From Frigoribacterium sp. CFBP 13712 (GTDB lineage Bacteria; Actinomycetota; Actinomycetes; Actinomycetales; Microbacteriaceae), in the NCBI RefSeq assembly GCF_014842255.1, contig NZ_JACYVH010000006.1, positions 104,869 to 168,868 on the forward strand: a DNA stretch of 64,000 bases. The letters run 5' to 3'. The notes beneath the pieces were generated by a model that saw only the letters and a list, made by a program, of their open reading frames with translations, had not been told where the DNA came from and searched no databases. Below, one piece after another: positions 1 through 64,000 of the stretch (position 1 is the stretch's first letter; each line of letters begins with the position of its first letter). The position numbers and the translations under genes were made by a program.

Positions 1-148
1 GTCGCGCGAGCAAGGCGAGTCTAGAGAATCGTCCCTCGCAGGGGGACCTCGAGCACGCCCGGCGGGCGCTTCGGGGGTGGGGAACCAGCCCTGGGGAGGA
101 GGCGCGCGACGGTGATCCGCGCCTCCTCGTGTGGCAAAGTGGTCGCCC

Positions 149-1579
149 ATGGACAACGTCGCCGCCGCCGTCGAGCGCCTCGGTCGACTGGCCGCCACTC
201 CCCGCATCGCCCGCCTGTCGGCCGCCTTCGCCGCCGCGGGTCACGAGTTCGCCCTGGTGGGCGGTCCGGTGCGCGACGCGTTCCTCGGGCACCGGGTCAA
301 CGACCTCGACTTCACGACCAGCGCCTCCCCCGATCAGATCCTCGAGATCGTCGTGCCGCTGGCCGAGGCCCACTGGGACGTCGGGCGCGAGTTCGGCACC
401 ATCGCGGCCCGGGTCGACGGCGAGGTCGTCGAGATCACGACCTACCGCAGCGACGTCTACGACGGCGAGACCCGCAAGCCCGTCGTCGAGTTCGGCGACA
501 CGCTCGAGGGCGACCTCGTCCGCCGCGACTTCACCGTGAACGCCATGGCGCTGCGCCTGCCCGAGCAGGTGCTGGTCGACCCGTCGGGCGGCGTCGACGA
601 CCTCCTGGCCCAGCGCCTCGCGACACCGGGCGCCGCCGTCGACAGCTTCCGAGACGACCCGCTGCGGATGATGCGGGCCGCACGGTTCACCGCGCAGCTC
701 GGCTTCGAGGTGTCGCCCGAGGTGCGCGAGGCGATGACGACCCGCGCCTCCACCCTGTCCATCGTCTCGGTCGAGCGCGTCGCCGACGAGCTCTCGAAGC
801 TGCTGCGCACCGCGACCCCGACCCCGGGCATCCGCCTGCTGGTCGACACCGGGCTCGCCGAGCACGTGATGCCCGAGCTCGCGGCGATGCGCCTCGAGGT
901 CGACGAGCACCACCACCACAAGGACGTCTACGAGCACAGCCTCACCGTGCTCGAGCAGGCCATCGGCTACGAGGCCGAGCGGCACCCCGGCGACTCCCCC
1001 GATCTCACGCTGCGTCTCGCCGCCCTGCTGCACGACTGCGGCAAGCCGGCCACGCGTCGACTCGAACCCGGCGGGGTCGTGACGTTCCACCACCACGACG
1101 TGGTCGGCGCCAAGCTCGCGAAGAAGCGGCTCAAGGCGCTGCGCTTCGACAACGACACGATCGCGGCCGTCCACCGCCTGATCGAGCTGCACCTCCGCTT
1201 CTTCGGCTACACCGAGGGCGGCTGGACGGACTCCGCCGTGCGTCGCTACGTGCGCGACGCCGGCGACCAGCTCGAGCGGCTGCACATGCTGACCCGCGCC
1301 GACGTCACGACCCGCAACCGTCGCAAGGCCGACCGCCTGGGCTTCGCCTACGACGACCTCGAGCACCGCATCGCCGACCTGCGCGAGCGTGAAGAGATCG
1401 ACTCGCTGCGACCCGACCTCGACGGCGACGACATCCAGAGGGTGCTCGGCATCGGCCCGAGTCGCGAGGTCGGCGAGGCGTACCGGTTCCTGCTCGAGCT
1501 GCGCACCGAGGAGGGGCCGCTGGGCGCCGAGGCGGCGACCGAGCGGCTGCTGGCCTGGTGGGGCGGGCGCGGGGCGTAG
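149..1579 (+). CDS. pcnA: CCA tRNA nucleotidyltransferase
   Basis: Adds or repairs the 3' CCA end of tRNAs in the cytoplasm. The N-terminal nucleotidyltransferase domain shows the family signature GGPVRDAFLG (about residues 37-46) followed by the catalytic NDLDF, then RRDFTVNAMA and the DPLRMMRAARF neck motif. An HD domain follows (VDEHHHHKDVYEHS near residue 252 and LLHDCGK about 40 residues on). Length, 476 residues, fits the actinobacterial family. I chose the ATG at 149 because relatives begin close to MxxVAAAVERL; a GTG at 131 in the same frame is possible, and neither has a clear Shine-Dalgarno site. The repeated 13-mer lies in frame at 739-751 and encodes TTRAST. The preceding 148 bases hold two cores of that word and no gene. 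Confidence 0.95.
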   Translation: MDNVAAAVERLGRLAATPRIARLSAAFAAAGHEFALVGGPVRDAFLGHRVNDLDFTTSASPDQILEIVVPLAEAHWDVGREFGTIAARVDGEVVEITTYRSDVYDGETRKPVVEFGDTLEGDLVRRDFTVNAMALRLPEQVLVDPSGGVDDLLAQRLATPGAAVDSFRDDPLRMMRAARFTAQLGFEVSPEVREAMTTRASTLSIVSVERVADELSKLLRTATPTPGIRLLVDTGLAEHVMPELAAMRLEVDEHHHHKDVYEHSLTVLEQAIGYEAERHPGDSPDLTLRLAALLHDCGKPATRRLEPGGVVTFHHHDVVGAKLAKKRLKALRFDNDTIAAVHRLIELHLRFFGYTEGGWTDSAVRRYVRDAGDQLERLHMLTRADVTTRNRRKADRLGFAYDDLEHRIADLREREEIDSLRPDLDGDDIQRVLGIGPSREVGEAYRFLLELRTEEGPLGAEAATERLLAWWGGRGA

Positions 1580-1691
1580 ACGAGCCGCGCCGTGCGGGTG
1601 CGGCGGAGCGGTCGGGCTGACCCGTGGACCCGGCCGCGCCTCCTGGCCAGGCCGACCCGCGCCTCCTCGGCGGTGCGGGTAGCCTGCATCG

Positions 1692-3119
1692 GTGTCCAAG
1701 CCTCTGAACTCCGCGATCGTCGCCGGGTCCGTCTGCGTCGCGATCGTCGCCGCCTCGGCCCTCGGCATCACCGCGTTCGGTCTCGCGAACTCGGGTCACT
1801 CCGGCCCGTCGCGTCCCGGTCCCGACGAGGATCAGACCACGGTGACCGTCCGCGTGTGGGATGAGACCGTCGCAGCCGGTTACGAGAAGTCGTTCGCGAC
1901 GTTCGAGCGCGACAACCCCGACATCGACATCGAGGTCGACGTCGTGCCCTACGGCGAGTACTTCACGACTCTCGCCGACGACGTCGAGTCGGGCGAGGCC
2001 GACGACATCTTCTGGTTGAACAGCTCGAACTACACGACCTACGCCGACGCAGGCGCGCTGCTCGACATCGACCGCGCGCTGGCCCGATCGTCGCGGGCCG
2101 CGTGGTCCCCCGCCGTCGTCGACCAGTTCACGACCGCCGACGGCCACCTCTGGGGCGTGCCCCAGCTGTCGGACGGCGGCATCGCGCTCTACTACAACGC
2201 CGATCTGCTGAAGCAGGCGGGCATCGACCCGGCCGCGCTCGACGATCTCACCTGGGTGGCCGGCGGCGGCGAGGGCGACACCCTGCTGCCCGTGCTGAAG
2301 AAGCTGACCCGCGACGCCGCCGGTCGCACCGCCGACGACCCGGCCTACGACGGCACCCCCGTGCAGTACGGCTACAACGCCGGCAACGACCTGCAGGCCG
2401 TCTGGTACGACTACCTGGCCTCGGCCGGCGGCGCCTTCGAGAACGACGACATGACTGCGTTCGCCTTCGACACCGAGGAGGCGCGGGTCGCCTTCCAGTA
2501 CGTGGTCGACCTCGTGCAGCAGGCGCGTGTCGCGCCTCCTGCGGCATTGACCAACGACGACGCCGACTTCAGTCGCGAGCAGTTCGCGGCCGGCAAGATG
2601 GCGCTCTTCCAGTCGGGGCTGTACAGCCTCTCGCCCGTGGCCGCCGGGGCCGACTTCGAATGGGGCGTCGCGCCGATGCCGGCCGGGCCCGAGGGTCGCG
2701 TGAGCGTGACGAACGGCATCGTGGCGGCCGGCAACTCGGCGTCGCCGCACCGCGACGACACCGCCAAGGTGCTCGCCTGGCTCGGCTCGACCGACGGCGC
2801 GAAGCACATCGGGGCCGACGGCGCCGCCGTGCCGGCCGTGCTCGGCGCGCAGGAGGGGTACTACGACCACTGGACGGCGCAGGGCGTCGACGTCCGGCCG
2901 TTCTTCGACGTGATCGACGACGGGCCGACCATCGCCGCGCCGAGCGACATCTACGGTCGCACCCAGTCGATCATCGAGCCGATCTTCGACGAGATGTTCG
3001 CCGGGCGGATCTCCGTCGAGGACGCCCTGGCGCGCGCGCAGAGCGAGGCGAACGCGGCGCTCGAGACTCCCCCGGCGGGCGACGAACCGGGCGACGGAGA
3101 CGACGGGGCATTGAACTAG
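1692..3119 (+). CDS. Extracellular solute-binding protein, family 1, without a transporter
   Basis: Resembles sugar-binding proteins of ABC importers: after an N-terminal hydrophobic segment (about residues 7-30) comes VTVRVWDETVAAGYEKSF, the usual first strand of the fold, then DNPDIDIEVDVVPYGEY, ADDIFWLNSS and a late FAAGKMALFQSGLY motif. There is no lipobox cysteine, so it is either secreted or held by an uncleaved N-terminal helix. The start is GTG. No permease or ATPase is adjacent; it sits between pcnA and the rpsF operon, so its partners must be elsewhere. The repeated word at 2474-2489 encodes EEARV inside the domain. Substrate unknown. Confidence 0.85.
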   Translation: MSKPLNSAIVAGSVCVAIVAASALGITAFGLANSGHSGPSRPGPDEDQTTVTVRVWDETVAAGYEKSFATFERDNPDIDIEVDVVPYGEYFTTLADDVESGEADDIFWLNSSNYTTYADAGALLDIDRALARSSRAAWSPAVVDQFTTADGHLWGVPQLSDGGIALYYNADLLKQAGIDPAALDDLTWVAGGGEGDTLLPVLKKLTRDAAGRTADDPAYDGTPVQYGYNAGNDLQAVWYDYLASAGGAFENDDMTAFAFDTEEARVAFQYVVDLVQQARVAPPAALTNDDADFSREQFAAGKMALFQSGLYSLSPVAAGADFEWGVAPMPAGPEGRVSVTNGIVAAGNSASPHRDDTAKVLAWLGSTDGAKHIGADGAAVPAVLGAQEGYYDHWTAQGVDVRPFFDVIDDGPTIAAPSDIYGRTQSIIEPIFDEMFAGRISVEDALARAQSEANAALETPPAGDEPGDGDDGALN

Positions 3120-3190
3120 GAGGCGCGAGCGGCTACCCTTGCAAGGTTGCGTGTACCCATGCGGTGCCCGTGACCATGAATACCCTCCTG

Positions 3191-3210
3191 TCACAGACCG
3201 TCTGTGACCG
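3191..3210 (+). promoter_or_regulatory. Hairpin in rpsF leader, candidate S6:S18 autoregulatory element
   Basis: An eight-base perfect inverted repeat (TCACAGAC, one central C, GTCTGTGA) ends 12 bases before the rpsF ribosome-binding site and is followed by CCG. S6:S18 heterodimers of many bacteria bind a hairpin with an exposed CCG in the rpsF leader to shut off translation; position and the CCG fit this, but the fold has not been tested. A strong AAGGAGG lies at 3220-3226. Confidence 0.45.
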
Positions 3211-3236
3211 TTAAGTCCGAAGGAGGTGGGTTAGTC

Positions 3237-3719
3237 ATGAACCAGTACGAACTGATGGTCATCCTGGACCCCGAGATCGATGAGCGCACCGTCGCCCCGA
3301 GCTTGGACAAGTTCCTCAACGTCATCCGCAACGACGGTGGCACGATCGACAACATCGACATCTGGGGTCGTCGTCGTCTCGCCTACGAGATCAACAAGAA
3401 GACCGAGGGCATCTACGCCGTCGTCAACATGACCTCGAACTCGGCCGCCACGGTCGAGCTCGACCGTCAGCTGGGTCTCTCCGAGGCCGTGCTGCGCACC
3501 AAGGTGCTCCGCGCCGAGGAGGCCATCGCGATGGTCGCCGCCGCGAAGAAGGTCTCCGACGAGAAGGCCGCCCGCAAGGCCGCCAACGCCGCGTCGGCTC
3601 CCGCCGCTGCTCCGGCCTCCGCGTCGGCTCCCGCCGCGTCGGTCGCCTCCGCGTCGTCCGAGAAGCCCGCTGCCCCGGCAGCGCCCGCTGCTCCGGCCGC
3701 ACCGAAGGCCTCCGAGTAA
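3237..3719 (+). CDS. rpsF: 30S ribosomal protein bS6
   Basis: Small-subunit protein that pairs with bS18 on the 30S platform. The first hundred residues are typical ([49 protein letters not shown]). The ATG at 3237 is set by AAGGAGG at 3220-3226. The protein is 160 residues, about 60 longer than the core family: the C-terminus is an alanine/proline-rich low-complexity tail. First gene of rpsF-ssb-rpsR-rplI, with a possible leader hairpin upstream; ssb begins three bases after its stop. Confidence 0.97.
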
Positions 3720-3722
3720 CCG

Positions 3723-4289
3723 ATGGCAGGCGAGACCGTCATCACAGTGGTGGGTAACCTCACCAGTGACCCCGAGCTGCGTTACACGCAGAACGGGCTC
3801 GCGGTCGCGAACTTCACCATCGCGTCGACCCCCCGCACGTTCGACCGCGCGTCGAACGAGTGGAAGGACGGCGAAGCGCTCTTCCTCCGTGCCAGCGTCT
3901 GGCGCGAGTTCGCGGAGCACGTGGCCAGCAGCCTCACCAAGGGCAGCCGGGTCATGGCTCAGGGGCGGCTCAAGCAGCGCTCGTACGAGACCAAGGAAGG
4001 CGAGAAGCGCACCAGCATGGAGCTCGAGATCGACGAGATCGGCCCCTCGCTGCGTTACGCGACCGCTCAGGTGACCCGCGCCTCCTCGTCCCGCGACGGC
4101 GCTGCCGGAGGCTCCTTCGGGGGCAACCGCGGCGGCGGCCAGCAGGGCCAGCAGGGTCAGGTCGGCGGCGGTCAGGCGCAAGAGCCGTGGGGTCAGCCCG
4201 CAGCCGCTCCGCAGGGTGGAAACACCTCGGGCGACGTGTGGAACACCCCCGGTGGCGGCGGCACCTACAACGACGAGACGCCCTTCTAG
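3723..4289 (+). CDS. ssb: Single-stranded DNA-binding protein
   Basis: Coats single-stranded DNA during replication, repair and recombination. The OB fold begins [20 protein letters not shown] and runs to about residue 115 ([21 protein letters not shown]); then comes a flexible Gly/Gln/Pro-rich linker and the acidic tip ending DETPF, the partner-docking tail. Length 188 fits actinobacterial SSB. It lies in the rpsF operon three bases after rpsF. The repeated genomic word at 4073-4088 encodes TRASSS exactly at the junction of the OB fold and the linker. Confidence 0.97.
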
Positions 4290-4355
4290 GCACCCTGCCT
4301 CAGGGCACGTCGTTCACCTCAGTACTTCTTCTTACTCATCTGAAAGCAGACCACA

Positions 4356-4616
4356 ATGGCTGGAAAGAGCAGCGGCGACCGCCGCAAGCCCCTCCGCGGC
4401 AAGGGCGGCAAGAACGCCGCTCCCGCGAAGTCGATCCGTGTCGGCGTCATCGACTACAAAGACGTCGCGACCCTTCGCAAGTTCATCTCGGAGCGTGGAA
4501 AGATCCGCGCCCGTCGCATCACCGGCGTCTCCGTCCAGGAGCAGCGCCTCATCGCCCGTGCCGTGAAGAACGCCCGCGAGATGGCGCTTCTCCCCTACGC
4601 CGGCTCCGGCCGCTGA
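4356..4616 (+). CDS. rpsR: 30S ribosomal protein bS18
   Basis: Platform protein that forms a heterodimer with bS6. The 86-residue sequence carries the family core ([39 protein letters not shown]). It has no zinc-binding cysteines, so it is of the cysteine-free type. Third gene of the operon, 66 bases after ssb. Confidence 0.97.
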
Positions 4617-4642
4617 TCAGCGCCGACTGAAGGAGAGAACGC

Positions 4643-5098
4643 ATGTCTTTGAAAGTAATCCTCACGCACGAGGTCTCCGGCCTCGGCTCGGCCGGTGACG
4701 TCGTCGACGTCAAGAACGGCTACGCCCGCAACTACCTCGTCCCCCAGGGCTTCGCCGTCGCGTGGTCGCGTGGTGGCGAGAAGCAGGTCGCTCAGATCCG
4801 CACGGCCCGCGAGACCCGCGAGCTGAAGACGATCGAAGAGGCCCACGACCTCAAGGCCCGCCTCGAGGCCCAGAAGATCCGTCTCACGGTCAAGACCGGT
4901 GCCGACGGTCGTCTGTTCGGCTCGGTCCGTCCGGCCGACGTGGCCGACGCGGTCACCAAGCAGGGCGTCGCGACCATCGACAAGCGCAAGGTCGAGATCC
5001 CCTCGGCCATCAAGCTCGTCGGTGAGCACGAGGCCACGCTGCGTCTTCGCGAAGACGTCATCGCCACGATCACCCTCACGGTGGTCTCGGCCAAGTAG
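4643..5098 (+). CDS. rplI: 50S ribosomal protein bL9
   Basis: Large-subunit protein at the base of the L1 stalk. The N-domain is typical ([36 protein letters not shown]), followed by the long connecting helix and the C-terminal domain ([20 protein letters not shown]). Length 151 is usual. GAAGGAGAG lies just before the start. Last gene of the operon, ahead of a strong terminator. Confidence 0.97.
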
Positions 5099-5116
5099 CT
5101 CTCTGAGCTCTGGCGA

Positions 5117-5151
5117 GCGGCGCCCCTCCTGTCGGGAGGGGCGCCGCTTTT
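5117..5151 (+). terminator. Rho-independent terminator of rpsF-rplI operon
   Basis: A perfect 13-bp G/C stem (5117-5129 with 5135-5147), five-base loop, then TTTT, starting 18 bases after the rplI stop codon. Confidence 0.9.
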
Positions 5152-5166
5152 CGTCGTGGTGGGGGC

Positions 5167-5230
5167 ATGAACCGCGTTCGCGAAGATGAACCGCGCTCTA
5201 TCGAGGTTCTTCTTCGCGAACGCGGTTCAT
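5167..5230. repeat. Family A intergenic inverted repeat, copy 1
   Basis: Two near-perfect 29-base arms (5167-5195, 5202-5230) beginning ATGAACCGCGTTCGCGAAG. Four further copies occur at 32911, 40792, 45847 and 52891, always between genes. There is no T-run, and a separate terminator precedes it here, so it is a dispersed element rather than this operon's terminator. Confidence 0.9.
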
Positions 5231-5380
5231 GGGCGTCTCACTGAATCGGGGCGCGCAGCGGGGCGCTGAGGGGCTGCTGAGGGGCCGAGGAGGCGCGGCT
5301 GGGGGAGTCGAGACCGGGTTACCGGAAGCTGAACGGGAGCCGAGTCCGTATCGGTCACCGCGCCTCCTTGTCAAGTTCTC

Positions 5381-5595
5381 TGTGCACAGGCCGTTGTCAA
5401 ATCGGGAGTCTCGACCCAGGGTTGAGACTAGTTTTTACACACAGGGTGAGTAAATCGAAAACCCAGGTCAGAGGGGGTTCTGGCCAGTGAAGTATCTCTT
5501 TCTCCACAGGTTGATCCACAATTCTCCCCAAGCGCCTCCGGCGTTTCGCACGGGTTCTCCCCAGAGTTATCCACAGGCTTGTTTGCTGTGGAGAA
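5381..5595. promoter_or_regulatory. DnaA-box-like cluster upstream of dnaB
   Basis: A comparatively A/T-rich stretch. It contains an exact consensus box TTATCCACA (5567-5575), three one-mismatch boxes (TTCTCCACA 5500-5508, TGATCCACA 5512-5520, and TTCTCCACA on the other strand at 5587-5595), and weaker sites near 5381 and 5433. It fills the dnaB leader region; the rest of 5231-5740 has no gene. It may regulate dnaB or bind DnaA for another purpose. Confidence 0.6.
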
Positions 5596-5740
5596 CTAGG
5601 TGTCCATATGGTGTACACGCGCTCGTAGGGGATAGGTCGCGGCGGTTCGGGCAGCGATGTCGGGGGTCCGCTGTAGAACAGTCCCGAGTGTCGTTCGTGC
5701 CCGTCGGCACGCGCCCGATCAGCTCTCGCCAGGAGGCCAC

Positions 5741-7126
5741 ATGTCGCTCGCCCAGCTCGGTATCGCCAGCGATTCGCCGCGTGACCGCGATCGCCCCGCG
5801 ATGGGTTCGGGCATGGATCGTGTGCCGCCGCACGACCTGCTGGCCGAGCAGAGCACGATCGGCGGCATGCTGCTGAGCAAGGACGCCGTCGCCGATGTGA
5901 TCGAGACGGTGCGCGGCATGGACTTCTACGTGCCGAAGCACGAGGTCATCTACGACGCGATCCTCGGGCTGTACTCGCACGGCGAGCCCACCGATGTCAT
6001 CACGGTCAGCGACGAGCTGATGAAGTCGGGCGATCTGTCGCGTGCCGGTGGGGCCGAGTACCTGCACACGCTGACGGGTGTGGTGCCGACGGCGGCGAAC
6101 GCCGGGTACTACGCGTCGATCGTGGCGGAGAAGGCGGTGCTGCGCCGTCTGGTCGAGGCCGGTACGCGCATCGTCCAGATGGGTTACGCCAGCGAGGGCG
6201 AGGTCGTCGACCTGGTCAACAACGCGCAGGCCGAGGTCTACAACGTGGCCGGGGGAGTCCAGACCGAAGACTACGTGCCGTTGAACGAGGCCGTGACGGT
6301 CGCGATCGACGAGATCGAGGCGGCCAAGGGTCGTGACGGTCAGATGACGGGTGTGCCGACGGGGTTCGCGCAGCTCGATGCGTTGACGAACGGGTTCCAC
6401 CCCGGACAGCTGATCATCGTGGCGGCGCGACCGGCGCTCGGTAAGTCCACGTTGGCGCTCGACCTGGCGCGGGCGGCGTCGATCAAGCACGGTCAGGCGT
6501 CGGTGTTCTTCTCGCTCGAGATGGGGCGAAGCGAGATCGCGATGCGTCTGATGTCGGCCGAGTCGAGTGTGCCGCTGCAGAACATGCGCAAGGGCACGGT
6601 GGATGCGCGTGACTGGACGAACATCGCGCAGGTGCGTGGGCGGATCAACGATGCGCCGCTGTTCATCGACGACAGCCCGAACATGACGCTGGTCGAGATC
6701 CGAGCGAAGTGCCGGCGGTTGAAGCAGCAGCACAACCTGAAGCTCGTGGTGATCGACTACCTGCAGCTGATGACGTCGGGTAAGCGCGTCGAGAGCCGTC
6801 AGCAGGAGGTGTCGGAGTTCTCGCGTGCGCTGAAGCTCATGGCGAAAGAGCTGCAGGTGCCGGTGATCGCGCTGTCGCAGCTGAACCGTGGCCCTGAGCA
6901 GCGTGCCGACAAGAAGCCGGCGATCAGCGACCTGCGAGAGTCCGGTTCGCTGGAGCAGGACGCCGACATGGTCATCCTGCTGCACCGCGAGTCCGCCTAC
7001 GAGAAGGACAACCCCCGCCAGGGCGAGGCTGACTTCATCGTCGCCAAGCACCGCAACGGTCCCACGGACACGATCACGGTGGCGTTCCACGGGATGTTCT
7101 CGCGGTTCGTGGACATGCCCAGCTAG
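5741..7126 (+). CDS. dnaB: Replicative DNA helicase DnaB
   Basis: Hexameric ring helicase that unwinds DNA at the fork. The N-terminal primase-interacting domain starts at RVPPHDLLAEQSTIGGML; the RecA-like motor has Walker A RPALGKSTLALD, LVVIDYLQLMTSGKR as the Walker B region and the DLRESGSLEQDADM motif. The length of 461 residues and the uninterrupted Walker A region show no intein. ATG at 5741 is chosen because AGGAGG lies at 5731-5736; the frame is open further upstream, but that part does not match the family. The DnaA-box cluster lies just upstream. Confidence 0.97.
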   Translation: MSLAQLGIASDSPRDRDRPAMGSGMDRVPPHDLLAEQSTIGGMLLSKDAVADVIETVRGMDFYVPKHEVIYDAILGLYSHGEPTDVITVSDELMKSGDLSRAGGAEYLHTLTGVVPTAANAGYYASIVAEKAVLRRLVEAGTRIVQMGYASEGEVVDLVNNAQAEVYNVAGGVQTEDYVPLNEAVTVAIDEIEAAKGRDGQMTGVPTGFAQLDALTNGFHPGQLIIVAARPALGKSTLALDLARAASIKHGQASVFFSLEMGRSEIAMRLMSAESSVPLQNMRKGTVDARDWTNIAQVRGRINDAPLFIDDSPNMTLVEIRAKCRRLKQQHNLKLVVIDYLQLMTSGKRVESRQQEVSEFSRALKLMAKELQVPVIALSQLNRGPEQRADKKPAISDLRESGSLEQDADMVILLHRESAYEKDNPRQGEADFIVAKHRNGPTDTITVAFHGMFSRFVDMPS

Positions 7127-7588
7127 TTCGCGACTCTTGTGAACTGCCCGCAACTACTGCGTCACAAATCACCGATGGCCAACTTCGTGGCCGGGGCCCC
7201 AGGACAGCATCTGCAAGCGGGCCTCGGAGTTGACGCCGACATTGTCCTGACGATGCCCTTCCGCATCGTCAAAGTGGTGCCGGCGCCCCGTGTTGATCGA
7301 CCATCGCCATGACAATGGCGAAGGAGCGGAGGTCGTACTTCTCGCGAATTGGAATGAATCGGATGGGTTGGTGTCTTTGCCTTCGCTCGGGCCAATGCTG
7401 CGATTGATCGCCGCTGACGGGTCTCCGCATTCACACCAGGATTCTCCACAGCGATGAAGCCGTCAAATTAGAAACAGTTCGCGAGCGGACAGCATCGATC
7501 GAATGTCGCTAGTCACGAGAGCCGGCCGGGGTCCAGGCGGTGCCGTGCCGCTGGTTCGCTTGACCTAGGGGGCGTTGGCCCGTCCGAC
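7127..7588. other. Intergenic, left edge of lower-G+C island
   Basis: No convincing gene. Composition drops here from the host norm, and the reading frames present are short with no recognisable family. It marks the left boundary of the island that ends near 13.15 kb. No tRNA gene or direct repeat that would serve as an attachment site was seen. Confidence 0.5.
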
Positions 7589-9232
7589 CTATTGCGGAGC
7601 AGGCGCTTGCCTCGCCACGGCGCTGCCCGCCGCCAGGCTCTTGTTCGCATCCTCGAGCGCGCGCACGGCGTACTGCATAGCGAAAGACTCGTTCTCCTCC
7701 GTCACCTGTAACGAGCGAGCGAAATTTGTCCCTAGACGAGGTGGTGCCCCACGAAATACCGGCTGATCTGTCAGCTCTGGCGTCATAAAGTCCGGATAAG
7801 AAAGGCGAAGCCCCTGCCGCCGCGCCTGAGAATCGACACGAAGAAACACCTTGGATCCGAGTCGGAAAACAATGTATTGCTTTCGTGTCACAGCTTTGGC
7901 ACCTAGATTCACGAGCTGCTCCCGAATTCGCTCGAAGATGGCCATGTTTTCATCGCCCAGCGTGAAGAGTTCGTCGCCCGACTCGGGACCGGAGTCGTCA
8001 CCCGAATCGGCTTCTGACTGGTTAGATGCGGTCGTCTGCGAATACTTCATAGCCGCAAACACATCATCTCGGGTGAGCGTTTCGGGGAGGACGGCGTCCA
8101 TGTACTCCGCAAGATCTTCATCGCCACGCAGAGTGTTTAGGAAGTCGTAGTCGGATAGAAATCCGCTGTCTGGGTCCCACGATAGAGCGCGGTAGGTTGC
8201 CTTGAAAGCATCGGGCCATCGGAGTTGCATACCGATGACAGCAAGCAAGATCGATTTGTCCCCTTGGCCTCCAGAAGCGTCTCCCATGATGTGCTGAGCG
8301 ACGAGCATCGAGTTCACAAGTCGCTTCACCTGACGAGGATTCGTTCGAAGGGCGAGATGAACAACCGTCTTAAAAGTTTCCGCTTCCGCAGCATTTAGGC
8401 CGATGACGCCTTCCCAGCCAGCAATTACATCGTCAATCACGACGGCACTGCGTTCTGCTTCAGGAATTGAGAAGGGAATTTGAATGATTTTCTCGATAAA
8501 TTCAGGGGCATTGGCCGACGGGTACTGGTCTTTGATGGCATCAATCAAAACCTCATAGTCCAGAGCCATCACGAACACGAACCCCTGGACGTCAGTCAAG
8601 ACGTGAATTGCCTCCAAGATCCCAACGATCGTTCCCGGAGGGCACCGGTCAAGGTCATCGATAAGAACGATGATCCGCCTCTGCTCTTCACTTAGCTCGT
8701 CCCCGATCTCTTTCAGTCGGTAGTGCGGTACCTCGGCGCGCCGGCGCTCTGCGGGTTCGCGCCACGCCTGCGCTGCGCCTGACACTGCATTGCTGACGTC
8801 CGCCAGAGATACTCCTGGGATGGGCGTGGGCACGCCAATACCAGCGGTGATGGCCCGAATGCCACGCCCGATGGACTTCCAGAACAGACCCTTCTTGGTC
8901 GCCAGGGCTTCTTCCACTTCGTGCAGCAGAGGCACGAGAACGTTCGGGTCCCTCGCATATCGCCAGGCATCGAAGATGGCAACGGGTTGGTCGTCGCTTT
9001 CCAATTTATTCGCTAGAGCATTCAAGATGGATGACTTCCCGACGCCCCAGGACCCGTAGATCCCGACTGTGTACCTGGCTGGCACCCCGTTCAGAACTAC
9101 GGCGGCGAGAGTGTCCACATACTTCTGGTACCCGAGGCCAAGGGGCCGCCCGTCCGGACGGACTGGCTGGTCGACGAAGATCTTCAGGGCTGAGTCGGTG
9201 GCAGAAGCGCTCTGCAAGTTGATGTTGGGCAT
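7589..9232 (-). CDS. KAP family P-loop NTPase
   Basis: STAND-like ATPase of the KAP group. Walker A is GIYGSWGVGKSS (residues 57-68), followed by the KAP-typical FDAWRY (88-93) and Walker B IIVLIDDLDRCPPG (187-200); a later RTNPRQVKRLVN resembles the C-terminal lid region of the family. There is no strong membrane segment, only a weak Gly/Ala/Ile stretch near residues 120-145, unlike many KAP proteins with paired helices. I chose ATG 9232, which has AGGG eight bases ahead, over a TTG at 9259. Lower G+C than its neighbours and next to a decayed IS: acquired DNA. Known KAP proteins include the phage-exclusion protein PifA, so a defence role together with the 10138-12681 gene is a reasonable inference, not shown. 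Confidence 0.8.
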   Translation of the reverse strand: MPNINLQSASATDSALKIFVDQPVRPDGRPLGLGYQKYVDTLAAVVLNGVPARYTVGIYGSWGVGKSSILNALANKLESDDQPVAIFDAWRYARDPNVLVPLLHEVEEALATKKGLFWKSIGRGIRAITAGIGVPTPIPGVSLADVSNAVSGAAQAWREPAERRRAEVPHYRLKEIGDELSEEQRRIIVLIDDLDRCPPGTIVGILEAIHVLTDVQGFVFVMALDYEVLIDAIKDQYPSANAPEFIEKIIQIPFSIPEAERSAVVIDDVIAGWEGVIGLNAAEAETFKTVVHLALRTNPRQVKRLVNSMLVAQHIMGDASGGQGDKSILLAVIGMQLRWPDAFKATYRALSWDPDSGFLSDYDFLNTLRGDEDLAEYMDAVLPETLTRDDVFAAMKYSQTTASNQSEADSGDDSGPESGDELFTLGDENMAIFERIREQLVNLGAKAVTRKQYIVFRLGSKVFLRVDSQARRQGLRLSYPDFMTPELTDQPVFRGAPPRLGTNFARSLQVTEENESFAMQYAVRALEDANKSLAAGSAVARQAPAPQ

Positions 9233-9290
9233 TCCTAACACCCTGTCGTATTGCGACAAGTGGCGTCAACACGCATTAACTCGAATCGGT

Positions 9291-9824
9291 CGCGTCCCAC
9301 TTGGAATGCTTCGCTCGGCTCCAGCCCACGACGACTTCGTGCTCCGCGACTTCACCATCACGACGGAGAACCGGCTGTGGCTGACGGACACTACCGAGCA
9401 CGGGGCCGATGAGGGCCAGCTTCACTTCTGCCCGATTAAGGACGTCTGCTCGAGCCGAATTGTTGGGTATTCGACTCGCGGATGACTGCCAGGCTGGCCG
9501 TTGCAGCGCGCCGCAATGCAGTCGCTCTCGGCGCACCAGTCGGAACCAGGTTGCACTGAAACTGAGGATCCCAGTTCCGGTCGAGGAGGCCTATATAGCA
9601 ACTCAGGGAACTCGTGATCACCGGCGGGATGGGCCGAGTCGGTGCTTGCGCCAACAACGCCGCGGTCGAGTCGTCGTTTTCGCTGCTGCAGAAAGACGTG
9701 CTGAACAGGCAGCGGTGGCACTCGCCGCAGGACCTACCACCGCCGCAGGCGGCAACGAAGGCTCGGTCGGCTCACCCCGATCGAGTTCGAGACCATCAAC
9801 TCACACGCCGCTCAGGCGGCCTGA
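9291..9824 (+). pseudogene. Decayed IS3-family transposase (orfB) remnant
   Basis: Pieces of an IS3 integrase-type transposase can be read across frames. First, in one frame, DFTITTENRLWLTDTTEH and IKDVCSSRIVGYS, ending at a TGA at 9483. Then, shifted, LAVAARRNAVALGAPVGT, stop codons where the family has VHSDR, and GSQFRSR. Then, shifted again, GMGRVGACANNAAVESSFS and LLQKDVLNRQRW, and finally RLTPIEFETINSHAAQA before a TGA at 9822. At least two frameshifts and several stops make it non-functional. The 5' part of the element is missing; the right end may lie near 9840-9865. It separates the two island genes. Confidence 0.85.
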
Positions 9825-9865
9825 AAACCCTATATAAGACGAGTCAACGAAACTGACAGCAGTTC

Positions 9866-10137
9866 CATCCCGGAGGGGGATTCGAGACAAAGTTGCGACT
9901 GCAGATCAAATCTATGTCAAGCGAGGCCGATTCCTACACCGAGTTCGACGCTAAGTATGGACCTACGGCCCACTAACTGTGAGTCTTTCGCCGACCTCGT
10001 CGCCCGTCCTGTGCGCGAGGATGACGAGCACACCCACCCGGCAACTGAGGTGTTCTGATTAACGGATGTGAACTCGATGTGGTTCTCCTGCCCCACGACT
10101 CGCCCAACGGACTGGCTGTCACTACGGCGCAGAGTCG
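9866..10137. other. Intergenic stretch in island
   Basis: About 270 bases downstream of the IS remnant and of the 847-residue protein gene. Only short frames without recognisable similarity; no repeat, terminator or RNA gene seen. Confidence 0.4.
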
Positions 10138-12681
10138 CTACGCACGTGCGGCTGCGAATGAATCTGTCTCAATAAGCGATGTAACTTCCTCAGTCTCTCC
10201 TGCTACGGTTCTCCGCCCCCGCTGAGGGCGAATGGGAAACGAACGCCAGTACTCGTCGTACTCAGACTCGAAGCCGCGAAGAAATCGCAACACTTCTCCG
10301 GGGGCGGCAAAGACCGCACCCACAAAAATGTATTGATCCCGGCCAAGACTCGGAAGACGAAGCCACTCGTATGGAGATGGGGATGTAAAGATTATCTCCC
10401 GGCGATCACCCAAAAAAGTCGTCGTTGAGTTACCCCACCTATCCATCGTTGACTGTCCCAGCTCGAAGGTCGAACGCGCGCCCCCAATGCTCTCCAGCTG
10501 ACTTAACGCAGCTCGCGCTTTCTGGAGCGCCATTGTCAATTCTGAAAGAGAGGGCACCTTTTGCTTCGCGTGGAGAAGACCATTTCGGGCAGTCATGATT
10601 CCAGAGTCGTTTAAATCAGCACCGACCTGAGCAAAGACTTCCATCAACTTGACCTGCGACTCTGGCGTCAAGTCAAGAAACGGAACCGTGTGGTTGAAGG
10701 GAAACACCTGCAATTTCGTGCGCCCGACATACAGTGGTTTTTCATCTTCACTACGCCGAAAAGAGGCCTCTTGCGAGCGATAGCCCTCAAGAACCTTGGC
10801 CAGTCGAGAATAGCCTGCCACGAGTGACGACAAACTCGATTCACGCTGGAGGACGTAATTCGTTTCGCCATCGCCATCGCCATCGCCATCGCCATCGCTG
10901 TTACCGTCGCCGTCGCCGTCGCCGTCGCCGCTGTCGTTGTCGCCAGAAAGTATGCTAAAAGCGACTGCCTCGGCACGCGACTTTGCATAAACATATGGTT
11001 GGGCGTCGATAAAATGGTCGTTTGTGAGGGCCCAAGTACTGTAGACGAGTGAATCGAAGAGGTGCTCTTCAAGGGCTACAAAGTAGTTGCTAGAACGTGC
11101 TCGAATGTCGGACTCTGCGACGGATGCCCCAACGGAAGCGGTACGGACAAGCGTTTCGAGCTCGTCGTGTTCTTGCCAGTAATGAATTCTCGTGTCTCGC
11201 GGAGCCGATGGTGGCAAACCAAGACGCCAGAGAATGACCTTGATCATTTCCTCGTCTGACAAATCGTCGGCCACTCGAAGTTCTTCCCGAACCCTTTCCA
11301 CCGTCGAGCGTCGCGCGAAGAACAGGGTCCGAACCACATCCTCTGGAGGTGCTGACTTGAGGAACGACTCCAGACGCTCCTGCGCAGTTTGACCAGGACT
11401 CTCGCGGAGGGTCCACGCCAGGTCCTCCATGTCGGTAGCCGAATCGATGTCGAAAAGGGAACGAGCTAGTGCCGTCAACCTGAGTAGCGGCAGTTGGGGG
11501 TCATTCGAGACAAAGCGCACGCCGAGGTGGCTCATCTGAGCGCTCTGATGCCACATCCCAGAGGTAACACGTGCGTTGACTTTGGCATAACGTATCTCCC
11601 CCTCAGGCATCGTAATTTTTCCGTCCCTGATGCAAGCGTCCAGCAACGATGTGAGGGAAACATTCGTCTCTGTCAGCAACAGATGCATGACCTGAGCGCG
11701 ACTCATCTCGTCGACGTAAGACATAATCTTGCGCGGTAAACCCCAAGACAAGGCCTGGCTCCGCAGTCGACCGTCAGTACTATTCATTGCATAGGCGAGG
11801 AAGGAACGCAGCTCATCGTCCCCCAGCGCGTCACCGATCAAGTGGACAACGGTGGAAAGACTCTCAGCTTGTATCGGCTGTTTACGGTCATCGAGCAGAT
11901 CGCGGAAGTAACCATTCCAGTCCGACGCATCCACCGACACGGAACTGAGGATTTTGTCGAGAGCGGTGCGCTTGCGGTTTACTTCGGGTGCCATGCTCGT
12001 AGCGAGTTGCACGCCGTGTACGGCTGCGCACGCGTGATCTGCGCAATGCTGAAGTGGGATGAAAGTCCGCGGAGCAACACTCCTCCTGAAGTCAGTACGC
12101 TTGGCCCCGTAAGGGCCAACTAGATACGGACCTGCATGAAAGACGCCTTTGTCTGAGTTCTCGAGCAGAGAGACGGTTTCATCATGTGTCAAATACTCTC
12201 TTTCTTCCGAAAAGAGTTCCGCGCAGCGTAAGTAAAGTTCTTTTCCGAAGATGAATGGATAGCTGAGCAGGCCCGATGCGATCTCATCAGAAATCACTGC
12301 CGCTAAATTGCCATGGACAGTCGCTGAGACATCTACAAGAGGTTCTACATGCATCATGGCCAAAAGTGTCAGGACTTGCGCTTCGCGCGGATTAACCTTT
12401 TCCCGGGTAATGAGCGCCTGGCGAACCCCTTTTCCTGCCTCGGTCAAGACGATTGCACTACTCAGTTCGGGTGAGACTTTATAGTCAGCATGAATTATCG
12501 CGTCGCGAAGAAGACTAACGAGTGACAACAAGTCGAATAGGTCATCTTGCCAGGTTGTGTCCGAGAAGCGTTCCGCTAACTCGTTTTTTGTAAGCGGTGT
12601 TTCGCCATTCAAATTGCTACCCCCACTAGAGCTTGCAAGCAGTCCTTGCTTCGCGCTGAGTCTACTAACTTGAGCATCCAT
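10138..12681 (-). CDS. Large uncharacterised protein with HEPN-type R-X4-H motif
   Basis: 847 residues, not assigned to a named family. Visible: a helical N-terminus, a possible metal cluster HCADHACAAVH (His212, Cys213, His216, Cys218, His222), and a Gly-Asp repeat linker at about 578-606 encoded by a hexanucleotide repeat. Near the C-terminus, TARNGLLHAKQ in a helical context matches the R-X4-H signature of HEPN ribonucleases (Arg699, His704). Codon use and G+C are unlike the flanks. It lies upstream of and in the same orientation as the KAP NTPase, with an IS remnant between them. HEPN plus NTPase pairs are common in anti-phage and toxin systems, so that role is inferred. The start is ATG 12681. 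Confidence 0.6.
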   Translation of the reverse strand: MDAQVSRLSAKQGLLASSSGGSNLNGETPLTKNELAERFSDTTWQDDLFDLLSLVSLLRDAIIHADYKVSPELSSAIVLTEAGKGVRQALITREKVNPREAQVLTLLAMMHVEPLVDVSATVHGNLAAVISDEIASGLLSYPFIFGKELYLRCAELFSEEREYLTHDETVSLLENSDKGVFHAGPYLVGPYGAKRTDFRRSVAPRTFIPLQHCADHACAAVHGVQLATSMAPEVNRKRTALDKILSSVSVDASDWNGYFRDLLDDRKQPIQAESLSTVVHLIGDALGDDELRSFLAYAMNSTDGRLRSQALSWGLPRKIMSYVDEMSRAQVMHLLLTETNVSLTSLLDACIRDGKITMPEGEIRYAKVNARVTSGMWHQSAQMSHLGVRFVSNDPQLPLLRLTALARSLFDIDSATDMEDLAWTLRESPGQTAQERLESFLKSAPPEDVVRTLFFARRSTVERVREELRVADDLSDEEMIKVILWRLGLPPSAPRDTRIHYWQEHDELETLVRTASVGASVAESDIRARSSNYFVALEEHLFDSLVYSTWALTNDHFIDAQPYVYAKSRAEAVAFSILSGDNDSGDGDGDGDGNSDGDGDGDGDGETNYVLQRESSLSSLVAGYSRLAKVLEGYRSQEASFRRSEDEKPLYVGRTKLQVFPFNHTVPFLDLTPESQVKLMEVFAQVGADLNDSGIMTARNGLLHAKQKVPSLSELTMALQKARAALSQLESIGGARSTFELGQSTMDRWGNSTTTFLGDRREIIFTSPSPYEWLRLPSLGRDQYIFVGAVFAAPGEVLRFLRGFESEYDEYWRSFPIRPQRGRRTVAGETEEVTSLIETDSFAAARA
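10866..10945. repeat. Hexanucleotide tandem repeat inside coding sequence
   Basis: Runs of ATCGCC and then GTCGCC units on the plus strand, read on the minus strand as alternating Gly-Asp (interrupted by Asn-Ser). Slippage by one unit changes the linker length by two residues without breaking the frame. Confidence 0.9.
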
Positions 12682-13168
12682 CGAGTGGCAGCTTGACGCG
12701 GGTGGCGGCTTGGCCCCGTAATACTTGGAACCAGACAGTTTCTAACGGGGCCAGGAACGGCTACACCCCCGTGGCGTTGGCAGCCTTTCGTGCCGACCCC
12801 GTTCCGACTGGCCCGACGCCGACTGCTTCCGGGACATCCACGAGCGCAACCTCTAACGCTTCCTCCCGAGAATCGCCGGATGCATCCGCAACGTCGACGT
12901 CCCAACGACCGAGATCCCGTACTGCTGCCCCGACTCCGTCAAGACCGACCTGAGCACCCTGTTTCGCGAGCTCGAATCCGAGAACTAGGTCACCGGCCCC
13001 GACATGACAATTGATCCTGGTTGCCTCGCAGACCGCTAGATCGAAGGCCTCGTCATCCGCCCCGGCTCGGGCGAGAATGGACCTCTGCCTGCCCTTCTCG
13101 GCGAGTCCGACACCCAGGGCCGCCGTGACCACCGCCTCCTGAGGGAGGCGACATGCGCCGTCTTGGCC
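12682..13168. other. Degraded sequence at right edge of island
   Basis: No intact gene. One plus-strand frame (about 12813-12988) reads like real protein but is broken by stops at 12856 and 12986 (pieces IAGCIRNVDVPTTEIPYCC and VKTDLSTLFRELES); I cannot name it. A minus-strand frame 12761-13132 is open but looks like a shadow. A short inverted repeat GGCCCCGT/ACGGGGCC lies at 12712-12752. Host-type sequence with the 13-mer resumes at 13169. Confidence 0.4.
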
Positions 13169-13185
13169 GACCCGCGCCTCCTGAG

Positions 13186-13551
13186 TTAGAGGGTTTCGGG
13201 GGCGTCGAAGGTTGTTCGGGCGGCTGTGACGGCGGGGAGGCTGGTGGTGGTCCAGTGGTAGAGGGCGTCGATGAGGTTCTGGACGGAGTGGGCCAGAGGG
13301 GTGAGGCGGTACTCGACGGCCACGGGGCGGGTGGTGAGGACGGCTCGCTCGACCATTCCGTTGCGCTCCAGACGGCGGAGGGTCGTCGTCAGCGACTTGG
13401 GGGTGACGTCGGGCACTGCACGCCTCAGGTCGTTGAAACGCCGCGGGCCCTCACAGAGCTCGTCGATTATGTGCAGCGACCAGCGGTCGAGGAGCTCGCC
13501 CAACAGCTCACGGTGCTCGGGCGTGATGACGGCCCCATCGGTGTCGTGCAT
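13186..13551 (-). CDS. HxlR-family transcriptional regulator
   Basis: 121-residue winged-helix DNA-binding protein. The HxlR pattern is clear: LLGELLDRWSLHIIDELCEG, RRFNDLRRAVPDVTPKSLT, LRRLERNGMVERAV and the wing YRLTPLAHSVQNLIDALYHW. Members often sense redox or reactive compounds through a cysteine near the N-terminus; here the single cysteine is in DELCEGP. Divergent from the RidA gene at 13638, its probable target. Confidence 0.92.
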   Translation of the reverse strand: MHDTDGAVITPEHRELLGELLDRWSLHIIDELCEGPRRFNDLRRAVPDVTPKSLTTTLRRLERNGMVERAVLTTRPVAVEYRLTPLAHSVQNLIDALYHWTTTSLPAVTAARTTFDAPETL

Positions 13552-13637
13552 GCCACCTCCTTTCGTTGAAGTGCCCTGGGGTCGTCCCGTAGACAGTCGT
13601 GCGACGGCCTCCAGCGCGGCGGCCTCGAGAGGATGAC

Positions 13638-14039
13638 ATGACCGTTCAGCTCAGCAGCCCCGCGGGGATGCTCGCTCCTACCCCGTACCACCACGTCTCG
13701 GTCGCCACCGGGTCCCGGTTCGTCGAGGTCGCGGGGCAGGTGGCTCATGGTGCGGACGGGGTTCCGGCGGATCTCGCGGGGCAGGTGGCCCTGGCGCTGC
13801 GGAACACCGCGGTGGGGCTGGCCGGGGCGGGCGCATCGTTCGCGGACGTGACTCGGCTGCGGTTCTTCGTCACCGAGTGGTCGGTGGATCAGATGGACTC
13901 GTTCATGGCCGGGGTGCTCGCCGTGGCGGGGGAGTTGGGGATCCCGTCGCCGATGCCTCCGGCGTCGCTGATCGGGGTGGAGATCCTGTTCGAGCCGGGG
14001 GTTCGGGTGGAGGTGGAGGCTTCGGCTGTAGTGGGGTGA
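13638..14039 (+). CDS. RidA (YjgF/YER057c/UK114) family protein
   Basis: Probably deaminates reactive enamine/imine intermediates or a related small molecule. The 133-residue chorismate-mutase-like fold is recognised by VSVATGSRFVEVAGQVAH, ALRNTAVGLAGAGASFADVT, RLRFFVTEW and the closing ASLIGVEILFEPGVRVEVEA. The active-site Arg of classic RidA (CRVQ) is not in the usual place, so it may belong to another subgroup. ATG 13638 follows GAGAGGA. Divergent from the HxlR regulator. Confidence 0.88.
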   Translation: MTVQLSSPAGMLAPTPYHHVSVATGSRFVEVAGQVAHGADGVPADLAGQVALALRNTAVGLAGAGASFADVTRLRFFVTEWSVDQMDSFMAGVLAVAGELGIPSPMPPASLIGVEILFEPGVRVEVEASAVVG

Positions 14040-14221
14040 GCGGGCGGCGTGGCGCGGTCTGGCGCACTCGCTAGCGTGAGCGTGAGCCGGCGTTCGCTGC
14101 GATGATGTGGGTGGGGTGCAGCGGGGACTGCTGGGCGGGGTGTCGGGGTCTGGGGGACTGGGCCGCCGGCGCGCGAGCCGCAGAGGTGTCGTGTGCGCCG
14201 TCACCGTGATGGAGGAGGAAC

Positions 14222-14725
14222 GTGTCGAAGCCGAAGCGGCCACCGAAGCCGATCGAGCCGCTGACTGCTCGGCAGAAGCGCGACCTCAAGACGATGGGGA
14301 TCTTCCTGCTCGTGGTCGTCGGGGGCATGGGCCTCTTCTTCGTGGCGATGCTGATCTGGAACGAACCCGACTTCCCCCAAGAGATCGCCGAATCGACACC
14401 CCACAGCATCTTCGAGACCGACGACGGCCGCCCGGGATCGTGGGAGTACCTCGACGAGAACCTCGAGACGCACCCTCTCGGCGAATGCGTGCGGATCGAC
14501 GGGTGGCGCAATCAGAGGCCCTTCCAATGCACCTCGGCCGACGAATCACACGTCTTCACCTTCCGAGACCCGGGCGGACATACCGGCGGCGGCTTCCAGG
14601 ACGAGGCCCTGACCGTCGACGGCCGAGACGTACCCATCGAGTGCACCCTCGAGAACGACTGGGACGCCCTCATCTACTGCGCGCCCCTCTCGGCGATACC
14701 GTCACCCGAAGCTCGAGGACGGTGA
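14222..14725 (+). CDS. Hypothetical single-pass membrane protein
   Basis: 167 residues: basic, proline-rich cytoplasmic N-terminus (about 23 residues), one strong membrane helix (MGIFLLVVVGGMGLFFVAML, about residues 25-44), then an acidic extracytoplasmic domain with three cysteines (GECVRID, FQCTS, IECTLEN) and one more near the end (YCAPL), enough for two disulfides. GTG start preceded by GGAGGA. No family recognised. The next small membrane protein follows within 100 bases. Confidence 0.75.
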   Translation: MSKPKRPPKPIEPLTARQKRDLKTMGIFLLVVVGGMGLFFVAMLIWNEPDFPQEIAESTPHSIFETDDGRPGSWEYLDENLETHPLGECVRIDGWRNQRPFQCTSADESHVFTFRDPGGHTGGGFQDEALTVDGRDVPIECTLENDWDALIYCAPLSAIPSPEARGR

Positions 14726-14822
14726 GGGGCGTGAGCCGCTCGCCCGAGGAGACCGACCGCGGAGGATGCAGACCGATGACTTCTACCCGGACCCACCGCC
14801 TCATCGATCGGGGGCGGCTCTC

Positions 14823-15107
14823 ATGACGACGTGGCTGCGCGCCCTCGCCCCCGTCGCGCTGACGGCGATCGCCCTCGTCGTCTTCTTCACGGGTGACCGC
14901 ACCATCGGGATGCTCCTGATCGTCGCCGCACTGGGGTCGGCGTTCCTGACGGGCACGAGCATCCTCGGGCGCCCGGTCACGCGCAGCTCAGGCAAGGTCG
15001 CCGCCGCCGCCGACTCCGAGGCCGTCCGGGCGTATCGCCGGGCCCATCCGGGCAGCACCATCAGCGAGGCCGTCCGTGCCGTAGGGGAGGACGAGTCATC
15101 TAGGTGA
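14823..15107 (+). CDS. Small hypothetical membrane protein
   Basis: 94 residues with two hydrophobic helices (LRALAPVALTAIALVVFF and MLLIVAALGSAFLTG) joined by a short GDRTIG turn, then a basic C-terminal tail ending in a YRRAHPGSTISEAVRAVGE segment. A start at 14766 in the same frame is possible, but its GGAGG is too close to the ATG. Function unknown; probably cotranscribed with the gene ahead. Confidence 0.65.
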   Translation: MTTWLRALAPVALTAIALVVFFTGDRTIGMLLIVAALGSAFLTGTSILGRPVTRSSGKVAAAADSEAVRAYRRAHPGSTISEAVRAVGEDESSR

Positions 15108-15216
15108 CTCAATGCGGGGGGTGAGGTGGGTTGGGGCGCGTTTCGGGGCACTTCGATCGGCTCGGGGGGCGACCCGCGCCTCCTCGGCTGGGGTCGAGGG
15201 TGAGGGGCCCTGAGGC

Positions 15217-15516
15217 TCAGGAATCGAGGAGGCGCCACTCGCGAGCGAACTCGGCGACGCTCTTGGTCTCGAGGTCGTTCCGCACCGTGGCGAGGAGCTG
15301 ATCGGCCTCCTCGAGCGTGCCCGCCCCGGTGCGGAGGACCTCGCGGCCCGTGTCCCGCCGCGTCACGACCAGGTCGATGCCCCCGGTCGCAGCGGCCCCG
15401 TCTCCCGTCAGCAGGCTCCCGATCAACCCGGCGACCAGACGACGCGTCCGCCCGCGCGCGGGGTCTCGCTGCTGATCGAGCCGCGCGTCGAGAGCGGCGC
15501 TCGCGGGCTCGGTCAC
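15217..15516 (-). CDS. Hypothetical 99-residue protein
   Basis: Small soluble alpha/beta protein of unknown function: GGIDLVVTRRDTGREVLRTG then a helical TLEEADQLLATVRNDLETKS and the end FAREWRLLDS. The GTG start overlaps the stop of the serine hydrolase by four bases (GTGA), implying translational coupling. I found no catalytic motif. Confidence 0.7.
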   Translation of the reverse strand: MTEPASAALDARLDQQRDPARGRTRRLVAGLIGSLLTGDGAAATGGIDLVVTRRDTGREVLRTGAGTLEEADQLLATVRNDLETKSVAEFAREWRLLDS

Positions 15517-16364
15517 GATCGCCGCACCTCGGCGTCGGTGCCGGCCTCGGGGCCGAGGAGGCTCACGGCGATCTTGTCGGCGGCGTAGGGGCGACGCCCC
15601 AGGGTGTGGACGGCGATCGCGCCCTCTCCGGTGACGACGAGGCAGGCGCCGCTGTCTCGGGTCTGCCCGCTGTGCCAGACGAGACCGTCGCGGTGCTCCC
15701 AACCCCTGAGGCCCGGGTTGGTCGAACGGGCGCTCGCACCGTGGCGGGCGAGATCGTCGACGGTCGACCACAGACCGCCCGCGGCGACATAGGGGGTCCG
15801 CGAGATGCTCCAGGGCTCGCGCACCTTGCCCCGCCAGCCGGTCAGCACGACGCGGTCGCCCGGGTCGGGGTCGATGGTGGCGGTGGTGACTCCGGCCGGC
15901 GCCAGCACCCGCTCGGTGCACGCGTCGAACCAGCTCGTACCCGTCATCGTCTCGATGACCTCGCCGAGCAGGGCGTAGCCGAGGTTCGAGTACTCCCTCG
16001 GTCGCCCGCCGGGGGCGGCGTCGGTCGACAGGCACTCGAAGACGGTCGCCCGATCGGCCCTCGCATACGGATCGCCGACGAGCCCGCTCGACATCCCGGG
16101 ATGCACCCGCGGCAGACCCGACGTGTGATCGATCAGATCACCGACCGAGAACGTGCCCGCGATCAGGAGGTGCGGCGCCAGTTCCGAGACCGGCGTGCGT
16201 TCGTCGACCCGCGCCTCCTGCAGGACGATGAGCATGGTCGCCGCCGTGACCGTCTTCGTGACGCTCGCCCACTCGACGAGCGGGGCGCCGCGGTAGGCGC
16301 GGCCGAGCTGCGTCTCGATGCGGGCGCCGTCGATGACGCAGGTCGCCTGCGTGTCGGTCTTCAC
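15513..16364 (-). CDS. Serine hydrolase, class C beta-lactamase-like
   Basis: Penicillin-binding-protein/beta-lactamase fold hydrolase. The nucleophile motif S-x-x-K appears as WASVTKTVTA near residue 34, the second motif as YSNLGYALLGEV, and the third as HTLG near the C-terminus. At 283 residues it is shorter than secreted AmpC types and has no signal peptide, so it is probably a cytoplasmic esterase or peptidase rather than a drug-resistance enzyme. GTG start. Translationally coupled to the 99-residue gene after it. The repeated word at 16206-16219 encodes part of LQEARVDERTP. Confidence 0.85.
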   Translation of the reverse strand: MKTDTQATCVIDGARIETQLGRAYRGAPLVEWASVTKTVTAATMLIVLQEARVDERTPVSELAPHLLIAGTFSVGDLIDHTSGLPRVHPGMSSGLVGDPYARADRATVFECLSTDAAPGGRPREYSNLGYALLGEVIETMTGTSWFDACTERVLAPAGVTTATIDPDPGDRVVLTGWRGKVREPWSISRTPYVAAGGLWSTVDDLARHGASARSTNPGLRGWEHRDGLVWHSGQTRDSGACLVVTGEGAIAVHTLGRRPYAADKIAVSLLGPEAGTDAEVRRS

Positions 16365-16409
16365 GGGGTCGCTCCCTCGGTGGTCGGAGTGGGCCGGGGC
16401 GCCGATGGG

Positions 16410-16979
16410 TCACGGAGACCCGCCGGCGGCATCGAGCAGGGCGGCGAGGGCCTCGTCTCGCGTGGGGAAGCGGCCGTAGTCGACCTCACGGGGTGTGGTG
16501 GCCGTCCAGTCCCCGACGCGCGAACACAGGAGGACGCCGATGTGGTCGGTGAGGAAGCCGTGCTCGTCGGTGGCGGGGGAGGTGAACACGTCGTAGAACG
16601 TCGGGCCGCTGTCGTTCTCGAGCCAGTCGGCGTTCGGGCGGAGCAGGGTCCCGCGGAGACCCGCCTCGAGTGCGCCGCCTCGCTCGGCGAACGACTCGGC
16701 TCGTCGGTCGACCCCGCGTCTGAGTCGCCAGAAGTCGAGCCATCGACCCGCTCGCGCTCGCGTGAGCGCGTCCTTCAGGGCAGCGGACTCGAACGCGTAG
16801 AGGCTCGTCCCACCCCAGACCGCGGCTCGCTCGTCGGTCGCCCACACGCGGTAGCCGACGTAGTCGTCACCGGTCACGACGACCGTGTCCATCACGTTGC
16901 TGTGATTCTCGAAGATCTTCAGGCGCAGCTTCTCAGCGTCGCGCAGCGCGACCAGTTCTTCTCGCGTCAGGTCTGGCAT
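16410..16979 (-). CDS. Hypothetical protein
   Basis: 189-residue soluble protein, no recognised family. It begins MPDLTREELVALRDAEKLRL, has several aromatic/acidic strands (VVVTGDDYVGYRVWATD, YDVFTSPATDEHG) and ends with a helix RFPTRDEALAALLDAAGG. No signal peptide or membrane segment. It precedes the serine hydrolase in the same direction, 45 bases apart, so the three may form an operon. Confidence 0.65.
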   Translation of the reverse strand: MPDLTREELVALRDAEKLRLKIFENHSNVMDTVVVTGDDYVGYRVWATDERAAVWGGTSLYAFESAALKDALTRARAGRWLDFWRLRRGVDRRAESFAERGGALEAGLRGTLLRPNADWLENDSGPTFYDVFTSPATDEHGFLTDHIGVLLCSRVGDWTATTPREVDYGRFPTRDEALAALLDAAGGSP

Positions 16980-17120
16980 TCGTGGTCCCCCGGAGCGGGC
17001 GGCGGTGGACGCCGCACCCCTCCCATCCTGTCAGGCCGGCGAGGCGGCGCGCGGGGTCATGCACCCGTGGGGGAGGCGCGACCTGCGCCTCCTGGGCTGG
17101 GGCACCGCGGGTCGACGACG

Positions 17121-17432
17121 CTACGCCGCGATGTCGAACACGACCACCCGCGCCGACGCGTCGCGCAGGTACGCCGACACCGGCTGATGCGACGGGTGCG
17201 GCAGATAGCCGTCGAGCGCGGCCCGGTCGCGGAACCGCACGACGAGCATCCAGTCGAACCCGGCCTCGAGGCCCTCGCCGCCGACGCTCTCGCCGCTCGA
17301 CACGGAGAGGACGCCGTCGATGCGGGGGAGGTGCTCGCGCGAGAGGCGCGACGCCTGCTCGGCCACATCGGTCGGCGCCCCGTCGGCCCACTCGACCAGG
17401 ACCACGTGCACCAGCTCGTCCGTCACGGTCAT
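17121..17432 (-). CDS. Dabb (stress-responsive A/B barrel) domain protein
   Basis: 103 residues with the dimeric alpha/beta barrel pattern: ELVHVVLVEWADGAPTDV, helix, IDGVLSVSSGE, FDWMLVVRFRDRAALDGYLP, HPSHQPVSAYLRD and final VVVFDIAA. Members bind hydrophobic ligands or act as small oxygenases or lyases; the function here is open. ATG at 17432 begins the conserved part; the frame runs further upstream into repeat DNA but that part is not coding. Confidence 0.85.
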   Translation of the reverse strand: MTVTDELVHVVLVEWADGAPTDVAEQASRLSREHLPRIDGVLSVSSGESVGGEGLEAGFDWMLVVRFRDRAALDGYLPHPSHQPVSAYLRDASARVVVFDIAA

Positions 17433-17515
17433 GCGCGCATCCTCACGTCGGCGACGCCGCCGACCGCGGCGTCTGGTCGATCCTGGCACGCGGGGCGGGC
17501 CACGGCGCCGGGTTG

Positions 17516-17638
17516 TGGACATGACGCCGGGTTTAAGGCTGGCGTCGTGTCCATCTCCTGGCGCGGTGGCGGGCGGGCGGCGCCAGCCCGCCACGAGTTC
17601 GACACGCCGCCACGCGCTCCGGTGGCGGGGTGTCGAGT
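17516..17638. repeat. Family B double-hairpin repeat, copy 1
   Basis: Two neighbouring palindromes: a 13-base pair of arms at 17516-17552 around a GGGTTTAAGG-type centre, and a second at 17598-17638 (TCGACAC...GTGTCGA). A second copy with the same order and spacing is at 23366-23486. The region 17433-17864 holds no gene. Confidence 0.85.
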
Positions 17639-17757
17639 CGGTGGCGGGTAGAGCGAGTCGGGCTCGGTGCTCCTCAGCCGCCGCCTGACCGCGTCGAGTA
17701 GGCACGACTCACCGCGGGGAGTGGGGGAGGCGCGGCGTGTCTTGACTCCTCGAGGTG

Positions 17758-17806
17758 CGGGCCTCGGGGCTCGGGGCTCGGGGCCCGGGGCTCGGGGCTC
17801 GGGGCG
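17758..17806. repeat. Heptanucleotide tandem array
   Basis: About six imperfect units of CGGGGCT in a row, intergenic, 60 bases ahead of the DinB gene start. A slippage-prone stretch that could alter promoter spacing. Confidence 0.8.
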
Positions 17807-17864
17807 CGAGCCCCGAGGCGCGGCGGCGCTGGTGCGCGGGCCCGGATGGGGCCACTCTGGGCGC

Positions 17865-18455
17865 ATGGACGAGAAAGAGACCCTGCAGCGCTACCTCTCG
17901 AAACAGCGCGCCGACCTGCTCGGCAAGCTCGACGGACTCGGCGAGTACGACATCCGCCGCCCGCTCGTACCCAGCGGCACCAACCTCCTCGGCCTCGTCA
18001 AGCACGTCGCCAGCGTCCAGCTCGGCTATCTCGGCGAGGTCATGGGGCGCCCCGCCGGCCGCGACGTCCCCTGGCTCTCCGACACGAGCGAACCCGAAGC
18101 CGACCTCTGGGCCACCGCCGACGAGACGAAGGAGGCGGTGGTCGAGTTCGCCCACTACTCCGCCACCCACGCCGACGCGACCGTCGCCGCCCTCGACCTC
18201 GACTCGCCCGGCCTGGTGCCGTGGTGGCCGGAGGGTCGGCGCGACGTCACGCTGCACTCGATCCTCGTGCACCTCTGCGTCGAGACCGCGCGTCACGCAG
18301 GGCACGCCGACCTCCTCCGCGAGCTCGTCGACGGGCGCCTCGGCAACGGCGCGAGCGACCCGAACGTGCCGGAGCGCGACGGGGCCGGGTGGCGCAGCCA
18401 CCACGACCGGGTGGAGGCCGCCGCGCTCGCCGCGAGCGGGCGCGCCTCGGGCTGA
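17865..18455 (+). CDS. DinB-family (DUF664) protein
   Basis: 196-residue four-helix-bundle protein of the DinB superfamily, whose actinobacterial members include metal- and mycothiol-dependent enzymes. Features: ETLQRYLSKQRADLLGKLDG, LLGLVKHVASVQLGYLGEVM, and a late HSILVHLCVETARHAGHADL that supplies the usual metal-ligand histidines (with the earlier KHVAS). ATG 17865 opens the conserved part. Confidence 0.88.
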   Translation: MDEKETLQRYLSKQRADLLGKLDGLGEYDIRRPLVPSGTNLLGLVKHVASVQLGYLGEVMGRPAGRDVPWLSDTSEPEADLWATADETKEAVVEFAHYSATHADATVAALDLDSPGLVPWWPEGRRDVTLHSILVHLCVETARHAGHADLLRELVDGRLGNGASDPNVPERDGAGWRSHHDRVEAAALAASGRASG

Positions 18456-18580
18456 AGGTCGAGGAGTCACGACTCGCCGCGGGGAGCAGGGGAGGCGCGG
18501 CGTGTCTCGACTCGTGGACGGGGCGGGTCCTGGGGGAGGCGGGGCGCGCCTCCTCGGGGGCTGCGGCCTATTGTGAGCGC

Positions 18581-19000
18581 ATGACTTCGACGGCTCCCTC
18601 GGTCCTGTTCGTCTGCCGGAAGAACGGCGGCAAGTCGCAGATGGCCGCCGGCCTCATGCGACACGTCGCCGGCGACGCCGTGCACGTCGCGTCGGCCGGC
18701 ACCGCACCGGGCAGCGCACTCAACGCCCAGTCGGTCGAGTCGCTCGGCGAGCTCGGCATCTCGCTCGACGGCGAACAGCCCAAGGCGATCACCGACGAGA
18801 TGGTGCGCGACGCCGACCTGATCGTCGTCCTCGGCGAGGAGGCGCGGGTCGAGGACGCCGCCGGCACCCCCGTCGAGACGTGGATCACCGACGAGCCGTC
18901 GCTCCGCGGCATCGAGGGGATGGAGCGCATGCGGCTGGTGCGCGACGACATCCGCAGCCGCGTCGACGAGCTGCACGCGCGCCTGCTGCGCGACGCCTAG
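18581..19000 (+). CDS. ArsC-like low-molecular-weight phosphatase (arsenate-mycothiol transferase type)
   Basis: 139 residues with the low-molecular-weight phosphatase fold. The P-loop at residues 12-19 reads CRKNGGKS: the catalytic Cys is present, but Lys stands where CX5R phosphatases have Arg. The N-G-G-K-S-Q-M-A pattern is the one I know from corynebacterial arsenate-mycothiol transferases, so a mycothiol-linked arsenate or related transfer is plausible; a phosphatase role is the alternative. No ars operon genes are adjacent. The repeated 13-mer at 18834-18850 encodes EEARVED. Confidence 0.75.
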   Translation: MTSTAPSVLFVCRKNGGKSQMAAGLMRHVAGDAVHVASAGTAPGSALNAQSVESLGELGISLDGEQPKAITDEMVRDADLIVVLGEEARVEDAAGTPVETWITDEPSLRGIEGMERMRLVRDDIRSRVDELHARLLRDA

Positions 19001-19035
19001 GCGGCGCCCCGGCGCTGGCGCGCCGCGCGGCAGCC

Positions 19036-20049
19036 CTACTCGGGCCAGGCGGCGAGCAGCACCTTGCCGCTCACCGATGAGTCCTTCGCCACGTCGAACG
19101 CGTGCTCGGCGGCATCGGTGCCGATCACGTGCGTCACGACCGCCTCGAGCGAGGGCGTCGCCGCCAGGATCCGCACGGCCTCGTCGATCTCGTCGACGAA
19201 GCGGAACACCCCGAGCACCGACAGCTCCTTCGAGATGGCCGGCGCCAGGTTCACCGGGCGCTCCTCGTTCGGCATCATGCCGACCTGCGCCACCGTGCCC
19301 TGACGGCGTGCGGCGACGAACGCCGCGCTGACCGCCTTCGCCGCACCCGAGCACTCGAGCACCACGTCGAACGAGTCCGCCGGCACCTCGTCGACCCCGA
19401 GTCGCAGGGCCTCGTCGGCGCCGATCGCCAGCGCCCGGCTCAGCGGCCCCGGCAGCAGGTCGACCACGGTCACGCTCGCCGCACCGCGGGCCTTCGCCGC
19501 CGCCGCCGCGAGCAGACCGATCGGCCCGGCACCCGAGACGAGCACCCGCGCGCCCGTCACATCACCGACGCGGGTCAGAGCATGCAGCCCCACCGCCAGC
19601 GGCTCGGCCAGCGCCGCACGCTGCAGCGGCAGACCCTCGGGCAGCACGCGGATCATGCCGGCGTCGACCACGAGGTACTCGCTCAGCGCCCCCTGCGTAT
19701 GCGGATGCGTCGACGCGCTGCCGAGGTACGACCCCCCGCGCCGCAGGTGCGGAGCGTTCTCGAGACCGGGCTCGTCCGCGCCGAAGCGGGCGGGGTGCAC
19801 GGTCACCGGGGTGCCCGGCGCGAGACGCCCGCTCGGGTCCGCGTCGACCCGGCCCGAGAGCTCGTGGCCGGGGGCGAGAGGCTCCTCGACGACGAACGCA
19901 CCGTTGGCACCCTCGAAGTAGTAGTGCAGGTCGGACCCGCAGATGCCGACGTAGTCGACCCGGATCCGCACCTCCCCCTCGGCTGGCTCGGGCGTCGCCA
20001 CCTCACGCTCGGTCAGGACATGGGCGGAATCGATCTGGATGGTCTTCAT
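19036..20049 (-). CDS. idnD: L-idonate 5-dehydrogenase (zinc alcohol dehydrogenase family)
   Basis: Medium-chain dehydrogenase that interconverts L-idonate and 5-ketogluconate. The zinc/substrate region YVGICGSDLHYYFEGANGAF and PGHELSGRVD is of the idonate dehydrogenase type; the Rossmann part is VLVSGAGPIGLLAAAAAKA. 337 residues. ATG 20049, with AGAGAG ahead, was preferred over the longer frame. It lies downstream of the 5-keto-gluconate reductase and the gluconate permease in the same direction, which supports the assignment. Confidence 0.85.
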   Translation of the reverse strand: MKTIQIDSAHVLTEREVATPEPAEGEVRIRVDYVGICGSDLHYYFEGANGAFVVEEPLAPGHELSGRVDADPSGRLAPGTPVTVHPARFGADEPGLENAPHLRRGGSYLGSASTHPHTQGALSEYLVVDAGMIRVLPEGLPLQRAALAEPLAVGLHALTRVGDVTGARVLVSGAGPIGLLAAAAAKARGAASVTVVDLLPGPLSRALAIGADEALRLGVDEVPADSFDVVLECSGAAKAVSAAFVAARRQGTVAQVGMMPNEERPVNLAPAISKELSVLGVFRFVDEIDEAVRILAATPSLEAVVTHVIGTDAAEHAFDVAKDSSVSGKVLLAAWPE

Positions 20050-20137
20050 GCTGGTTCTCTCTGGGGTCTGCGGGGGCACGGAGCAGGGGAGGAGCCGAGG
20101 AGGCGCGGCGCGAGACCGCCCGCAGCCCGGCCCCGGC

Positions 20138-20908
20138 TCAGACGACGCTGGTCATGCCGCCGTCGACGAAGATGTTCTGCCCTGAGACGAAGTCGCTCGC
20201 GGCCGACGACAGGTAGATGAGCGTGCCCTGAAGCTCTTCGATGCGGCCCCAGCGCTGCGCGGGCGTCCGCTGGCGCAGCCAGGCGTCGAAGGTCTCGTCC
20301 TGCCAGAGCGCCGTGTTCATCTCGGTCGCGAAGTACCCGGGCGAGAGCGTGTTGACCTGCACGTTGTGCCGCGCGAGGTCGGCGGCCATGCCGCGGCTCA
20401 GCTGCGCCACGCCGCCCTTGCTCGCCGAGTACGGCGCGATGGTCTGGCGCGCGAGCATCGACTGGACGCTCGCGATGTTGATGATCTTGCCCGAGCCGCG
20501 CTCGACCATGCCGGGCGCCACGAAGCGGGACACGTAGAAGACGCTCGACAGGTTGGTGGCCATGACGGCGTCCCAGTCCTCGACGGCGAACTCGGTGAAC
20601 GGCGCGCGCTTCTGCACGCCGGCGTTGTTGACGAGGATGTCGGGGACGCCGTGCTCCGCGACGATGCCGGCCACCGCCTCCTCGACGGCCTTCGCGTCGG
20701 TCACGTCGAAGACGGCCGCCGCCGGACGGGTGCCCGTCGACTGCTCGATCGCGTCCCGCGTCGCATCGACTGCGGACTCGTCGCGTCCGTGCACGATCAC
20801 CCGCGCCCCGGAGTCGGCCAGCGCGGTGGCGAGCGACCGGCCGAGCCCCCGGGAGGAGCCGGTCACGAGCGCCAGGCGCCCGGTGAGGTCGAAGAGCGGG
20901 GATGACAT
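20138..20908 (-). CDS. idnO: Gluconate 5-dehydrogenase (SDR family)
   Basis: Short-chain dehydrogenase that reduces 5-ketogluconate to gluconate. Cofactor motif TGSSRGLGRSLA (TGxxxGxG), NNAGVQKRAPF, and the catalytic set with Ser in INIASVQS and YSASKGG (Tyr-x-x-x-Lys). C-terminus VSGQNIFVDGG is typical. 256 residues, AGGAG before ATG. It lies between gntP and idnD. Confidence 0.85.
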   Translation of the reverse strand: MSSPLFDLTGRLALVTGSSRGLGRSLATALADSGARVIVHGRDESAVDATRDAIEQSTGTRPAAAVFDVTDAKAVEEAVAGIVAEHGVPDILVNNAGVQKRAPFTEFAVEDWDAVMATNLSSVFYVSRFVAPGMVERGSGKIINIASVQSMLARQTIAPYSASKGGVAQLSRGMAADLARHNVQVNTLSPGYFATEMNTALWQDETFDAWLRQRTPAQRWGRIEELQGTLIYLSSAASDFVSGQNIFVDGGMTSVV

Positions 20909-20941
20909 GAGACTCCTTCGTGAGGGTGCGACGGGAGGGGC

Positions 20942-20983
20942 GGGAGGCGCGGGAGGCGCGGGAGGCGCGGCGCAGGAGGCGCG
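20942..20983. repeat. Tandem GGGAGGCGC units
   Basis: Three exact 9-base units GGGAGGCGC (20942-20968) followed by another AGGAGGCGCGGG, all containing the core of the genome-wide 13-mer. Located between idnO and gntP. Confidence 0.85.
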
Positions 20984-21026
20984 GGCCGGGTCGACCGGGA
21001 GTGTCCGGTCGACCCGACGGGCCGGG

Positions 21027-22418
21027 TCAGATCAGCGAGCCGACCGCGAACACCAGCAGTGCGGCGGCGAAGCCGAGCACCGACTCGATGGCCTGCTGCA
21101 GGGTCCAGACGCGGAGGGTGGTCTTGACGTCCATGCCCATCAGGCGACCGACGAGCCAGAAGCCCGAGTCGTTGACGTGACCGGCGAAGACCGAACCGGC
21201 CGCGGTGGCGAGCACGACGGCGGCGAGCTGGACGGCGTTGAGGTCGGCGAGGGCGACGGCGGGCGCCACCAGGCCGGCGGCGGTGACCAGCGCGACGGTC
21301 GCCGAACCCTGCGCGAGTCGCAGGATCGCGGCGATGACCCACGCGGCCACGATGACCGGCAGACCGAGGTCGCCGAGCACGTCGGCGAGGGCGTCGCCGA
21401 TGCCCGAGGCGCGCAGCACCCCGCCGAACATGCCGCCGGCGCCGGTGATCAGCACGACCGAGCAGATCGGGCCGAGCGCGCTGTCGAGCACCTTCTCGAG
21501 GGCGCTGCCGGTGACGCCGCGGGCACGGCCGAGCACGATGGCGGCGACGAGCACCGAGATGAGCAGCGCGATGCCGCTCGTGCCGACGAGGACGAGGGCC
21601 TGGACCCAGCCGGCCTCGGGGTCGACGATGCCGACGGAGCCGAGCGAGCTGAGGCCCGTGTTGAGCAGGATGAGCACGAGGGGCACGGCGAGCACGGCGA
21701 TCACGGTGCTGGCCTTGGGCGGGTTCGCGGCCTGGACGTCGTCCTTCTCGCTGCCGAAGAGCGAGAGCACGGGCAGCGGGATGCGCTTGTTGACGGCCTT
21801 GGCCCACAGGTAACCCGAGACGTACCAGACGGGGAACACGATCACGAGACCGGCGAGCAGCACGATGCCGAGGTTGGCGCCGAGCAGCTCGGTCGCCGAG
21901 ACGGGGCCCGGGTGCGGCGGCAGGAACACGTGCATCACCGAGAAGGCCGCGGCGGCGCTGATGCCGTAGAGCAGCATCGACTTGCCGCCCATGCGGCGGG
22001 CGACGGCGAACACGATCGGCAGCATGACGATCAGGCCCGCGTCGAAGAAGATCGGGAACCCCATGATCAGCGACGCGAGGCCGAGCGCGAACGGCGCCCG
22101 CTTCTCGCCGAAGACGTCGACCATGCGGTCGGCCAGCACCCGGGCGCCGCCCGACGACTCGACGAGGCGGCCGAGCATCGCGCCGAGTCCGACGAGCAGT
22201 GCGACCGAGCCGAGCGTCGTGCCGAAGCTCGTGACGAGCAGATCGGCGATCGCGCCGGTGGGGATGCCGGTGACGAGGGCGGTGAGCGCGGCCACGATGA
22301 CCAGCGTGAGGAAGGCATGCAGCTTGAACTTGATCACCAGGATCAGGATCAGTGCGATCGACCCCGCTGCTATGGCGAGAAGAGGTCCCGCGTCGAGGGT
22401 CTGGGTCCAGTCGTCCAT
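21027..22418 (-). CDS. gntP: GntP-family gluconate permease
   Basis: Proton-coupled gluconate/idonate uptake across the inner membrane. 463 residues with roughly a dozen hydrophobic helices; recognisable GntP segments include GLGAMLGRLVESSGGA, LIMGFPIFFDAGLIVMLPI, FLPPHPGPVSATELLGANLG and GHVNDSGFWLVGRLMGM. ATG 22418 matches the family start; the frame runs on to 22565 but through the promoter/operator. First gene of gntP-idnO-idnD. No gluconate kinase is nearby. Confidence 0.92.
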   Translation of the reverse strand: MDDWTQTLDAGPLLAIAAGSIALILILVIKFKLHAFLTLVIVAALTALVTGIPTGAIADLLVTSFGTTLGSVALLVGLGAMLGRLVESSGGARVLADRMVDVFGEKRAPFALGLASLIMGFPIFFDAGLIVMLPIVFAVARRMGGKSMLLYGISAAAAFSVMHVFLPPHPGPVSATELLGANLGIVLLAGLVIVFPVWYVSGYLWAKAVNKRIPLPVLSLFGSEKDDVQAANPPKASTVIAVLAVPLVLILLNTGLSSLGSVGIVDPEAGWVQALVLVGTSGIALLISVLVAAIVLGRARGVTGSALEKVLDSALGPICSVVLITGAGGMFGGVLRASGIGDALADVLGDLGLPVIVAAWVIAAILRLAQGSATVALVTAAGLVAPAVALADLNAVQLAAVVLATAAGSVFAGHVNDSGFWLVGRLMGMDVKTTLRVWTLQQAIESVLGFAAALLVFAVGSLI

Positions 22419-22540
22419 GGTGGGGTTCTCCGTCGAATCCGGTGCGCCTGTCGGCTGCGGGGTGTGAGCTCGGGGTCTTTCGGGTGGTGCGTCTGCGAGG
22501 GGTCTGTCGCGCGCCTCCTCGGTGTCCGTAGGTTGCCACC

Positions 22541-22555
22541 AAAAGTAGTACTTTT
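22541..22555. promoter_or_regulatory. GntR-type operator candidate
   Basis: Perfect 15-base palindrome AAAAGTAGTACTTTT, A/T-rich in very G/C-rich surroundings, between gntP and the divergent GntR regulator at 22589. Position and symmetry suit the regulator's own site. Confidence 0.65.
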
Positions 22556-22588
22556 GCAACCCCATCGACTCAGGAGGCGCACGCCAGG

Positions 22589-23305
22589 ATGGTCACGATG
22601 ACGTCACCACCCGCCCGCGAGGGCGCACACGCGCAGCTGCTGCACGCCCTCGGCGGCACGATCGCGGCCGGCCGCCTGGAGCCCGGCGCGGTGCTGACGC
22701 TCGCCCGCCTCGAACACGACTACGGCGTCTCGCGGACCACCGCGCGCGAGGCCGTCCGCGTGCTCGAATCGCTGAGCATGGTGCAGTCGCGCCGCCGCGT
22801 CGGCATCACCGTGCTGCCGCGCGCCGACTGGCGGGTGCTCGACGTGCAGCTCATCCGCTGGACCCTCGCCGGCCCCCTGCACCGGCAGCAGCTCGTCGAG
22901 CTGATGGAGCTGCGCGCGGCGCTCGAACCGGCCGCCGCGGCGCTCGCGGCGGTGCGCGCCTCGGACGCCCAGCGCGTCGCCCTGGTGGAGCACGCCACCG
23001 AGCTGCACCGCCTCGGCAGCGCCGCCCGCGGCGACTCGGCGGAGTACCTCGCGGCCGACATCCGGTTCCACACGCTGCTGCTCGTCGCCAGCGGCAACGT
23101 GCTCTACGGCGAGCTCGCCGCCCCCGTGCGCGAGATCCTGCAGGGGCGGCACGAGCTCGGGCTGACCCCGGCCGTCCCGGCAGCCGGCACGCTCGACGCC
23201 CACCTCGCCGCGGCACGGGCGATCGCCGCAGGCGAAGGAGGCGCGGCGCGGGAGCACTCGCGCACCCACCTGTCGCTCGTCAGCGACGAGGTCGAGGGCG
23301 CCTGA
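22589..23305 (+). CDS. GntR-family regulator, FadR/FCD subgroup
   Basis: Likely controls gntP-idnO-idnD in response to a sugar acid. Winged helix at the N-terminus (LHALGGTIAAGRLEPGAVLT, LEHDYGVSRTTAREAVRVLE) and an all-helical FCD ligand domain (ELMELRAALEPAAAALAAV, ADIRFHTLLLVASGN, with metal-ligand-type Asp/His). 238 residues. ATG at 22589 is given; ATG 22598 is nine bases on and is better spaced from AGGA. Divergent from gntP with a palindrome between. Confidence 0.88.
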   Translation: MVTMTSPPAREGAHAQLLHALGGTIAAGRLEPGAVLTLARLEHDYGVSRTTAREAVRVLESLSMVQSRRRVGITVLPRADWRVLDVQLIRWTLAGPLHRQQLVELMELRAALEPAAAALAAVRASDAQRVALVEHATELHRLGSAARGDSAEYLAADIRFHTLLLVASGNVLYGELAAPVREILQGRHELGLTPAVPAAGTLDAHLAAARAIAAGEGGAAREHSRTHLSLVSDEVEGA

Positions 23306-23365
23306 CGGGTGTCGCGGCTGCGGCGGTGCGGCGCGGCGGCGGTGGGCGGGTACGACGCCGGGATG

Positions 23366-23486
23366 TGGACACGACGCCGGGTTTAAGCGTGGCGTCGTGT
23401 CCATCTTCTGGCGTGGTGGTGGGGCGTGGGGCGGCTGGCCGCCACCGACTCGACACGACGCCACGGGATTCGGTGGCGGGGTGTCG
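23366..23486. repeat. Family B double-hairpin repeat, copy 2
   Basis: First palindrome 23366-23403 (TGGACACGACGCC / GGCGTCGTGTCCA) around GGGTTTAAGC, second 23451-23486. Same order as the copy at 17516. It fills the gap between the GntR gene and the beta-lactamase. Confidence 0.85.
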
Positions 23487-23547
23487 AACGCGTGGCGGGG
23501 TGCGGGGTGGATGCGGGGTGGGCGGGGAGGGAGCGGCGTGTAGCACC

Positions 23548-24519
23548 ATGGCGGGTATGAGACGCCGAACAGCGACCCCGACCGCCGCCGTGCTCGCCTC
23601 CGCCGCGATCGTCGTCGCCGGGGTGACTGGCTGCACCACCGGGGCGACGCAGGGCGATGCGGGGGAGGCGACCCGCGCCTCCTCGGCTCCGGCATCCGCG
23701 ACGCCCGCACCCACGGCCACCACGGCGCCGACCGCCGACGCCTCGGCCGCGCTCGGCGCCCTCGAGACCGAGTTCGACGCCCGCGTCGGCGTCAGCGCCC
23801 TCGACACCGGATCGGGCACCACCCTCGACTACCGGGCGGACGAGCGGTTCGGCTACGCGTCGACCATCAAGGTGTTCGCGGCCGCGGCGTTCCTCCAGCA
23901 GGTGCCCGCCGATCAGCGCGACGAGGTCGTCACCTGGACGGCCGCCGACGTCTCGGCCGCCGGCTACTCACCCGTGACCAGCCAGTATGTCGACCAGGGC
24001 ATGAGTCTGTCGTCGCTGGCCGAGGCCGCCGTGCGCCAGAGCGACAACACCGCGCTCAACCTCGTGCTCGACCGGATCGGCGGCCCCGCAGGGCTCGACG
24101 AGGCCCTCGAGCAGCTCGGCGACAGCACCACCGAGGTCGTGAACCGCGAACCCGACCTCAACACGATCGAACCCGGCAGCACCGACGACACGACCACCCC
24201 GGGCGCCTTCACGGCCGACCTCGCCGCCCTCGCCAGCGAAGAGAATCTGGCGCCCGTCGACCGCGCGCTCCTGCTCGACTGGGCGAGCGGCAACGCCACC
24301 GGCGACACCCTCGTCCGGGCCGGCGCGCCCGAGGGCTGGACGGTCGTCGACAAATCAGGAGGCGCGGGAGGCATCCGCAACGACGTCGCCGTCGTCACGC
24401 CCCCGGGCCGCGACCCCATCGTGCTCACCGTCCTGACGACGAAGAACGACCCCGAGGTCGCCTACGACGACGCGCTCGTCGCCCGGGTCGCCGCCGCGGT
24501 GCTGGCCGAATTCGGCTAG
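23548..24519 (+). CDS. Class A beta-lactamase, lipoprotein type
   Basis: Secreted serine beta-lactamase. Signal peptide with lipobox VTGC, a low-complexity Ala/Thr/Pro linker, then the catalytic domain with all class A motifs: S-x-x-K in YASTIKVFA, SDN in VRQSDNTALN, the omega-loop Glu in REPDLNTI, and K-S-G in VVDKSGGAG. 323 residues from ATG 23548 (ATG 23557 also possible). The repeated 13-mer at 23670-23686 encodes ATRASSAP in the linker, and another core at 24358 lies beside the KSG motif. Substrate range cannot be told. Confidence 0.92.
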   Translation: MAGMRRRTATPTAAVLASAAIVVAGVTGCTTGATQGDAGEATRASSAPASATPAPTATTAPTADASAALGALETEFDARVGVSALDTGSGTTLDYRADERFGYASTIKVFAAAAFLQQVPADQRDEVVTWTAADVSAAGYSPVTSQYVDQGMSLSSLAEAAVRQSDNTALNLVLDRIGGPAGLDEALEQLGDSTTEVVNREPDLNTIEPGSTDDTTTPGAFTADLAALASEENLAPVDRALLLDWASGNATGDTLVRAGAPEGWTVVDKSGGAGGIRNDVAVVTPPGRDPIVLTVLTTKNDPEVAYDDALVARVAAAVLAEFG

Positions 24520-24573
24520 CTAGGCCAGCTGGTCCAGCTCGGCTAGGCGGACCAGCCGGGCTAGACGCCGGGC

Positions 24574-25731
<1,158 letters not shown>

Positions 25732-25834
25732 GAGGCCAGCACATCACGAGGAGGCGCGGCGCGGGTCGTCCCTCGCCGGGCCGGACCGAGGTCGGCCTGC
25801 TCGCGCGTCGTCGCGCCTGCTGATCGCGTAGGCC

Positions 25835-25904
25835 GCGAGACCCCGGGAAGTGGCTGAGACCCCTTCGCGCGCACGGGGGTCTCAGCGACATCCTGGGGTC
25901 TCGG
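25835..25904. repeat. Intergenic inverted repeat between divergent genes
   Basis: Imperfect arms of about 29 bases (GCGAGACCCC...GCTGAGACCCC and its mirror) centred near 25869, ending 20 bases before the LacI start. Possible mobile repeat or promoter-region hairpin; only one copy in this window. Confidence 0.75.
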
Positions 25905-25923
25905 CGCAGGCTAACCTCGGGGC

Positions 25924-26961
25924 ATGCCCGACGCCACGATCTACGACGTGGCGGCCCGTGCGGGGGTGTCGCATCAGACGGTCAGCCGGTTCCTCCGCGG
26001 CTTCGAGGGGATCCGGCCCGAGACCCGCGCCAAGGTCGAGTCGGCCCTCGCCGAGCTCGAGTACCGGCCGAACAGCGCCGCGCGGTTCCTCCGGCTGAAG
26101 CGCACCAACCGCATCGCCCTGCTCGCCGACAACATGCACCTGTCGGGCCCGGCCCGCACGATCGCCAGCGCCACCGAGGCCGCGCGCGACCTCGGCTACG
26201 TCACCGACATCGTCACGATGGACGGCAGCGACGAGGGCAGCGTCCGCGAAGCCCTCGATCTCGTGCTCAGTCAGCAGATCGCCGGGCTCGTGCTCATGGC
26301 CCAGACCGCGATCGCCCGCACCGCCATCGCCCAGCGCGACATCTCGATGCCCGTGGGCCGCGACTTCGGTCTCGTCGTCGACGGCACCGGCGAGTCGCTC
26401 GGCATCCGGGCCGGTCGCGTCGCCGCCGAGCATCTGATCGAGCTCGGCCACCGCCGGGCCGCCTACGTCGCCGGGCCCGAGCAGTGGCTCGTCGCCCGGG
26501 AGCGTCAGGAGGGCTTCACCGCCGCCTTCACGGCCGGGGGAGGCGAGGTCGTCGCGAGCACCGCGGGGGACTGGTCGGCCGAGTCGGGCTTCGCCGCGGC
26601 CCGCCTCCTGCTCGCCGAGGGCGCCCTCGAGAGCGGAGGAGGCGCGGGTCGTGCCCCCGACGGAGGCGCCACCGCCGTCGCGGTCGCGAACGACACCATG
26701 GCGATGGGTCTGCTCGCGGCGCTCGCCGAGGCCGGCGTCTCCGTGCCCGGCGACGTCAGCGTCGTCGGCAACGACGACGCCCCGGAGGCGCGCTACATGG
26801 TCCCGCCGCTCACGACGGTCGACCTGGACTTCGCGCAGGAGGGCGTGCTCGTCGTCACCTCCCTGATCGACCGTATCGAGGGGCGCGAGACCGACCCCGT
26901 GATCCACGTGCCGACGCCGGCGTTGGTGACCCGCGCCTCCACGGCTCCGCCCCGCGTCTGA
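25924..26961 (+). CDS. LacI-family regulator of galactoside cluster
   Basis: 345 residues. Helix-turn-helix at the N-terminus (TIYDVAARAGVSHQTVSRFL, hinge EYRPNSAARFLR), then the periplasmic-binding-protein-like sugar domain (HLIELGHRRAAYVAGPEQW, VAVANDTMAMGLLAALAEAG, VSVVGNDDAPEARYMVPPLT). It heads the cluster with the GH42 enzyme and importer and probably binds the palindrome at 27139-27162. The 13-mer occurs twice, as GGGAGRAP and at the C-terminus as VTRASTAP. Confidence 0.9.
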   Translation: MPDATIYDVAARAGVSHQTVSRFLRGFEGIRPETRAKVESALAELEYRPNSAARFLRLKRTNRIALLADNMHLSGPARTIASATEAARDLGYVTDIVTMDGSDEGSVREALDLVLSQQIAGLVLMAQTAIARTAIAQRDISMPVGRDFGLVVDGTGESLGIRAGRVAAEHLIELGHRRAAYVAGPEQWLVARERQEGFTAAFTAGGGEVVASTAGDWSAESGFAAARLLLAEGALESGGGAGRAPDGGATAVAVANDTMAMGLLAALAEAGVSVPGDVSVVGNDDAPEARYMVPPLTTVDLDFAQEGVLVVTSLIDRIEGRETDPVIHVPTPALVTRASTAPPRV

Positions 26962-27138
26962 GCCACCGGCACCGGCCGCAGACGCCTCGGCACCGGCCGT
27001 AGACGGCCCCGCGCCGGCCGAAGACGCCCCGCCGCTGGCCGCAGACGGCCCCTGCACCCACCGCCGCATCACGGTCGGGTCACGCCACTCGATTGCCACT
27101 TGCGCGACGTCGGCGGCTCGACTAGCTTCCTCATCAAC

Positions 27139-27162
27139 GCCGATGTTATCGACAACATCGGC
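27139..27162. promoter_or_regulatory. LacI-type operator ahead of GH42 gene
   Basis: 24-base palindrome with a TCGA centre and one mismatched pair (core GATGTTATCGACAACATC at 27142-27159), in the 270-base gap between the LacI gene and the galactosidase. Form and place fit a LacI-family operator. Confidence 0.75.
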
Positions 27163-27234
27163 CGACCATCATGCACCACCAGCACGCCAGCATCCGCGGA
27201 TCGACGCCGATCCGCACGAGCAGACAGGTCGACG

Positions 27235-29361
27235 ATGACGTCAGCACCACGCCACTCCGGGGTCCTCTTCGGGGCCGCCTACTACGCCGAGTACCAGCAG
27301 GCGGGCACCCTCGATCGCGATCTCGACCTGATGGTCGAGGCCGGCTTCACCGTGATCCGCGTGGGCGAGTCGGTCTGGTCGACGTGGGAGCCCCGCGAGG
27401 GCGAGTTCGACCTCGACTGGCTGCAGCCCGTGCTCGACGGCGCCCACGCCCGCGGCATCTCGGTCGTGCTCGGCACGCCCACCTACGCCGTGCCGCCGTG
27501 GCTGCAGGTGCTGCACCCCGAGATCGCGGCCGAGCGCACCTCCGGGGTCCGGGCCGGCTGGGGCGCCCGCCAGGAGATGGACCAGAGCCACCCCGCCTAC
27601 CGCTTCTACGCCGAGCGCGTCGTCCGCCGCGTCGCCGCCCGGTACGCCGACCACCCCGCCGTGATCGGCTGGCAGGTCGACAACGAGCCCGGCAACGAGC
27701 TGCCCCGCAACGAGCAGGTCTTCCAGCGGTTCGTCGCCTGGCTGCAGCGCCGCTACGGCACGGTCGAGAGCCTCAACGACGAGTGGGGCCTCGTCTACTG
27801 GTCGCACCGCATCACCGAGTGGTCGCAGCTCTGGCGCCCCGACGGCAACGTGCAGCCGCAGTACGACCTCGAGTGGCGCCGGTTCCAGGGCGAGCTCGCC
27901 GACGAGCTGATCGCCTGGCAGGCCGACGTCGTGCGCGAGTACGCCCGCGACGACCAGTTCGTCACCACTTGCATCTCGTACGCCCGCCCGCAGGTCGCCG
28001 ACGACCGGCTCGTGAAGAGCCTCGACGTGACCGCCGGCAACCCCTATTACAAGATGCAAGACGGTCTGACCCGCGGCGTCGAGATCCCCCGCGAGGCCGG
28101 CTGGTGGCACACCGGCGTCTGGGCCCTGCACCAGTGGGGCGACCGGGCGTTCTCGTCGGCGCAGTCGTCGTTCCTGGTGACCGAGACCAACGCGCAGTCG
28201 ATCGGCGGCCCGTGGCAGAACCACCCGCCGTTCGACGGGCAGATCAAGCAGGCCGCGCTCGCCCTGGTCGCCCGAGGCGCCCGAATGGTCGAGTACTGGC
28301 ACTGGCACACGCTGCACTTCGGCGTCGAGACCTACTGGGGCGGCGTGCTGCCGCACAGCCAGCGACCCGGTCGCATCCACCGCGAGGTCGCGGCCCTCGG
28401 TGCGACGCTCGAGGCGGTAGGAGGCGCGGTGGACGGATTCACGCCGGCCGCCGACGTGCTCATGCTCTGGTCCACCGACACGAAGTGGTCGTTCGAGGGC
28501 TACCCGCCCCTGGCCCTGCCGAACGGCGACCCCGACCCCGACTCGTACCTGCACCTGTTCGACTCGCACTACCGGGGCCTCGCCGAGTCCGGCGCCCAGG
28601 TGCGCATCCAGCACGTCGAGCAGTTCGTCGCCGCCATGACCGTCGATCCCGCGGCGCTGGCGGCCGAGCACCCCGTGCTCGTCGTGCCCGGTCTCTACGT
28701 CGTCGACGACGAGACGCTCGACGCGCTCTCCGCCTACGCCGAGGCCGGGGGTCACCTCGTGCTCGGCGTCCGCACCGCGTACGGCGACCAGCTCGCGAGG
28801 GCGCGGCGCGACGTCGCCCCCGCCCGGCTCTCGGGCCCCGCGGGCGTCTGGTACGAGGAGTACACGAACCTCGACGAGCCCCTCGAGGTCCTCACCGCCG
28901 GCCCCGCCGACGGTCTCGCCCTCGAGCCCGGCTCGGCCGGCACCCGCTGGGCCGACGTGCTGAAGGTCGACGACGCCGAGGTGCTGGTGCGGTTCCCGGC
29001 CACCGAGATCGGGGCCGACGCGGTGATGACGACCCGCGCCTCCGGGGCCGGTCGCGTCACCTACGTCGCCACCGTGCCGAACCCCGAGCTGTCGCGGAGC
29101 ATCGCCCGCTGGCTCGTGCCGCAGACGGCGGCCCGCGACTGGGCGGCGACGGACGCCGTCACCGTCACCACCGGGTCGCGCCCCGACGGGCCCGACCTGG
29201 CCTTCGTGTCGAACTGGTCGGCCCACGAGGCCGCCGTGACCGCACCCCGCGCCGTCCGCGATCTCGAGACCGGCGACGTGCTCGAGGCCGGTCGCACCCT
29301 GACCCTCACCCCCCGATCGGCCCACGTGTTCGAGCACGTGGCCACGACCTCCACCCCCTGA
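27235..29361 (+). CDS. GH42 beta-galactosidase
   Basis: Cytoplasmic glycoside hydrolase releasing beta-galactosyl (or related) residues from imported oligosaccharides. 708 residues in the GH42 plan: TIM barrel with YYAEYQQAGTLDRDLDLM, FTVIRVGESVWSTWEPREG, acid/base Glu in WQVDNEPGNE and nucleophile Glu in LVTETNAQS; then the trimerisation domain and a C-terminal beta domain. No signal peptide. ATG 27235 is where family similarity starts. The importer follows 45 bases later. A core of the 13-mer gives VGGAVDG, and the full word at 29031 gives TTRASGAG. Confidence 0.92.
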   Translation: MTSAPRHSGVLFGAAYYAEYQQAGTLDRDLDLMVEAGFTVIRVGESVWSTWEPREGEFDLDWLQPVLDGAHARGISVVLGTPTYAVPPWLQVLHPEIAAERTSGVRAGWGARQEMDQSHPAYRFYAERVVRRVAARYADHPAVIGWQVDNEPGNELPRNEQVFQRFVAWLQRRYGTVESLNDEWGLVYWSHRITEWSQLWRPDGNVQPQYDLEWRRFQGELADELIAWQADVVREYARDDQFVTTCISYARPQVADDRLVKSLDVTAGNPYYKMQDGLTRGVEIPREAGWWHTGVWALHQWGDRAFSSAQSSFLVTETNAQSIGGPWQNHPPFDGQIKQAALALVARGARMVEYWHWHTLHFGVETYWGGVLPHSQRPGRIHREVAALGATLEAVGGAVDGFTPAADVLMLWSTDTKWSFEGYPPLALPNGDPDPDSYLHLFDSHYRGLAESGAQVRIQHVEQFVAAMTVDPAALAAEHPVLVVPGLYVVDDETLDALSAYAEAGGHLVLGVRTAYGDQLARARRDVAPARLSGPAGVWYEEYTNLDEPLEVLTAGPADGLALEPGSAGTRWADVLKVDDAEVLVRFPATEIGADAVMTTRASGAGRVTYVATVPNPELSRSIARWLVPQTAARDWAATDAVTVTTGSRPDGPDLAFVSNWSAHEAAVTAPRAVRDLETGDVLEAGRTLTLTPRSAHVFEHVATTSTP

Positions 29362-29406
29362 CCCGGCGTCTCGCCCGAGACGCCGCACACCCCGAAAGAG
29401 AAGACC

Positions 29407-30765
29407 ATGAAGCGGAAGAACACAGCAAAGGCGCTCGTGTCCCTGGCTCTCGTGTCGGCGTTCGCGCTGACCGCGTGCGCCCCCGGCGGCGGAGGAGGCG
29501 GTGGCGGCGGCGAGACCACCGCCCCGGTCTCGCAGGCCGACATCGACGCGGCGATGGACACCGAGACGACCATCACCTTCTGGACCTGGGTGCCCGACAT
29601 CCAGAAGGAGGTCGACCTCTTCGAGGCGAAGTACCCGAAGATCACCGTCGACGTCGTCAACGTCGGCACGGGCACCGTGCAGTACCCCAAGCTGCGCACG
29701 GCTCTGAAGGCCGGCAAGGGCGCCCCCGACGTGGCGCAGATCGAGTACCAGTACATCCCGTCGTTCCGTCAGACGGACAGCCTCGTCGACCTGACCCCGT
29801 ACGGAGGCGCGGAGCTGGAGTCGAAGTACGTCGAGTGGGTCTGGAACCAGGTCGCCGACGACAGCGGCGTCTGGTCGGTGCCGCAGGACTCCGGGCCGCT
29901 CGGCAACCTCTACCGCTCGGACATCTACGAGCAGGCCGGCATCACCGCCCCGCCCGCCACCTGGGACGAGTTCGCCGAGCAGGCGCAGACCGTGAAGGAC
30001 GAGACCGGCTCGTACATGTCGAACCTGCCGGGCAACGACCCCGGTCAGGTCGTCGGGCTCTTCTGGCAGGCCGGCGCCAAGCCGTTCTCGTACGACGGCG
30101 ACAAGACCGTCGGCATCGACCTCGACTCGGCCGAGACGCAGAAGGTCGTCACGTTCTGGCAGGACCTCATCGACAAGGACCTCGTCTCGACCGACGCCGA
30201 CTTCACGGACTCCTGGTACCAGGGCTTCTCGTCCGGCAAGTACGCCAGCTGGCAGACCGCCGCCTGGGGCCCGGTGTTCCTGCAGGGCACCGCCGCGAAC
30301 ACGAGCGGCAAGTGGACCGCCGCGAAGATCCCGCAGTGGGAGGCCGGCGACGACGTCTCGGGCAACTGGGGCGGATCGTCCGACGCCGTGATCACGGGCA
30401 CGAAGAACCCGATCGTGGCCGCCGAGTTCAGCAAGTTCCTCAACAGCGACCCCGAGTCGACCCTCGCCTTCGCGAACGAGCAGTTCCTGTTCCCGACGAC
30501 GACCGACACCCTCTCGAGCAGCGAGTTCACCGGCACGGCCAGCGACTTCTACGGCGGCCAGAAGGTCAACGAGCTCTTCGCCGGCGTCTCGGACACGGTC
30601 AGCACCGACTTCCAGTGGCTGCCGTTCATGGACTACGTCTACTCGAGCTTCAACGACACCCTCGGCAAGGCCATCGCCGACCACGACGACATGTCCGCCG
30701 CCCTCACGGCGTGGCAGGACGACGTCACCGCCTACGCGAAGCAGCAGGGCTTCACCGTCCAGTAG
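29407..30765 (+). CDS. Sugar-binding lipoprotein of CUT1 importer
   Basis: Captures the sugar outside the membrane and delivers it to the permeases that follow. Signal peptide with lipobox LTAC and a Gly-rich linker, then TTITFWTWVPDIQKEVDLFE, GAPDVAQIEYQYI, AGAKPFSYDGDKTVGIDLDS, and FANEQFLFPTTTDTL. 452 residues. Context (GH42) suggests a galactosyl oligosaccharide. A stem-loop at 30773-30829 separates it from the permease genes, typical where the binding protein is made in excess. Confidence 0.9.
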   Translation: MKRKNTAKALVSLALVSAFALTACAPGGGGGGGGGETTAPVSQADIDAAMDTETTITFWTWVPDIQKEVDLFEAKYPKITVDVVNVGTGTVQYPKLRTALKAGKGAPDVAQIEYQYIPSFRQTDSLVDLTPYGGAELESKYVEWVWNQVADDSGVWSVPQDSGPLGNLYRSDIYEQAGITAPPATWDEFAEQAQTVKDETGSYMSNLPGNDPGQVVGLFWQAGAKPFSYDGDKTVGIDLDSAETQKVVTFWQDLIDKDLVSTDADFTDSWYQGFSSGKYASWQTAAWGPVFLQGTAANTSGKWTAAKIPQWEAGDDVSGNWGGSSDAVITGTKNPIVAAEFSKFLNSDPESTLAFANEQFLFPTTTDTLSSSEFTGTASDFYGGQKVNELFAGVSDTVSTDFQWLPFMDYVYSSFNDTLGKAIADHDDMSAALTAWQDDVTAYAKQQGFTVQ

Positions 30766-30772
30766 TGCTCAC

Positions 30773-30829
30773 GGCACCGTCCGTCGACGTCGACCCGCCT
30801 CCGGGCGGGCGGCGGCGGCGGACGGTGCC
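30773..30829 (+). other. Stem-loop between binding-protein and permease genes
   Basis: 11-base arms GGCACCGTCCG and CGGACGGTGCC around a G/C-rich 35-base loop, no T-run. Likely a transcript-stabilising or attenuating structure giving more binding-protein than permease message. Confidence 0.6.
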
Positions 30830-30851
30830 CCCGGCCCGGCAAGGAGCCCCG

Positions 30852-31844
30852 ATGTCCACCTCCGTCACCCCCACCCCCGCCTCCGCGAGTGCTCGTCGAG
30901 ACGCGACCCGCGCCTCCTCGGCCCGCGCCTCCTCGGCCCGCACGCCGACCCCGCGTCGTCGCAGCACGCTGCACCGACCCCAGCTGATCGCCGCCTGGGC
31001 GCTCGCGATCCCGTTCCTGCTCGTCTTCGCGGCGATGTTCCTCGTGCCGCTCGGCTACGCCGGGTACCTCAGCACCTTCACCTCTCAGCTGGTCGGAGGG
31101 CAGGTCTTCTCGGGGCTCGCCAACTACGAGCGGGCCCTGAACGACCCGAGCTTCTGGGCCGGTCTCGGGCGCGTCGCGCTGTTCCTGTTCGTGCAGGTGC
31201 CGATCATGCTCGTGATCGCCCTGTTCGTCGCCCTCGCGCTCGACACCGGTCGCGTCGCGGGCAGCAAGTTCGTCCGCCTCGCGATCTTCGTGCCGTACGC
31301 CGTGCCCGGCGTCGTCGCGACGCTCATGTGGGGCTACCTCTACGGCCGCGAGTCGGGGCTGATCGCCCAGGTGCTGACCGGTGTCGGCCTGCCCGCCCCC
31401 GACCTGCTGTCGCCGCAGAACGTGCTCGGCAGCACGATGAACATCGTCAGCTGGGAGTTCATCGGCTACAACATGATCGTGCTGTACGCGGCCCTCCGCA
31501 GCGTGCCGACCGAGATGTACGAGGCCGCCGAGATCGACGGCGCCGGGCCCTGGCGGGTGGCGTGGAGCATCAAGATCCCCGCGATCCGCTCGGCGATCCT
31601 GCTGACGGTGATCTTCTCGGTGATCGGGTCGTTCCAGCTCTTCAACGAGCCGAACCTGCTCTACAGCATCGCCCCGAACGCGATCGGCTCGGACTTCACG
31701 CCGAACCTCTACGCGTACAACGTCGCGTTCCGCAACCAGGACGTCAACTACGCGGCGGCCATCGCGTTCCTGCTCGGGTTCCTCATCATGATCATCAGCT
31801 ACGTGGTGCAGCTCGCCACCTCACGCAAGGAGCGACTGTCGTGA
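30852..31844 (+). CDS. CUT1 sugar ABC permease, MalF-like
   Basis: Inner-membrane permease subunit, 330 residues with six predicted helices. The EAA loop for the ATPase reads YEAAEIDGAGPWRVAWSIKI. AAGGAG precedes ATG 30852. The cytoplasmic N-terminus (about 35 residues) is low complexity and contains two copies of the repeated word (30905-30936), encoding ATRASSARASSAR. Partner of the next gene, with which it overlaps by four bases. Confidence 0.93.
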   Translation: MSTSVTPTPASASARRDATRASSARASSARTPTPRRRSTLHRPQLIAAWALAIPFLLVFAAMFLVPLGYAGYLSTFTSQLVGGQVFSGLANYERALNDPSFWAGLGRVALFLFVQVPIMLVIALFVALALDTGRVAGSKFVRLAIFVPYAVPGVVATLMWGYLYGRESGLIAQVLTGVGLPAPDLLSPQNVLGSTMNIVSWEFIGYNMIVLYAALRSVPTEMYEAAEIDGAGPWRVAWSIKIPAIRSAILLTVIFSVIGSFQLFNEPNLLYSIAPNAIGSDFTPNLYAYNVAFRNQDVNYAAAIAFLLGFLIMIISYVVQLATSRKERLS

Positions 31845-32806
31845 CGATCGCACCCGCACCCGTCGACACCGCCGGAGCCACGGCCGTCGATCGTCCGGCC
31901 CGCCGACTGCAGAGCGCAGGAGGCGCGGGTCGGCGACGCCCCCGACGTCGCGTCGAGCGCTCCCAGCGCAAGACGCCGATCCTGACCGTGATCCTCTGGA
32001 TCACGCTGGCGTACTTCCTGCTGCCGCTGGTCTGGCTCGCGATCCAGGCGACGAAGACGAACGGCGACATCTTCAGCACGTTCGGTCTGGCACTCGGACG
32101 CAGCTTCGCGCTCGGCGACAACGTGGCGCAGCTGTTCACCTTCCAGGACGGCATCTTCCTGCAGTGGATGGGCAACACGGTGCTCTACGCCGTGGTCAGC
32201 TCGGTGGGGGCGGCGCTGCTCGCCACCATGTGCGGGTACTCGCTGGCGAAGTACGTCTTCAGGGGTCGGTCGTTCGTCTTCGGGCTGATCCTCGGGGCGG
32301 TCATGGTGCCGCTGACGGCGCTCGCCATCCCGACGTACCTGCTGTTCAGCGCCGCGAACCTGGTCGACACCCCGTGGGCGATCATCCTGCCGTCGCTCGT
32401 CAGCCCGTTCGGCGTCTACCTGATGCGCGTCTACGCGAGCGAGGCCGTCGACGACAGCCTGCTCGAGGCCGCGCGCATCGACGGGGCCGGCGAGCTGCGG
32501 ATCTTCCTGACGATCTCGTCACGACTGCTCGCCCCGGGCATCGTCACGGTGCTGCTGTTCGCGCTGGTCTCGACCTGGAACAACTACTTCCTGCCGCTGA
32601 TCATGCTGAACGACCCGAGCCTGTTCCCGGCGACGGTCGGTCTGGCGCAGTGGCAGCAGGCGGCGACCGGAGGCGGCGGGGCGCAGGTGCTGTTCTCGAC
32701 GGTGCTGACCGGGTCGTTCGTGTCGATCCTGCCGCTCGTGGTGGCGTTCCTGTTCCTGCAGCGGTTCTGGCAGTCGGGCCTGAGCGCCGGCGGCGTGAAG
32801 GGGTAG
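31841..32806 (+). CDS. CUT1 sugar ABC permease, MalG-like
   Basis: Second permease, 321 residues, six helices, EAA loop LLEAARIDGAGELRIFLTIS and the typical C-terminal end FWQSGLSAGGVKG. GTG start overlaps the previous stop (GTGA). The N-terminal tail carries GGAGRRR from the 13-mer at 31917-31931. No ATP-binding gene follows, so the complex probably uses a shared MsiK/UgpC-type ATPase coded elsewhere. Confidence 0.93.
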   Translation: MTIAPAPVDTAGATAVDRPARRLQSAGGAGRRRPRRRVERSQRKTPILTVILWITLAYFLLPLVWLAIQATKTNGDIFSTFGLALGRSFALGDNVAQLFTFQDGIFLQWMGNTVLYAVVSSVGAALLATMCGYSLAKYVFRGRSFVFGLILGAVMVPLTALAIPTYLLFSAANLVDTPWAIILPSLVSPFGVYLMRVYASEAVDDSLLEAARIDGAGELRIFLTISSRLLAPGIVTVLLFALVSTWNNYFLPLIMLNDPSLFPATVGLAQWQQAATGGGGAQVLFSTVLTGSFVSILPLVVAFLFLQRFWQSGLSAGGVKG

Positions 32807-32910
32807 CGGCGGACGGCGTGGCAGGCTCCTGCCCCGCCCCTCCTGCCGCGCCCCTCGCTCCGCGCCCCCCGCTCCGCGCCCCGCGCCTCCTGCCCTGCCC
32901 CCCACGCGAA

Positions 32911-32970
32911 GAACCGCGTTCGCGAAGATGAACCGCGATACATCGCAGTTCAACTTCGCGAACGCGGTTC
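32911..32970. repeat. Family A intergenic inverted repeat, copy 2
   Basis: Arms of 27 bases (32911-32937, 32944-32970) with two mismatches relative to copy 4. Lies between two convergent genes; a 13-mer copy follows at 32993-33008. Confidence 0.9.
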
Positions 32971-33011
32971 ATGGCGCATCCGCCCCGAGAACGCAGGAGG
33001 CGCGGGTCGCG

Positions 33012-34181
33012 CTAGACGGGCAGCCAGACGGAGTCCGCGGCGTCCGACGCCTCGACCGCGGCCAGCACGCGCTGCACCTGCAGGCCGTCGGCGAACGACG
33101 GGGCCGGCTGCGCGCCGGCGGCCAGCGCCACCACGAGATCGCGCAGCTGGTGCGTGAACGCGTGCTCCCACCCGAGCCCGTGCCCGGCCGGCCACCACGC
33201 GTCGACGTACGGGTGCTGCGGCTCGGTCACGAGCACGCGGCGGAACCCCGACTCGGGCCCGTCGACCTCGAGCACCTCGAGCTCGTTCGGACGCTCGAGG
33301 TCGAACGCCACGGCGCCCCGCGAGCCCGAGACCTCGAGCCGGAAGGCGTTCTTGCGACCCGTCGCGAACCGGGAGGCCTCGACCGAGGCGATCGCGCCTC
33401 CTTCGAGTCGGGCCGTGAACCAGGCGGCGTCGTCGACCGTCACCCGACCGCGCTCCGACCCCGCGACCCCGCCGAGGCCCGACGTCGTCACCGTCTCGTC
33501 GACCAGCGGCCGCTCCGTCACGAAGGTGTGCAGGGTGCCCGACACGTCGGTGAGACGCCGACCGGTCACGAACTGCGCCGCGTCGACCGCGTGGGCCCCG
33601 ATGTCGCCGAGGGCGCCCGAGCCCGCGACCGCCTTGTCGAGTCGCCAGGTCATCGGGTCGGTCTCGTCGATCAGCCAGTCCTGCAGGTACTGCGCCCGCA
33701 CCTGACGCACCTCGCCGATGCGCCCCGCCGCCACGATGTCGCGCGCCAGGGTCACGGCCGGCACCCGCCGGTACGAGAAGCCGACCATCGCGAACACCCC
33801 GCGCTCTGCGGCGGCCGCGGCCGCCGCCATGCGCTCGGCCTCGGCGACCGTGTTGGCCAGCGGCTTCTCGCAGAGCACGTGCTTGCCCGCTTCGAGCGCA
33901 GCCACCGCGATGTCGACGTGCGTCGAGCCGGGCGAGCAGATGTCGATCACGTCGATGTCGGGGTCGTCGACCGCGTCGCGCCAGTCGGACGCCGTCGACT
34001 CCCACCCCCACCGCTCGGCCGCCGCCCGGGTGGCCGCGACGTCGCGACCGACCAGGGTCGCCATCACGGGCGCCAGCGGCAGGTCGAAGAACGCGGGCGC
34101 GACACGGAGGGCCTGCGAATGCGCCGCACCCATGAACCCGTGACCCACGAGGGCGAAGCGGAGGACGCCCTGCCCGGTCAC
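33012..34181 (-). CDS. Gfo/Idh/MocA-family oxidoreductase (first)
   Basis: NAD(P)-dependent sugar dehydrogenase-type protein, 389 residues. Rossmann start LRFALVGHGFMGAAHSQALR, then the EKP motif in HVLCEKPLANTVAEAE, and the later GDIGAHAVDAAQFVTG with the usual His of the active site. The GTG start overlaps the stop of the upstream Gfo/Idh gene (GTGA). Part of the ThuA-Gfo/Idh-importer cluster, so it probably oxidises or epimerises the imported sugar. Confidence 0.88.
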   Translation of the reverse strand: MTGQGVLRFALVGHGFMGAAHSQALRVAPAFFDLPLAPVMATLVGRDVAATRAAAERWGWESTASDWRDAVDDPDIDVIDICSPGSTHVDIAVAALEAGKHVLCEKPLANTVAEAERMAAAAAAAERGVFAMVGFSYRRVPAVTLARDIVAAGRIGEVRQVRAQYLQDWLIDETDPMTWRLDKAVAGSGALGDIGAHAVDAAQFVTGRRLTDVSGTLHTFVTERPLVDETVTTSGLGGVAGSERGRVTVDDAAWFTARLEGGAIASVEASRFATGRKNAFRLEVSGSRGAVAFDLERPNELEVLEVDGPESGFRRVLVTEPQHPYVDAWWPAGHGLGWEHAFTHQLRDLVVALAAGAQPAPSFADGLQVQRVLAAVEASDAADSVWLPV

Positions 34182-35437
34182 CGCGCCTCCTGCCGTTCCC
34201 GCTCCGGAGCCGAGGAGGCGCGGGTCGCGTCGACCCCGCCCGCCCCGCCCTGCAGGGCCGCGCGCACCGACGCCCACGACTCGAGACGCGCCTTCACCTC
34301 GGGGTCGCGCTCGACCGAGACCGCCTCGCGGTGCGCCTGCTCGAGCACGTCGTCGACCAGCACGCGCTCGCCCGTGCGCGTCGACCGGATCGCCGCCTCG
34401 ACCATCACGAGGCTCATCACGTTGCCGTGCACCTCGCCGTCGGGGCGCTCGCCGGTGCGGAGGGCCCGGGCGAACGCCGCGAGCGAGCCCGCGATCTCGA
34501 CGCCCACGGTCGGTCGCGCCTCGGGGGCCCCGGGGGCGCCGTCGATCTCGCTGACCGGCTCGTCGTCACCCGACCAGAGCGCCGTGCCGCCCGAGCCCGA
34601 GACGCGCCAGGCGCCGTTCCACGAGGTCTCGACGCCGGGGCTGCACCACGAGCCGTCGTAGCTGTAGCGGACACCGCCCTCGAAGCCGATCACGGCGCTC
34701 GCCGCCGCGTCTCCGCGGTACCACGACCACGAGGGGTTCCACGAGTCGCACCACACCGACACGGGGTCGCGACCGATCAGGTAGCGCGCCGAGTCGAACG
34801 CGTGGATCGCCATGTCGAGCAGCAGCACGTCGTCCATCTGCTCGCGGAACCCGCCGAAGTGCGGCGCCTTCGCGAACGACGTCGACACCATGCCCACGTC
34901 GCCGAGCAGCTCGGCGTGCGCCTTCAGCGCCACCAGCTGGTCGTTGTAACGGCGCGACTGCGACACCATGAACAGCTCGCCCGTCACCTCGGCTGCGGCC
35001 GTCAGCGACAGAGCCTCGGCGACGCTCTGCGCGGCCGGCTTCTCGCCGAGCACCGGCAGACCGAGGCGGAGCGCCTGCATCGTCACCGGGTGGTGCGCCA
35101 CCGGCACGGTCACGTCGAGCACGGCGTCGGGCGAGACCCGGGCCACGAGGGCGGCGAGGTCGCGGTCGACCGGCAGATCGGGCAGACCGGCGTGCTGGGC
35201 CCCGGCGCGGGCGGCGTCGAGATCGAGGTCGACGATGCCGACCAGCTCGACGTCGGGGGAGTCGGCGACGGTGCGGAGCCAGGCCCGCCCCATCTCGCCG
35301 GCGCCGACCTGCACGACCCGCAGCGCGCCTCCTCGGCGGTCGACGCGGCGGAAGCCGCCGGGTGCGGCCCCGGGTGCGGAGCCGGGTGCGGGGGTGCCGG
35401 GTGCGGTGGTCTCGTCCACGGGGATCGGGGCGCTCAT
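34178..35437 (-). CDS. Gfo/Idh/MocA-family oxidoreductase (second)
   Basis: 419 residues. Low-complexity Pro/Gly/Ala N-terminus, then [39 protein letters not shown], and [20 protein letters not shown] with the conserved Asp and His. Only remote similarity to its neighbour gene: different subfamilies, not a recent duplicate. ATGA overlap with the ThuA gene before it and GTGA with the oxidoreductase after it. The C-terminal tail has [10 protein letters not shown] from the 13-mer at 34211-34226. Confidence 0.88.
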
Positions 35438-36222
35438 GCGTCGGCCGGCTCCTCGATCGGGCCCGAGTAGTCCTTGCCGTCGAAGTACTCGCCGAGGTCG
35501 TAGCGGAGCAGCGTCGGCGTGGCGCGTTCGCGCTCGGGGCGGGCCCACTCGGCGGCGTTCGAGATGACGCGGCGGACGTCGGGGTGGAAGTACACCGGGA
35601 AGTCCTGGTCGCCGGGCGAGAAGAAGAAGATCTTGCCGAAGCCGCGGCGGTAGGTCATGCCGCTGCGGAACACCTCGCCGCCGGTGAAGCCCGAGATGAA
35701 GATCAGCTCGTCGGGCGTCGGCACGTCGAAGTACTCGCCGTACATCTCCTGTTCGGGGATCACGATCGGGTTCGGCACGCCGCGGGTGATCGGGTGCTGC
35801 GGGTTGACCGTCCAGACGAGCTCCTGGTCGTGCTCGCTGCGCCAGCGGAGCGTGCAGGTCGTGCCCATCAGCTTCGTGAAGATCTTCGACCAGTGGCCGG
35901 AGTGCAGCACGATCAGCCCCATGCCGGCGAGCACGTGGCGGTGCACCCGCTCGACGATCTCGTCGTCGACGTCGCCGTGCGCCGCGTGACCCCACCAGGT
36001 GAGCACGTCGGTGTCGGCCAGCAGCTCGTCGGTGAGGCCGTGCTCGGGCTGGTCCATCGTCGCGATGCGGACGACGGCGTCGGGCAGGTTCTCGCCGACG
36101 CCGGCCGCGATCGCCCCGTGCATCCCGTCGGGGTAGCGGTCGGCGACGTGCTGCTCGACCTTCTCGTGGACGTTCTCGCCCCAGACGGTGACCCGCAGGG
36201 GTGCGGTGGTGTTCGTGGTCAT
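35434..36222 (-). CDS. ThuA-like (trehalose utilisation) domain protein
   Basis: 262-residue class I glutamine-amidotransferase-like protein of the ThuA group: [52 protein letters not shown], and GRGFGKIF-type end region [19 protein letters not shown]. ThuA proteins take part in disaccharide catabolism with Gfo/Idh partners (keto-disaccharide route). ATG 36222 follows GAGGGAGG. It sits between the importer and the two oxidoreductases and overlaps the next gene by four bases. Confidence 0.9.
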
Positions 36223-36254
36223 GGTGTTGCCTCCCTCTCGGATGTGCGCCGTCG

Positions 36255-37145
36255 TCACTTGACGGCCCCGCCGGTGGCACCGGCGGCGATGAACTTCTGC
36301 GCGGCGAGCAGCAGCACGATGGCGGGCAGCGACGCGAGCACGGCGGCGGCCATCACGGTCGACCAGTCGGCCGTGTAGGTGCCGATGTACTGGTAGATGC
36401 CGAGCGTGATCGGCCGGATGTCGGTGGTCGTCGTCAGCGTCAGCGCCATCAGGAAGTCGCTCCAGGTGAACAGGAACGTGAAGAGACCCGCGGTGATCAT
36501 CGCGTTGCGGCTGATCGGCAGCACGATGCTGCGGAACGCCCTGAAGTCGCCGGCCCCGTCGACCTTCGCCGCCTCGATGACCGACGGCGGGATGTTCAGC
36601 ATGAACGCCCGCATGATCAGGATCGCGAACGGGACCCCCGCCGTCGAGTCGGCCAGGATCAGCCCCGGGATCGTGTTCAGCAGCCCGACGTCGTTGTACG
36701 CGGCGTAGAGCGCGTTCGCGACGACGATGCCCGGGATCATCTGCGAGATCAGGATCGCGAACAGCACCGCGTTGACCCCCCTGACCTTGAACTGCGCCAG
36801 AGCGTAGGAGGCGGGGGTCGCGATCGCGAGGCTGAGCACGACGCTGCCGAGTGCGATCACGAGGCTGGTGACCAGGTTGCCGCCCTGGTCGGCCAGCGCC
36901 TGGGCGTACCCGCCGAACTGCGCCTCGAACGGGAACCAGGAGGCCTCGATGGCCGACCCGGCGGGTTGCAGCGAGATGTTGACCATCCAGTAGACGGGGA
37001 ACAGCATCCCGGCGAGCAGCAGCACGCCGATCGCGCTGAGCAGGTACTTCTTCGGCCCCTCGGGGCGCGAGAGCGGTCGGCGGCGTGCGGCGCCGCGACG
37101 ATCGACGGCCCCGGTGCTCGGGACTCGCAGGGCTGTCTCACTCAT
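36255..37145 (-). CDS. CUT1 sugar ABC permease, MalG-like
   Basis: 296 residues, six helices, EAA loop [21 protein letters not shown]-terminus [16 protein letters not shown] as in MalG-type subunits. Start overlaps the end of the MalF-like gene by eight bases. Its cluster also holds ThuA and Gfo/Idh genes; a disaccharide substrate is inferred. Confidence 0.93.
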
Positions 37146-38139
37146 CGACGGCCTTCCGGTTGAGTCGCAGGTACACGACGGCGAACACGGCCGAGATGAC
37201 GATCAGCACGTTGCTGAGCGCCGCCCCCGACCCGAAGTCGAACTGCTGGAACGACAGGCTGTACGACTGCGTCGCGATGGTCTGCGTAGCGTTCGCCGGC
37301 CCGCCGTTCGTCAGCCCGAGGATGATGTCGAGCACCTTGATCGTGTAGACGACCCCGAGCACGAGCACCACGCTGACCACCGGTCGCAGCAGCGGCCAGG
37401 TGACGTGGCGGAAGCCCTTGAAGCCGGTGGCTCCGTCGAGCGACGCCGCCTCGTAGAGCTCGGTGGGGATGTCCTGCAGACCGCCGTAGAGGATGGTCGT
37501 GTTGAACGGGATGCCGATCCAGATGTTGACGAGCACAACGGTCAGCAGGGCCACGCTCGGGCTGGTCAGCCACGGCACGGCCGGGATGCCGAATGTGCCG
37601 AGGAACTGGTTCAGCACGCCCGAGTCCTGGTCGAGGATCCACTTCCAGATCGCGCTCGAGACGATCAGCGGCAGCAGCCAGGGCAGCAGCAGGAGCGACC
37701 GCAGCACGCCGTTCAGCGGGAAGGCCCGGCGGAAGAACAGGGCGAACAGCAGCCCGATGACGAACTGCCCGACGATCGAGCCGATCGTGAAGAGCGCCGT
37801 GTTGAGCAGGGCCGTGCCGAAGAGCTGCGAGCCGAGCACCTGGGCGTAGTTGGCGAAGCCGACCCAGGGCGCCTCGCCCGTGTAGAACGTGGTGGTCGTG
37901 TACGCCTGGAAGCTCATGATCAGGTTCTTGACCACGGGGTAGCCGAAGAACAGGACGATGAACAGCGCGGCCGGCAGCACGAACAGCAGCTGCGAGACGC
38001 GCTCCCAGCGGCGGGCCGTGCTGCGGCGGGTCGTGCGGCGGCCCGAGGGGCCGGGATCGCCGCGGCCGGGCCGCCGATGCGAGACCGGGGTCTCGTCGCC
38101 GGCGACCGGGCGGGTGCCGATCGAGGAGGCGGTGGTCAT
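37138..38139 (-). CDS. CUT1 sugar ABC permease, MalF-like
   Basis: 333 residues with a basic N-terminal tail of about 45 residues, then six helices (LLFVLPAALFIVLFFGYPVV first) and the EAA loop LYEAASLDGATGFKGFRHVT. It begins one base after the stop of the binding-protein gene, so the three genes are one transcript. Confidence 0.93.
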   Translation of the reverse strand: MTTASSIGTRPVAGDETPVSHRRPGRGDPGPSGRRTTRRSTARRWERVSQLLFVLPAALFIVLFFGYPVVKNLIMSFQAYTTTTFYTGEAPWVGFANYAQVLGSQLFGTALLNTALFTIGSIVGQFVIGLLFALFFRRAFPLNGVLRSLLLLPWLLPLIVSSAIWKWILDQDSGVLNQFLGTFGIPAVPWLTSPSVALLTVVLVNIWIGIPFNTTILYGGLQDIPTELYEAASLDGATGFKGFRHVTWPLLRPVVSVVLVLGVVYTIKVLDIILGLTNGGPANATQTIATQSYSLSFQQFDFGSGAALSNVLIVISAVFAVVYLRLNRKAVDE

Positions 38140-38140
38140 G

Positions 38141-39379
38141 TCACTCGCTCGGCTGCGCGTCGTCGAGTGCCTCGGCGGGTGAGGCCTGGCCGGTCAGCGC
38201 GGCCTGCACGGCGGTGTAGATGGCCGTGGCGGCGGCGGGCCAGTCGGCACCGAGCTCCGCCGTGCGCGACCGGGCGCCCGCGACCAGGGTGACGAACGCC
38301 TCCTGCTCGGGCTGCTGCTCGGCGTAGGTGTCCGCGACGCTCGTCTTCGAGGGGATCGTGTTGCGCTGCTCGGCCATGGCGAGCTGGTTCTCGTCGGAGT
38401 TCATGCACTCGACGACCTTCGCGGCGACGGCCTGACGGGCCTCGTCGCCGGTCTGCGGCACCGTCCACACCTCGCCGCCGAGCGGGGCGACCGCGGTGTC
38501 GGAGGCGTCTTTGACCGGGATCGTCGTCACGCCGTACTCGACGGCGGTCTGGGCGTTCAGGGCGGGCAGCTGCCACGGGCCGTTCACCATCATCGCCGTC
38601 TTGCCGGCCATGAACTGGTCGTTCACGTCGGCCTGGGTCCAGTTGACGACGCTCTTCGACATGGAGCCGTCGGCGACGAGGTCCGTCCAGAGCTGCAGCG
38701 CCTCGGCGGTCTCGGGCGTCGCGATGTCCTTCTCGTCGCCACCGTTCGACCACATGAAGGGCAGGAACTGCCAGGTGCCCTCGTAGGTCGCGTTGGCGTC
38801 GACGGCCATGCCGTACCGGTCGCCCGAGGTGAGGGTCGCGGCGGCGGTCTCCAGCTCGTCCCACGTGGTGGGCGGCTCGACCCCGGCGTCGGCCAGGGCC
38901 TGCTTGTTGTAGAACAGCGCGATCGTGTTGACGGTCGGCGCGAGGCCGTAGAGCTCGCCGTCGTAGGTGCCCGACTGCACGACGCCCTCGGCGTAGCCGT
39001 CGGCGTCGAGCCCGAACTGCGACAGCGGGGTGAGCGCGCCCGTCTCGGCGATCTGCGCGAGGTCGGGGTTGTCGAGCATCAGCACGTCGGGCAGGGTGCG
39101 CGACGACGCCTGCTGCAGCACCCGCTGGATGAGCGACCCGCCGGGCACCATGGTGCGCTCGATCTCGACGCCGTTCTCGGTGCCGCACTGGTCGAGGAAC
39201 GTCGTGATGACCTTCTCGTCGTTCTCGCCGTAGTAGTCGACGACGGTGATCTTGTCGACCGAGCCTCCGGAGGACGCGCCTCCGCCTCCGCCGCCGGTGC
39301 ACCCGGCGAGGACGAGGGGGACGACGGCGACGAGGGCCGTCGCGGTGAGGGTTCTGGTGCGGATCGATGCGGGCTTCAT
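38141..39379 (-). CDS. Sugar-binding lipoprotein of CUT1 importer
   Basis: 412 residues: signal peptide with lipobox LAGC and a Gly-rich linker, then KITVVDYYGENDEKVITTFL, LPDVLMLDNPDLAQI, and FMAGKTAMMVNGPWQLPALN. First gene after the divergent operator at 39489-39518. The substrate is not evident; the ThuA partner points to a disaccharide. Confidence 0.9.
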   Translation of the reverse strand: MKPASIRTRTLTATALVAVVPLVLAGCTGGGGGGASSGGSVDKITVVDYYGENDEKVITTFLDQCGTENGVEIERTMVPGGSLIQRVLQQASSRTLPDVLMLDNPDLAQIAETGALTPLSQFGLDADGYAEGVVQSGTYDGELYGLAPTVNTIALFYNKQALADAGVEPPTTWDELETAAATLTSGDRYGMAVDANATYEGTWQFLPFMWSNGGDEKDIATPETAEALQLWTDLVADGSMSKSVVNWTQADVNDQFMAGKTAMMVNGPWQLPALNAQTAVEYGVTTIPVKDASDTAVAPLGGEVWTVPQTGDEARQAVAAKVVECMNSDENQLAMAEQRNTIPSKTSVADTYAEQQPEQEAFVTLVAGARSRTAELGADWPAAATAIYTAVQAALTGQASPAEALDDAQPSE

Positions 39380-39488
39380 TGCTCAGCTCTCTCTCGGTGA
39401 CTGGTGGGCGGCCGGCGACGTCGGCCACGCGGGGGTCGACCCGAGAGGCGGAGTGCGACGTCGCTGCTCCGTTGCAGGGAAGCTAGCA

Positions 39489-39518
39489 GTTAACCGCTTT
39501 ACATGTAAAGCGGTTAAC
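39489..39518. promoter_or_regulatory. Perfect 30-base LacI-type palindrome
   Basis: Uninterrupted palindrome, half-site GTTAACCGCTTTACA, in the gap between the divergent binding-protein (39379) and LacI (39585) genes. A/T-richer than its surroundings. Very likely the operator for the adjacent regulator, controlling both directions. Confidence 0.85.
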
Positions 39519-39584
39519 ACGGATCCGTCCGATGTCTGCGCTGCAGGTCCGCCGCACTAGCCTGGTGTCGAGCGAAGGAGAGTC

Positions 39585-40709
39585 GTGGCGACCATGCGAG
39601 AGGTGGCCGCACGGGCGGGGGTGTCGATCGCCACGGTGTCGTTCGTGGTGAACGGGTCGCGCAGCGTGTCGGCGGGGGTGCACCGGCGGGTGACCGACGC
39701 CATGGGAGAGCTCGGCTACACGAACAACGTCGTCGCCCGCGCCCTGGCCAGCAAGCGGACGCGCATCATCGCCCTGCTGTTCCCGGCGCTCGAGCAGCGA
39801 CTCGGCGGCATCGCCCTCCACATGTTCATGAGCGCCGCCACGCGCGCCTCCGAGCTCGGCTACCACCTCGTGCTCTGGCCCACCGGGCAGACGGACGACG
39901 ACGTGCGCGAGCTCGTGTCGGGGCGGCTGTTCGACGGCGTGCTCGTGATGGAGGTGCAGCTGCACGACTCGCGCGTCGAGGCGCTGCTCGAGCTCGATCT
40001 GCCGTTCGTCTCGATGGGGCGCACGTCGCAGAACGACCGGGTGCCCTACGTCGACATGGACTTCGAGGAGGCGGTGGAACAGGCCCTCGATCATCTCCAG
40101 TCGCTGGGGCACCGCAGCATCGGCCTCGTGGTCGAGGACTTCGCGGGGACCCCGATCGTCGGGTACGGACCCACCGCCCGCACGGAGGACGCCTTCCGAG
40201 CATCGACGGCCCGCCGCGGACTCCGCTCGGCCGTCGTCACGAGCGGGCAGTCGGCGGTCGGCGGGCGGCAGGCCGCCCACGATCTCGTCGAGGCGCTGCC
40301 GGACGTCACCGGGGTGCTGATGCTCAAGGACGACGCGACCGGCGGGCTGCAGAGCGGCCTCGCGGCGACCGGGCGCGAGGTGCCGCGCGACGTCTCGGTG
40401 GTGCTGCTGGCGTCGTCACGGGCGGCCGGAGCCGCGACCGAGCCCACGATGACGACGCTCGACGCGCCGGGAGCCGAGATGGCGCGCTTGGCGGTCGAGG
40501 CGCTCGTCGCGCGGCTCGACGCCGGTGCCGGTGCCGGTGCTGGTGTCGGTGCTGGTGCTGGTGCTGGTGCCGGTGCTGGTGCCGCCGGTGCAGGTGCCGG
40601 TGCCGCTGCCGGTTCAGGTGCTGCTGCCGAGCTGACGCAGGTGCTGCTGCCGTGCGTGCTGCACGTCGCGGGCTCGAGTGCGCCCGCCCCCGCGCCCCGC
40701 GCCTCCTAG
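39585..40709 (+). CDS. LacI-family regulator of the ThuA/Gfo-Idh importer cluster
   Basis: 374 residues. HTH TMREVAARAGVSIATVSFVV, hinge TNNVVARALASKRT, then sugar domain (LFDGVLVMEVQLHD, HLQSLGHRSIGLVVEDFAG). AAGGAG stands before GTG 39585 (ATG 39594 is possible). The C-terminal part is interrupted by an Ala-Gly run coded by hexanucleotide repeats (40520-40620), which is not part of the fold. Divergent from the cluster it should control. Confidence 0.88.
   Translation: MATMREVAARAGVSIATVSFVVNGSRSVSAGVHRRVTDAMGELGYTNNVVARALASKRTRIIALLFPALEQRLGGIALHMFMSAATRASELGYHLVLWPTGQTDDDVRELVSGRLFDGVLVMEVQLHDSRVEALLELDLPFVSMGRTSQNDRVPYVDMDFEEAVEQALDHLQSLGHRSIGLVVEDFAGTPIVGYGPTARTEDAFRASTARRGLRSAVVTSGQSAVGGRQAAHDLVEALPDVTGVLMLKDDATGGLQSGLAATGREVPRDVSVVLLASSRAAGAATEPTMTTLDAPGAEMARLAVEALVARLDAGAGAGAGVGAGAGAGAGAGAAGAGAGAAAGSGAAAELTQVLLPCVLHVAGSSAPAPAPRAS
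40520..40620 (+). repeat. GGTGCC/GGTGCT hexanucleotide repeat in LacI gene
   Basis: About sixteen units of GGTGCC, GGTGCT or close variants, read as alternating Ala-Gly. Copy-number change keeps the frame. Confidence 0.9.
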
Positions 40710-40791
40710 GCTCCCGCGCCCGCCCTGCCCGGCCCCGCCTCCGCCACGCCCCGCCTGCCCCCGCCTCGCCCTCGCATCCTCCCCACGCGAA

Positions 40792-40851
40792 GAACCGCGT
40801 TCGCGAAGATGAACCGCGACATATCGCAGCTCATCTTCGCGAACGCGGTTC
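40792..40851. repeat. Family A intergenic inverted repeat, copy 3
   Basis: Arms starting GAACCGCGTTCGCGAAG and its mirror, between convergent LacI and permease genes. Confidence 0.9.
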
Positions 40852-40873
40852 ATGGTGCGCGCCCCGGGAACGC

Positions 40874-40905
40874 AGGAGGCGCGGGTCGACCGACCCGCGC
40901 CTCCT
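40874..40905. repeat. Inverted pair of the 13/14-mer word
   Basis: AGGAGGCGCGGGTC and its exact complement 14-bp stem with a four-base GACC loop, 17 bases beyond the permease stop at 40922. It could act as a terminator-like hairpin but has no T-run. Confidence 0.9.
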
Positions 40906-40921
40906 CGGCTCCCGCAGGCGG

Positions 40922-41905
40922 TCAGCCCTTCGTCGCTCCGGCCAGCAGCCCGCGCACGAAGAAGCGCTGCAGCGCGAAGAACACGATCAGCGGCACGATG
41001 ATCGAGATGAACGCGCCGGCGGTCAGCAGCTCCCACGACTGGCCGTACGACCCGGAGAGGTCTTGCAGGGCCTTCGTGATCGGCAACCCCTGCCCCGACG
41101 TGAACACCGTCGCGACAAGCAGGTCGTTCCACACCCAGAGGAACTGGAAGATGCCGAAGGAGGCGATGGCCGGCATCGACAGCGGCAGCACGATGCGGAA
41201 GAACACCTGCCCGTGCCCCGCGCCGTCCATGCGCGCGGCCTCGATGACCTCGGCCGGGATCTCGCTGATGAAGTTGTGCAGCATGAAGATCGCCAGCGGC
41301 AGGGCGAAGATCGTGTGCGCGATCCACACCTTGGCGAACGAGCCGTCGAGCCCGTTCACCCCGAGCCCCGGCAGGATGTACAGCCCGCCGATCCGCAGAC
41401 CGTCCGAGAACAGACGCAGCAGCGGCACGAGCGCCATCTGGATCGGCACGATCTGCAGGGCGAAGACCAGGACGAACATCGTGTTGCGACCCTTGAAGTC
41501 GATCCAGGCGAAGGCGTAGGCCGCGAGGCTCGCGATCGTGATCGGGATCAGCGCCGCGGGCAGCGTGATGACCAGCGAGTTGAGGAACGCCTTGCCGAGG
41601 GTGAGGCTGTCGCCCGAGTTCAGCGCGTTGACGTAGTTGTCGAGCGTGAAGCCGGGGTTCGCGAAGACCGTCCACCAGCCGGTGGTCTTGATGTCGTTCG
41701 CGGGGCGGAACGACGAGATGAACAGACCGGCGGTGGGCAGGGTCCAGATCACGGCGATGATCAGCGCGGCGATGGTGGCGCCCCGGCTGGTCGTGCCCTT
41801 CTTCAGCTTGCCGCTCGAGCTCTCGATCTTCGCGACGCCGCGCTTCAGCTGGCTCTCGGTGCCCGGGGTGACGGCGACACCGACCGGGGTGGGGGTGGCG
41901 GTCAT
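40922..41905 (-). CDS. CUT1 ABC permease, AglG-like
   Basis: 327 residues, six helices, EAA loop VIEAARMDGAGHGQVFFRIV, end FFVRGLLAGATKG. Sequence style (FRPANDIKTTGWW, GLYILPGLGVNGLDGSFAKV) recalls alpha-glucoside transporters. Overlaps the preceding permease by four bases (ATGA). Last gene of the LacI-binding-protein-permease unit. Confidence 0.9.
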   Translation of the reverse strand: MTATPTPVGVAVTPGTESQLKRGVAKIESSSGKLKKGTTSRGATIAALIIAVIWTLPTAGLFISSFRPANDIKTTGWWTVFANPGFTLDNYVNALNSGDSLTLGKAFLNSLVITLPAALIPITIASLAAYAFAWIDFKGRNTMFVLVFALQIVPIQMALVPLLRLFSDGLRIGGLYILPGLGVNGLDGSFAKVWIAHTIFALPLAIFMLHNFISEIPAEVIEAARMDGAGHGQVFFRIVLPLSMPAIASFGIFQFLWVWNDLLVATVFTSGQGLPITKALQDLSGSYGQSWELLTAGAFISIIVPLIVFFALQRFFVRGLLAGATKG

Positions 41906-43041
41906 CGGATCTCCCTCTGCTTCTGGATCTGACGGGCGTTGTAGATGACGATCGGCAGCACGAGGATGAACAGGATCACGGCGAGTGCCGAGCTGTAGCC
42001 GGTGCGGCTGCCGAGCTGGAACTGCCGCACCATCTCGAACGCGAGGATGGTCGTGTCGTTGCGACCGCCGGTCATGGCCGAGACGATGTCGTAGACCTTC
42101 AGCGACGCGATCGAGATCGTCGTGAGCACGACGATGATCGTCGTCCGGATGCCCGGGACGGTGATGTGGCGGAAGGCCTGGAACCCGTTGGTCCCGTCGA
42201 GCGACGCGGCCTCGAGCTGCTCGGCGGGCACGCCCTTGATCGCGGCCGAGAGCACCGTCATGGCGAAGCCGGCCTGGGTCCAGATGAGCACGATCACGAG
42301 CAGCAGGGTGTTCCACGGCTCGAATCCGAGCCAGTCGACCGGCTGCCCGCCGAACGCGACGAGGATGCCGTTCAGCAGACCGATCTGCTCGCCCTGACGG
42401 ATGTCGTAGAAGAACTTGAAGATGATCGACGCGCCGACGAACGAGATCGCCATCGGCATGAAGACCAGCAGCTTGAGGAATTTCTCGCCGCGGCTCTTGT
42501 CGATGAAGACGGCGTAGGCGAGACCGATCGCGGTCGCGGTGATCGGGGCCAGCAGCACCCAGATCAGCGTGTTGCCGAAGGCGGTCAGGCCGTCGGGGCT
42601 GGTGAAGACCCAGATGAAGTTGTCGATGCCGGCGAAGCCCGACCCGTCGTTCTTCATGAACGCCTGACCGGCGGTCGTGATGGTCGGGTAGATCAGACCG
42701 ATGATCAGGAAGAAGACCGCGGGGGCCATGAACCCGATGAGCTGCAGCGAGTAGCCGGCGCCGCGCTTCGAGCGGTAGTCGAGCAGGAACAGCCCGCCGC
42801 CGAGGACGGCGGCGATGACCGCGACCCACATGACCGAGTTGTAGAGGCCGAAGGCGAAGAGCACCCCGACGGGTACGAGCACGCAGACGGCGAGGCGGAG
42901 GATCGTGTACAGGCGGCCGCGACGGGGCGCGAATTCGACGAAGACCAGCACGATGCCGACCAGGGCCGTGAAGGCGAGCAGGATCAGGGGGATCTGAGCG
43001 AGCGGCGGGATCCCCGCCAGCCACTGGAAGAAACTGGACAT
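41902..43041 (-). CDS. CUT1 ABC permease with extra N-terminal helices, AglF-like
   Basis: 379 residues, longer than usual: about two additional hydrophobic helices (IPLILLAFTALVGIVLVFV and the following pair) precede the standard six. EAA loop LEAASLDGTNGFQAFRHITV. The extended N-terminus is known from AglF-type alpha-glucoside permeases. AAGGA precedes ATG 43041. No ATPase gene nearby. Confidence 0.9.
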   Translation of the reverse strand: MSSFFQWLAGIPPLAQIPLILLAFTALVGIVLVFVEFAPRRGRLYTILRLAVCVLVPVGVLFAFGLYNSVMWVAVIAAVLGGGLFLLDYRSKRGAGYSLQLIGFMAPAVFFLIIGLIYPTITTAGQAFMKNDGSGFAGIDNFIWVFTSPDGLTAFGNTLIWVLLAPITATAIGLAYAVFIDKSRGEKFLKLLVFMPMAISFVGASIIFKFFYDIRQGEQIGLLNGILVAFGGQPVDWLGFEPWNTLLLVIVLIWTQAGFAMTVLSAAIKGVPAEQLEAASLDGTNGFQAFRHITVPGIRTTIIVVLTTISIASLKVYDIVSAMTGGRNDTTILAFEMVRQFQLGSRTGYSSALAVILFILVLPIVIYNARQIQKQREIR

Positions 43042-43073
43042 CGCTGTCCTTTCGGGTACGGGTGAGGGTACGG

Positions 43074-43106
43074 GTCAGGGGCCGCCGACGAGCGGCGACC
43101 CCTGAC
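43074..43106 (-). other. Stem-loop between binding-protein and permease genes
   Basis: 14-base arms with one mismatch (GTCAGGGGCCGCCG and mirror) in the 75-base gap. As at 30773, probably tunes the amount of permease relative to binding protein. Confidence 0.55.
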
Positions 43107-43116
43107 TGTCGGGCGA

Positions 43117-44478
43117 CTAGGAGGTGTAGCCGGCCTGGATCTCTTCGAGGACCGTCTCGGTGTCCGAGCCGTCGATCCAGTCGACCATGCCCTTCCAGAA
43201 CGAGTCCGAGCCGACCGACTTGGGCATCAGGTCGGAGCCGTCGAAGCGGAAGGTGGTGTCGGTGCCCTGCAGGATCTCGACGGCGCTCTTCAGCAGGTCG
43301 CTGCCGGCGTTCTCGGGGTCGAGGCCCTGGTTGGCCGAGATGACTCCACCGAGCGAGACGCGGCTGTTGGCCCAGTCGGCGCTGGCGAGGTACGCCTGCA
43401 CCTTGGCGGTGTCGTCGTCGTTCGAGAACGCGGCGACGAACTCGCCGCCACCGGTGACGGCGGCGGGGTCGCCCTCTTCCATCGGCGGGGTGAGGAACGC
43501 CCACACGTCGCCGTCTTCGGCGACCGTGGCGGGCTGACCGTCGGCGTTGTTCGCCGCGGTCAGGAAGCCCTCGAAGAACGAGGCCTGGTGGGTCAGCGCG
43601 CAGCTGCCGTTCGCGACGTTGGTCGCGACGTCGCCGAACGCGGTCGAGTTGATCGACTTGACGTCGCCGTAGCCGGCGTTGACCATCGAGGGGTCCTGCA
43701 GGATGGTGCCGACCGAGTCGAACGCGGCCTTGATGTCGGGGTCGGTGAACTCGGTGTCGCCCGAGACCCACGAGTCGTAGGCGTCGGGGCCGGCCTCGCG
43801 CAGCACGAGGTCCTCGATCCAGTCGGTGCCCGGCCAGCCGGACGCCTCACCCGAGTTGAAGCCGGCGCACCAGGGCGCCTCGCCGCTCTTCTCCTGGATG
43901 GTCTTCGAGACCTCGACGAGCTCGTCGTAGGTCTTGGGGACCTCGACGCCCCACTCCTCGAACTTGGCGGGCGAGTACCAGACGTAGCCCTTGACGCTGG
44001 CCATCAGGGGGGCGCCGTACTGGGTGCCGTCGACCTGGCCGTACTTCTGCCAGTCTTCGGACCAGCCGTCCTTCACGTTGGCGAGAGCCTCTTCGGGGAG
44101 CTCCTGCACCTTGCCGGACGAGACGGTGTCGGCGAGCAGACCGGGCTGCGGGAAGATCGCGAGGTCGGGGGTGTCGCCGCCCTGGACCTTGATGCCGATC
44201 TGCTTCTCGAACTCCTTGTCGCCCGTGTACTTGATGTCGATGTCGTTCTCGGTCTCCCAGTCGGCCCAGCTCTCTTCGAGCAGGGTCGCCTCGTCGCCGT
44301 TGATGGTGCCGTAGATGTTCACGACGCCGTCGGCCGTGCCGACCTCGGCGCCGCCGCCGCTGCCGCCCGCGTTCGGGTCGTTGGGGTCGGCGGTGCCGGA
44401 GCAGCCGACCATCAGGAAGCTGGATGCCGCCAGGATGGCCAGAGGGCCTGTGATCCGACGGTGCAGGGATGCTCGCAT
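43117..44478 (-). CDS. Sugar-binding lipoprotein, AglE-like
   Basis: 453 residues: lipobox VGCS, then VVNIYGTINGDEATLLEESW, GDTPDLAIFPQPGLLAD, YGAPLMASVKGYVWYSPAKF and CAGFNSGEASGWPGTDWIED, motifs I associate with AglE alpha-glucoside-binding proteins. GAGGAG before ATG. A palindromic operator candidate lies upstream at 44544-44569. Confidence 0.88.
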   Translation of the reverse strand: MRASLHRRITGPLAILAASSFLMVGCSGTADPNDPNAGGSGGGAEVGTADGVVNIYGTINGDEATLLEESWADWETENDIDIKYTGDKEFEKQIGIKVQGGDTPDLAIFPQPGLLADTVSSGKVQELPEEALANVKDGWSEDWQKYGQVDGTQYGAPLMASVKGYVWYSPAKFEEWGVEVPKTYDELVEVSKTIQEKSGEAPWCAGFNSGEASGWPGTDWIEDLVLREAGPDAYDSWVSGDTEFTDPDIKAAFDSVGTILQDPSMVNAGYGDVKSINSTAFGDVATNVANGSCALTHQASFFEGFLTAANNADGQPATVAEDGDVWAFLTPPMEEGDPAAVTGGGEFVAAFSNDDDTAKVQAYLASADWANSRVSLGGVISANQGLDPENAGSDLLKSAVEILQGTDTTFRFDGSDLMPKSVGSDSFWKGMVDWIDGSDTETVLEEIQAGYTS

Positions 44479-44543
44479 TGGTTTCTCCTCATTGAGTGCA
44501 AGACAGGCGACCGGTCGTGCTGTCAGCCGGTCTCCGCGACACG

Positions 44544-44569
44544 TCGTCGTCGACGCGCGTCGACGACGA
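44544..44569. promoter_or_regulatory. 26-base perfect palindrome, operator candidate
   Basis: Half-site TCGTCGTCGACGC, centred about 80 bases ahead of the AglE-like gene and after the LacI gene. Likely site of that regulator. Confidence 0.65.
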
Positions 44570-44618
44570 TCTTCACACAGCCTCAGGAGGCGCGCAACCG
44601 GATCGAGGGTCGCTCAGG

Positions 44619-45650
44619 TCACGGGCTCGTAACGGGTGCGGAGCTGCCCCGCACCGTCAATCGGGGCGCGATCAACACGTGTGGCGCATCGTGCCGACGC
44701 CCCTCGATGCGGTCGACGAGATCGTCGACGGCGGCCGCCGCGATCCGGATGCCGGGCGGGCTGACCGTCGTCAGCGGGGGCGACGTCATCTCCGCCGCGA
44801 GGTCGCCGATGCTGAGTGCGACGACGCTGATGTCGCGGGGGATCGACCGCCCGGCCGCGGCGGCCGACTGCACGAAGCCGGCGAGGGCCGTCTCGTTGAA
44901 CGCGAGCACGGCGGTCGGTCGACTCGGCCGCGCGTCGAACACCTCGAACGCCGCGCGACCGCCGGGCACCGAGTTCTCGGCGAGATGCGTCTCGAGTCGC
45001 AGCCCGCGCTCGGCGGCGGGTCGCTGCAGCGCGCTGGTCGCGCGGTCGAGCGGACCCGAGCCCCGCTCGGGTGACGCGATGATCTGACTGAGGAAGAACA
45101 CCCGCTCGTGCCCGAGATCGGCCAGATGGTCGACGGCCATCCGCCCGAGCGACTCGTAGTCGGCGTCGACGAACCACAGCCCGTCGGCGTCGTCGGGTCG
45201 GCCGATGTTGCTGAACGGCACGCCCGAGTCGGTCAGCACCGCGACCCGAGCGTCGCTCGCCGTCAGCTCCATCAGGATGACCCCGTCGACGAGCCCCTCG
45301 CTGACGAGGCTGCCGAGCCCGTCGACGTCGTTGATCGGATGCGACCAGAGGAGGAGGTGGTAGCCGCGTTCGCGCGCCCGATCGGTGGCCGCGGCGACGT
45401 ACTCGAACTCCGACGACGTCACGCCCCGGCGGCTGTACGGGTAGTGCAGCGCGAGGATCCCGCCGCGCGACCCGGCGAGCCCGCGGGCGAACGCGTTGGG
45501 CGTGTAGCTGAGGTCGGCCATGGCCTGCTCGACCCGCTGGCGCGTGCTGGCCGAGATCGTGCGGCGACCGCTGATCGCGTACGAGACGGTGCTGGCCGAC
45601 ACCCCGGCGAGCCGCGCCACATCGTCTCTCGTCGCCGCCACGGCCCGCAC
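44619..45650 (-). CDS. LacI-family regulator of Agl-like cluster
   Basis: 343 residues. HTH RDDVARLAGVSASTVSYAIS, hinge SYTPNAFARGLAG, sugar domain with GYHLLLWSHPINDVDGLGSL, VDHLADLGHERVFFLSQ and TAVLAFNETALAGFVQSAA. GTG start. Same direction as and directly before the importer genes. Confidence 0.9.
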   Translation of the reverse strand: MRAVAATRDDVARLAGVSASTVSYAISGRRTISASTRQRVEQAMADLSYTPNAFARGLAGSRGGILALHYPYSRRGVTSSEFEYVAAATDRARERGYHLLLWSHPINDVDGLGSLVSEGLVDGVILMELTASDARVAVLTDSGVPFSNIGRPDDADGLWFVDADYESLGRMAVDHLADLGHERVFFLSQIIASPERGSGPLDRATSALQRPAAERGLRLETHLAENSVPGGRAAFEVFDARPSRPTAVLAFNETALAGFVQSAAAAGRSIPRDISVVALSIGDLAAEMTSPPLTTVSPPGIRIAAAAVDDLVDRIEGRRHDAPHVLIAPRLTVRGSSAPVTSP

Positions 45651-45846
45651 CTCGCCTCGTCACGCCTCACGCGTCGCTCGAAGGAGAGGACGACGTCGTC
45701 CGAGCACCCGGGTGCCCTTCGTGGATCGTAGCCGGTGCGGCCCGCGAGACCGGCACCGCGCCTCCTGCCGGTGCCTCCCGCCCGCGTGCCCCCGGCCCGC
45801 GCCGGCCTCCCGCCTGGCGCGCCTCCCGCCGGTGTCCCGCCTGGCG

Positions 45847-45910
45847 ATGAACCGCGTTCGCGAAGATGAACCGCGATAGAACGCGGTTCATCTTCGCGAA
45901 CGCGGTTCAT
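45847..45910. repeat. Family A intergenic inverted repeat, copy 4
   Basis: Best-preserved copy: ATGAACCGCGTTCGCGAAG arms 45847-45875 and 45882-45910 match perfectly. Placed between two LacI-type regulator genes on the minus strand. Confidence 0.92.
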
Positions 45911-45984
45911 GGTTCGCCGGCGGCAGGCGCTGCGCGCGCGTCAGGCGCTGCGGGAGGCGCCCGCGCGCGGCGGCCGGTGCGGGG

Positions 45985-47001
45985 TCAGGCGCCGCGCGCG
46001 GCCGGCGGGGCGGTGGTGCCGCGCACGACCAGGCGCGTCGGCAGCTGCACCTCGGGCGTCGTCGGCGCACCCCCGTCGAGCATCGTGAAGAGCATGCCCG
46101 CCGCCGCGCTCCCGAGCCGCTGCATCGGCTGCTGCACGGTGGTCAGCGGCGGGGACTCGCGCGACGCCTCGGGGATGTCGTCGAAGCCGACGATGCTGAG
46201 GTCGTCCGGCACCCGCAGCCCGAGCTCGAGCGCCGTGCGCAGCAGCGCGATCGCCGACAGGTCGTTCGTCGCGAACACGGCGGTCGGCCGGTCGGCCTGG
46301 GTCAGCAGCGAGCGGGCGGCCTGCCGCGCCGTCGTCAGCTCGAAGTCGCCGTGCCGGGTCAGGCAGGGGTCGCGCGTGATGCCCGCCGCCCGGAGCGCCT
46401 GCACGTAGCCGGCCTCGCGCAGCGACGCCGAGCGCAGGTCGGGTCGCCCCGACAGGAACCCGATGCGGCGGTGCCCGAGCGCCAGCAGGTGCTCGACGGC
46501 GAGCAGGGCCCCGCCGCGGCTGTCGGCCTCGACGGAGGGCAGGTCGGTGCGACCGGTGTGCGGGTCGACGGCCACGACCGGGATGCTCACGGTCGTCGTC
46601 AGCACCGACGGCGTCACGAGGATGGCCCCGTCGATGAGGGTGCCGCTCAACCGGCTGAGCGACCGGCGCTCCCACCCGCTGTTCTCGCCGTGGTGGGCGC
46701 CGCTGTAGGCGAGCAGGTCGTACTCCGAGCCGCGCGAGCGGACGGCCGCGCCGACGCCCTTCAGCACCTCCGAGCTGAACGGCTCGAAGTCGGCGACGAG
46801 CACGCCGATCACCCCGGTGCGCCGGGCGCGCATGCTGCTCGCGACGAGGCTCGACTCGTAGCCGAGCTCGTCGACCGCGGCCATGACGCGCTCGATCGCC
46901 TGGGGCGAGACCCCGTACCGCCCGTTGACGGCCTTCGACACGGTCGCCGTCGAGACGCCGGCGGCCTTCGCCACGTCGTGGATGGTCACCCGACTCGTCA
47001 T
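45985..47001 (-). CDS. LacI-family regulator of GH3 cluster
   Basis: 338 residues. HTH VTIHDVAKAAGVSTATVSKA, hinge GYESSLVASSMRARRT, sugar domain (AVEHLLALGHRRIGFLSGRP, TAVFATNDLSAIALLRTALE, SIVGFDDIPEASRESPPLTT). ATG 47001 starts at the HTH; the longer frame runs through the operator. Divergent from the importer it should control. Confidence 0.92.
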   Translation of the reverse strand: MTSRVTIHDVAKAAGVSTATVSKAVNGRYGVSPQAIERVMAAVDELGYESSLVASSMRARRTGVIGVLVADFEPFSSEVLKGVGAAVRSRGSEYDLLAYSGAHHGENSGWERRSLSRLSGTLIDGAILVTPSVLTTTVSIPVVAVDPHTGRTDLPSVEADSRGGALLAVEHLLALGHRRIGFLSGRPDLRSASLREAGYVQALRAAGITRDPCLTRHGDFELTTARQAARSLLTQADRPTAVFATNDLSAIALLRTALELGLRVPDDLSIVGFDDIPEASRESPPLTTVQQPMQRLGSAAAGMLFTMLDGGAPTTPEVQLPTRLVVRGTTAPPAARGA

Positions 47002-47031
47002 CACGAGCCGAATCCTAGTCACGTCGAAATG

Positions 47032-47043
47032 GTTTTCGAAAAC
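47032..47043. promoter_or_regulatory. LacI-type operator, GH3 cluster
   Basis: Perfect palindrome GTTTTCGAAAAC overlapping a further AAAACGTTT, between divergent LacI (47001) and binding-protein (47150) genes; A/T-rich and close in style to known LacI-family sites. Confidence 0.75.
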
Positions 47044-47149
47044 GTTTGACACCTGCGCAGCCGTTTTCGACACTGAGGCGACGCCGCGCATCGGAGCACG
47101 GCGCGCTCGGCCGACCACGGCCGCTCAACGAAGAGGAAAAGGTGGAACC

Positions 47150-48436
47150 ATGACCACATCTCGACGGCTCCTGGCCGGGTCTGCGGCCCTGCTGATCGGA
47201 GCGGGACTGCTGACCGGCTGCAGCACCGGAGGAGGCGGGGGAGACGACGACGGCTCGCTCACCCTCTGGCAGAACTCGACCACCGGCCCCGGGCAGGACT
47301 TCTGGGTGAAGGCCGCGGCCGACTTCGAGGAGGCCAACCCCGGCGTGACGATCGACGTCCAGACCGTGCAGAACGAGGACTTCGACAGCAAGCTGCAGAC
47401 CGCCCTGAACTCGGGCGACGCGCCCGACGTGTTCCTCCAGCGCGGCGGCGGCAAGCTCTCGGCGATGGTCGAGGCCGGCCAGGTGAAGGACATCAGCGAC
47501 GGCATCTCGGACGACGCCCGGGCCGACATCAGCGAGGGCACCTTCGGCGCCGGCTCGGTCGACGGCAAGGTCTACGCGATGCCCGTCGCCGTGCTGCCCG
47601 GTGGCTTCTGGTACAGCCAGGACCTCTTCTCCGAGGCCGGCATCGACGCGGCGCCGACCACGATCGACGAGCTCGACGACGCGGTCTCGAAGCTGAAGGA
47701 CGCCGACGTGCAGCCCGTCGCGCTCGGCGGCAAGGACGCCTGGCCCGCCGCGCACTGGTACTTCTTCTTCGCCCTGCGCGCCTGCAGCAGCGACGTGCTC
47801 GAGCAGGCCGCGACCGACCGCGACTTCAGCGACCAGTGCTGGGTCGACGCCGCCCAGGACCTCGCCGACTTCCGTGACACCGAGCCGTTCAACGAGGGCT
47901 TCCTCACCACCGCCGCCCAGCAGGGCGCCGGCAGCTCGGCCGGCCTCATCGCCAACAAGCAGGCCGGCATGGAGCTGATGGGCGCCTGGAACCCCGGCGT
48001 CATCGCCTCGCTGACCCCCGACGAGAAGCCGCTGCCCGACCTGGGCTGGTTCCCGTTCCCCGAGATCGAGGGCGGCGACGGCGAGACCGGCGCCATCATG
48101 GGCGGCGTCGACGGGTACTCGTGCTCGACCGATGCTCCCGACTCGTGCGTCGACTTCCTGAACTACCTCGCGACCCCCGACGTCCAGACGGCCTACTACA
48201 AGGCCTTCAACGCGCCTCCGGTCAACACGGTCGCGCAGGAGTCGGTCACCGAGCCCTACCTGCAGGACGTCCTGACCGCCTACAACGACGCCCCGTTCGT
48301 GTCGCAGTGGCTCGACACCGTCTACGGCCTGAACGTCGGCAACGCGATGAACGTCGCCGTGGTCGACCTGCTCTCGGGCGACGGCACGCCCGAGCAGTTC
48401 GTCGAGGCCGTCGACGCCGCCGCCAAGAAGGCGTAG
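47150..48436 (+). CDS. Sugar-binding lipoprotein of CUT1 importer
   Basis: 428 residues: lipobox LTGC, Gly/Asp-rich linker, SLTLWQNSTTGPGQDFWVKA, APDVFLQRGGGKLSAM, and several cysteines in the mature part (RACSSD, DQCWVD, YSCSTDAPDSCVD), unusual for this family. Start ATG 47150 with AAAAGGTGG ahead. The GH3 enzyme suggests beta-gluco- or xylo-oligosaccharides. Confidence 0.9.
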   Translation: MTTSRRLLAGSAALLIGAGLLTGCSTGGGGGDDDGSLTLWQNSTTGPGQDFWVKAAADFEEANPGVTIDVQTVQNEDFDSKLQTALNSGDAPDVFLQRGGGKLSAMVEAGQVKDISDGISDDARADISEGTFGAGSVDGKVYAMPVAVLPGGFWYSQDLFSEAGIDAAPTTIDELDDAVSKLKDADVQPVALGGKDAWPAAHWYFFFALRACSSDVLEQAATDRDFSDQCWVDAAQDLADFRDTEPFNEGFLTTAAQQGAGSSAGLIANKQAGMELMGAWNPGVIASLTPDEKPLPDLGWFPFPEIEGGDGETGAIMGGVDGYSCSTDAPDSCVDFLNYLATPDVQTAYYKAFNAPPVNTVAQESVTEPYLQDVLTAYNDAPFVSQWLDTVYGLNVGNAMNVAVVDLLSGDGTPEQFVEAVDAAAKKA

Positions 48437-48446
48437 GGGTCGCATC

Positions 48447-49481
48447 GTGAGTCTCCGCGAACCCTCCGTGCGGCCCGCCGCACCCTCGCGGGCTCACGCC
48501 ACCGCCGGGGGCGATGCGCTCGCATCGCCCCCGGCGGCCTCCCGGGCCGTGTCCCGGAAGGGGCGTGGCGCCCGGGGTCTCGAGATCGCCCTGCTCGTCG
48601 GGCCCGCCCTCGTGGTGTTCCTGGCGTTCGTGGTGTTCCCGATCGTCATGGCCGCCTACTACGGCTTCTTCAGCTGGTCGGGCTTCGGGGCGCCGACCGA
48701 CTTCGTCGGGTTCCGCAACTACCTGACGATCTTCCAGGACGTCGCGTTCCTCGACGCCCTCCGCCACAACGCGACCATCGTGGTGCTCTCGCTCGTGCTG
48801 CAGGGCCCGGTAGCGATCGGTCTGGCGCTGCTGCTGAACCGGAAGCTCCGCGGTCAGTCGCTGATCCGCGTGCTGATCTTCGTGCCCTACGTCATCAGCG
48901 AGGTCGTCGTCGGCACCGGCTGGAGCCTCATGCTGCAGGGCAGCGGCGCCGTCAACGACATGCTGACGAAGATCGGCCTCGGCTCGCTCGCGCAGGACTG
49001 GCTCGCCGACCCGAGCATCGCCATCTGGACCCTGCTCGTCATCATCACCTGGAAGTACGTCGGCTTCGCCGTCATCCTGTTCCTCGCCGGTCTGCAGGGC
49101 GTCCCCGAGGAGCTCAGCGAGGCCGCGGCCATCGACGGCGCCAGCTGGTGGCAGATCCAGCGCCGCATCACGCTGCCGCTGCTCGGCCCGACGCTGCGCA
49201 TCTGGGCGTTCCTGTCGATCATCGGCTCGCTGCAGCTGTTCGACCTCGTCTACATCATCTGGGGTCAGTACATCGCGGCCACCGCCGGCACCTCGACGAT
49301 GGCCACCTACATGGTCGCGAACGGCCGCACCTCGGGCAGCTACGGCTACGGCAACGCCGTCGCGGTCGTGCTGTTCCTCATCTCGCTCGTCGTCGCCCTC
49401 GTGTACCAGCGCTACGTGCTGCGTCGCGACACGGCCGGCGCCGTGACGACCTCCGCCACCACCGCAGGAGAAGAACGATGA
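48447..49481 (+). CDS. CUT1 sugar ABC permease, MalF-like
   Basis: 344 residues, six helices (first IALLVGPALVVFLAFVVFPI), EAA loop LSEAAAIDGASWWQIQRRIT. The cytoplasmic N-terminal tail is coded by DNA holding a 17-bp perfect hairpin (48502-48537). GTG start 10 bases after the binding-protein gene; ATGA overlap with the next permease. Confidence 0.93.
   Translation: MSLREPSVRPAAPSRAHATAGGDALASPPAASRAVSRKGRGARGLEIALLVGPALVVFLAFVVFPIVMAAYYGFFSWSGFGAPTDFVGFRNYLTIFQDVAFLDALRHNATIVVLSLVLQGPVAIGLALLLNRKLRGQSLIRVLIFVPYVISEVVVGTGWSLMLQGSGAVNDMLTKIGLGSLAQDWLADPSIAIWTLLVIITWKYVGFAVILFLAGLQGVPEELSEAAAIDGASWWQIQRRITLPLLGPTLRIWAFLSIIGSLQLFDLVYIIWGQYIAATAGTSTMATYMVANGRTSGSYGYGNAVAVVLFLISLVVALVYQRYVLRRDTAGAVTTSATTAGEER
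48502..48537 (+). other. Strong hairpin within permease 5' coding region
   Basis: 17-bp perfect stem (48502-48518 with 48521-48537) and two-base loop. Stable enough to hinder RNA degradation or elongation; takes the place that stem-loops hold between the binding-protein and permease genes in sister clusters. Confidence 0.8.
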
Positions 49482-50383
49482 CCGCCTCGACCCTCGCCGC
49501 GCCTCCTCGGGGCCGCGGGTCCGCCTCCACCGACGACCGACCGCCGAAGCGAAGGAGGCGCGGGATCGCCGATCCCGGACGCGGCGTCGCGTACGTGGTC
49601 GCCCTGGTCGTCATCGTGGCGATGCTCGCGCCCGTCGCGTTCATCGTGCTCGGCGGGTTCCGCACGAACGCGCAGATCACGACCGACCCGTCGGGGTTCC
49701 CGAGCCCGTGGCAGATCGGCAACTACCTCGACGTGCTGACCGAGGGAACCTTCTGGCGGCAGGTCGGCAACTCGCTGATCTCGGCCGGGGCGACCACCAT
49801 CGGCACCGTCGCGCTCGGTCTCGCCGCGAGCTACGTGCTGGCCCGCTACCGCTTCGCCGGTCGCGGCGTGCTCTACGCGATGTTCGCCGCCGGGTTGATG
49901 TTCCCGATGACCGTCGCGATCACGCCGCTGTACCTCGTCATCCGCGACCTGGGGCTGACGAACTCGCTGGCCGGGGTCATCCTGCCGCAGATCGCGTTCG
50001 CCCTGCCGACGACGATCATCATCCTCGTGCCGTTCCTCCGCGCGATCCCCGACGAGATCGAGGAGGCCGCGTTCATCGACGGCTGCAGCCGCCTCGGCTT
50101 CTTCTTCCGCATGGTGGTGCGCCTGTCGCTGCCCGGCGTGATCACCGTGGGCATCCTGGCGTTCATCGGCGCGTGGAACTCGTATCTGCTGCCGCTGTTC
50201 ATCCTCAACGACCCGTCGACGTTCACCCTGCCGCTCGGCGTGCAGGCGTTCTCGTCGCAGTACTCGGTCGACACCGCCCGGGTGCTCGCCTTCACGGCGC
50301 TGTCGATGCTGCCCGCGCTGATCTTCTTCAGCCTCTTCGAGCGCCGCATCGTCGGCGGACTCACCGGGGCGGTCAAGGGATGA
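49478..50383 (+). CDS. CUT1 sugar ABC permease, MalG-like
   Basis: 301 residues, six helices, EAA loop IEEAAFIDGCSRLGFFFRMV, end FERRIVGGLTGAVKG. GGAGAA before ATG 49478. The N-terminal tail is basic and contains cores of the repeated word (49496, 49552). Overlaps the GH3 gene by four bases. Confidence 0.93.
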   Translation: MTASTLAAPPRGRGSASTDDRPPKRRRRGIADPGRGVAYVVALVVIVAMLAPVAFIVLGGFRTNAQITTDPSGFPSPWQIGNYLDVLTEGTFWRQVGNSLISAGATTIGTVALGLAASYVLARYRFAGRGVLYAMFAAGLMFPMTVAITPLYLVIRDLGLTNSLAGVILPQIAFALPTTIIILVPFLRAIPDEIEEAAFIDGCSRLGFFFRMVVRLSLPGVITVGILAFIGAWNSYLLPLFILNDPSTFTLPLGVQAFSSQYSVDTARVLAFTALSMLPALIFFSLFERRIVGGLTGAVKG

Positions 50384-52848
50384 CCGCCGCCGACACCGTC
50401 ACCGAGACGGTGCAGAACCCCTCAGACCAGGAGGCGCGAGCCGACATGACCGACACCGCCCAGCGACCGCAGTCTCCCGCGACCGACACGGCCGAGGCGA
50501 CCCTCCTGCGGGGCGAACCCCGTGCCTCCGGCCGGGTCTCCGCTCTGCTCGCCGACATGACCCTCGACGAGAAGCTGGCGCAGCTGGTCGGCTGGTGGGT
50601 CGACCAGGGGGCCGAGAACGTGGCGCCGATGCAGGGCGAGATGGCCACCTCGGGCGACTACGAGGAGGCCACCCGGCACGGACTCGGGCACCTGACGCGG
50701 GTCTACGGGACGCGACCGGTCGACCCCGCCGAGCGCGCCTCCTGGTTGTGGCGCGAACAGCGTCGCCTGCGCGACGAGACCCGTCTCGGGATCCCGGCCC
50801 TCGTGCACGAGGAGTGCCTGACCGGGCTCGCCGCCTGGCAGGCCGCGACCTTCCCGACGCCGCTCGCCTGGGGCGCGTCGTTCGACCCCGAGCTGGTGGA
50901 GCGGATGGCCGAGCTGATCGGCGGGTCGATGCGCGAGCTCGGGGTGCACCAGGGGCTCGCACCCGTGCTCGACGTGATCCGCGACCCGCGCTGGGGGCGG
51001 GTCGACGAGTGCATCGCCGAGGACCCGTACGTGGTGGGCACCATCGGCACCGCCTACGTGAGGGGGCTGCAGAACGCCGGGGTGCATGCGACGCTGAAGC
51101 ACTTCGTCGGGTACTCGGCGTCGGCGGGGGGGCGCAACCACGCCCCGGCGCAGATCGGGCCGCGGTTCGTCGAGGACGTCCTGCTGCCGCCGTTCGAGAT
51201 GGCCGTGCTCGACGGCGGGGTCCGCTCGGTGATGAACTCGTACGCCGAGATCGACGGGGTGCCCGTCGCCGGGACCCCGTCGTACCTGACCGATCTGCTG
51301 CGCCGCCGGTGGGGGTTCGACGGGGTCGTCGTGTCGGACTACTTCTCGGTGGCGTTCCTGCAGGTGATGCACGCGGTGGCGGCCGATCGGGGCGAGGCCG
51401 CCGCGCTGGCCCTCGAGGCCGGCATCGACGTCGAGCTGCCGACCGGCGACGCGTACCTCGCGCCGCTGGCCGAGCGGGTGCGCGCCGGGCTGGTCGACGA
51501 GGCGCTGGTCGATCGGGCCGTGCTGCGCGTGCTCGCGCAGAAGGAGGAGCTCGGCCTCCTCGACGAGACCTTCGAGACGCCGCCGCCCGCCGCGTTCGAC
51601 CTCGACTCGAGGGAGCACCGCGCCGTCGCACGTCGACTGGCGGACGAGTCGGTCGTCGTGCTGACGAACGACGGGGTGCTGCCGCTGGTGGGTGCGGGTG
51701 CGGGCCCGGCCTCGATCGTGGTGCTCGGGCCGAACGGCGACAGCGCCGAGGCCCTGATGGGCTGCTACTCGTTCGTCAACCACGTGCTGGCGCACCACCC
51801 GGGAGTGCCGCTCGGCATCGAGCTGCCGACCGTCGCCGACGCGCTGCGGCTCGAGCTGCCGGGCGCCGATGTCACGGTCGTGGCGGGCTGCGACGTCGAG
51901 GGCGACGACCGGTCGCGCATCGACGAGGCCGTGGCCGCCGCCCGCGACGCCGAGGTGGCGATCGTGGTGGTCGGCGACCGCGCCGGCCTGTTCGGTCGCG
52001 GCACCGTCGGCGAGGGCAACGACGTCGAGAGCCTCGAGCTGCCGGGGGTGCAGCGTGACCTGGTGGAGGCGGTCGTCGCCACCGGCACGCCCGTGGTGAT
52101 GGTCGTGCTGTCGGGGCGGCCCTATGCGATCGGGTGGGCGGTCGGTGGCGCGGGGGCGCCGGCGGCCGTCGTGCAGGCGTTCTTCCCGGGGGAGGAGGGC
52201 GGCGCCGCCGTCGCGGGCGTCCTCACCGGGAGCGTCGAGCCCTCGGGTCACCTGCCCGTGTCGCTGCCCCGTTCGGCAGGAGCGCAGCCGTTCTCGTACC
52301 TGCACCCCGTGCTCGGCGGCCCCTCGGAGGTGGCGAGCGCCGACAGCACGCCGGTGCTGCCGTTCGGCCACGGGCTGTCGTACACGACGTTCGAGCGGAC
52401 CGACCTGGTGGTCGGGTCGCCGGCCGGCTCGTCGGGTTCGGCCGGCTCGGCGGGTTCGGCCGCGGAAGTGGCCGCCGGAGGCTCGTTCACCGCCTCGGTG
52501 CGCGTCGCCAACACGGGTGACCGGCGCGGCACCGACCTCGTGCAGCTCTACGCCCGCGACGTGATCGGCTCGGTCACGAGGCCGGTCGCGCAGCTGCTCG
52601 GCTACGCCCGGGTGACGCTCGAACCGGGTCAGGAGGCGCGGGTCGAGTTCGATGTGCCCACCTCCCGTCTGGCGTTCACCGACCGGCACGGCCGTCGCGT
52701 CGTCGAGCCCGGCGACGTCGAGCTGTGGGTGGGCCCGTCGTGCGACGCCCGCGAGACGGAGGCGCGCATCCTGCTCACCGGCGACGTGCACCCCGTCTCC
52801 CTGACCGACCCCCGGCTGGTCGGAGTGACGACGCACCCCCATCGGTAG
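50380..52848 (+). CDS. GH3 beta-glucosidase/beta-xylosidase
   Basis: 822-residue cytoplasmic glycosidase. GH3 N-domain with MTLDEKLAQLVGWWVDQGA, PVLDVIRDPRWGRVDECIAE, KHFVGYSASAGGRNHAP, and nucleophile Asp in GVVVSDYFSVAFL; then the (alpha/beta)6 sandwich (DESVVVLTNDGVLPL, VLGPNGDSAEALMG) and a C-terminal fibronectin-III-like domain. Linker of Ser/Gly/Ala near 52430-52470 is coded by a 9-base repeat. ATG overlaps the permease stop. Beta-glucosidase versus beta-xylosidase cannot be decided. The 13-mer at 52631-52644 gives QEARVEFD. Confidence 0.92.
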   Translation: MTAADTVTETVQNPSDQEARADMTDTAQRPQSPATDTAEATLLRGEPRASGRVSALLADMTLDEKLAQLVGWWVDQGAENVAPMQGEMATSGDYEEATRHGLGHLTRVYGTRPVDPAERASWLWREQRRLRDETRLGIPALVHEECLTGLAAWQAATFPTPLAWGASFDPELVERMAELIGGSMRELGVHQGLAPVLDVIRDPRWGRVDECIAEDPYVVGTIGTAYVRGLQNAGVHATLKHFVGYSASAGGRNHAPAQIGPRFVEDVLLPPFEMAVLDGGVRSVMNSYAEIDGVPVAGTPSYLTDLLRRRWGFDGVVVSDYFSVAFLQVMHAVAADRGEAAALALEAGIDVELPTGDAYLAPLAERVRAGLVDEALVDRAVLRVLAQKEELGLLDETFETPPPAAFDLDSREHRAVARRLADESVVVLTNDGVLPLVGAGAGPASIVVLGPNGDSAEALMGCYSFVNHVLAHHPGVPLGIELPTVADALRLELPGADVTVVAGCDVEGDDRSRIDEAVAAARDAEVAIVVVGDRAGLFGRGTVGEGNDVESLELPGVQRDLVEAVVATGTPVVMVVLSGRPYAIGWAVGGAGAPAAVVQAFFPGEEGGAAVAGVLTGSVEPSGHLPVSLPRSAGAQPFSYLHPVLGGPSEVASADSTPVLPFGHGLSYTTFERTDLVVGSPAGSSGSAGSAGSAAEVAAGGSFTASVRVANTGDRRGTDLVQLYARDVIGSVTRPVAQLLGYARVTLEPGQEARVEFDVPTSRLAFTDRHGRRVVEPGDVELWVGPSCDARETEARILLTGDVHPVSLTDPRLVGVTTHPHR

Positions 52849-52890
52849 CCGCCGCCCCGCCCCGCCCCGCCCCGTCGCCCGCGCCGCGCC

Positions 52891-52952
52891 ATGAACCGCG
52901 TTCGCGAAGATGAACCGCGATACATCGCAGTTCATCTTCGCGAACGCGGTTC
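52891..52952. repeat. Family A intergenic inverted repeat, copy 5
   Basis: ATGAACCGCGTTCGCGAAG arm followed by its mirror ending CGAACGCGGTTC; two mismatches near the centre. Follows the GH3 gene. Confidence 0.9.
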
Positions 52953-53063
52953 TTCGGTGCGGCGGCGGCGGACCCGCCGCGGGCAGCCAGGGGGATAACC
53001 CCCGCGCGGGTCTGGGTGCGGGCGTCATAGGGCCGCGCGGCGCACGTCGCGAGGATCGTAGGC

Positions 53064-53591
53064 ATGGAAGATCACGCCGCCCCCACCACGCCCACCACCA
53101 CCCGCCGCCGTCTGCGCGCCGGGGCGCTCGCCGCCCTCGGAGTCGCCGGCATCGCCGCCCTGACCGGCTGCTCGTCGATGGTCAGCGCCGCCGAGGAGGC
53201 CCTCGGCAGCGAGCAGGTGCAGCAGCGCCACTACGACACGTACGCCGATGCTCCGAGCTCGCGCACCTCCGACGACGTCGCCTGGTTCATGCCCGACTGG
53301 GTGCCCGCCGACGCCCGCGACATCGACGTGCGTCTCGACACCGAGCAGCCCGGTTACGAGCTGTCGTTCACCTCGGCGGAGGGTGTCGACCTCGACGCCT
53401 GCGAGCCCGTCGACGGCGATCTCGGCGGACCGGCGATGCCGACCGAGACGCTGCCGCAGCCCCTCCCGACGACCGGTCTCGTGTCGTGCGGCGACGGTCG
53501 CGTGACCGCCACCGTCGACGACCGCTGGGCCAGCTGGACGACCCTCGAGGCCGTGCCCGGCGACGACGGCGGCAGCACGCTGCGCCGCTGA
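53064..53591 (+). CDS. Hypothetical lipoprotein
   Basis: 175 residues: basic N-terminus, hydrophobic helix and lipobox LTGC (about residues 33-36), then an acidic domain with VAWFMPDWVPADARDIDVRL and two cysteines (DACEPVDG, LVSCGDG) likely paired. No known domain. GAGGA precedes ATG. It ends exactly where the 24-base array of the repeated word starts. Confidence 0.75.
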   Translation: MEDHAAPTTPTTTRRRLRAGALAALGVAGIAALTGCSSMVSAAEEALGSEQVQQRHYDTYADAPSSRTSDDVAWFMPDWVPADARDIDVRLDTEQPGYELSFTSAEGVDLDACEPVDGDLGGPAMPTETLPQPLPTTGLVSCGDGRVTATVDDRWASWTTLEAVPGDDGGSTLRR

Positions 53592-53677
53592 CCCGCGCCT
53601 CCGCGCCGGTCTCGACCCGCGCCTCCTCGCCGGTCTCGACCCGCGCCTCCTCGCCGGTGCCGACCCGCGCCTCCTCG
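53590..53677. repeat. 24-bp-period array of the repeated 13-mer
   Basis: Four copies of GACCCGCGCCTCC start at 53590, 53614, 53638 and 53662, exactly 24 bases apart, with spacers of the type TCGCCGGTCTC. The first overlaps the lipoprotein stop codon. No cas genes or long unique spacers, so not CRISPR. Confidence 0.95.
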
Positions 53678-53704
53678 ACCCCTCTCTCCGACAGGACCCC
53701 CCTC

Positions 53705-54493
53705 ATGACCCACCCCGCAGCCCACCCCGCCACCCGCACCAGCCGAGGAGGCGCGGCGCCCGTCGCCCGCGTCGAGAACGTCACGAAGTCGTTCGGCCTC
53801 GGCGACGGCCGCGTCGACGCTCTGCGAGACGTGTCGCTCGACCTCCGCGCCGGGCAGTTCACCGCCGTGATGGGCCCGAGCGGCTCGGGCAAGTCGACGC
53901 TCATGCACATCACCGCCGGGCTCGACCAGGCGACCTCGGGCCGGGTGATGCTCGGCGACACCGACATCACGCGCCTCGACGACACCCAGCTGACGCTGCT
54001 GCGCCGCCGCCGGATCGGCTTCGTCTTCCAGGCGTTCAACCTCGTGCCGACGCTCGACGTGTCGGCCAACATCGAGCTGCCGTTCCGGCTCGACGGCCGC
54101 CGCGCCTCCGTCGAGGAGCGCGCCTGGATCGACTGGCTCGTCGGCACCCTCGGCCTCGACTCGCGTCTGACGCACCGGCCGCATCAGCTCTCGGGCGGAC
54201 AGCAGCAGCGCGTCGCGATCGCCCGCGCGCTCGCCACCCGGCCCGATCTGATCTTCGCCGACGAGCCCACGGGCAACCTCGACTCGAAGGCCGGCCGCGA
54301 CGTGCTGGAGGTGCTGCGCACCGCCTCGCGCGACCACGGCCAGAGCATCGCCATGGTCACCCACGACCCCGTCGCGGCGAGCTACGCCGACCGCGTGGTG
54401 TTCCTCGCCGACGGACGCATCGTGCACGAGGTCGGCGCCAGCACGCCGGCCGAGATCTCGCAGGTCATGCTCGAGCTGGAGCGCGCCGCGTGA
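53705..54493 (+). CDS. ABC transporter ATP-binding protein, MacB/LolD-like
   Basis: 262 residues. Walker [11 protein letters not shown]-loop [13 protein letters not shown], signature [16 protein letters not shown], Walker [15 protein letters not shown]-loop VTHDP: all intact. The LDV/FNLVP style is that of ATPases driving FtsX/MacB-type permeases, here the next gene, which overlaps by four bases. Likely exports or displaces a lipid-like or peptide substrate. The N-terminal tail holds a core of the repeated word. Confidence 0.93.
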
Positions 54494-55959
54494 GCGCCAC
54501 CACGGTCGACCGCACCGGCGCCCGCGGCTCTGCGCCCACCGGAGCCCGCGCCGCAGCCCGCTCCGCCCTCGGCGACCAGCTGCGCGAGCACCGCCCCAGC
54601 GTGCTCGTCGCCGCGCTCGGCACCACGTTCGGCGTCGCCCTGCTCTCGGTGTCGCACGTCTTCGAGCAGCTGATCGCGTCCGACCCGGCGGTCGCGGCCA
54701 GCGGCACCGTGTCGACGATGCTCGATCTCGTCGCGTCGGTCTTCGTCGGGCTGGCCCTCTACGTCGGCGCGATCGTGACGGCCAACACCTTCACCACGGT
54801 GGTCGCCGGTCGCACGCCGACGATCGCCCTGATGCGCCTGCTCGGCTCGTCGGCCCGAGACCAGCGTCGGGTCGTCGCCCGCGAGGGGCTCGTCGTCGGC
54901 GTCGCCGGTGCGCTGATCGGCGTCGTCGTCGGCACCCTGCTGGTCGTCGTCGCCGTCGGCGTGCTGGTGGCCCGCGGCACCCTGCCCGACCTCGACTACT
55001 CGTACGTCTCGGTCGGCGGCCTCGTGCCGGCCGTCGCCGTCGTCGCGACCACGGTCGCCGCCGCCTGGATCGGCTCGCGTCGCGTGCTGCAGGTCACCCC
55101 GCTGCAGGCCACGGGCGTCGTGCAGGAGGAGCCGGTCGGCTCGCGCCCCCGCCGGGTGCTCCGCACGGTGCTGGCGGCGCTGCTCGTCGTCGGGGGCGGC
55201 GTGCTGCTGCTCGCCGGGGTGCTCATGGGGCTCGCGAACGAGGCCGGCGTGCTCGTCGCCTTCGTCGGCGGGGTCCTCTCCTTCTCGGGTGTCGTCGTCG
55301 GCGCCCACACGGTGATGCCCGCCGGGCTCGCCGCGGTCGGCCGCCTGTTCGGCTCGGGTCAGGTGGCGCGCCTGGCCGCCGAGAACGCCGTGCGTCAGCC
55401 CGAGCGCAGCACCCGGGCGACGATCGGCATCGTGATCGGCGTGACCCTGGTGACGACGATGTCGGTGGCGCTCGAGACGCTCCGCAGCTTCATCGGCAGC
55501 ATCCAGCAGGACCCTGCCTACGCGGCCGAGCTCGACACCATGTTCACGACGACGCTGCTCGTCATGGCGGGCCTCGTCGGCTTCTCGGCCGTGATCGCCG
55601 CGGTCGGCATGGTGAACGACATGTCGCTCAGCGTGCTGCAGCGGCGGCGCGAGCTGGGGCTGCTGCGCGCCGTCGGGTCGACGGTGGGCCAGATCCGCGG
55701 GATGATCCTGCTCGAGGCGGCGCAGATGGCCGTCACGGCGATCGTCGTCGGGGTCGTGCTCGGCACCGTCTACGGCTGGGCCGGGGCGCAGTCGCTGCTC
55801 GGGGCCGCCAACCAGGGGATGCTGATCGCGCCGACGCTGCCCGTGCCGCTGCTCGTCGGGCTGGCGCTGACGGCAGCGGTGCTGGCTGGGGTGGCGGCGC
55901 TCGTGCCGGCTCGCCGGGCGACCTCGGTGACCCCGGTCGAGGCGCTCGCCGCCCGCTGA
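54490..55959 (+). CDS. ABC transporter permease, FtsX/MacB-like
   Basis: 489 residues with two FtsX-type halves: helices near the N-terminus, VVAREGLVVGVAGALIGVVV, ARLAAENAVRQPERSTRATI, and the C-terminal set with LSVLQRRRELGLLRAVGSTV and ATSVTPVEALAAR. GTG start overlaps the ATPase gene. The large periplasmic domain of MacB is absent or short, as in Gram-positive relatives of this family. Confidence 0.92.
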   Translation: MSATTVDRTGARGSAPTGARAAARSALGDQLREHRPSVLVAALGTTFGVALLSVSHVFEQLIASDPAVAASGTVSTMLDLVASVFVGLALYVGAIVTANTFTTVVAGRTPTIALMRLLGSSARDQRRVVAREGLVVGVAGALIGVVVGTLLVVVAVGVLVARGTLPDLDYSYVSVGGLVPAVAVVATTVAAAWIGSRRVLQVTPLQATGVVQEEPVGSRPRRVLRTVLAALLVVGGGVLLLAGVLMGLANEAGVLVAFVGGVLSFSGVVVGAHTVMPAGLAAVGRLFGSGQVARLAAENAVRQPERSTRATIGIVIGVTLVTTMSVALETLRSFIGSIQQDPAYAAELDTMFTTTLLVMAGLVGFSAVIAAVGMVNDMSLSVLQRRRELGLLRAVGSTVGQIRGMILLEAAQMAVTAIVVGVVLGTVYGWAGAQSLLGAANQGMLIAPTLPVPLLVGLALTAAVLAGVAALVPARRATSVTPVEALAAR

Positions 55960-55985
55960 GCCGCGCCGCGCCTCCTCGGCTCGCA

Positions 55986-56051
55986 CTGCACCCCGTTTTC
56001 GGCGCTGCACCCCGATGGATGCGGGTGCAGCGCCGGGAACGGGGTGTCGCA
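55986..56051. repeat. Imperfect inverted repeat after the ABC permease gene
   Basis: Arms CTGCACCCCGTTTTCGGCGC and GCGCCGGGAACGGGGTG with inner CTGCACCCC/GGGTGCAG; single copy in the window, in the gap before the DUF1023 gene. Confidence 0.7.
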
Positions 56052-56130
56052 GGAGGCGCGGGGGACGCGGGCGGACGGGGTGTACCTTCAGAGGCACAGA
56101 CAAGTGGGTTCACGCGGGGGTGTGGTGGGC

Positions 56131-57978
56131 ATGACGACGATCGAGTTCGACGATGGCGCGGCCGATGCGTTGATCGCTGCGGCGGACGGGGCGTCGAGCG
56201 ACCTGGGTGAGCAAGCGTTCACGAACCGGTTCTCGGTCGAGGGCGTGGTGGCGGACTTCAAGGGCGCGTACGCGACTCTCTTCACGCAAGCCAACATCGT
56301 GCGATCCGAGGACACGCTGTCGTTGACTGGTGTGCTCACAGACCTGATGACTGCCGTGGGTGAGTCCAGGCGACAGGCTGACGACGAGCGTCAGCGTCTC
56401 TCCGACCTGTCTGACTGGAAGAAGCGAGAGGCCGAGCGCGAACGTCAGCGTGGATCTGGTGATGTGCTCCAGGAGTCTTCGGCGTTCGTCTCGGAGCTCG
56501 TCGACCGAAGACCGTCGGAAGTTCCGATCAGGGCGACGCCCATCTCCGTTGCCTACAGCGCCCGCGAGCGAAACCGCACACGTGGCGGTGCGTCCGGTGG
56601 AACCTCGTCAGCTGATCCAGACGTGCTGCGGACCTTCGTCGGCATGAGTCGAGCTTCCGATCTGAGCACGGCTCAGCACGTGATCCAGATGAAGAACGCT
56701 TGGACGCGTTTCGCGTCGGCATGCTCATGGGTGCCCATCGAGTCGTCGACGGCGATCACGAGTCTCGACACCCTCATGGCAGAGAACGCACTGGACGCGA
56801 CCTGGATCGAGGGGATCGCGGCGGAGTTCGATGCGGCGGGCGGCGCGTCACTGCCCGACCTGCGGCTGGATGGAGTGGTCATCACCGCCGCTTCACCGGC
56901 ACTCACCAAACTGCTGCAGCCCGGTCTCACCCCTGCTGAGGTCGCCGAGGCGTACGCGCTGCTGCCGCAGTCAGACGCATACATTGAAGGATTGCCGCTC
57001 GTTGCTCAGTACTTCCTGGCCAACCTGGACGGCGTCCCTGCGGTCTCGCGGGACGTTGCCTCCCGTGCCGTTCTGGATGCCGCCGTCGCGAATCCAGAAG
57101 CGGTAGCGCAGTTGATGGGAATCGTGCCGGACGGGCCGCTGGCCGAGCAGGACTTCGAGGAGCAGGTTGTCGCGCTGAGGAAGGCGGTGGACCAGGCCGA
57201 CCTAACGGCGAAAGAACTGCTCGGGCAGGATGGCGCCTCGAGCATTGCGCAGCTTGTCGGTTTTGGTGTGCACGACGGGGCCGTCGTGGCCGCCATCTCG
57301 CTTGGCGACCTTGACACCGCTTCCAACGTAACCGTGAACGTCCCAGGGATGAAATCGAACGCGGGGGAGATGAAGTCGGCGTTGACGGCAGCGGATGAGC
57401 TGGTCCGAGCCGCTGTGAGAGGGAACCCGGACGCTAGCTATGCCGTCGTCTCGTGGATGGGCTACAACTCGCCTAGTGAATTCGAAGTGGCGTCTCCCGC
57501 TCGTGCGTTGTCCGGGGCAGCCGAACTTGCGTCGTTCATGGACGGCCTGCATGAAAGTCGTGCCGACGTCCCGGCGGACTCATACTCCGTCATGGCCCAC
57601 TCATACGGTTCGACGACGACGTCGGAGGCATTGCTGCTGACCCAGCATCGTGTCGACTCGTTCATCTCCTACGGTTCCGTGGGGTTGACGAACGAAGCGA
57701 CGGTCTATGACCTCAACGCCGATGAGGTCTATGCGACTCAGGCCTGGGGAGACGGGCTCGCGCCTGTCGGGCTGGCTCTCGGTCTCGGTACGCGAACGAA
57801 CCCGACGATCGTCGACGGTGTGCACGTATTCTCGTCCGGGGCCGGACCGGGTACCGAGGCTGTGACGCAGCATGACATGTTCTTGGATTCCGGGTCCGAC
57901 CAGAACGGGTACCTCTCGGCGGACACGACATCCCTCAAGACCATCTCGCAGATCGTCGCTAATGGAAGACCGGACTGA
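56131..57978 (+). CDS. DUF1023-type alpha/beta hydrolase with helical N-terminus
   Basis: 615 residues. The N-terminal half is mostly helical with heptad-like charged stretches (ESRRQADDERQRLSDLSDW), resembling the WXG100/LXG-type domains that precede such proteins in Actinobacteria. The C-terminal half is the DUF1023 fold: ASNVTVNVPGMKSNAGEM, YAVVSWMGYNSPSEF, nucleophile elbow VMAHSYGS (Ser about 491), and a late His in TQHDMF. There is no Sec signal. Codon use is less biased than in the sugar clusters. It overlaps the first of four lipoprotein genes by one base (TGATG). Substrate unknown; secretion by a type VII-like route is inference. Confidence 0.8.
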   Translation: MTTIEFDDGAADALIAAADGASSDLGEQAFTNRFSVEGVVADFKGAYATLFTQANIVRSEDTLSLTGVLTDLMTAVGESRRQADDERQRLSDLSDWKKREAERERQRGSGDVLQESSAFVSELVDRRPSEVPIRATPISVAYSARERNRTRGGASGGTSSADPDVLRTFVGMSRASDLSTAQHVIQMKNAWTRFASACSWVPIESSTAITSLDTLMAENALDATWIEGIAAEFDAAGGASLPDLRLDGVVITAASPALTKLLQPGLTPAEVAEAYALLPQSDAYIEGLPLVAQYFLANLDGVPAVSRDVASRAVLDAAVANPEAVAQLMGIVPDGPLAEQDFEEQVVALRKAVDQADLTAKELLGQDGASSIAQLVGFGVHDGAVVAAISLGDLDTASNVTVNVPGMKSNAGEMKSALTAADELVRAAVRGNPDASYAVVSWMGYNSPSEFEVASPARALSGAAELASFMDGLHESRADVPADSYSVMAHSYGSTTTSEALLLTQHRVDSFISYGSVGLTNEATVYDLNADEVYATQAWGDGLAPVGLALGLGTRTNPTIVDGVHVFSSGAGPGTEAVTQHDMFLDSGSDQNGYLSADTTSLKTISQIVANGRPD

Positions 57979-58679
57979 TGAACGAAGTCAAGAACCAACG
58001 CCTGCATCATGTCGCCGCGTTGGTGGCGACGATCCTGGTGCTCGTGACGACAGGCTGCGGGACGAACGCGAAGAACGGAGATGACGTGGTGAGACAGGGT
58101 GGACGGGACGCCGCCGGGTTGACGCAGGCAGAGGTCGCCGGGATGTCGCTGGAAGACGAGTTCGGGTTGGCATCGGAGCGGTACGTCAAGATGCAGGGCC
58201 TGCTCGAGGAGGCGCAGCTACAGATCTCAGACGGCTCGTGGGTCTGGATCGGTGGTGATGTGCTCCCGGTCATGGGTGGGGCCAATGCGTACGGTGAGGC
58301 GCCTGAGGGTGCCAACGAGGACAACAGCTACTACGTCCGTACCAGCCGAAACGTCAAACTGAAGGGGACGACGGGCGAGCGTGCCGATCTCGATCCGATG
58401 ATCCAGTACTTCGACGAGAAGGGCTGGGAGTCGGGCAGCATGAAGATCGGCCGGAACTTCGAGGCCAGGGCCGACACCGGTGACGGGTGGTGGGTCATGT
58501 ACACGGTTCGACCTAACGGGCAGTACACGGTGGATGTGTACAGCGAGGTGTTCTGGACGAACGACTCGAGTGAGCTGCGTCTGGCGATCGGCAAGCGGGA
58601 CGTGACACCGTTTCCGCGCGAGTCTGTGCCGGGCGAATACGAACTATTCCCCTCGTGGAGCGATCCGGTTCAGCCTTAG
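57978..58679 (+). CDS. Tandem paralogous lipoprotein 1
   Basis: 233 residues: N-terminal hydrophobic helix with lipobox TTGC, then a shared domain GLTQAEVAGMSLEDEFGLAS, EEAQLQISDGSWVWIGGDVL, DPMIQYFDEKGWESGS, GDGWWVMYTVRPNGQYTVDV and end VPGEYELFPSWSDPVQP. The most divergent of the four. It starts on the last base of the DUF1023 stop codon. No known family; an immunity or inhibitor role for the hydrolase is inferred from position. Confidence 0.85.
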   Translation: MNEVKNQRLHHVAALVATILVLVTTGCGTNAKNGDDVVRQGGRDAAGLTQAEVAGMSLEDEFGLASERYVKMQGLLEEAQLQISDGSWVWIGGDVLPVMGGANAYGEAPEGANEDNSYYVRTSRNVKLKGTTGERADLDPMIQYFDEKGWESGSMKIGRNFEARADTGDGWWVMYTVRPNGQYTVDVYSEVFWTNDSSELRLAIGKRDVTPFPRESVPGEYELFPSWSDPVQP

Positions 58680-58682
58680 TTC

Positions 58683-59363
58683 ATGATCAGACCTGGGGGT
58701 GTTCTTCGAGCCGTAGTGCTGTCAGTGGTGACGGTGCTCGCGGTGGCGGGGTGCGCCTCCGGGGCGGGGTCGACAGGCGAGGATGCACGGGACGCGGCGG
58801 GGTTGACGCAGGCAGAGGTCGCTGGGATGTCGCTGGAGGACGAGTTCGGGTTGGCTGCGGACCGGTATTCGGAGATCGAGTCCGTGCTCGAAGAGGCGCA
58901 GCTGCAGGTGTCGGATGATGCGTGGCGGTGGAACGGCGGGGATGTGCTGCCGAGCGCGGGCGGTCCGGGGTCGTTCGGTGAGCCATTACCGGGGGCCGAT
59001 GGTGACAACAGCTATTACTTCCGTGTGGGTCGGACGCTTCGGCCGGAGGGTGCCAGTGGTGCGGTCGCTGGTCTCGAGCCGATGAGCTCGTACTTCGATG
59101 AGAAGGGGTGGAAGTACGGCACCCGCGAGAGCGGCACGAAAAGCGAGGTGCGCGCTGACACGGGTGATGGGTGGTGGCTGACGTACACGGTGCGTGACAA
59201 CGGGCAGTACTCGTTGGTCGTGTATAGCGAGCTGTACTGGACGAACGACGCGGGCGAGTTGCGACTAGCGATCGGCAAGCGGGACGTGACTCCGTTCCCT
59301 GAGGAGTCCGTGCCGGGCGAGCATGAGCCTTTCCCCACGTGGAGCGACCCGGTTCAGCCGTAG
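58683..59363 (+). CDS. Tandem paralogous lipoprotein 2
   Basis: 226 residues. Lipobox VAGC after a short signal (VVLSVVTVLAVAGC), then the same domain; the central part (LRPEGASGAVAGLEPMSSYF, GWKYGTRESGTKSEVRADTG) matches paralogue 4, while the end (LRLAIGKRDVTPFPEE) matches paralogue 1. Three bases separate it from each neighbour. Confidence 0.85.
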   Translation: MIRPGGVLRAVVLSVVTVLAVAGCASGAGSTGEDARDAAGLTQAEVAGMSLEDEFGLAADRYSEIESVLEEAQLQVSDDAWRWNGGDVLPSAGGPGSFGEPLPGADGDNSYYFRVGRTLRPEGASGAVAGLEPMSSYFDEKGWKYGTRESGTKSEVRADTGDGWWLTYTVRDNGQYSLVVYSELYWTNDAGELRLAIGKRDVTPFPEESVPGEHEPFPTWSDPVQP

Positions 59364-59366
59364 ATC

Positions 59367-60047
59367 GTGACGCGACCTGGGGGTGTTCTTCGAGCTGTGG
59401 TGCTGTCAGTGGTGATGGTGCTCGCGGTGGCGGGGTGCGCCTCCGGGGAGAGGTCGGCGAGCGAGGATGCACGGGATGCCGCGGGGATGACTCAGTCGGA
59501 GGTGGCTGGGATGTCGCTGGAGGACGAGTTCGGGCTGGCGGCTGAGCGGTATGTCGAGATGCAGGGCGTGCTCGAGGAGGCGCAGGTGCAGCTCTCGGAC
59601 GGCTCATGGTTCTGGAACGGTGGTGACGTGCTTCCTGTCGCAGCGGGGGCCGACGCGTTCGGCGAGGCGCTGCCTGGTGCGGACGATGACAACTCGTACT
59701 TCTTCACAGCGGGGAGGATTCTCGAGCCGGAGGGTGCCGAGGGTGAGCGGGCGGATCTCGATCCGATGATCGCGTATTTCGACGAGAAGGGCTGGGAGTC
59801 GGGCAGTCGCGAGATCGGCCGCAATTTCGAGGCGAGAGCCGACAGCGGTGACGGGTGGTGGGTCACCTATACGGTTCGTCCGAACGGCCAGTACTCCCTC
59901 GCCGTGTACAGCGAGCCGTTCTGGACGAACGACTCGCGTGCGTTGTTCTCGGCGATCGCCGATCGTGATCCGGCCGATTTCCCGCAGGAGTCCGTGCCGG
60001 GCGAGTACTCGCCGTTCCCTTCGTGGGACGACCCGGTGCGGCCGTAG
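59367..60047 (+). CDS. Tandem paralogous lipoprotein 3
   Basis: 226 residues, GTG start. Signal and lipobox nearly identical to paralogue 2; central part (GERADLDPMIAYFDEKGWES, IGRNFEARADSGDGWW) matches paralogue 1; the end (FSAIADRDPADFPQESVPG) goes with paralogue 4. Confidence 0.85.
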   Translation: MTRPGGVLRAVVLSVVMVLAVAGCASGERSASEDARDAAGMTQSEVAGMSLEDEFGLAAERYVEMQGVLEEAQVQLSDGSWFWNGGDVLPVAAGADAFGEALPGADDDNSYFFTAGRILEPEGAEGERADLDPMIAYFDEKGWESGSREIGRNFEARADSGDGWWVTYTVRPNGQYSLAVYSEPFWTNDSRALFSAIADRDPADFPQESVPGEYSPFPSWDDPVRP

Positions 60048-60050
60048 ATC

Positions 60051-60731
60051 GTGATGCGATCTGGGGGTGTTCTTCGAGCGGTGGTGCTGTCTGTGGTGAC
60101 GGTGTTCGCGGTGGCGGGGTGCGCCTCCGGGGCGGGGGCGGCAGGCGAGGACGCACGGGACGCGGCGGGGTTGACGCAGGCGGAGGTCGCCGGGATGTCG
60201 CTGGAGGACGAGTTCGGGTTGGCTGCGGAGCGGTATTCGGAGATCGAGGCCGTGCTCGAGGAGGCGCAGCTGCAGGTGTCGGACGATTCGTGGCGGTGGA
60301 ACGGCGGGGATGTGCTGCCCAGTGCGGGCGGTCCGGGGTCGTTCGGTGAGCCTCTGCCCGGCGCGGATGGAGACGACAGCTACTCCTTCCGAGCAGGCCG
60401 ATCACTCCGGCCCGACGGTGCCAGTGGTGCGGTCGCTGATCTCGAGCCGATGAGTTCGTACTTCGATGAGAAGGGGTGGAAGTACGGAACCCGTGAGAGT
60501 GACACGAAGAGCGAGGTGCGCGCCGACACCGGTGACGGATGGTGGCTGACGTACACGGTGCGTGACAGCGGGCAGTACTCGTTGGTCGTGTACAGCGAGT
60601 CGTACTGGACGAACGACTACAGCGCCTTGCTCGCTGCTGTCGCTGATCGGCTCCCGACCGACTTCCCTGAGGAGTCTGTGCCAGGCGAGTATGAGCCTTT
60701 CCCCTCGTGGAGCGACCCGGTTCGACCGTAG
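60051..60731 (+). CDS. Tandem paralogous lipoprotein 4
   Basis: 226 residues, GTG at 60051 (ATG at 60054). Nearly a copy of paralogue 2 up to about residue 190 (ERYSEIEAVLEEAQLQVSDD, WRWNGGDVLPSAGGPGSFGE), but with the 3-type end (LLAAVADRLPTDFPEE). Last gene of the run; the convergent CobW-like gene follows 19 bases on. Confidence 0.85.
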   Translation: MMRSGGVLRAVVLSVVTVFAVAGCASGAGAAGEDARDAAGLTQAEVAGMSLEDEFGLAAERYSEIEAVLEEAQLQVSDDSWRWNGGDVLPSAGGPGSFGEPLPGADGDDSYSFRAGRSLRPDGASGAVADLEPMSSYFDEKGWKYGTRESDTKSEVRADTGDGWWLTYTVRDSGQYSLVVYSESYWTNDYSALLAAVADRLPTDFPEESVPGEYEPFPSWSDPVRP

Positions 60732-60750
60732 ACCCCGCCCCACCTCGGCC

Positions 60751-61830
60751 TCAGCCGGCGGCCCAGACCGGGAACGGGTCGGCGAAGTCACGCCATTCGG
60801 CCGGATCCCGCAGCAGTTCGGCATCGCTCAGGAGGCACGAGTCGAGCTCACGACGGATCGTCGCCACGTCGAGATCCAGACCGAAGAACGCGATCTGCTG
60901 ACCGTGCGGCGAGTCGGGGTGCCACGACGGACTCGACGTGGGGTCGAGGCTCAGCATCTGCCCGACGCTCGACCACGACCCGACCCGGTCGCACCGCGTG
61001 GCGAACTGGGTGAACCCGCGCGATCGCAGCACCGTCCCCACGGCCCCCGGCGCGAAGGTGCGCTCGACGACGGCGGCGAGGCGCTCGGGGTGGAACGGGC
61101 GCTCGTCGCGGTAGACGTAGGTCGTGATCGTCCCGTCGTGGGCGAGGTCGGGGGTGTGCTCCGAGAGGGCCTGCATCCAGCCGGCTGCGCTGCCGAGGTG
61201 CGCCGCGCCTCCTCGGGTCGCCAAGGAGGTGCGGGTCACCTCGTCGACGGGCAGCACCGCCGCCTCGGGTGCGAGCCTCGCCAGCAGCCGCTCGAGCGTC
61301 CGGCGGTCGGCGGCGGGCACGGCGTCCGTGTCGGCGAGGGCGACGACGGTTGCGTACTCGACCAGTTCGACGACGTGCTCGGCGGCGCGGAACCGGTCGT
61401 CGACACCGCCCAGCACCAGCTCGGCGAGGTCGACCGCGCTGACGACGGAGACGACGTGCTGCAACAGCGACCGGCCGTCGGGCAGCCCCAGATCGGCGTC
61501 GAGCAGCGCGCCGAGCATCAGCCCGGTGGGCCGCAGCGGGGTGCCGGGTTCGACCGAGGCGACGATGTCGACCGCGGCGCCGTCGTGGGCGAGGTCGAGC
61601 GCGAGGCGGTGGACGGTGTCGACGGCGGTGTGCGGGTCGGGACTGGGGCCTAGGTCGGGGTCGAGGTCGGGTCGGGGCTCGGGCTGGCGCTCGCGCTCGG
61701 TGGAGAGTCGTCGGCTGGCGGGGCCGGCGAGCTCGTCGGCGAGGCGTCCGACGAGGGCTGGGCTCTGGCCGCCGACGAGGACGACTCCCCGGTGTCGCGA
61801 GAGCCGAGGGGTGGGCAGCGGTTCGATCAT
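60751..61830 (-). CDS. CobW/COG0523-like protein with degenerate nucleotide site
   Basis: 359 residues. The C-terminal part is a clear CobW C-domain (TYVYRDERPFHPERLAAVVE, GTVLRSRGFTQFATR). The N-terminal domain keeps the outline of a P-loop GTPase but where Walker A (GxxGxGKT) should stand it reads VLVGGQSPALVGRLAD, and no CxCC metal motif is seen. So it may be a non-hydrolysing relative. It is divergent from a cysteine-free bL36 gene across a Zur-like box, as expected for zinc-starvation genes. Confidence 0.8.
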   Translation of the reverse strand: MIEPLPTPRLSRHRGVVLVGGQSPALVGRLADELAGPASRRLSTERERQPEPRPDLDPDLGPSPDPHTAVDTVHRLALDLAHDGAAVDIVASVEPGTPLRPTGLMLGALLDADLGLPDGRSLLQHVVSVVSAVDLAELVLGGVDDRFRAAEHVVELVEYATVVALADTDAVPAADRRTLERLLARLAPEAAVLPVDEVTRTSLATRGGAAHLGSAAGWMQALSEHTPDLAHDGTITTYVYRDERPFHPERLAAVVERTFAPGAVGTVLRSRGFTQFATRCDRVGSWSSVGQMLSLDPTSSPSWHPDSPHGQQIAFFGLDLDVATIRRELDSCLLSDAELLRDPAEWRDFADPFPVWAAG

Positions 61831-61844
61831 GCCCCTAAGCTAAG

Positions 61845-61859
61845 TGATAACTGTTCTCA
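61845..61859. promoter_or_regulatory. Zur-like operator
   Basis: Near-perfect 15-base palindrome TGATAACTGTTCTCA, in the 63-base gap between the divergent CobW-like and bL36 genes. Its TGAtaa...tTCA form resembles actinobacterial Zur/Fur boxes, and both neighbours are typical Zur targets. Confidence 0.7.
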
Positions 61860-61893
61860 GTAACAAGCTGGGGACGCTGATGAAGGAGGCACG

Positions 61894-62016
61894 GTGAAGG
61901 TCCGCAACTCGCTCAAGGCTCTGAAGGCGATCCCGGGGTCGCAGGTGGTGCGCCGCCGCGGCCGCGTGTACGTGATCAACAAGAAGAACCCCCGGTGGAA
62001 CACGCGACAGGGGTGA
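61894..62016 (+). CDS. ykgO: 50S ribosomal protein bL36, zinc-independent paralogue
   Basis: A 40-residue protein: it begins [19 protein letters not shown] and continues with [20 protein letters not shown]. Zinc-binding bL36 has three Cys and a His; all are absent here, as in the C-minus paralogues that replace it when zinc is short. GTG start preceded by AAGGAGG (61883-61889). Divergent from the CobW-like gene over a Zur-like box. Confidence 0.92.
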
Positions 62017-62065
62017 GTGCTGCCGAGGTCTCCGGTGTCGGAGGTCTCGCCTAGCGTCGGCTCGC

Positions 62066-62401
62066 ATGGGAGTCCAGTCGTCGTTCGTCAACGCCGCCGC
62101 CGCGCTCGCGAAGCGGCCGCACGAGCATCCTTATGCGATCCCGCCCATGCCGGGAGGGCAGGGGCTCTGGCTGATCCGGCAGGGTGCGGCTGCGCCGCTC
62201 GGCTTCGTCAGGATGCGCCCGGTGCTCGGGGGGTACGCGTTCGACGTCTACGCGCACTGCCGTGACGACGGCGGGCGCCGCCCCTGGCTGCACACTGCGG
62301 GGAGCCTCGACTCGGCGGTCGCCTGGGCGGTGCAGCACGACCGCGAGATCCGCGCGCTGATCGCCCGCTGTGCCCCCGAGCCCGACGTCTGGCCGGCGTG
62401 A
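62066..62401 (+). CDS. Hypothetical small protein
   Basis: 111 residues, soluble, Trp-rich (GLWLIRQ, RPWLHTAG, AWAVQHDREIRALIARC), starting MGVQSSFVNAAAALAKRPHE. No family recognised, no signal peptide. It follows bL36 by 49 bases, so it could share the zinc-controlled transcript. Confidence 0.65.
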   Translation: MGVQSSFVNAAAALAKRPHEHPYAIPPMPGGQGLWLIRQGAAAPLGFVRMRPVLGGYAFDVYAHCRDDGGRRPWLHTAGSLDSAVAWAVQHDREIRALIARCAPEPDVWPA

Positions 62402-62484
62402 GTGAGCACCGGTGGACGCGCGCCAGCACCTTCGCCCCGCGGTGAGTGCGGTGTCGGCTCGACCCGCGCCTCCTCGGCCCGGCT

Positions 62485-63657
62485 CTACAGGCGGACGACG
62501 AGCTTCTGCGCCGAGACGCCGGCCCGCTGGCGGTCGACCGCACCCTGGATCGCGGCGAGTCCTTCTCCGGTGACCAGCGCCTCCGGCATCGGACGCAGCG
62601 AACCGTCGGCGAGACCGCGGGGCAGCACCTCGCCCCAGAGCCGCTCGCCGAGGTCGTCGTCGCGCAGGCTGCTGCCCCAGATGAATCGCGCCGTCACCCC
62701 CGCCTGCCGCGCGGCCAGCGCCGAGCGCGCCGTCGCCAGCCCGAGGCGCGCGAAGGTCGGCAGGGCCGACGGGATGAGCCTCCGGCCGGCCGCGACCTCG
62801 GCGAGCGACACGGGGGTGCTCGCGATCGCGAGGCGCGTCCCTCCTGTGCGGGCCAGCAGGCGGATGCACGCCTCGGTCGAGCCGGCGCCGATCGCGACCG
62901 CCCCCGCGACGGTGCGACCCGCGATCACCGCGACGAGCTTGTCGACCACCTCGGGGTCGCGGTAGTCGTAGACGTGGGTCGCTCCGAGCTCCCGCACGGT
63001 CTCGGCGTTCACGGCCGACGCGGTGCTCAGCACGTCGTAGCCGGCCGCCGTCGCCAGCTGCACCGCGTTCATCCCGACGCTCGACGAGCCGCCCCAGACG
63101 ACGACGACCTCGCGCTCGGCCGGTGCCGCGCCTCCTTCGGTGGGTGAGGGGTCGCGTTCGGCCGGCGCCGCGCCTCCTCGGGATGTCGGCGGGAGTCGCA
63201 GCCCCAGGTGCCGCTCCTGGAACAGCGCGCACGCCGCGGTCGACACCCCGAGCGGCAGCACCGCGGCCCGCTCGAACGACAGCCCGTCGGGGATCACCGT
63301 CGTCAGCCGCTCGAGCAGCGCCGTGTAGTGCTGGAACGCCCCCTCGCGCGTCGAGTCGCGCCCCTTGTCGGTGCCGGTCGCCAGCCCCGCGACCCGGTCG
63401 CCGACCACGAGCCGCGTCACGTGCGAGCCGATCGCGACCACCTCGCCCCCGACGTCCGTGCCGAGCACCGCGGGATGCGCGAGCCAGCGGTACGTCAGCT
63501 GCCCGGTGCCCTGCACCACCCAGTCGAGCGGGTTCACGGCGACGGCGCGCACCCGGACGACCACCTCGTCGGGAGCCGGCTCGGGCAGGGCGGCCGGGCC
63601 GACCTCGAACGGGGTGCGCGGTGCGCGCAGGAACGCGGCGGTGTTCGTGCGGGGCAT
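62485..63657 (-). CDS. Zinc-free alcohol dehydrogenase / quinone oxidoreductase-like protein
   Basis: 390-residue medium-chain dehydrogenase: PDEVVVRVRAVAVNPLDWVV, LGTDVGGEVVAIGSHVTRLV, DRVAGLATGT, Rossmann VVVVWGGSSSVGMNAVQLAT and ELGATHVYDYRD. No structural-zinc cysteines, as in quinone oxidoreductases. Between the catalytic and cofactor domains lies an insertion of about 25 residues containing GGAAPAER twice, coded by two copies of the repeated-word core (63125-63185). ATG 63657 starts the family match; the longer frame runs into repeats. Confidence 0.85.
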   Translation of the reverse strand: MPRTNTAAFLRAPRTPFEVGPAALPEPAPDEVVVRVRAVAVNPLDWVVQGTGQLTYRWLAHPAVLGTDVGGEVVAIGSHVTRLVVGDRVAGLATGTDKGRDSTREGAFQHYTALLERLTTVIPDGLSFERAAVLPLGVSTAACALFQERHLGLRLPPTSRGGAAPAERDPSPTEGGAAPAEREVVVVWGGSSSVGMNAVQLATAAGYDVLSTASAVNAETVRELGATHVYDYRDPEVVDKLVAVIAGRTVAGAVAIGAGSTEACIRLLARTGGTRLAIASTPVSLAEVAAGRRLIPSALPTFARLGLATARSALAARQAGVTARFIWGSSLRDDDLGERLWGEVLPRGLADGSLRPMPEALVTGEGLAAIQGAVDRQRAGVSAQKLVVRL

Positions 63658-63743
63658 GCTCGGTCCTGACGTCGGGGGTGCGCGGGGGCGCGGGGTGGTC
63701 GGGTGCACGGGTTGTCGGGTACAGCATGGCGCGCCTGCCGGGG

Positions 63744-63895
63744 TGTGCAAATCGCGACCGTTCCGGCGGTTCGGGGCGTCATAGCCCGGTTCTTCGCAGT
63801 GCGTGAGCGTGCACAGGTCGGGTTCGGCCCGCCGGAGCAGCCGCGCGCGGTCGCGATTTGCACAGATCCGGCTGGCGGCGGTCGCGATTTGCACA
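63744..63895. repeat. Three copies of a 17-base word, one inverted
   Basis: TGTGCAAATCGCGACCG at 63744-63760 and its complement at 63848-63864 and 63879-63895, in the gap upstream of the dehydrogenase gene. Could be a binding-site cluster or part of an intergenic repeat family. Confidence 0.85.
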
Positions 63896-63913
63896 GGCAG
63901 GGGGCGGGGCGGT

Positions 63914-63973
63914 CGCGACCCGCGCCTCCTCGAGTCGTCAGCGCTGCGCCGCGCCGAGGAGGCGCGGGTCGCG
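63914..63973. repeat. Inverted pair of the 13-mer, 19-bp arms
   Basis: CGCGACCCGCGCCTCCTCG (63914-63932) and its exact complement (63955-63973) around a 22-base loop. The rest of 63896-64000 has no gene within the window. Confidence 0.9.
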
Positions 63974-64000
63974 GATCAGCGTCGACTCGCCATCCAGAGC

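What the first reader, a model, noticed from the sequence alone, without database searches (positions are those of the whole stretch)
739..63973. A 13-base word (GACCCGCGCCTCC) is scattered through the window at far above chance
Seen directly: at least 27 exact copies on either strand, counted by eye (for example 739, 1654, 2477, 4073, 13169, 15171, 16206, 18838, 23670, 24739, 26638, 26928, 29031, 30905, 31919, 32995, 34214, 40875, 40892, 52632, 53590-53662 four times, 62461, 63917, 63958), often extended to CTCGG, plus many shorter GCGCCTCC forms. A 13-mer should be almost absent by chance even at high G+C. It occurs both between and inside genes, in both orientations. Possible roles: uptake or recognition sequence, chromosome-organising site, or a self-spreading micro-repeat. 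Its CCTCC/GGAGG ends also match anti-Shine-Dalgarno and Shine-Dalgarno sequences.
Basis: seen in the sequence. Interest (0 to 1): 0.88.

Follow-up and report, generated by a model that had tools for sequence, protein, structure and literature searches.

The report
Genus-specific self-marking DNA word
A bacterium of the genus Frigoribacterium carries the same 13-letter DNA word hundreds of times across its genome, its core kept nearly letter-perfect, and it looks like the 'self' tags that some other bacteria use to choose which DNA to take up, though that role is untested here.

Summary
In detail: 27 exact copies in the window (about 0.03 expected) and 553 in the 3.16-Mb genome, with 0 for the backwards control. 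The genus is Frigoribacterium (Microbacteriaceae). All 16 genomes searched in it carry 141-553 copies. A second, unnamed genus carries 58 and 60, and has a related word of its own (CACCGCGCCTCCAGGCC). The other family and order genomes searched have 0-9.

The 13-mer is one form of a motif with core CGCGCCTCC and consensus CGACCCGCGCCTCCTCGGC. It lies on both strands with no replication bias. About half the 13-mers are between genes, mostly near gene ends; a fifth of intergenic cores are in inverted pairs. Changed in-gene copies align without gaps, so they arise by substitution. Between two species the core stays identical at 71-74% of aligned sites; control words do at 23-31%.

This is the anatomy of a DNA uptake sequence with dialects, and I think it works like one (about 55%). 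The clade of this window lacks type IV pilus genes yet keeps the word, so a ComP-like pilin is an unlikely reader there; Tad, ComEA and ComEC genes remain. A chromosome-organising binding site is the main rival. No reader was found and no function tested.

The parts
739..751 (+). word copy inside the CCA-adding-enzyme-like gene (131-1579; Pfam PolyA_pol), sense
1654..1666 (+). word copy, intergenic, 75 bases after the ORF 131-1579
2477..2489 (-). word copy in a solute-binding-protein gene, antisense. At the aligned site G000, G007 and G002 have the 13-mer; six other genomes keep GCGCCTCC (two of them the 9-base core) but differ upstream; seven have no aligned sequence
   Evidence: (site 24)
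4073..4085 (+). word copy in a gene that I take by eye for ssb, sense. Seven of 16 aligned genomes have CCGCGCCTCC; G002 has the 9-base core; G001, G004, G005, G006, G009, G012, G013, G015 have other bases
   Evidence: (site 26)
13169..13181 (+). word copy, called intergenic, at the end of a stretch that my gene caller does not read as coding
15171..15183 (+). word copy, intergenic
16206..16218 (+). word copy in a gene, antisense
18838..18850 (-). word copy in a gene, antisense
23670..23682 (+). word copy in a gene, sense
24739..24751 (+). word copy in a gene, antisense
26638..26650 (-). word copy in a gene, antisense
26928..26940 (+). word copy, intergenic by my caller, just after the end of a called gene (25923-26924)
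29031..29043 (+). word copy in a gene, sense
30905..30917 (+). word copy, intergenic, followed by a second core 15 bases on (15-base tandem unit 30907-30941)
31919..31931 (-). word copy in a gene, antisense
32996..33008 (-). word copy, intergenic
34214..34226 (-). word copy at a border between two called genes
40875..40904 (.). inverted pair of word copies (40875-40887 - and 40892-40904 +) in a stretch called intergenic, able to form a long hairpin
   Evidence: fold -52 kcal/mol for 40855-40925, z -5.69
52632..52644 (-). word copy in the beta-xylosidase/alpha-L-arabinosidase gene (49708-52848), antisense
53590..53677 (+). four word copies (53590, 53614, 53638, 53662) in a 24-base tandem array inside an ABC-transporter ORF (52910-54493); the strand my caller assigns to them is unreliable
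62461..62473 (+). word copy, intergenic by my caller
63917..63929 (+). word copy, intergenic by my caller
63958..63970 (-). word copy, intergenic by my caller, opposite to the one at 63917
8001..12000 (.). contrast region: 56.7% G+C stretch that the genome's own codon model does not read as coding, with no core site

Best explanation
The word is a self-recognition tag that acts at the DNA level and works like a DNA uptake sequence. Shown: a core (CGCGCCTCC, most of its positions rigid, with looser flanks CGAC...TCGGC) is repeated on average every 1.6 kb on both strands. It stays identical at orthologous sites far more often than control words, is enriched between genes and near gene ends, often in inverted pairs, appears inside genes by base substitution, and changes letters between lineages as dialects. 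Inferred: a surface or membrane DNA-binding protein of the competence apparatus reads the core, so that kin DNA is imported preferentially; recombination of imported, word-bearing fragments then replaces alleles whose word is damaged, which keeps copies exact and lets them accumulate.
For: Abundance and restriction: 553 copies, control 0; 16 of 16 genus genomes 141-553; of 396 order genomes the 395 other than the own have at most 9; of 120 family genomes 3 are of the own genus, 2 of genus g139 have 58 and 60, and 115 have 0-6. Dialects: g139 CTGGAGGCGCG 16 per 100 kb against 0.3 expected, 10 of 16 intergenic where 11.1% is called non-coding, three 25-base inverted pairs; G015 CGCCTCCT with a looser 5' side. 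Position: 46 of 91 13-mers intergenic where 16.2% of bases are called non-coding; core density convergent 3.75, codirectional 2.89, divergent 1.06 per kb, codirectional sites leaning to the upstream stop (30, 18, 13, 15, 8 by fifths); 122 of 146 intergenic cores within 400 bases after a stop, 36 within 10 (no random control); 29 of 146 in exact inverted pairs. No arm bias: G015 92 of 187, p 0.88; G006 107 of 217, p 0.89. Rigid core: at six positions 5 one-base variants found against about 7.7 expected, beside 110 exact 12-mers. Conservation G000-G007: intergenic 24 of 34 against control 59 of 258, coding 46 of 62 against 1777 of 5794. Non-identical orthologues: 7 of 26 one change away, against 996 of 2158 for controls. 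Machinery: ComEC 16 of 16; a CpaF/TadA-size ATPase in 16 of 16, seen in a Tad locus in G000; ComEA in G000. Neisserial parallels from passages of PMC2397512 and PMC3630211: about 1,500-nt spacing, inverted terminators, conservation in place, dialects.
Against: No uptake, competence or binding data for this genus in anything I saw, and no reader protein was identified. The known neisserial reader is a type IV minor pilin, and G000, G002 and G007 show neither PilB/PilT-type genes nor N-methyl pilins while carrying 553, 444 and 475 words (draft assemblies of 40, 80 and 10 contigs). Type IV pilus and Tad-size ATPases are widespread in other genera, so machinery does not explain why only these genera have the word. 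One-mismatch variants are common overall (188 against 15.8 for the 12-mer in G000; 53 of the 13-mer in 399 kb); they fall mostly at the ends, but the second G of CGCG also varies (8 against 1.0), and I chose the six rigid positions after seeing the table. Depletion in unshared DNA was not significant (5 sites in 14.1 kb against 92 in 165.9 kb, p 0.45). Intergenic copies favour one strand about 2:1 within 80 bases of stops, which a pure DNA signal need not show.
Confidence: 0.55

Rival explanations
1. The word is the binding site of a lineage-specific nucleoid or chromosome-organising protein (as Noc, SlmA, MatP or SMC-loading sites are in other bacteria; recalled). Selection on each site keeps it exact, and dialects track changes in that protein.
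For: Strong per-site conservation and a rigid core fit direct selection. It persists in the clade without type IV pilus genes. In closed genome G006 none of the 68 18-mer copies lies between 1.916 and 2.487 Mb, about opposite the origin (CCA gene at 0.368 Mb; a DnaA-like gene lies about 15 kb from it in G000, recognised by eye).
Against: No strand bias along the arms; spacing is random, CV 0.94, variance/mean 1.03. The G006 gap is one of the 18-mer only: five 20-kb samples inside it hold 7, 6, 0, 2 and 3 cores, and the three lowest have lower G+C and fit the codon model poorly, so they may be acquired DNA. G015 has 10 cores at 1.99 Mb, near its presumed terminus. Known sites of this type number tens, not hundreds to a thousand, and are more degenerate (recalled).
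Confidence: 0.25
2. A self-spreading micro-repeat: the word spreads by gene conversion or an unknown copying mechanism and has no benefit for the cell.
For: Non-identical orthologues are often several changes away (19 of 26, against 1162 of 2158 for controls), as if gained or lost in one step. Tandem and inverted copies occur.
Against: No homology outside about 20 bases; 16 of 16 changed in-gene orthologues align without gaps; 71-74% of aligned sites kept between species; no excess variants at rigid positions.
Confidence: 0.1
3. An RNA-level element (terminator, anti-Shine-Dalgarno or decay signal) at gene ends.
For: Intergenic copies cluster after stops and favour the sense strand about 2:1 within 80 bases; an inverted pair folds strongly.
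Against: Of 91 13-mers 19 are sense and 24 antisense inside genes (four of the antisense are the unreliable array copies). Only 29 of 146 intergenic cores have an exact inverted partner. No Rfam family reaches its threshold in the window.
Confidence: 0.05
4. A methylation- or repair-driven iterated word, as proposed for HIP1 in cyanobacteria: a modification enzyme plus biased repair creates and holds the word.
For: Genus-wide, both strands, inside and outside genes.
Against: The word is not a palindrome, and it is enriched threefold between genes. No methyltransferase was looked for.
Confidence: 0.05

Closest known systems
DNA uptake sequences (DUS) of Neisseriaceae
   Same: Short fixed non-palindromic word in hundreds of copies on both strands; enriched between genes and in inverted terminator-like pairs; more conserved than its surroundings; about 1.5-kb spacing; letter changes (dialects) between related lineages (passages of PMC2397512, and PMC3630211).
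   Different: G+C-rich Gram-positive actinobacterium; different word; no type IV pilin system found in the clade of this window; uptake not shown.
Uptake signal sequences (USS) of Pasteurellaceae
   Same: Iterated self word on both strands with a core and looser flanks (recalled; starts of abstracts seen).
   Different: Different sequence, phylum and envelope; its reader too was called unknown until a prediction (start of abstract PMC12616744).
HIP1 of cyanobacteria
   Same: Highly iterated word across a clade.
   Different: HIP1 is palindromic and tied to methyltransferases (passages of PMC4390886); this word is not palindromic, and methylation was not tested.
Chi sites
   Same: Short iterated non-palindromic word.
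   Different: Chi is biased by replication strand (recalled); this word is not.
Flp/Tad pilus-dependent transformation of Micrococcus luteus
   Same: A competence route whose genes this clade has: ComEC and a Tad-size ATPase in 16 of 16, ComEA and a Tad locus in G000; the route is described in passages of PMC6370729.
   Different: No uptake word there: 'uptake sequence' and 'DUS' have 0 occurrences in PMC4322843 (passages only).

Membership tests
DNA uptake sequence (DUS/USS) | Short exact word far over-represented on both strands, clade-restricted | tested here: met
DNA uptake sequence (DUS/USS) | Enriched between genes and in inverted pairs near gene ends | tested here: met
   intergenic share and inverted pairs repeated in g139, (16 sites)
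DNA uptake sequence (DUS/USS) | Word more conserved in place than control words | tested here: met
DNA uptake sequence (DUS/USS) | Dialects in related lineages | tested here: met
DNA uptake sequence (DUS/USS) | Scarce in recently acquired DNA | tested here: inconclusive
   0 cores in window 8-12 kb; partial G006 gap; formal test p 0.45
DNA uptake sequence (DUS/USS) | Competence machinery genes present | tested here: met
   ComEC 16 of 16, Tad-size ATPase 16 of 16, ComEA and Tad genes in G000; DprA not tested; competence itself unknown
DNA uptake sequence (DUS/USS) | ComP-like type IV minor pilin reader (neisserial DUS) | tested here: not met
   no PilB/PilT-type gene or N-methyl pilin found in G000, G002, G007; pilus genes found in the other 13 genomes, where no ComP-like pilin was looked for
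DNA uptake sequence (DUS/USS) | Word raises uptake or transformation | not testable with these tools
   needs an experiment
Chi-type recombination hotspot | Orientation bias along the replichores | tested here: not met
   arms from the assumed origin; local GC skew
REP/MITE-type mobile repeat | Extended homologous unit inserted at new sites | tested here: not met
   no homology outside the word; changed in-gene orthologues gapless, 16 of 16; 3 of 10 changed intergenic ones have gaps
HIP (highly iterated palindrome) | Palindromic word | tested here: not met
   the sequence itself
HIP (highly iterated palindrome) | Matching methyltransferase | not tested
   no search made

The most novel reading that the evidence does not exclude
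An uptake-sequence system with dialects has arisen in Gram-positive Actinobacteria independently of the proteobacterial ones, read not by a type IV minor pilin but by a Tad-pilus or ComEA-type component, giving lineages of this family their own DNA passport.
Probability: 0.4. Interest if true: 0.92.

Novelty: new variant of a known kind. Interest (0 to 1): 0.77.

Why it matters
Sequence-specific self-recognition in DNA uptake is established in Neisseriaceae and Pasteurellaceae. If this is a third, independent case, in a Gram-positive phylum with a natural experiment (three genomes without type IV pilus genes that keep the word), it separates the word's upkeep from that pilus and gives a new system for finding readers. 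Either way the word can be used as bait to find its own reader.

Tried and rejected
Rathayibacter as source: my first guess, dropped when the best named relatives were Frigoribacterium. Type IV pilus as the cause of the word: disfavoured because 14 of 16 other-genus genomes have a PilB-type hit (the word itself was counted in only 5 of those 16) and because the clade of this window lacks it. Sister genus Frondihabitans as a plain dialect: it has its own enriched word GATCCTGC (124 against 23.8; 619 copies of GATCCTGCGC against 11-69 in 17 other genomes), but only 14 of 124 copies are intergenic and one reading frame dominates, so I do not count it as the same system. Diaminobutyricibacter and Clavibacter samples of 80 kb gave only weaker words (best 8-mer z 7.7 and 9.0, against 12.8-24.7 in five word-bearing samples). 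Viruses: the 18-mer occurs once each in 6 viral contigs; uninformative. Even spacing: none. Shared against unshared DNA: not significant. Literature: the 13-mer is in 0 papers; Microbacteriaceae with 'interspersed repeat' 0; 'DNA uptake sequence' with Actinobacteria and overrepresented 0; Frigoribacterium with natural transformation 0; 'uptake sequence' has 0 occurrences in each of the 20 papers listed of 301; the 13 papers were seen as a listing only.

Limits. Gene calls come from a home-made codon-model decoder; it calls foreign stretches non-coding and misreads the strand in the 53.6-kb array, so intergenic shares are approximate. The g139 and Frondihabitans samples were decoded with the G000 model. 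In one search, 64 intergenic and 84 in-gene cores were left out as unaligned, mostly because they lie outside the fetched G007 stretch. The clade counts pool ordered genome pairs over one 20-kb region, so they are not independent. The orthologue-distance test rests on 26 changed sites.
Full report
What was checked. All 27 copies of GACCCGCGCCTCC are present (18 +, 9 -), one coordinate being off by one; 0.027 are expected in the window at Markov order 3. The window's genome has 553 copies (298/255) and none of the backwards control. In 399 kb of it there are 56 against 0.18 expected at order 3.

Where it comes from. The best named matches of the CCA-adding-enzyme-like protein at 131-1579 are Frigoribacterium (four records, 89-90% identity). 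Their genomes (Leaf8, MEB024, PhB116, Leaf186) carry 169-321 copies of CGCGCCTCCTCGG, the six genomes of other genera in that. All 16 genomes of the tool's genus have 141-553 copies of the 13-mer. Of 396 genomes of the order, the 395 other than the own one have at most 9. Of 120 genomes of the family, 3 are of the own genus, two of an unnamed genus (g139) have 58 and 60, and 115 have 0-6.

The motif. Around 319 CGCGCCTCC cores, information stops about 8 bases upstream and 6 downstream, giving CGACCCGCGCCTCCTCGGC. In 542 kb of G000 the 12-mer CCCGCGCCTCCT occurs 110 times. Its one-base variants total 188 against 15.8 expected, but nearly all fall at the ends. At six core positions they total 5 against about 7.7, while the second G of CGCG varies (8 against 1.0). 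So most core positions show no cloud of decaying copies; I picked the six after seeing the table.

Dialects. G006 often reads CACCGCGCCTCCTG, as G000 also does. G015 keeps CGCCTCCT with a looser 5' side. Genus g139 uses CACCGCGCCTCCAGGCC: CTGGAGGCGCG 16 per 100 kb against 0.3 expected, 10 of 16 intergenic where 11.1% is called non-coding, with three 25-base inverted pairs. The same placement habits with changed letters in a second genus is the finding I consider most telling, though it rests on 16 sites.

Placement. Of 91 13-mers in 542 kb of G000, 46 are intergenic (16.2% of bases are called non-coding), 19 sense and 24 antisense in genes, 2 at borders; in genes they mostly read TRAS or EARV. 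Core density is 3.75 per kb between convergent, 2.89 between codirectional and 1.06 between divergent genes, and 0.447 in genes. Of 146 intergenic cores 122 lie within 400 bases after a stop and 36 within 10; 29 have an exact inverted partner within 45 bases (no random control for the stop distances). The pair at 40875-40904 folds into a hairpin (-52 kcal/mol, z -5.69). Spacing is random with a mean of 1.6 kb after merging cores within 100 bases. Taking the origin at the CCA gene, which has DnaA-, ParA- and ParB-like genes within about 15 kb in G000 (by eye), strand use shows no bias along the arms: G015 92 of 187, p 0.88; G006 107 of 217, p 0.89. By local GC skew the result is the same (p 0.46 and 0.59).

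Evolution. In an alignment of a 20-kb syntenic region of 16 genomes, the copies at window 2477 and 4073 appear and vanish by base changes at fixed columns (sites 24 and 26; its output was cut, so not every site was seen). Between G000 and G007 (84.9% identical over 175.8 kb), cores are identical at 24 of 34 intergenic and 46 of 62 in-gene aligned sites; 150 control 9-mers are identical at 59 of 258 and 1777 of 5794. The 16 changed in-gene orthologues align without gaps; 3 of the 10 changed intergenic ones have gaps. Of the 26 changed orthologues 7 have one change and 19 more, against 996 and 1162 for 80 control words. Within clades the core is kept at 50 of 64 (G000, G002, G007; control 382 of 899), 310 of 361 (seven genomes; control 3356 of 6064), 38 of 57 (four genomes; control 1112 of 2360) and 10 of 23 (two genomes; control 134 of 426); between the first two clades at 122 of 290 (control 1434 of 5542).

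Machinery. ComEC is in 16 of 16 genus genomes; the own genome has ComEA (SLBB and helix-hairpin-helix) beside it and a Tad locus, and a Tad-size ATPase is found in 16 of 16. PilB/PilT-type ATPases and N-methyl pilins are in 13 of 16; G000, G002 and G007 show neither. These three are closest to each other by the CCA gene (92% against 89% or less). They keep the word, so its upkeep does not seem to need that pilus. Of 16 genomes of other genera 14 have a PilB-type hit; the word was counted in 5 of those 16 and is rare there.

Reading. These properties match what passages of PMC2397512 and PMC3630211 say of neisserial uptake sequences: inverted terminator pairs, spacing of about 1,500 nt, conservation in permissive surroundings, dialects, and new copies too diverged for point mutation. 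I therefore think the word works like an uptake sequence. I do not file it as a member: uptake is untested and the neisserial reader type was not found here. The nearest rival is a chromosome-organising protein. In G006 no 18-mer lies between 1.916 and 2.487 Mb, opposite the origin, but five 20-kb samples inside that gap still hold 7, 6, 0, 2 and 3 cores, the three lowest in DNA that looks acquired, and G015 has no such gap.

Shown and inferred. Shown: abundance, restriction in the genomes searched, dialects, placement, rigidity, conservation, absence of arm bias, absence of type IV pilus genes in one clade. Inferred: recognition by a protein, involvement in uptake, upkeep through recombination, and the Tad/ComEA route.

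Noticed in passing
window, about 5160, 32902, 40783, 45840, 52884: A second, unrelated dispersed element: an imperfect palindrome of about 60-70 bases (ATGAACCGCGTTCGCGAAGATGAACCGCG ... CTTCGCGAACGCGGTTCAT), five copies, REPIN- or MITE-like. Five of the 6 copies in 542 kb of this genome lie in this window, all 12 arms are called intergenic, and the arm word is absent from samples of G007, G006, G015, g139 and Frondihabitans.
   Followed up: partly
window 57978-60731: Four tandem ORFs of 226-233 aa, alike by eye and with lipoprotein-like starts; the two scanned have no Pfam match. They follow an alpha/beta-hydrolase (Abhydrolase_8) ORF at 56044-57978; the stretch 56-60 kb has one core site.
   Followed up: partly
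window 7589-12681: Low-G+C island (56.7% at 8-12 kb) with a KAP-family P-loop NTPase ORF (7589-9259 -) and a large ORF (10138-12681 -) without a family above its cut-off; no core sites at 8-12 kb.
   Followed up: partly
L251-L258 (Frondihabitans sucicola): Sister genus has its own iterated word, GATCCTGC(GC): 619 copies of the 10-mer against 11-69 in 17 other genomes, but mostly inside genes with one frame dominant.
   Followed up: partly
L151-L170 (G015): A further repeat with TTCCTGAAT / GGCGGGTTCC is enriched in G015 (its complement ATTCAGGAA 15 observed, 0.08 expected).
   Followed up: no
G006:C1:1916230-2487010: About 570 kb without the 18-mer form of the word, roughly opposite the presumed origin; five 20-kb samples inside still hold 7, 6, 0, 2 and 3 cores, and the three lowest have lower G+C and fit the genus codon model less well.
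   Followed up: partly
window 53590-53677: The word forms a 24-base tandem array inside an ABC-transporter ORF.
   Followed up: no
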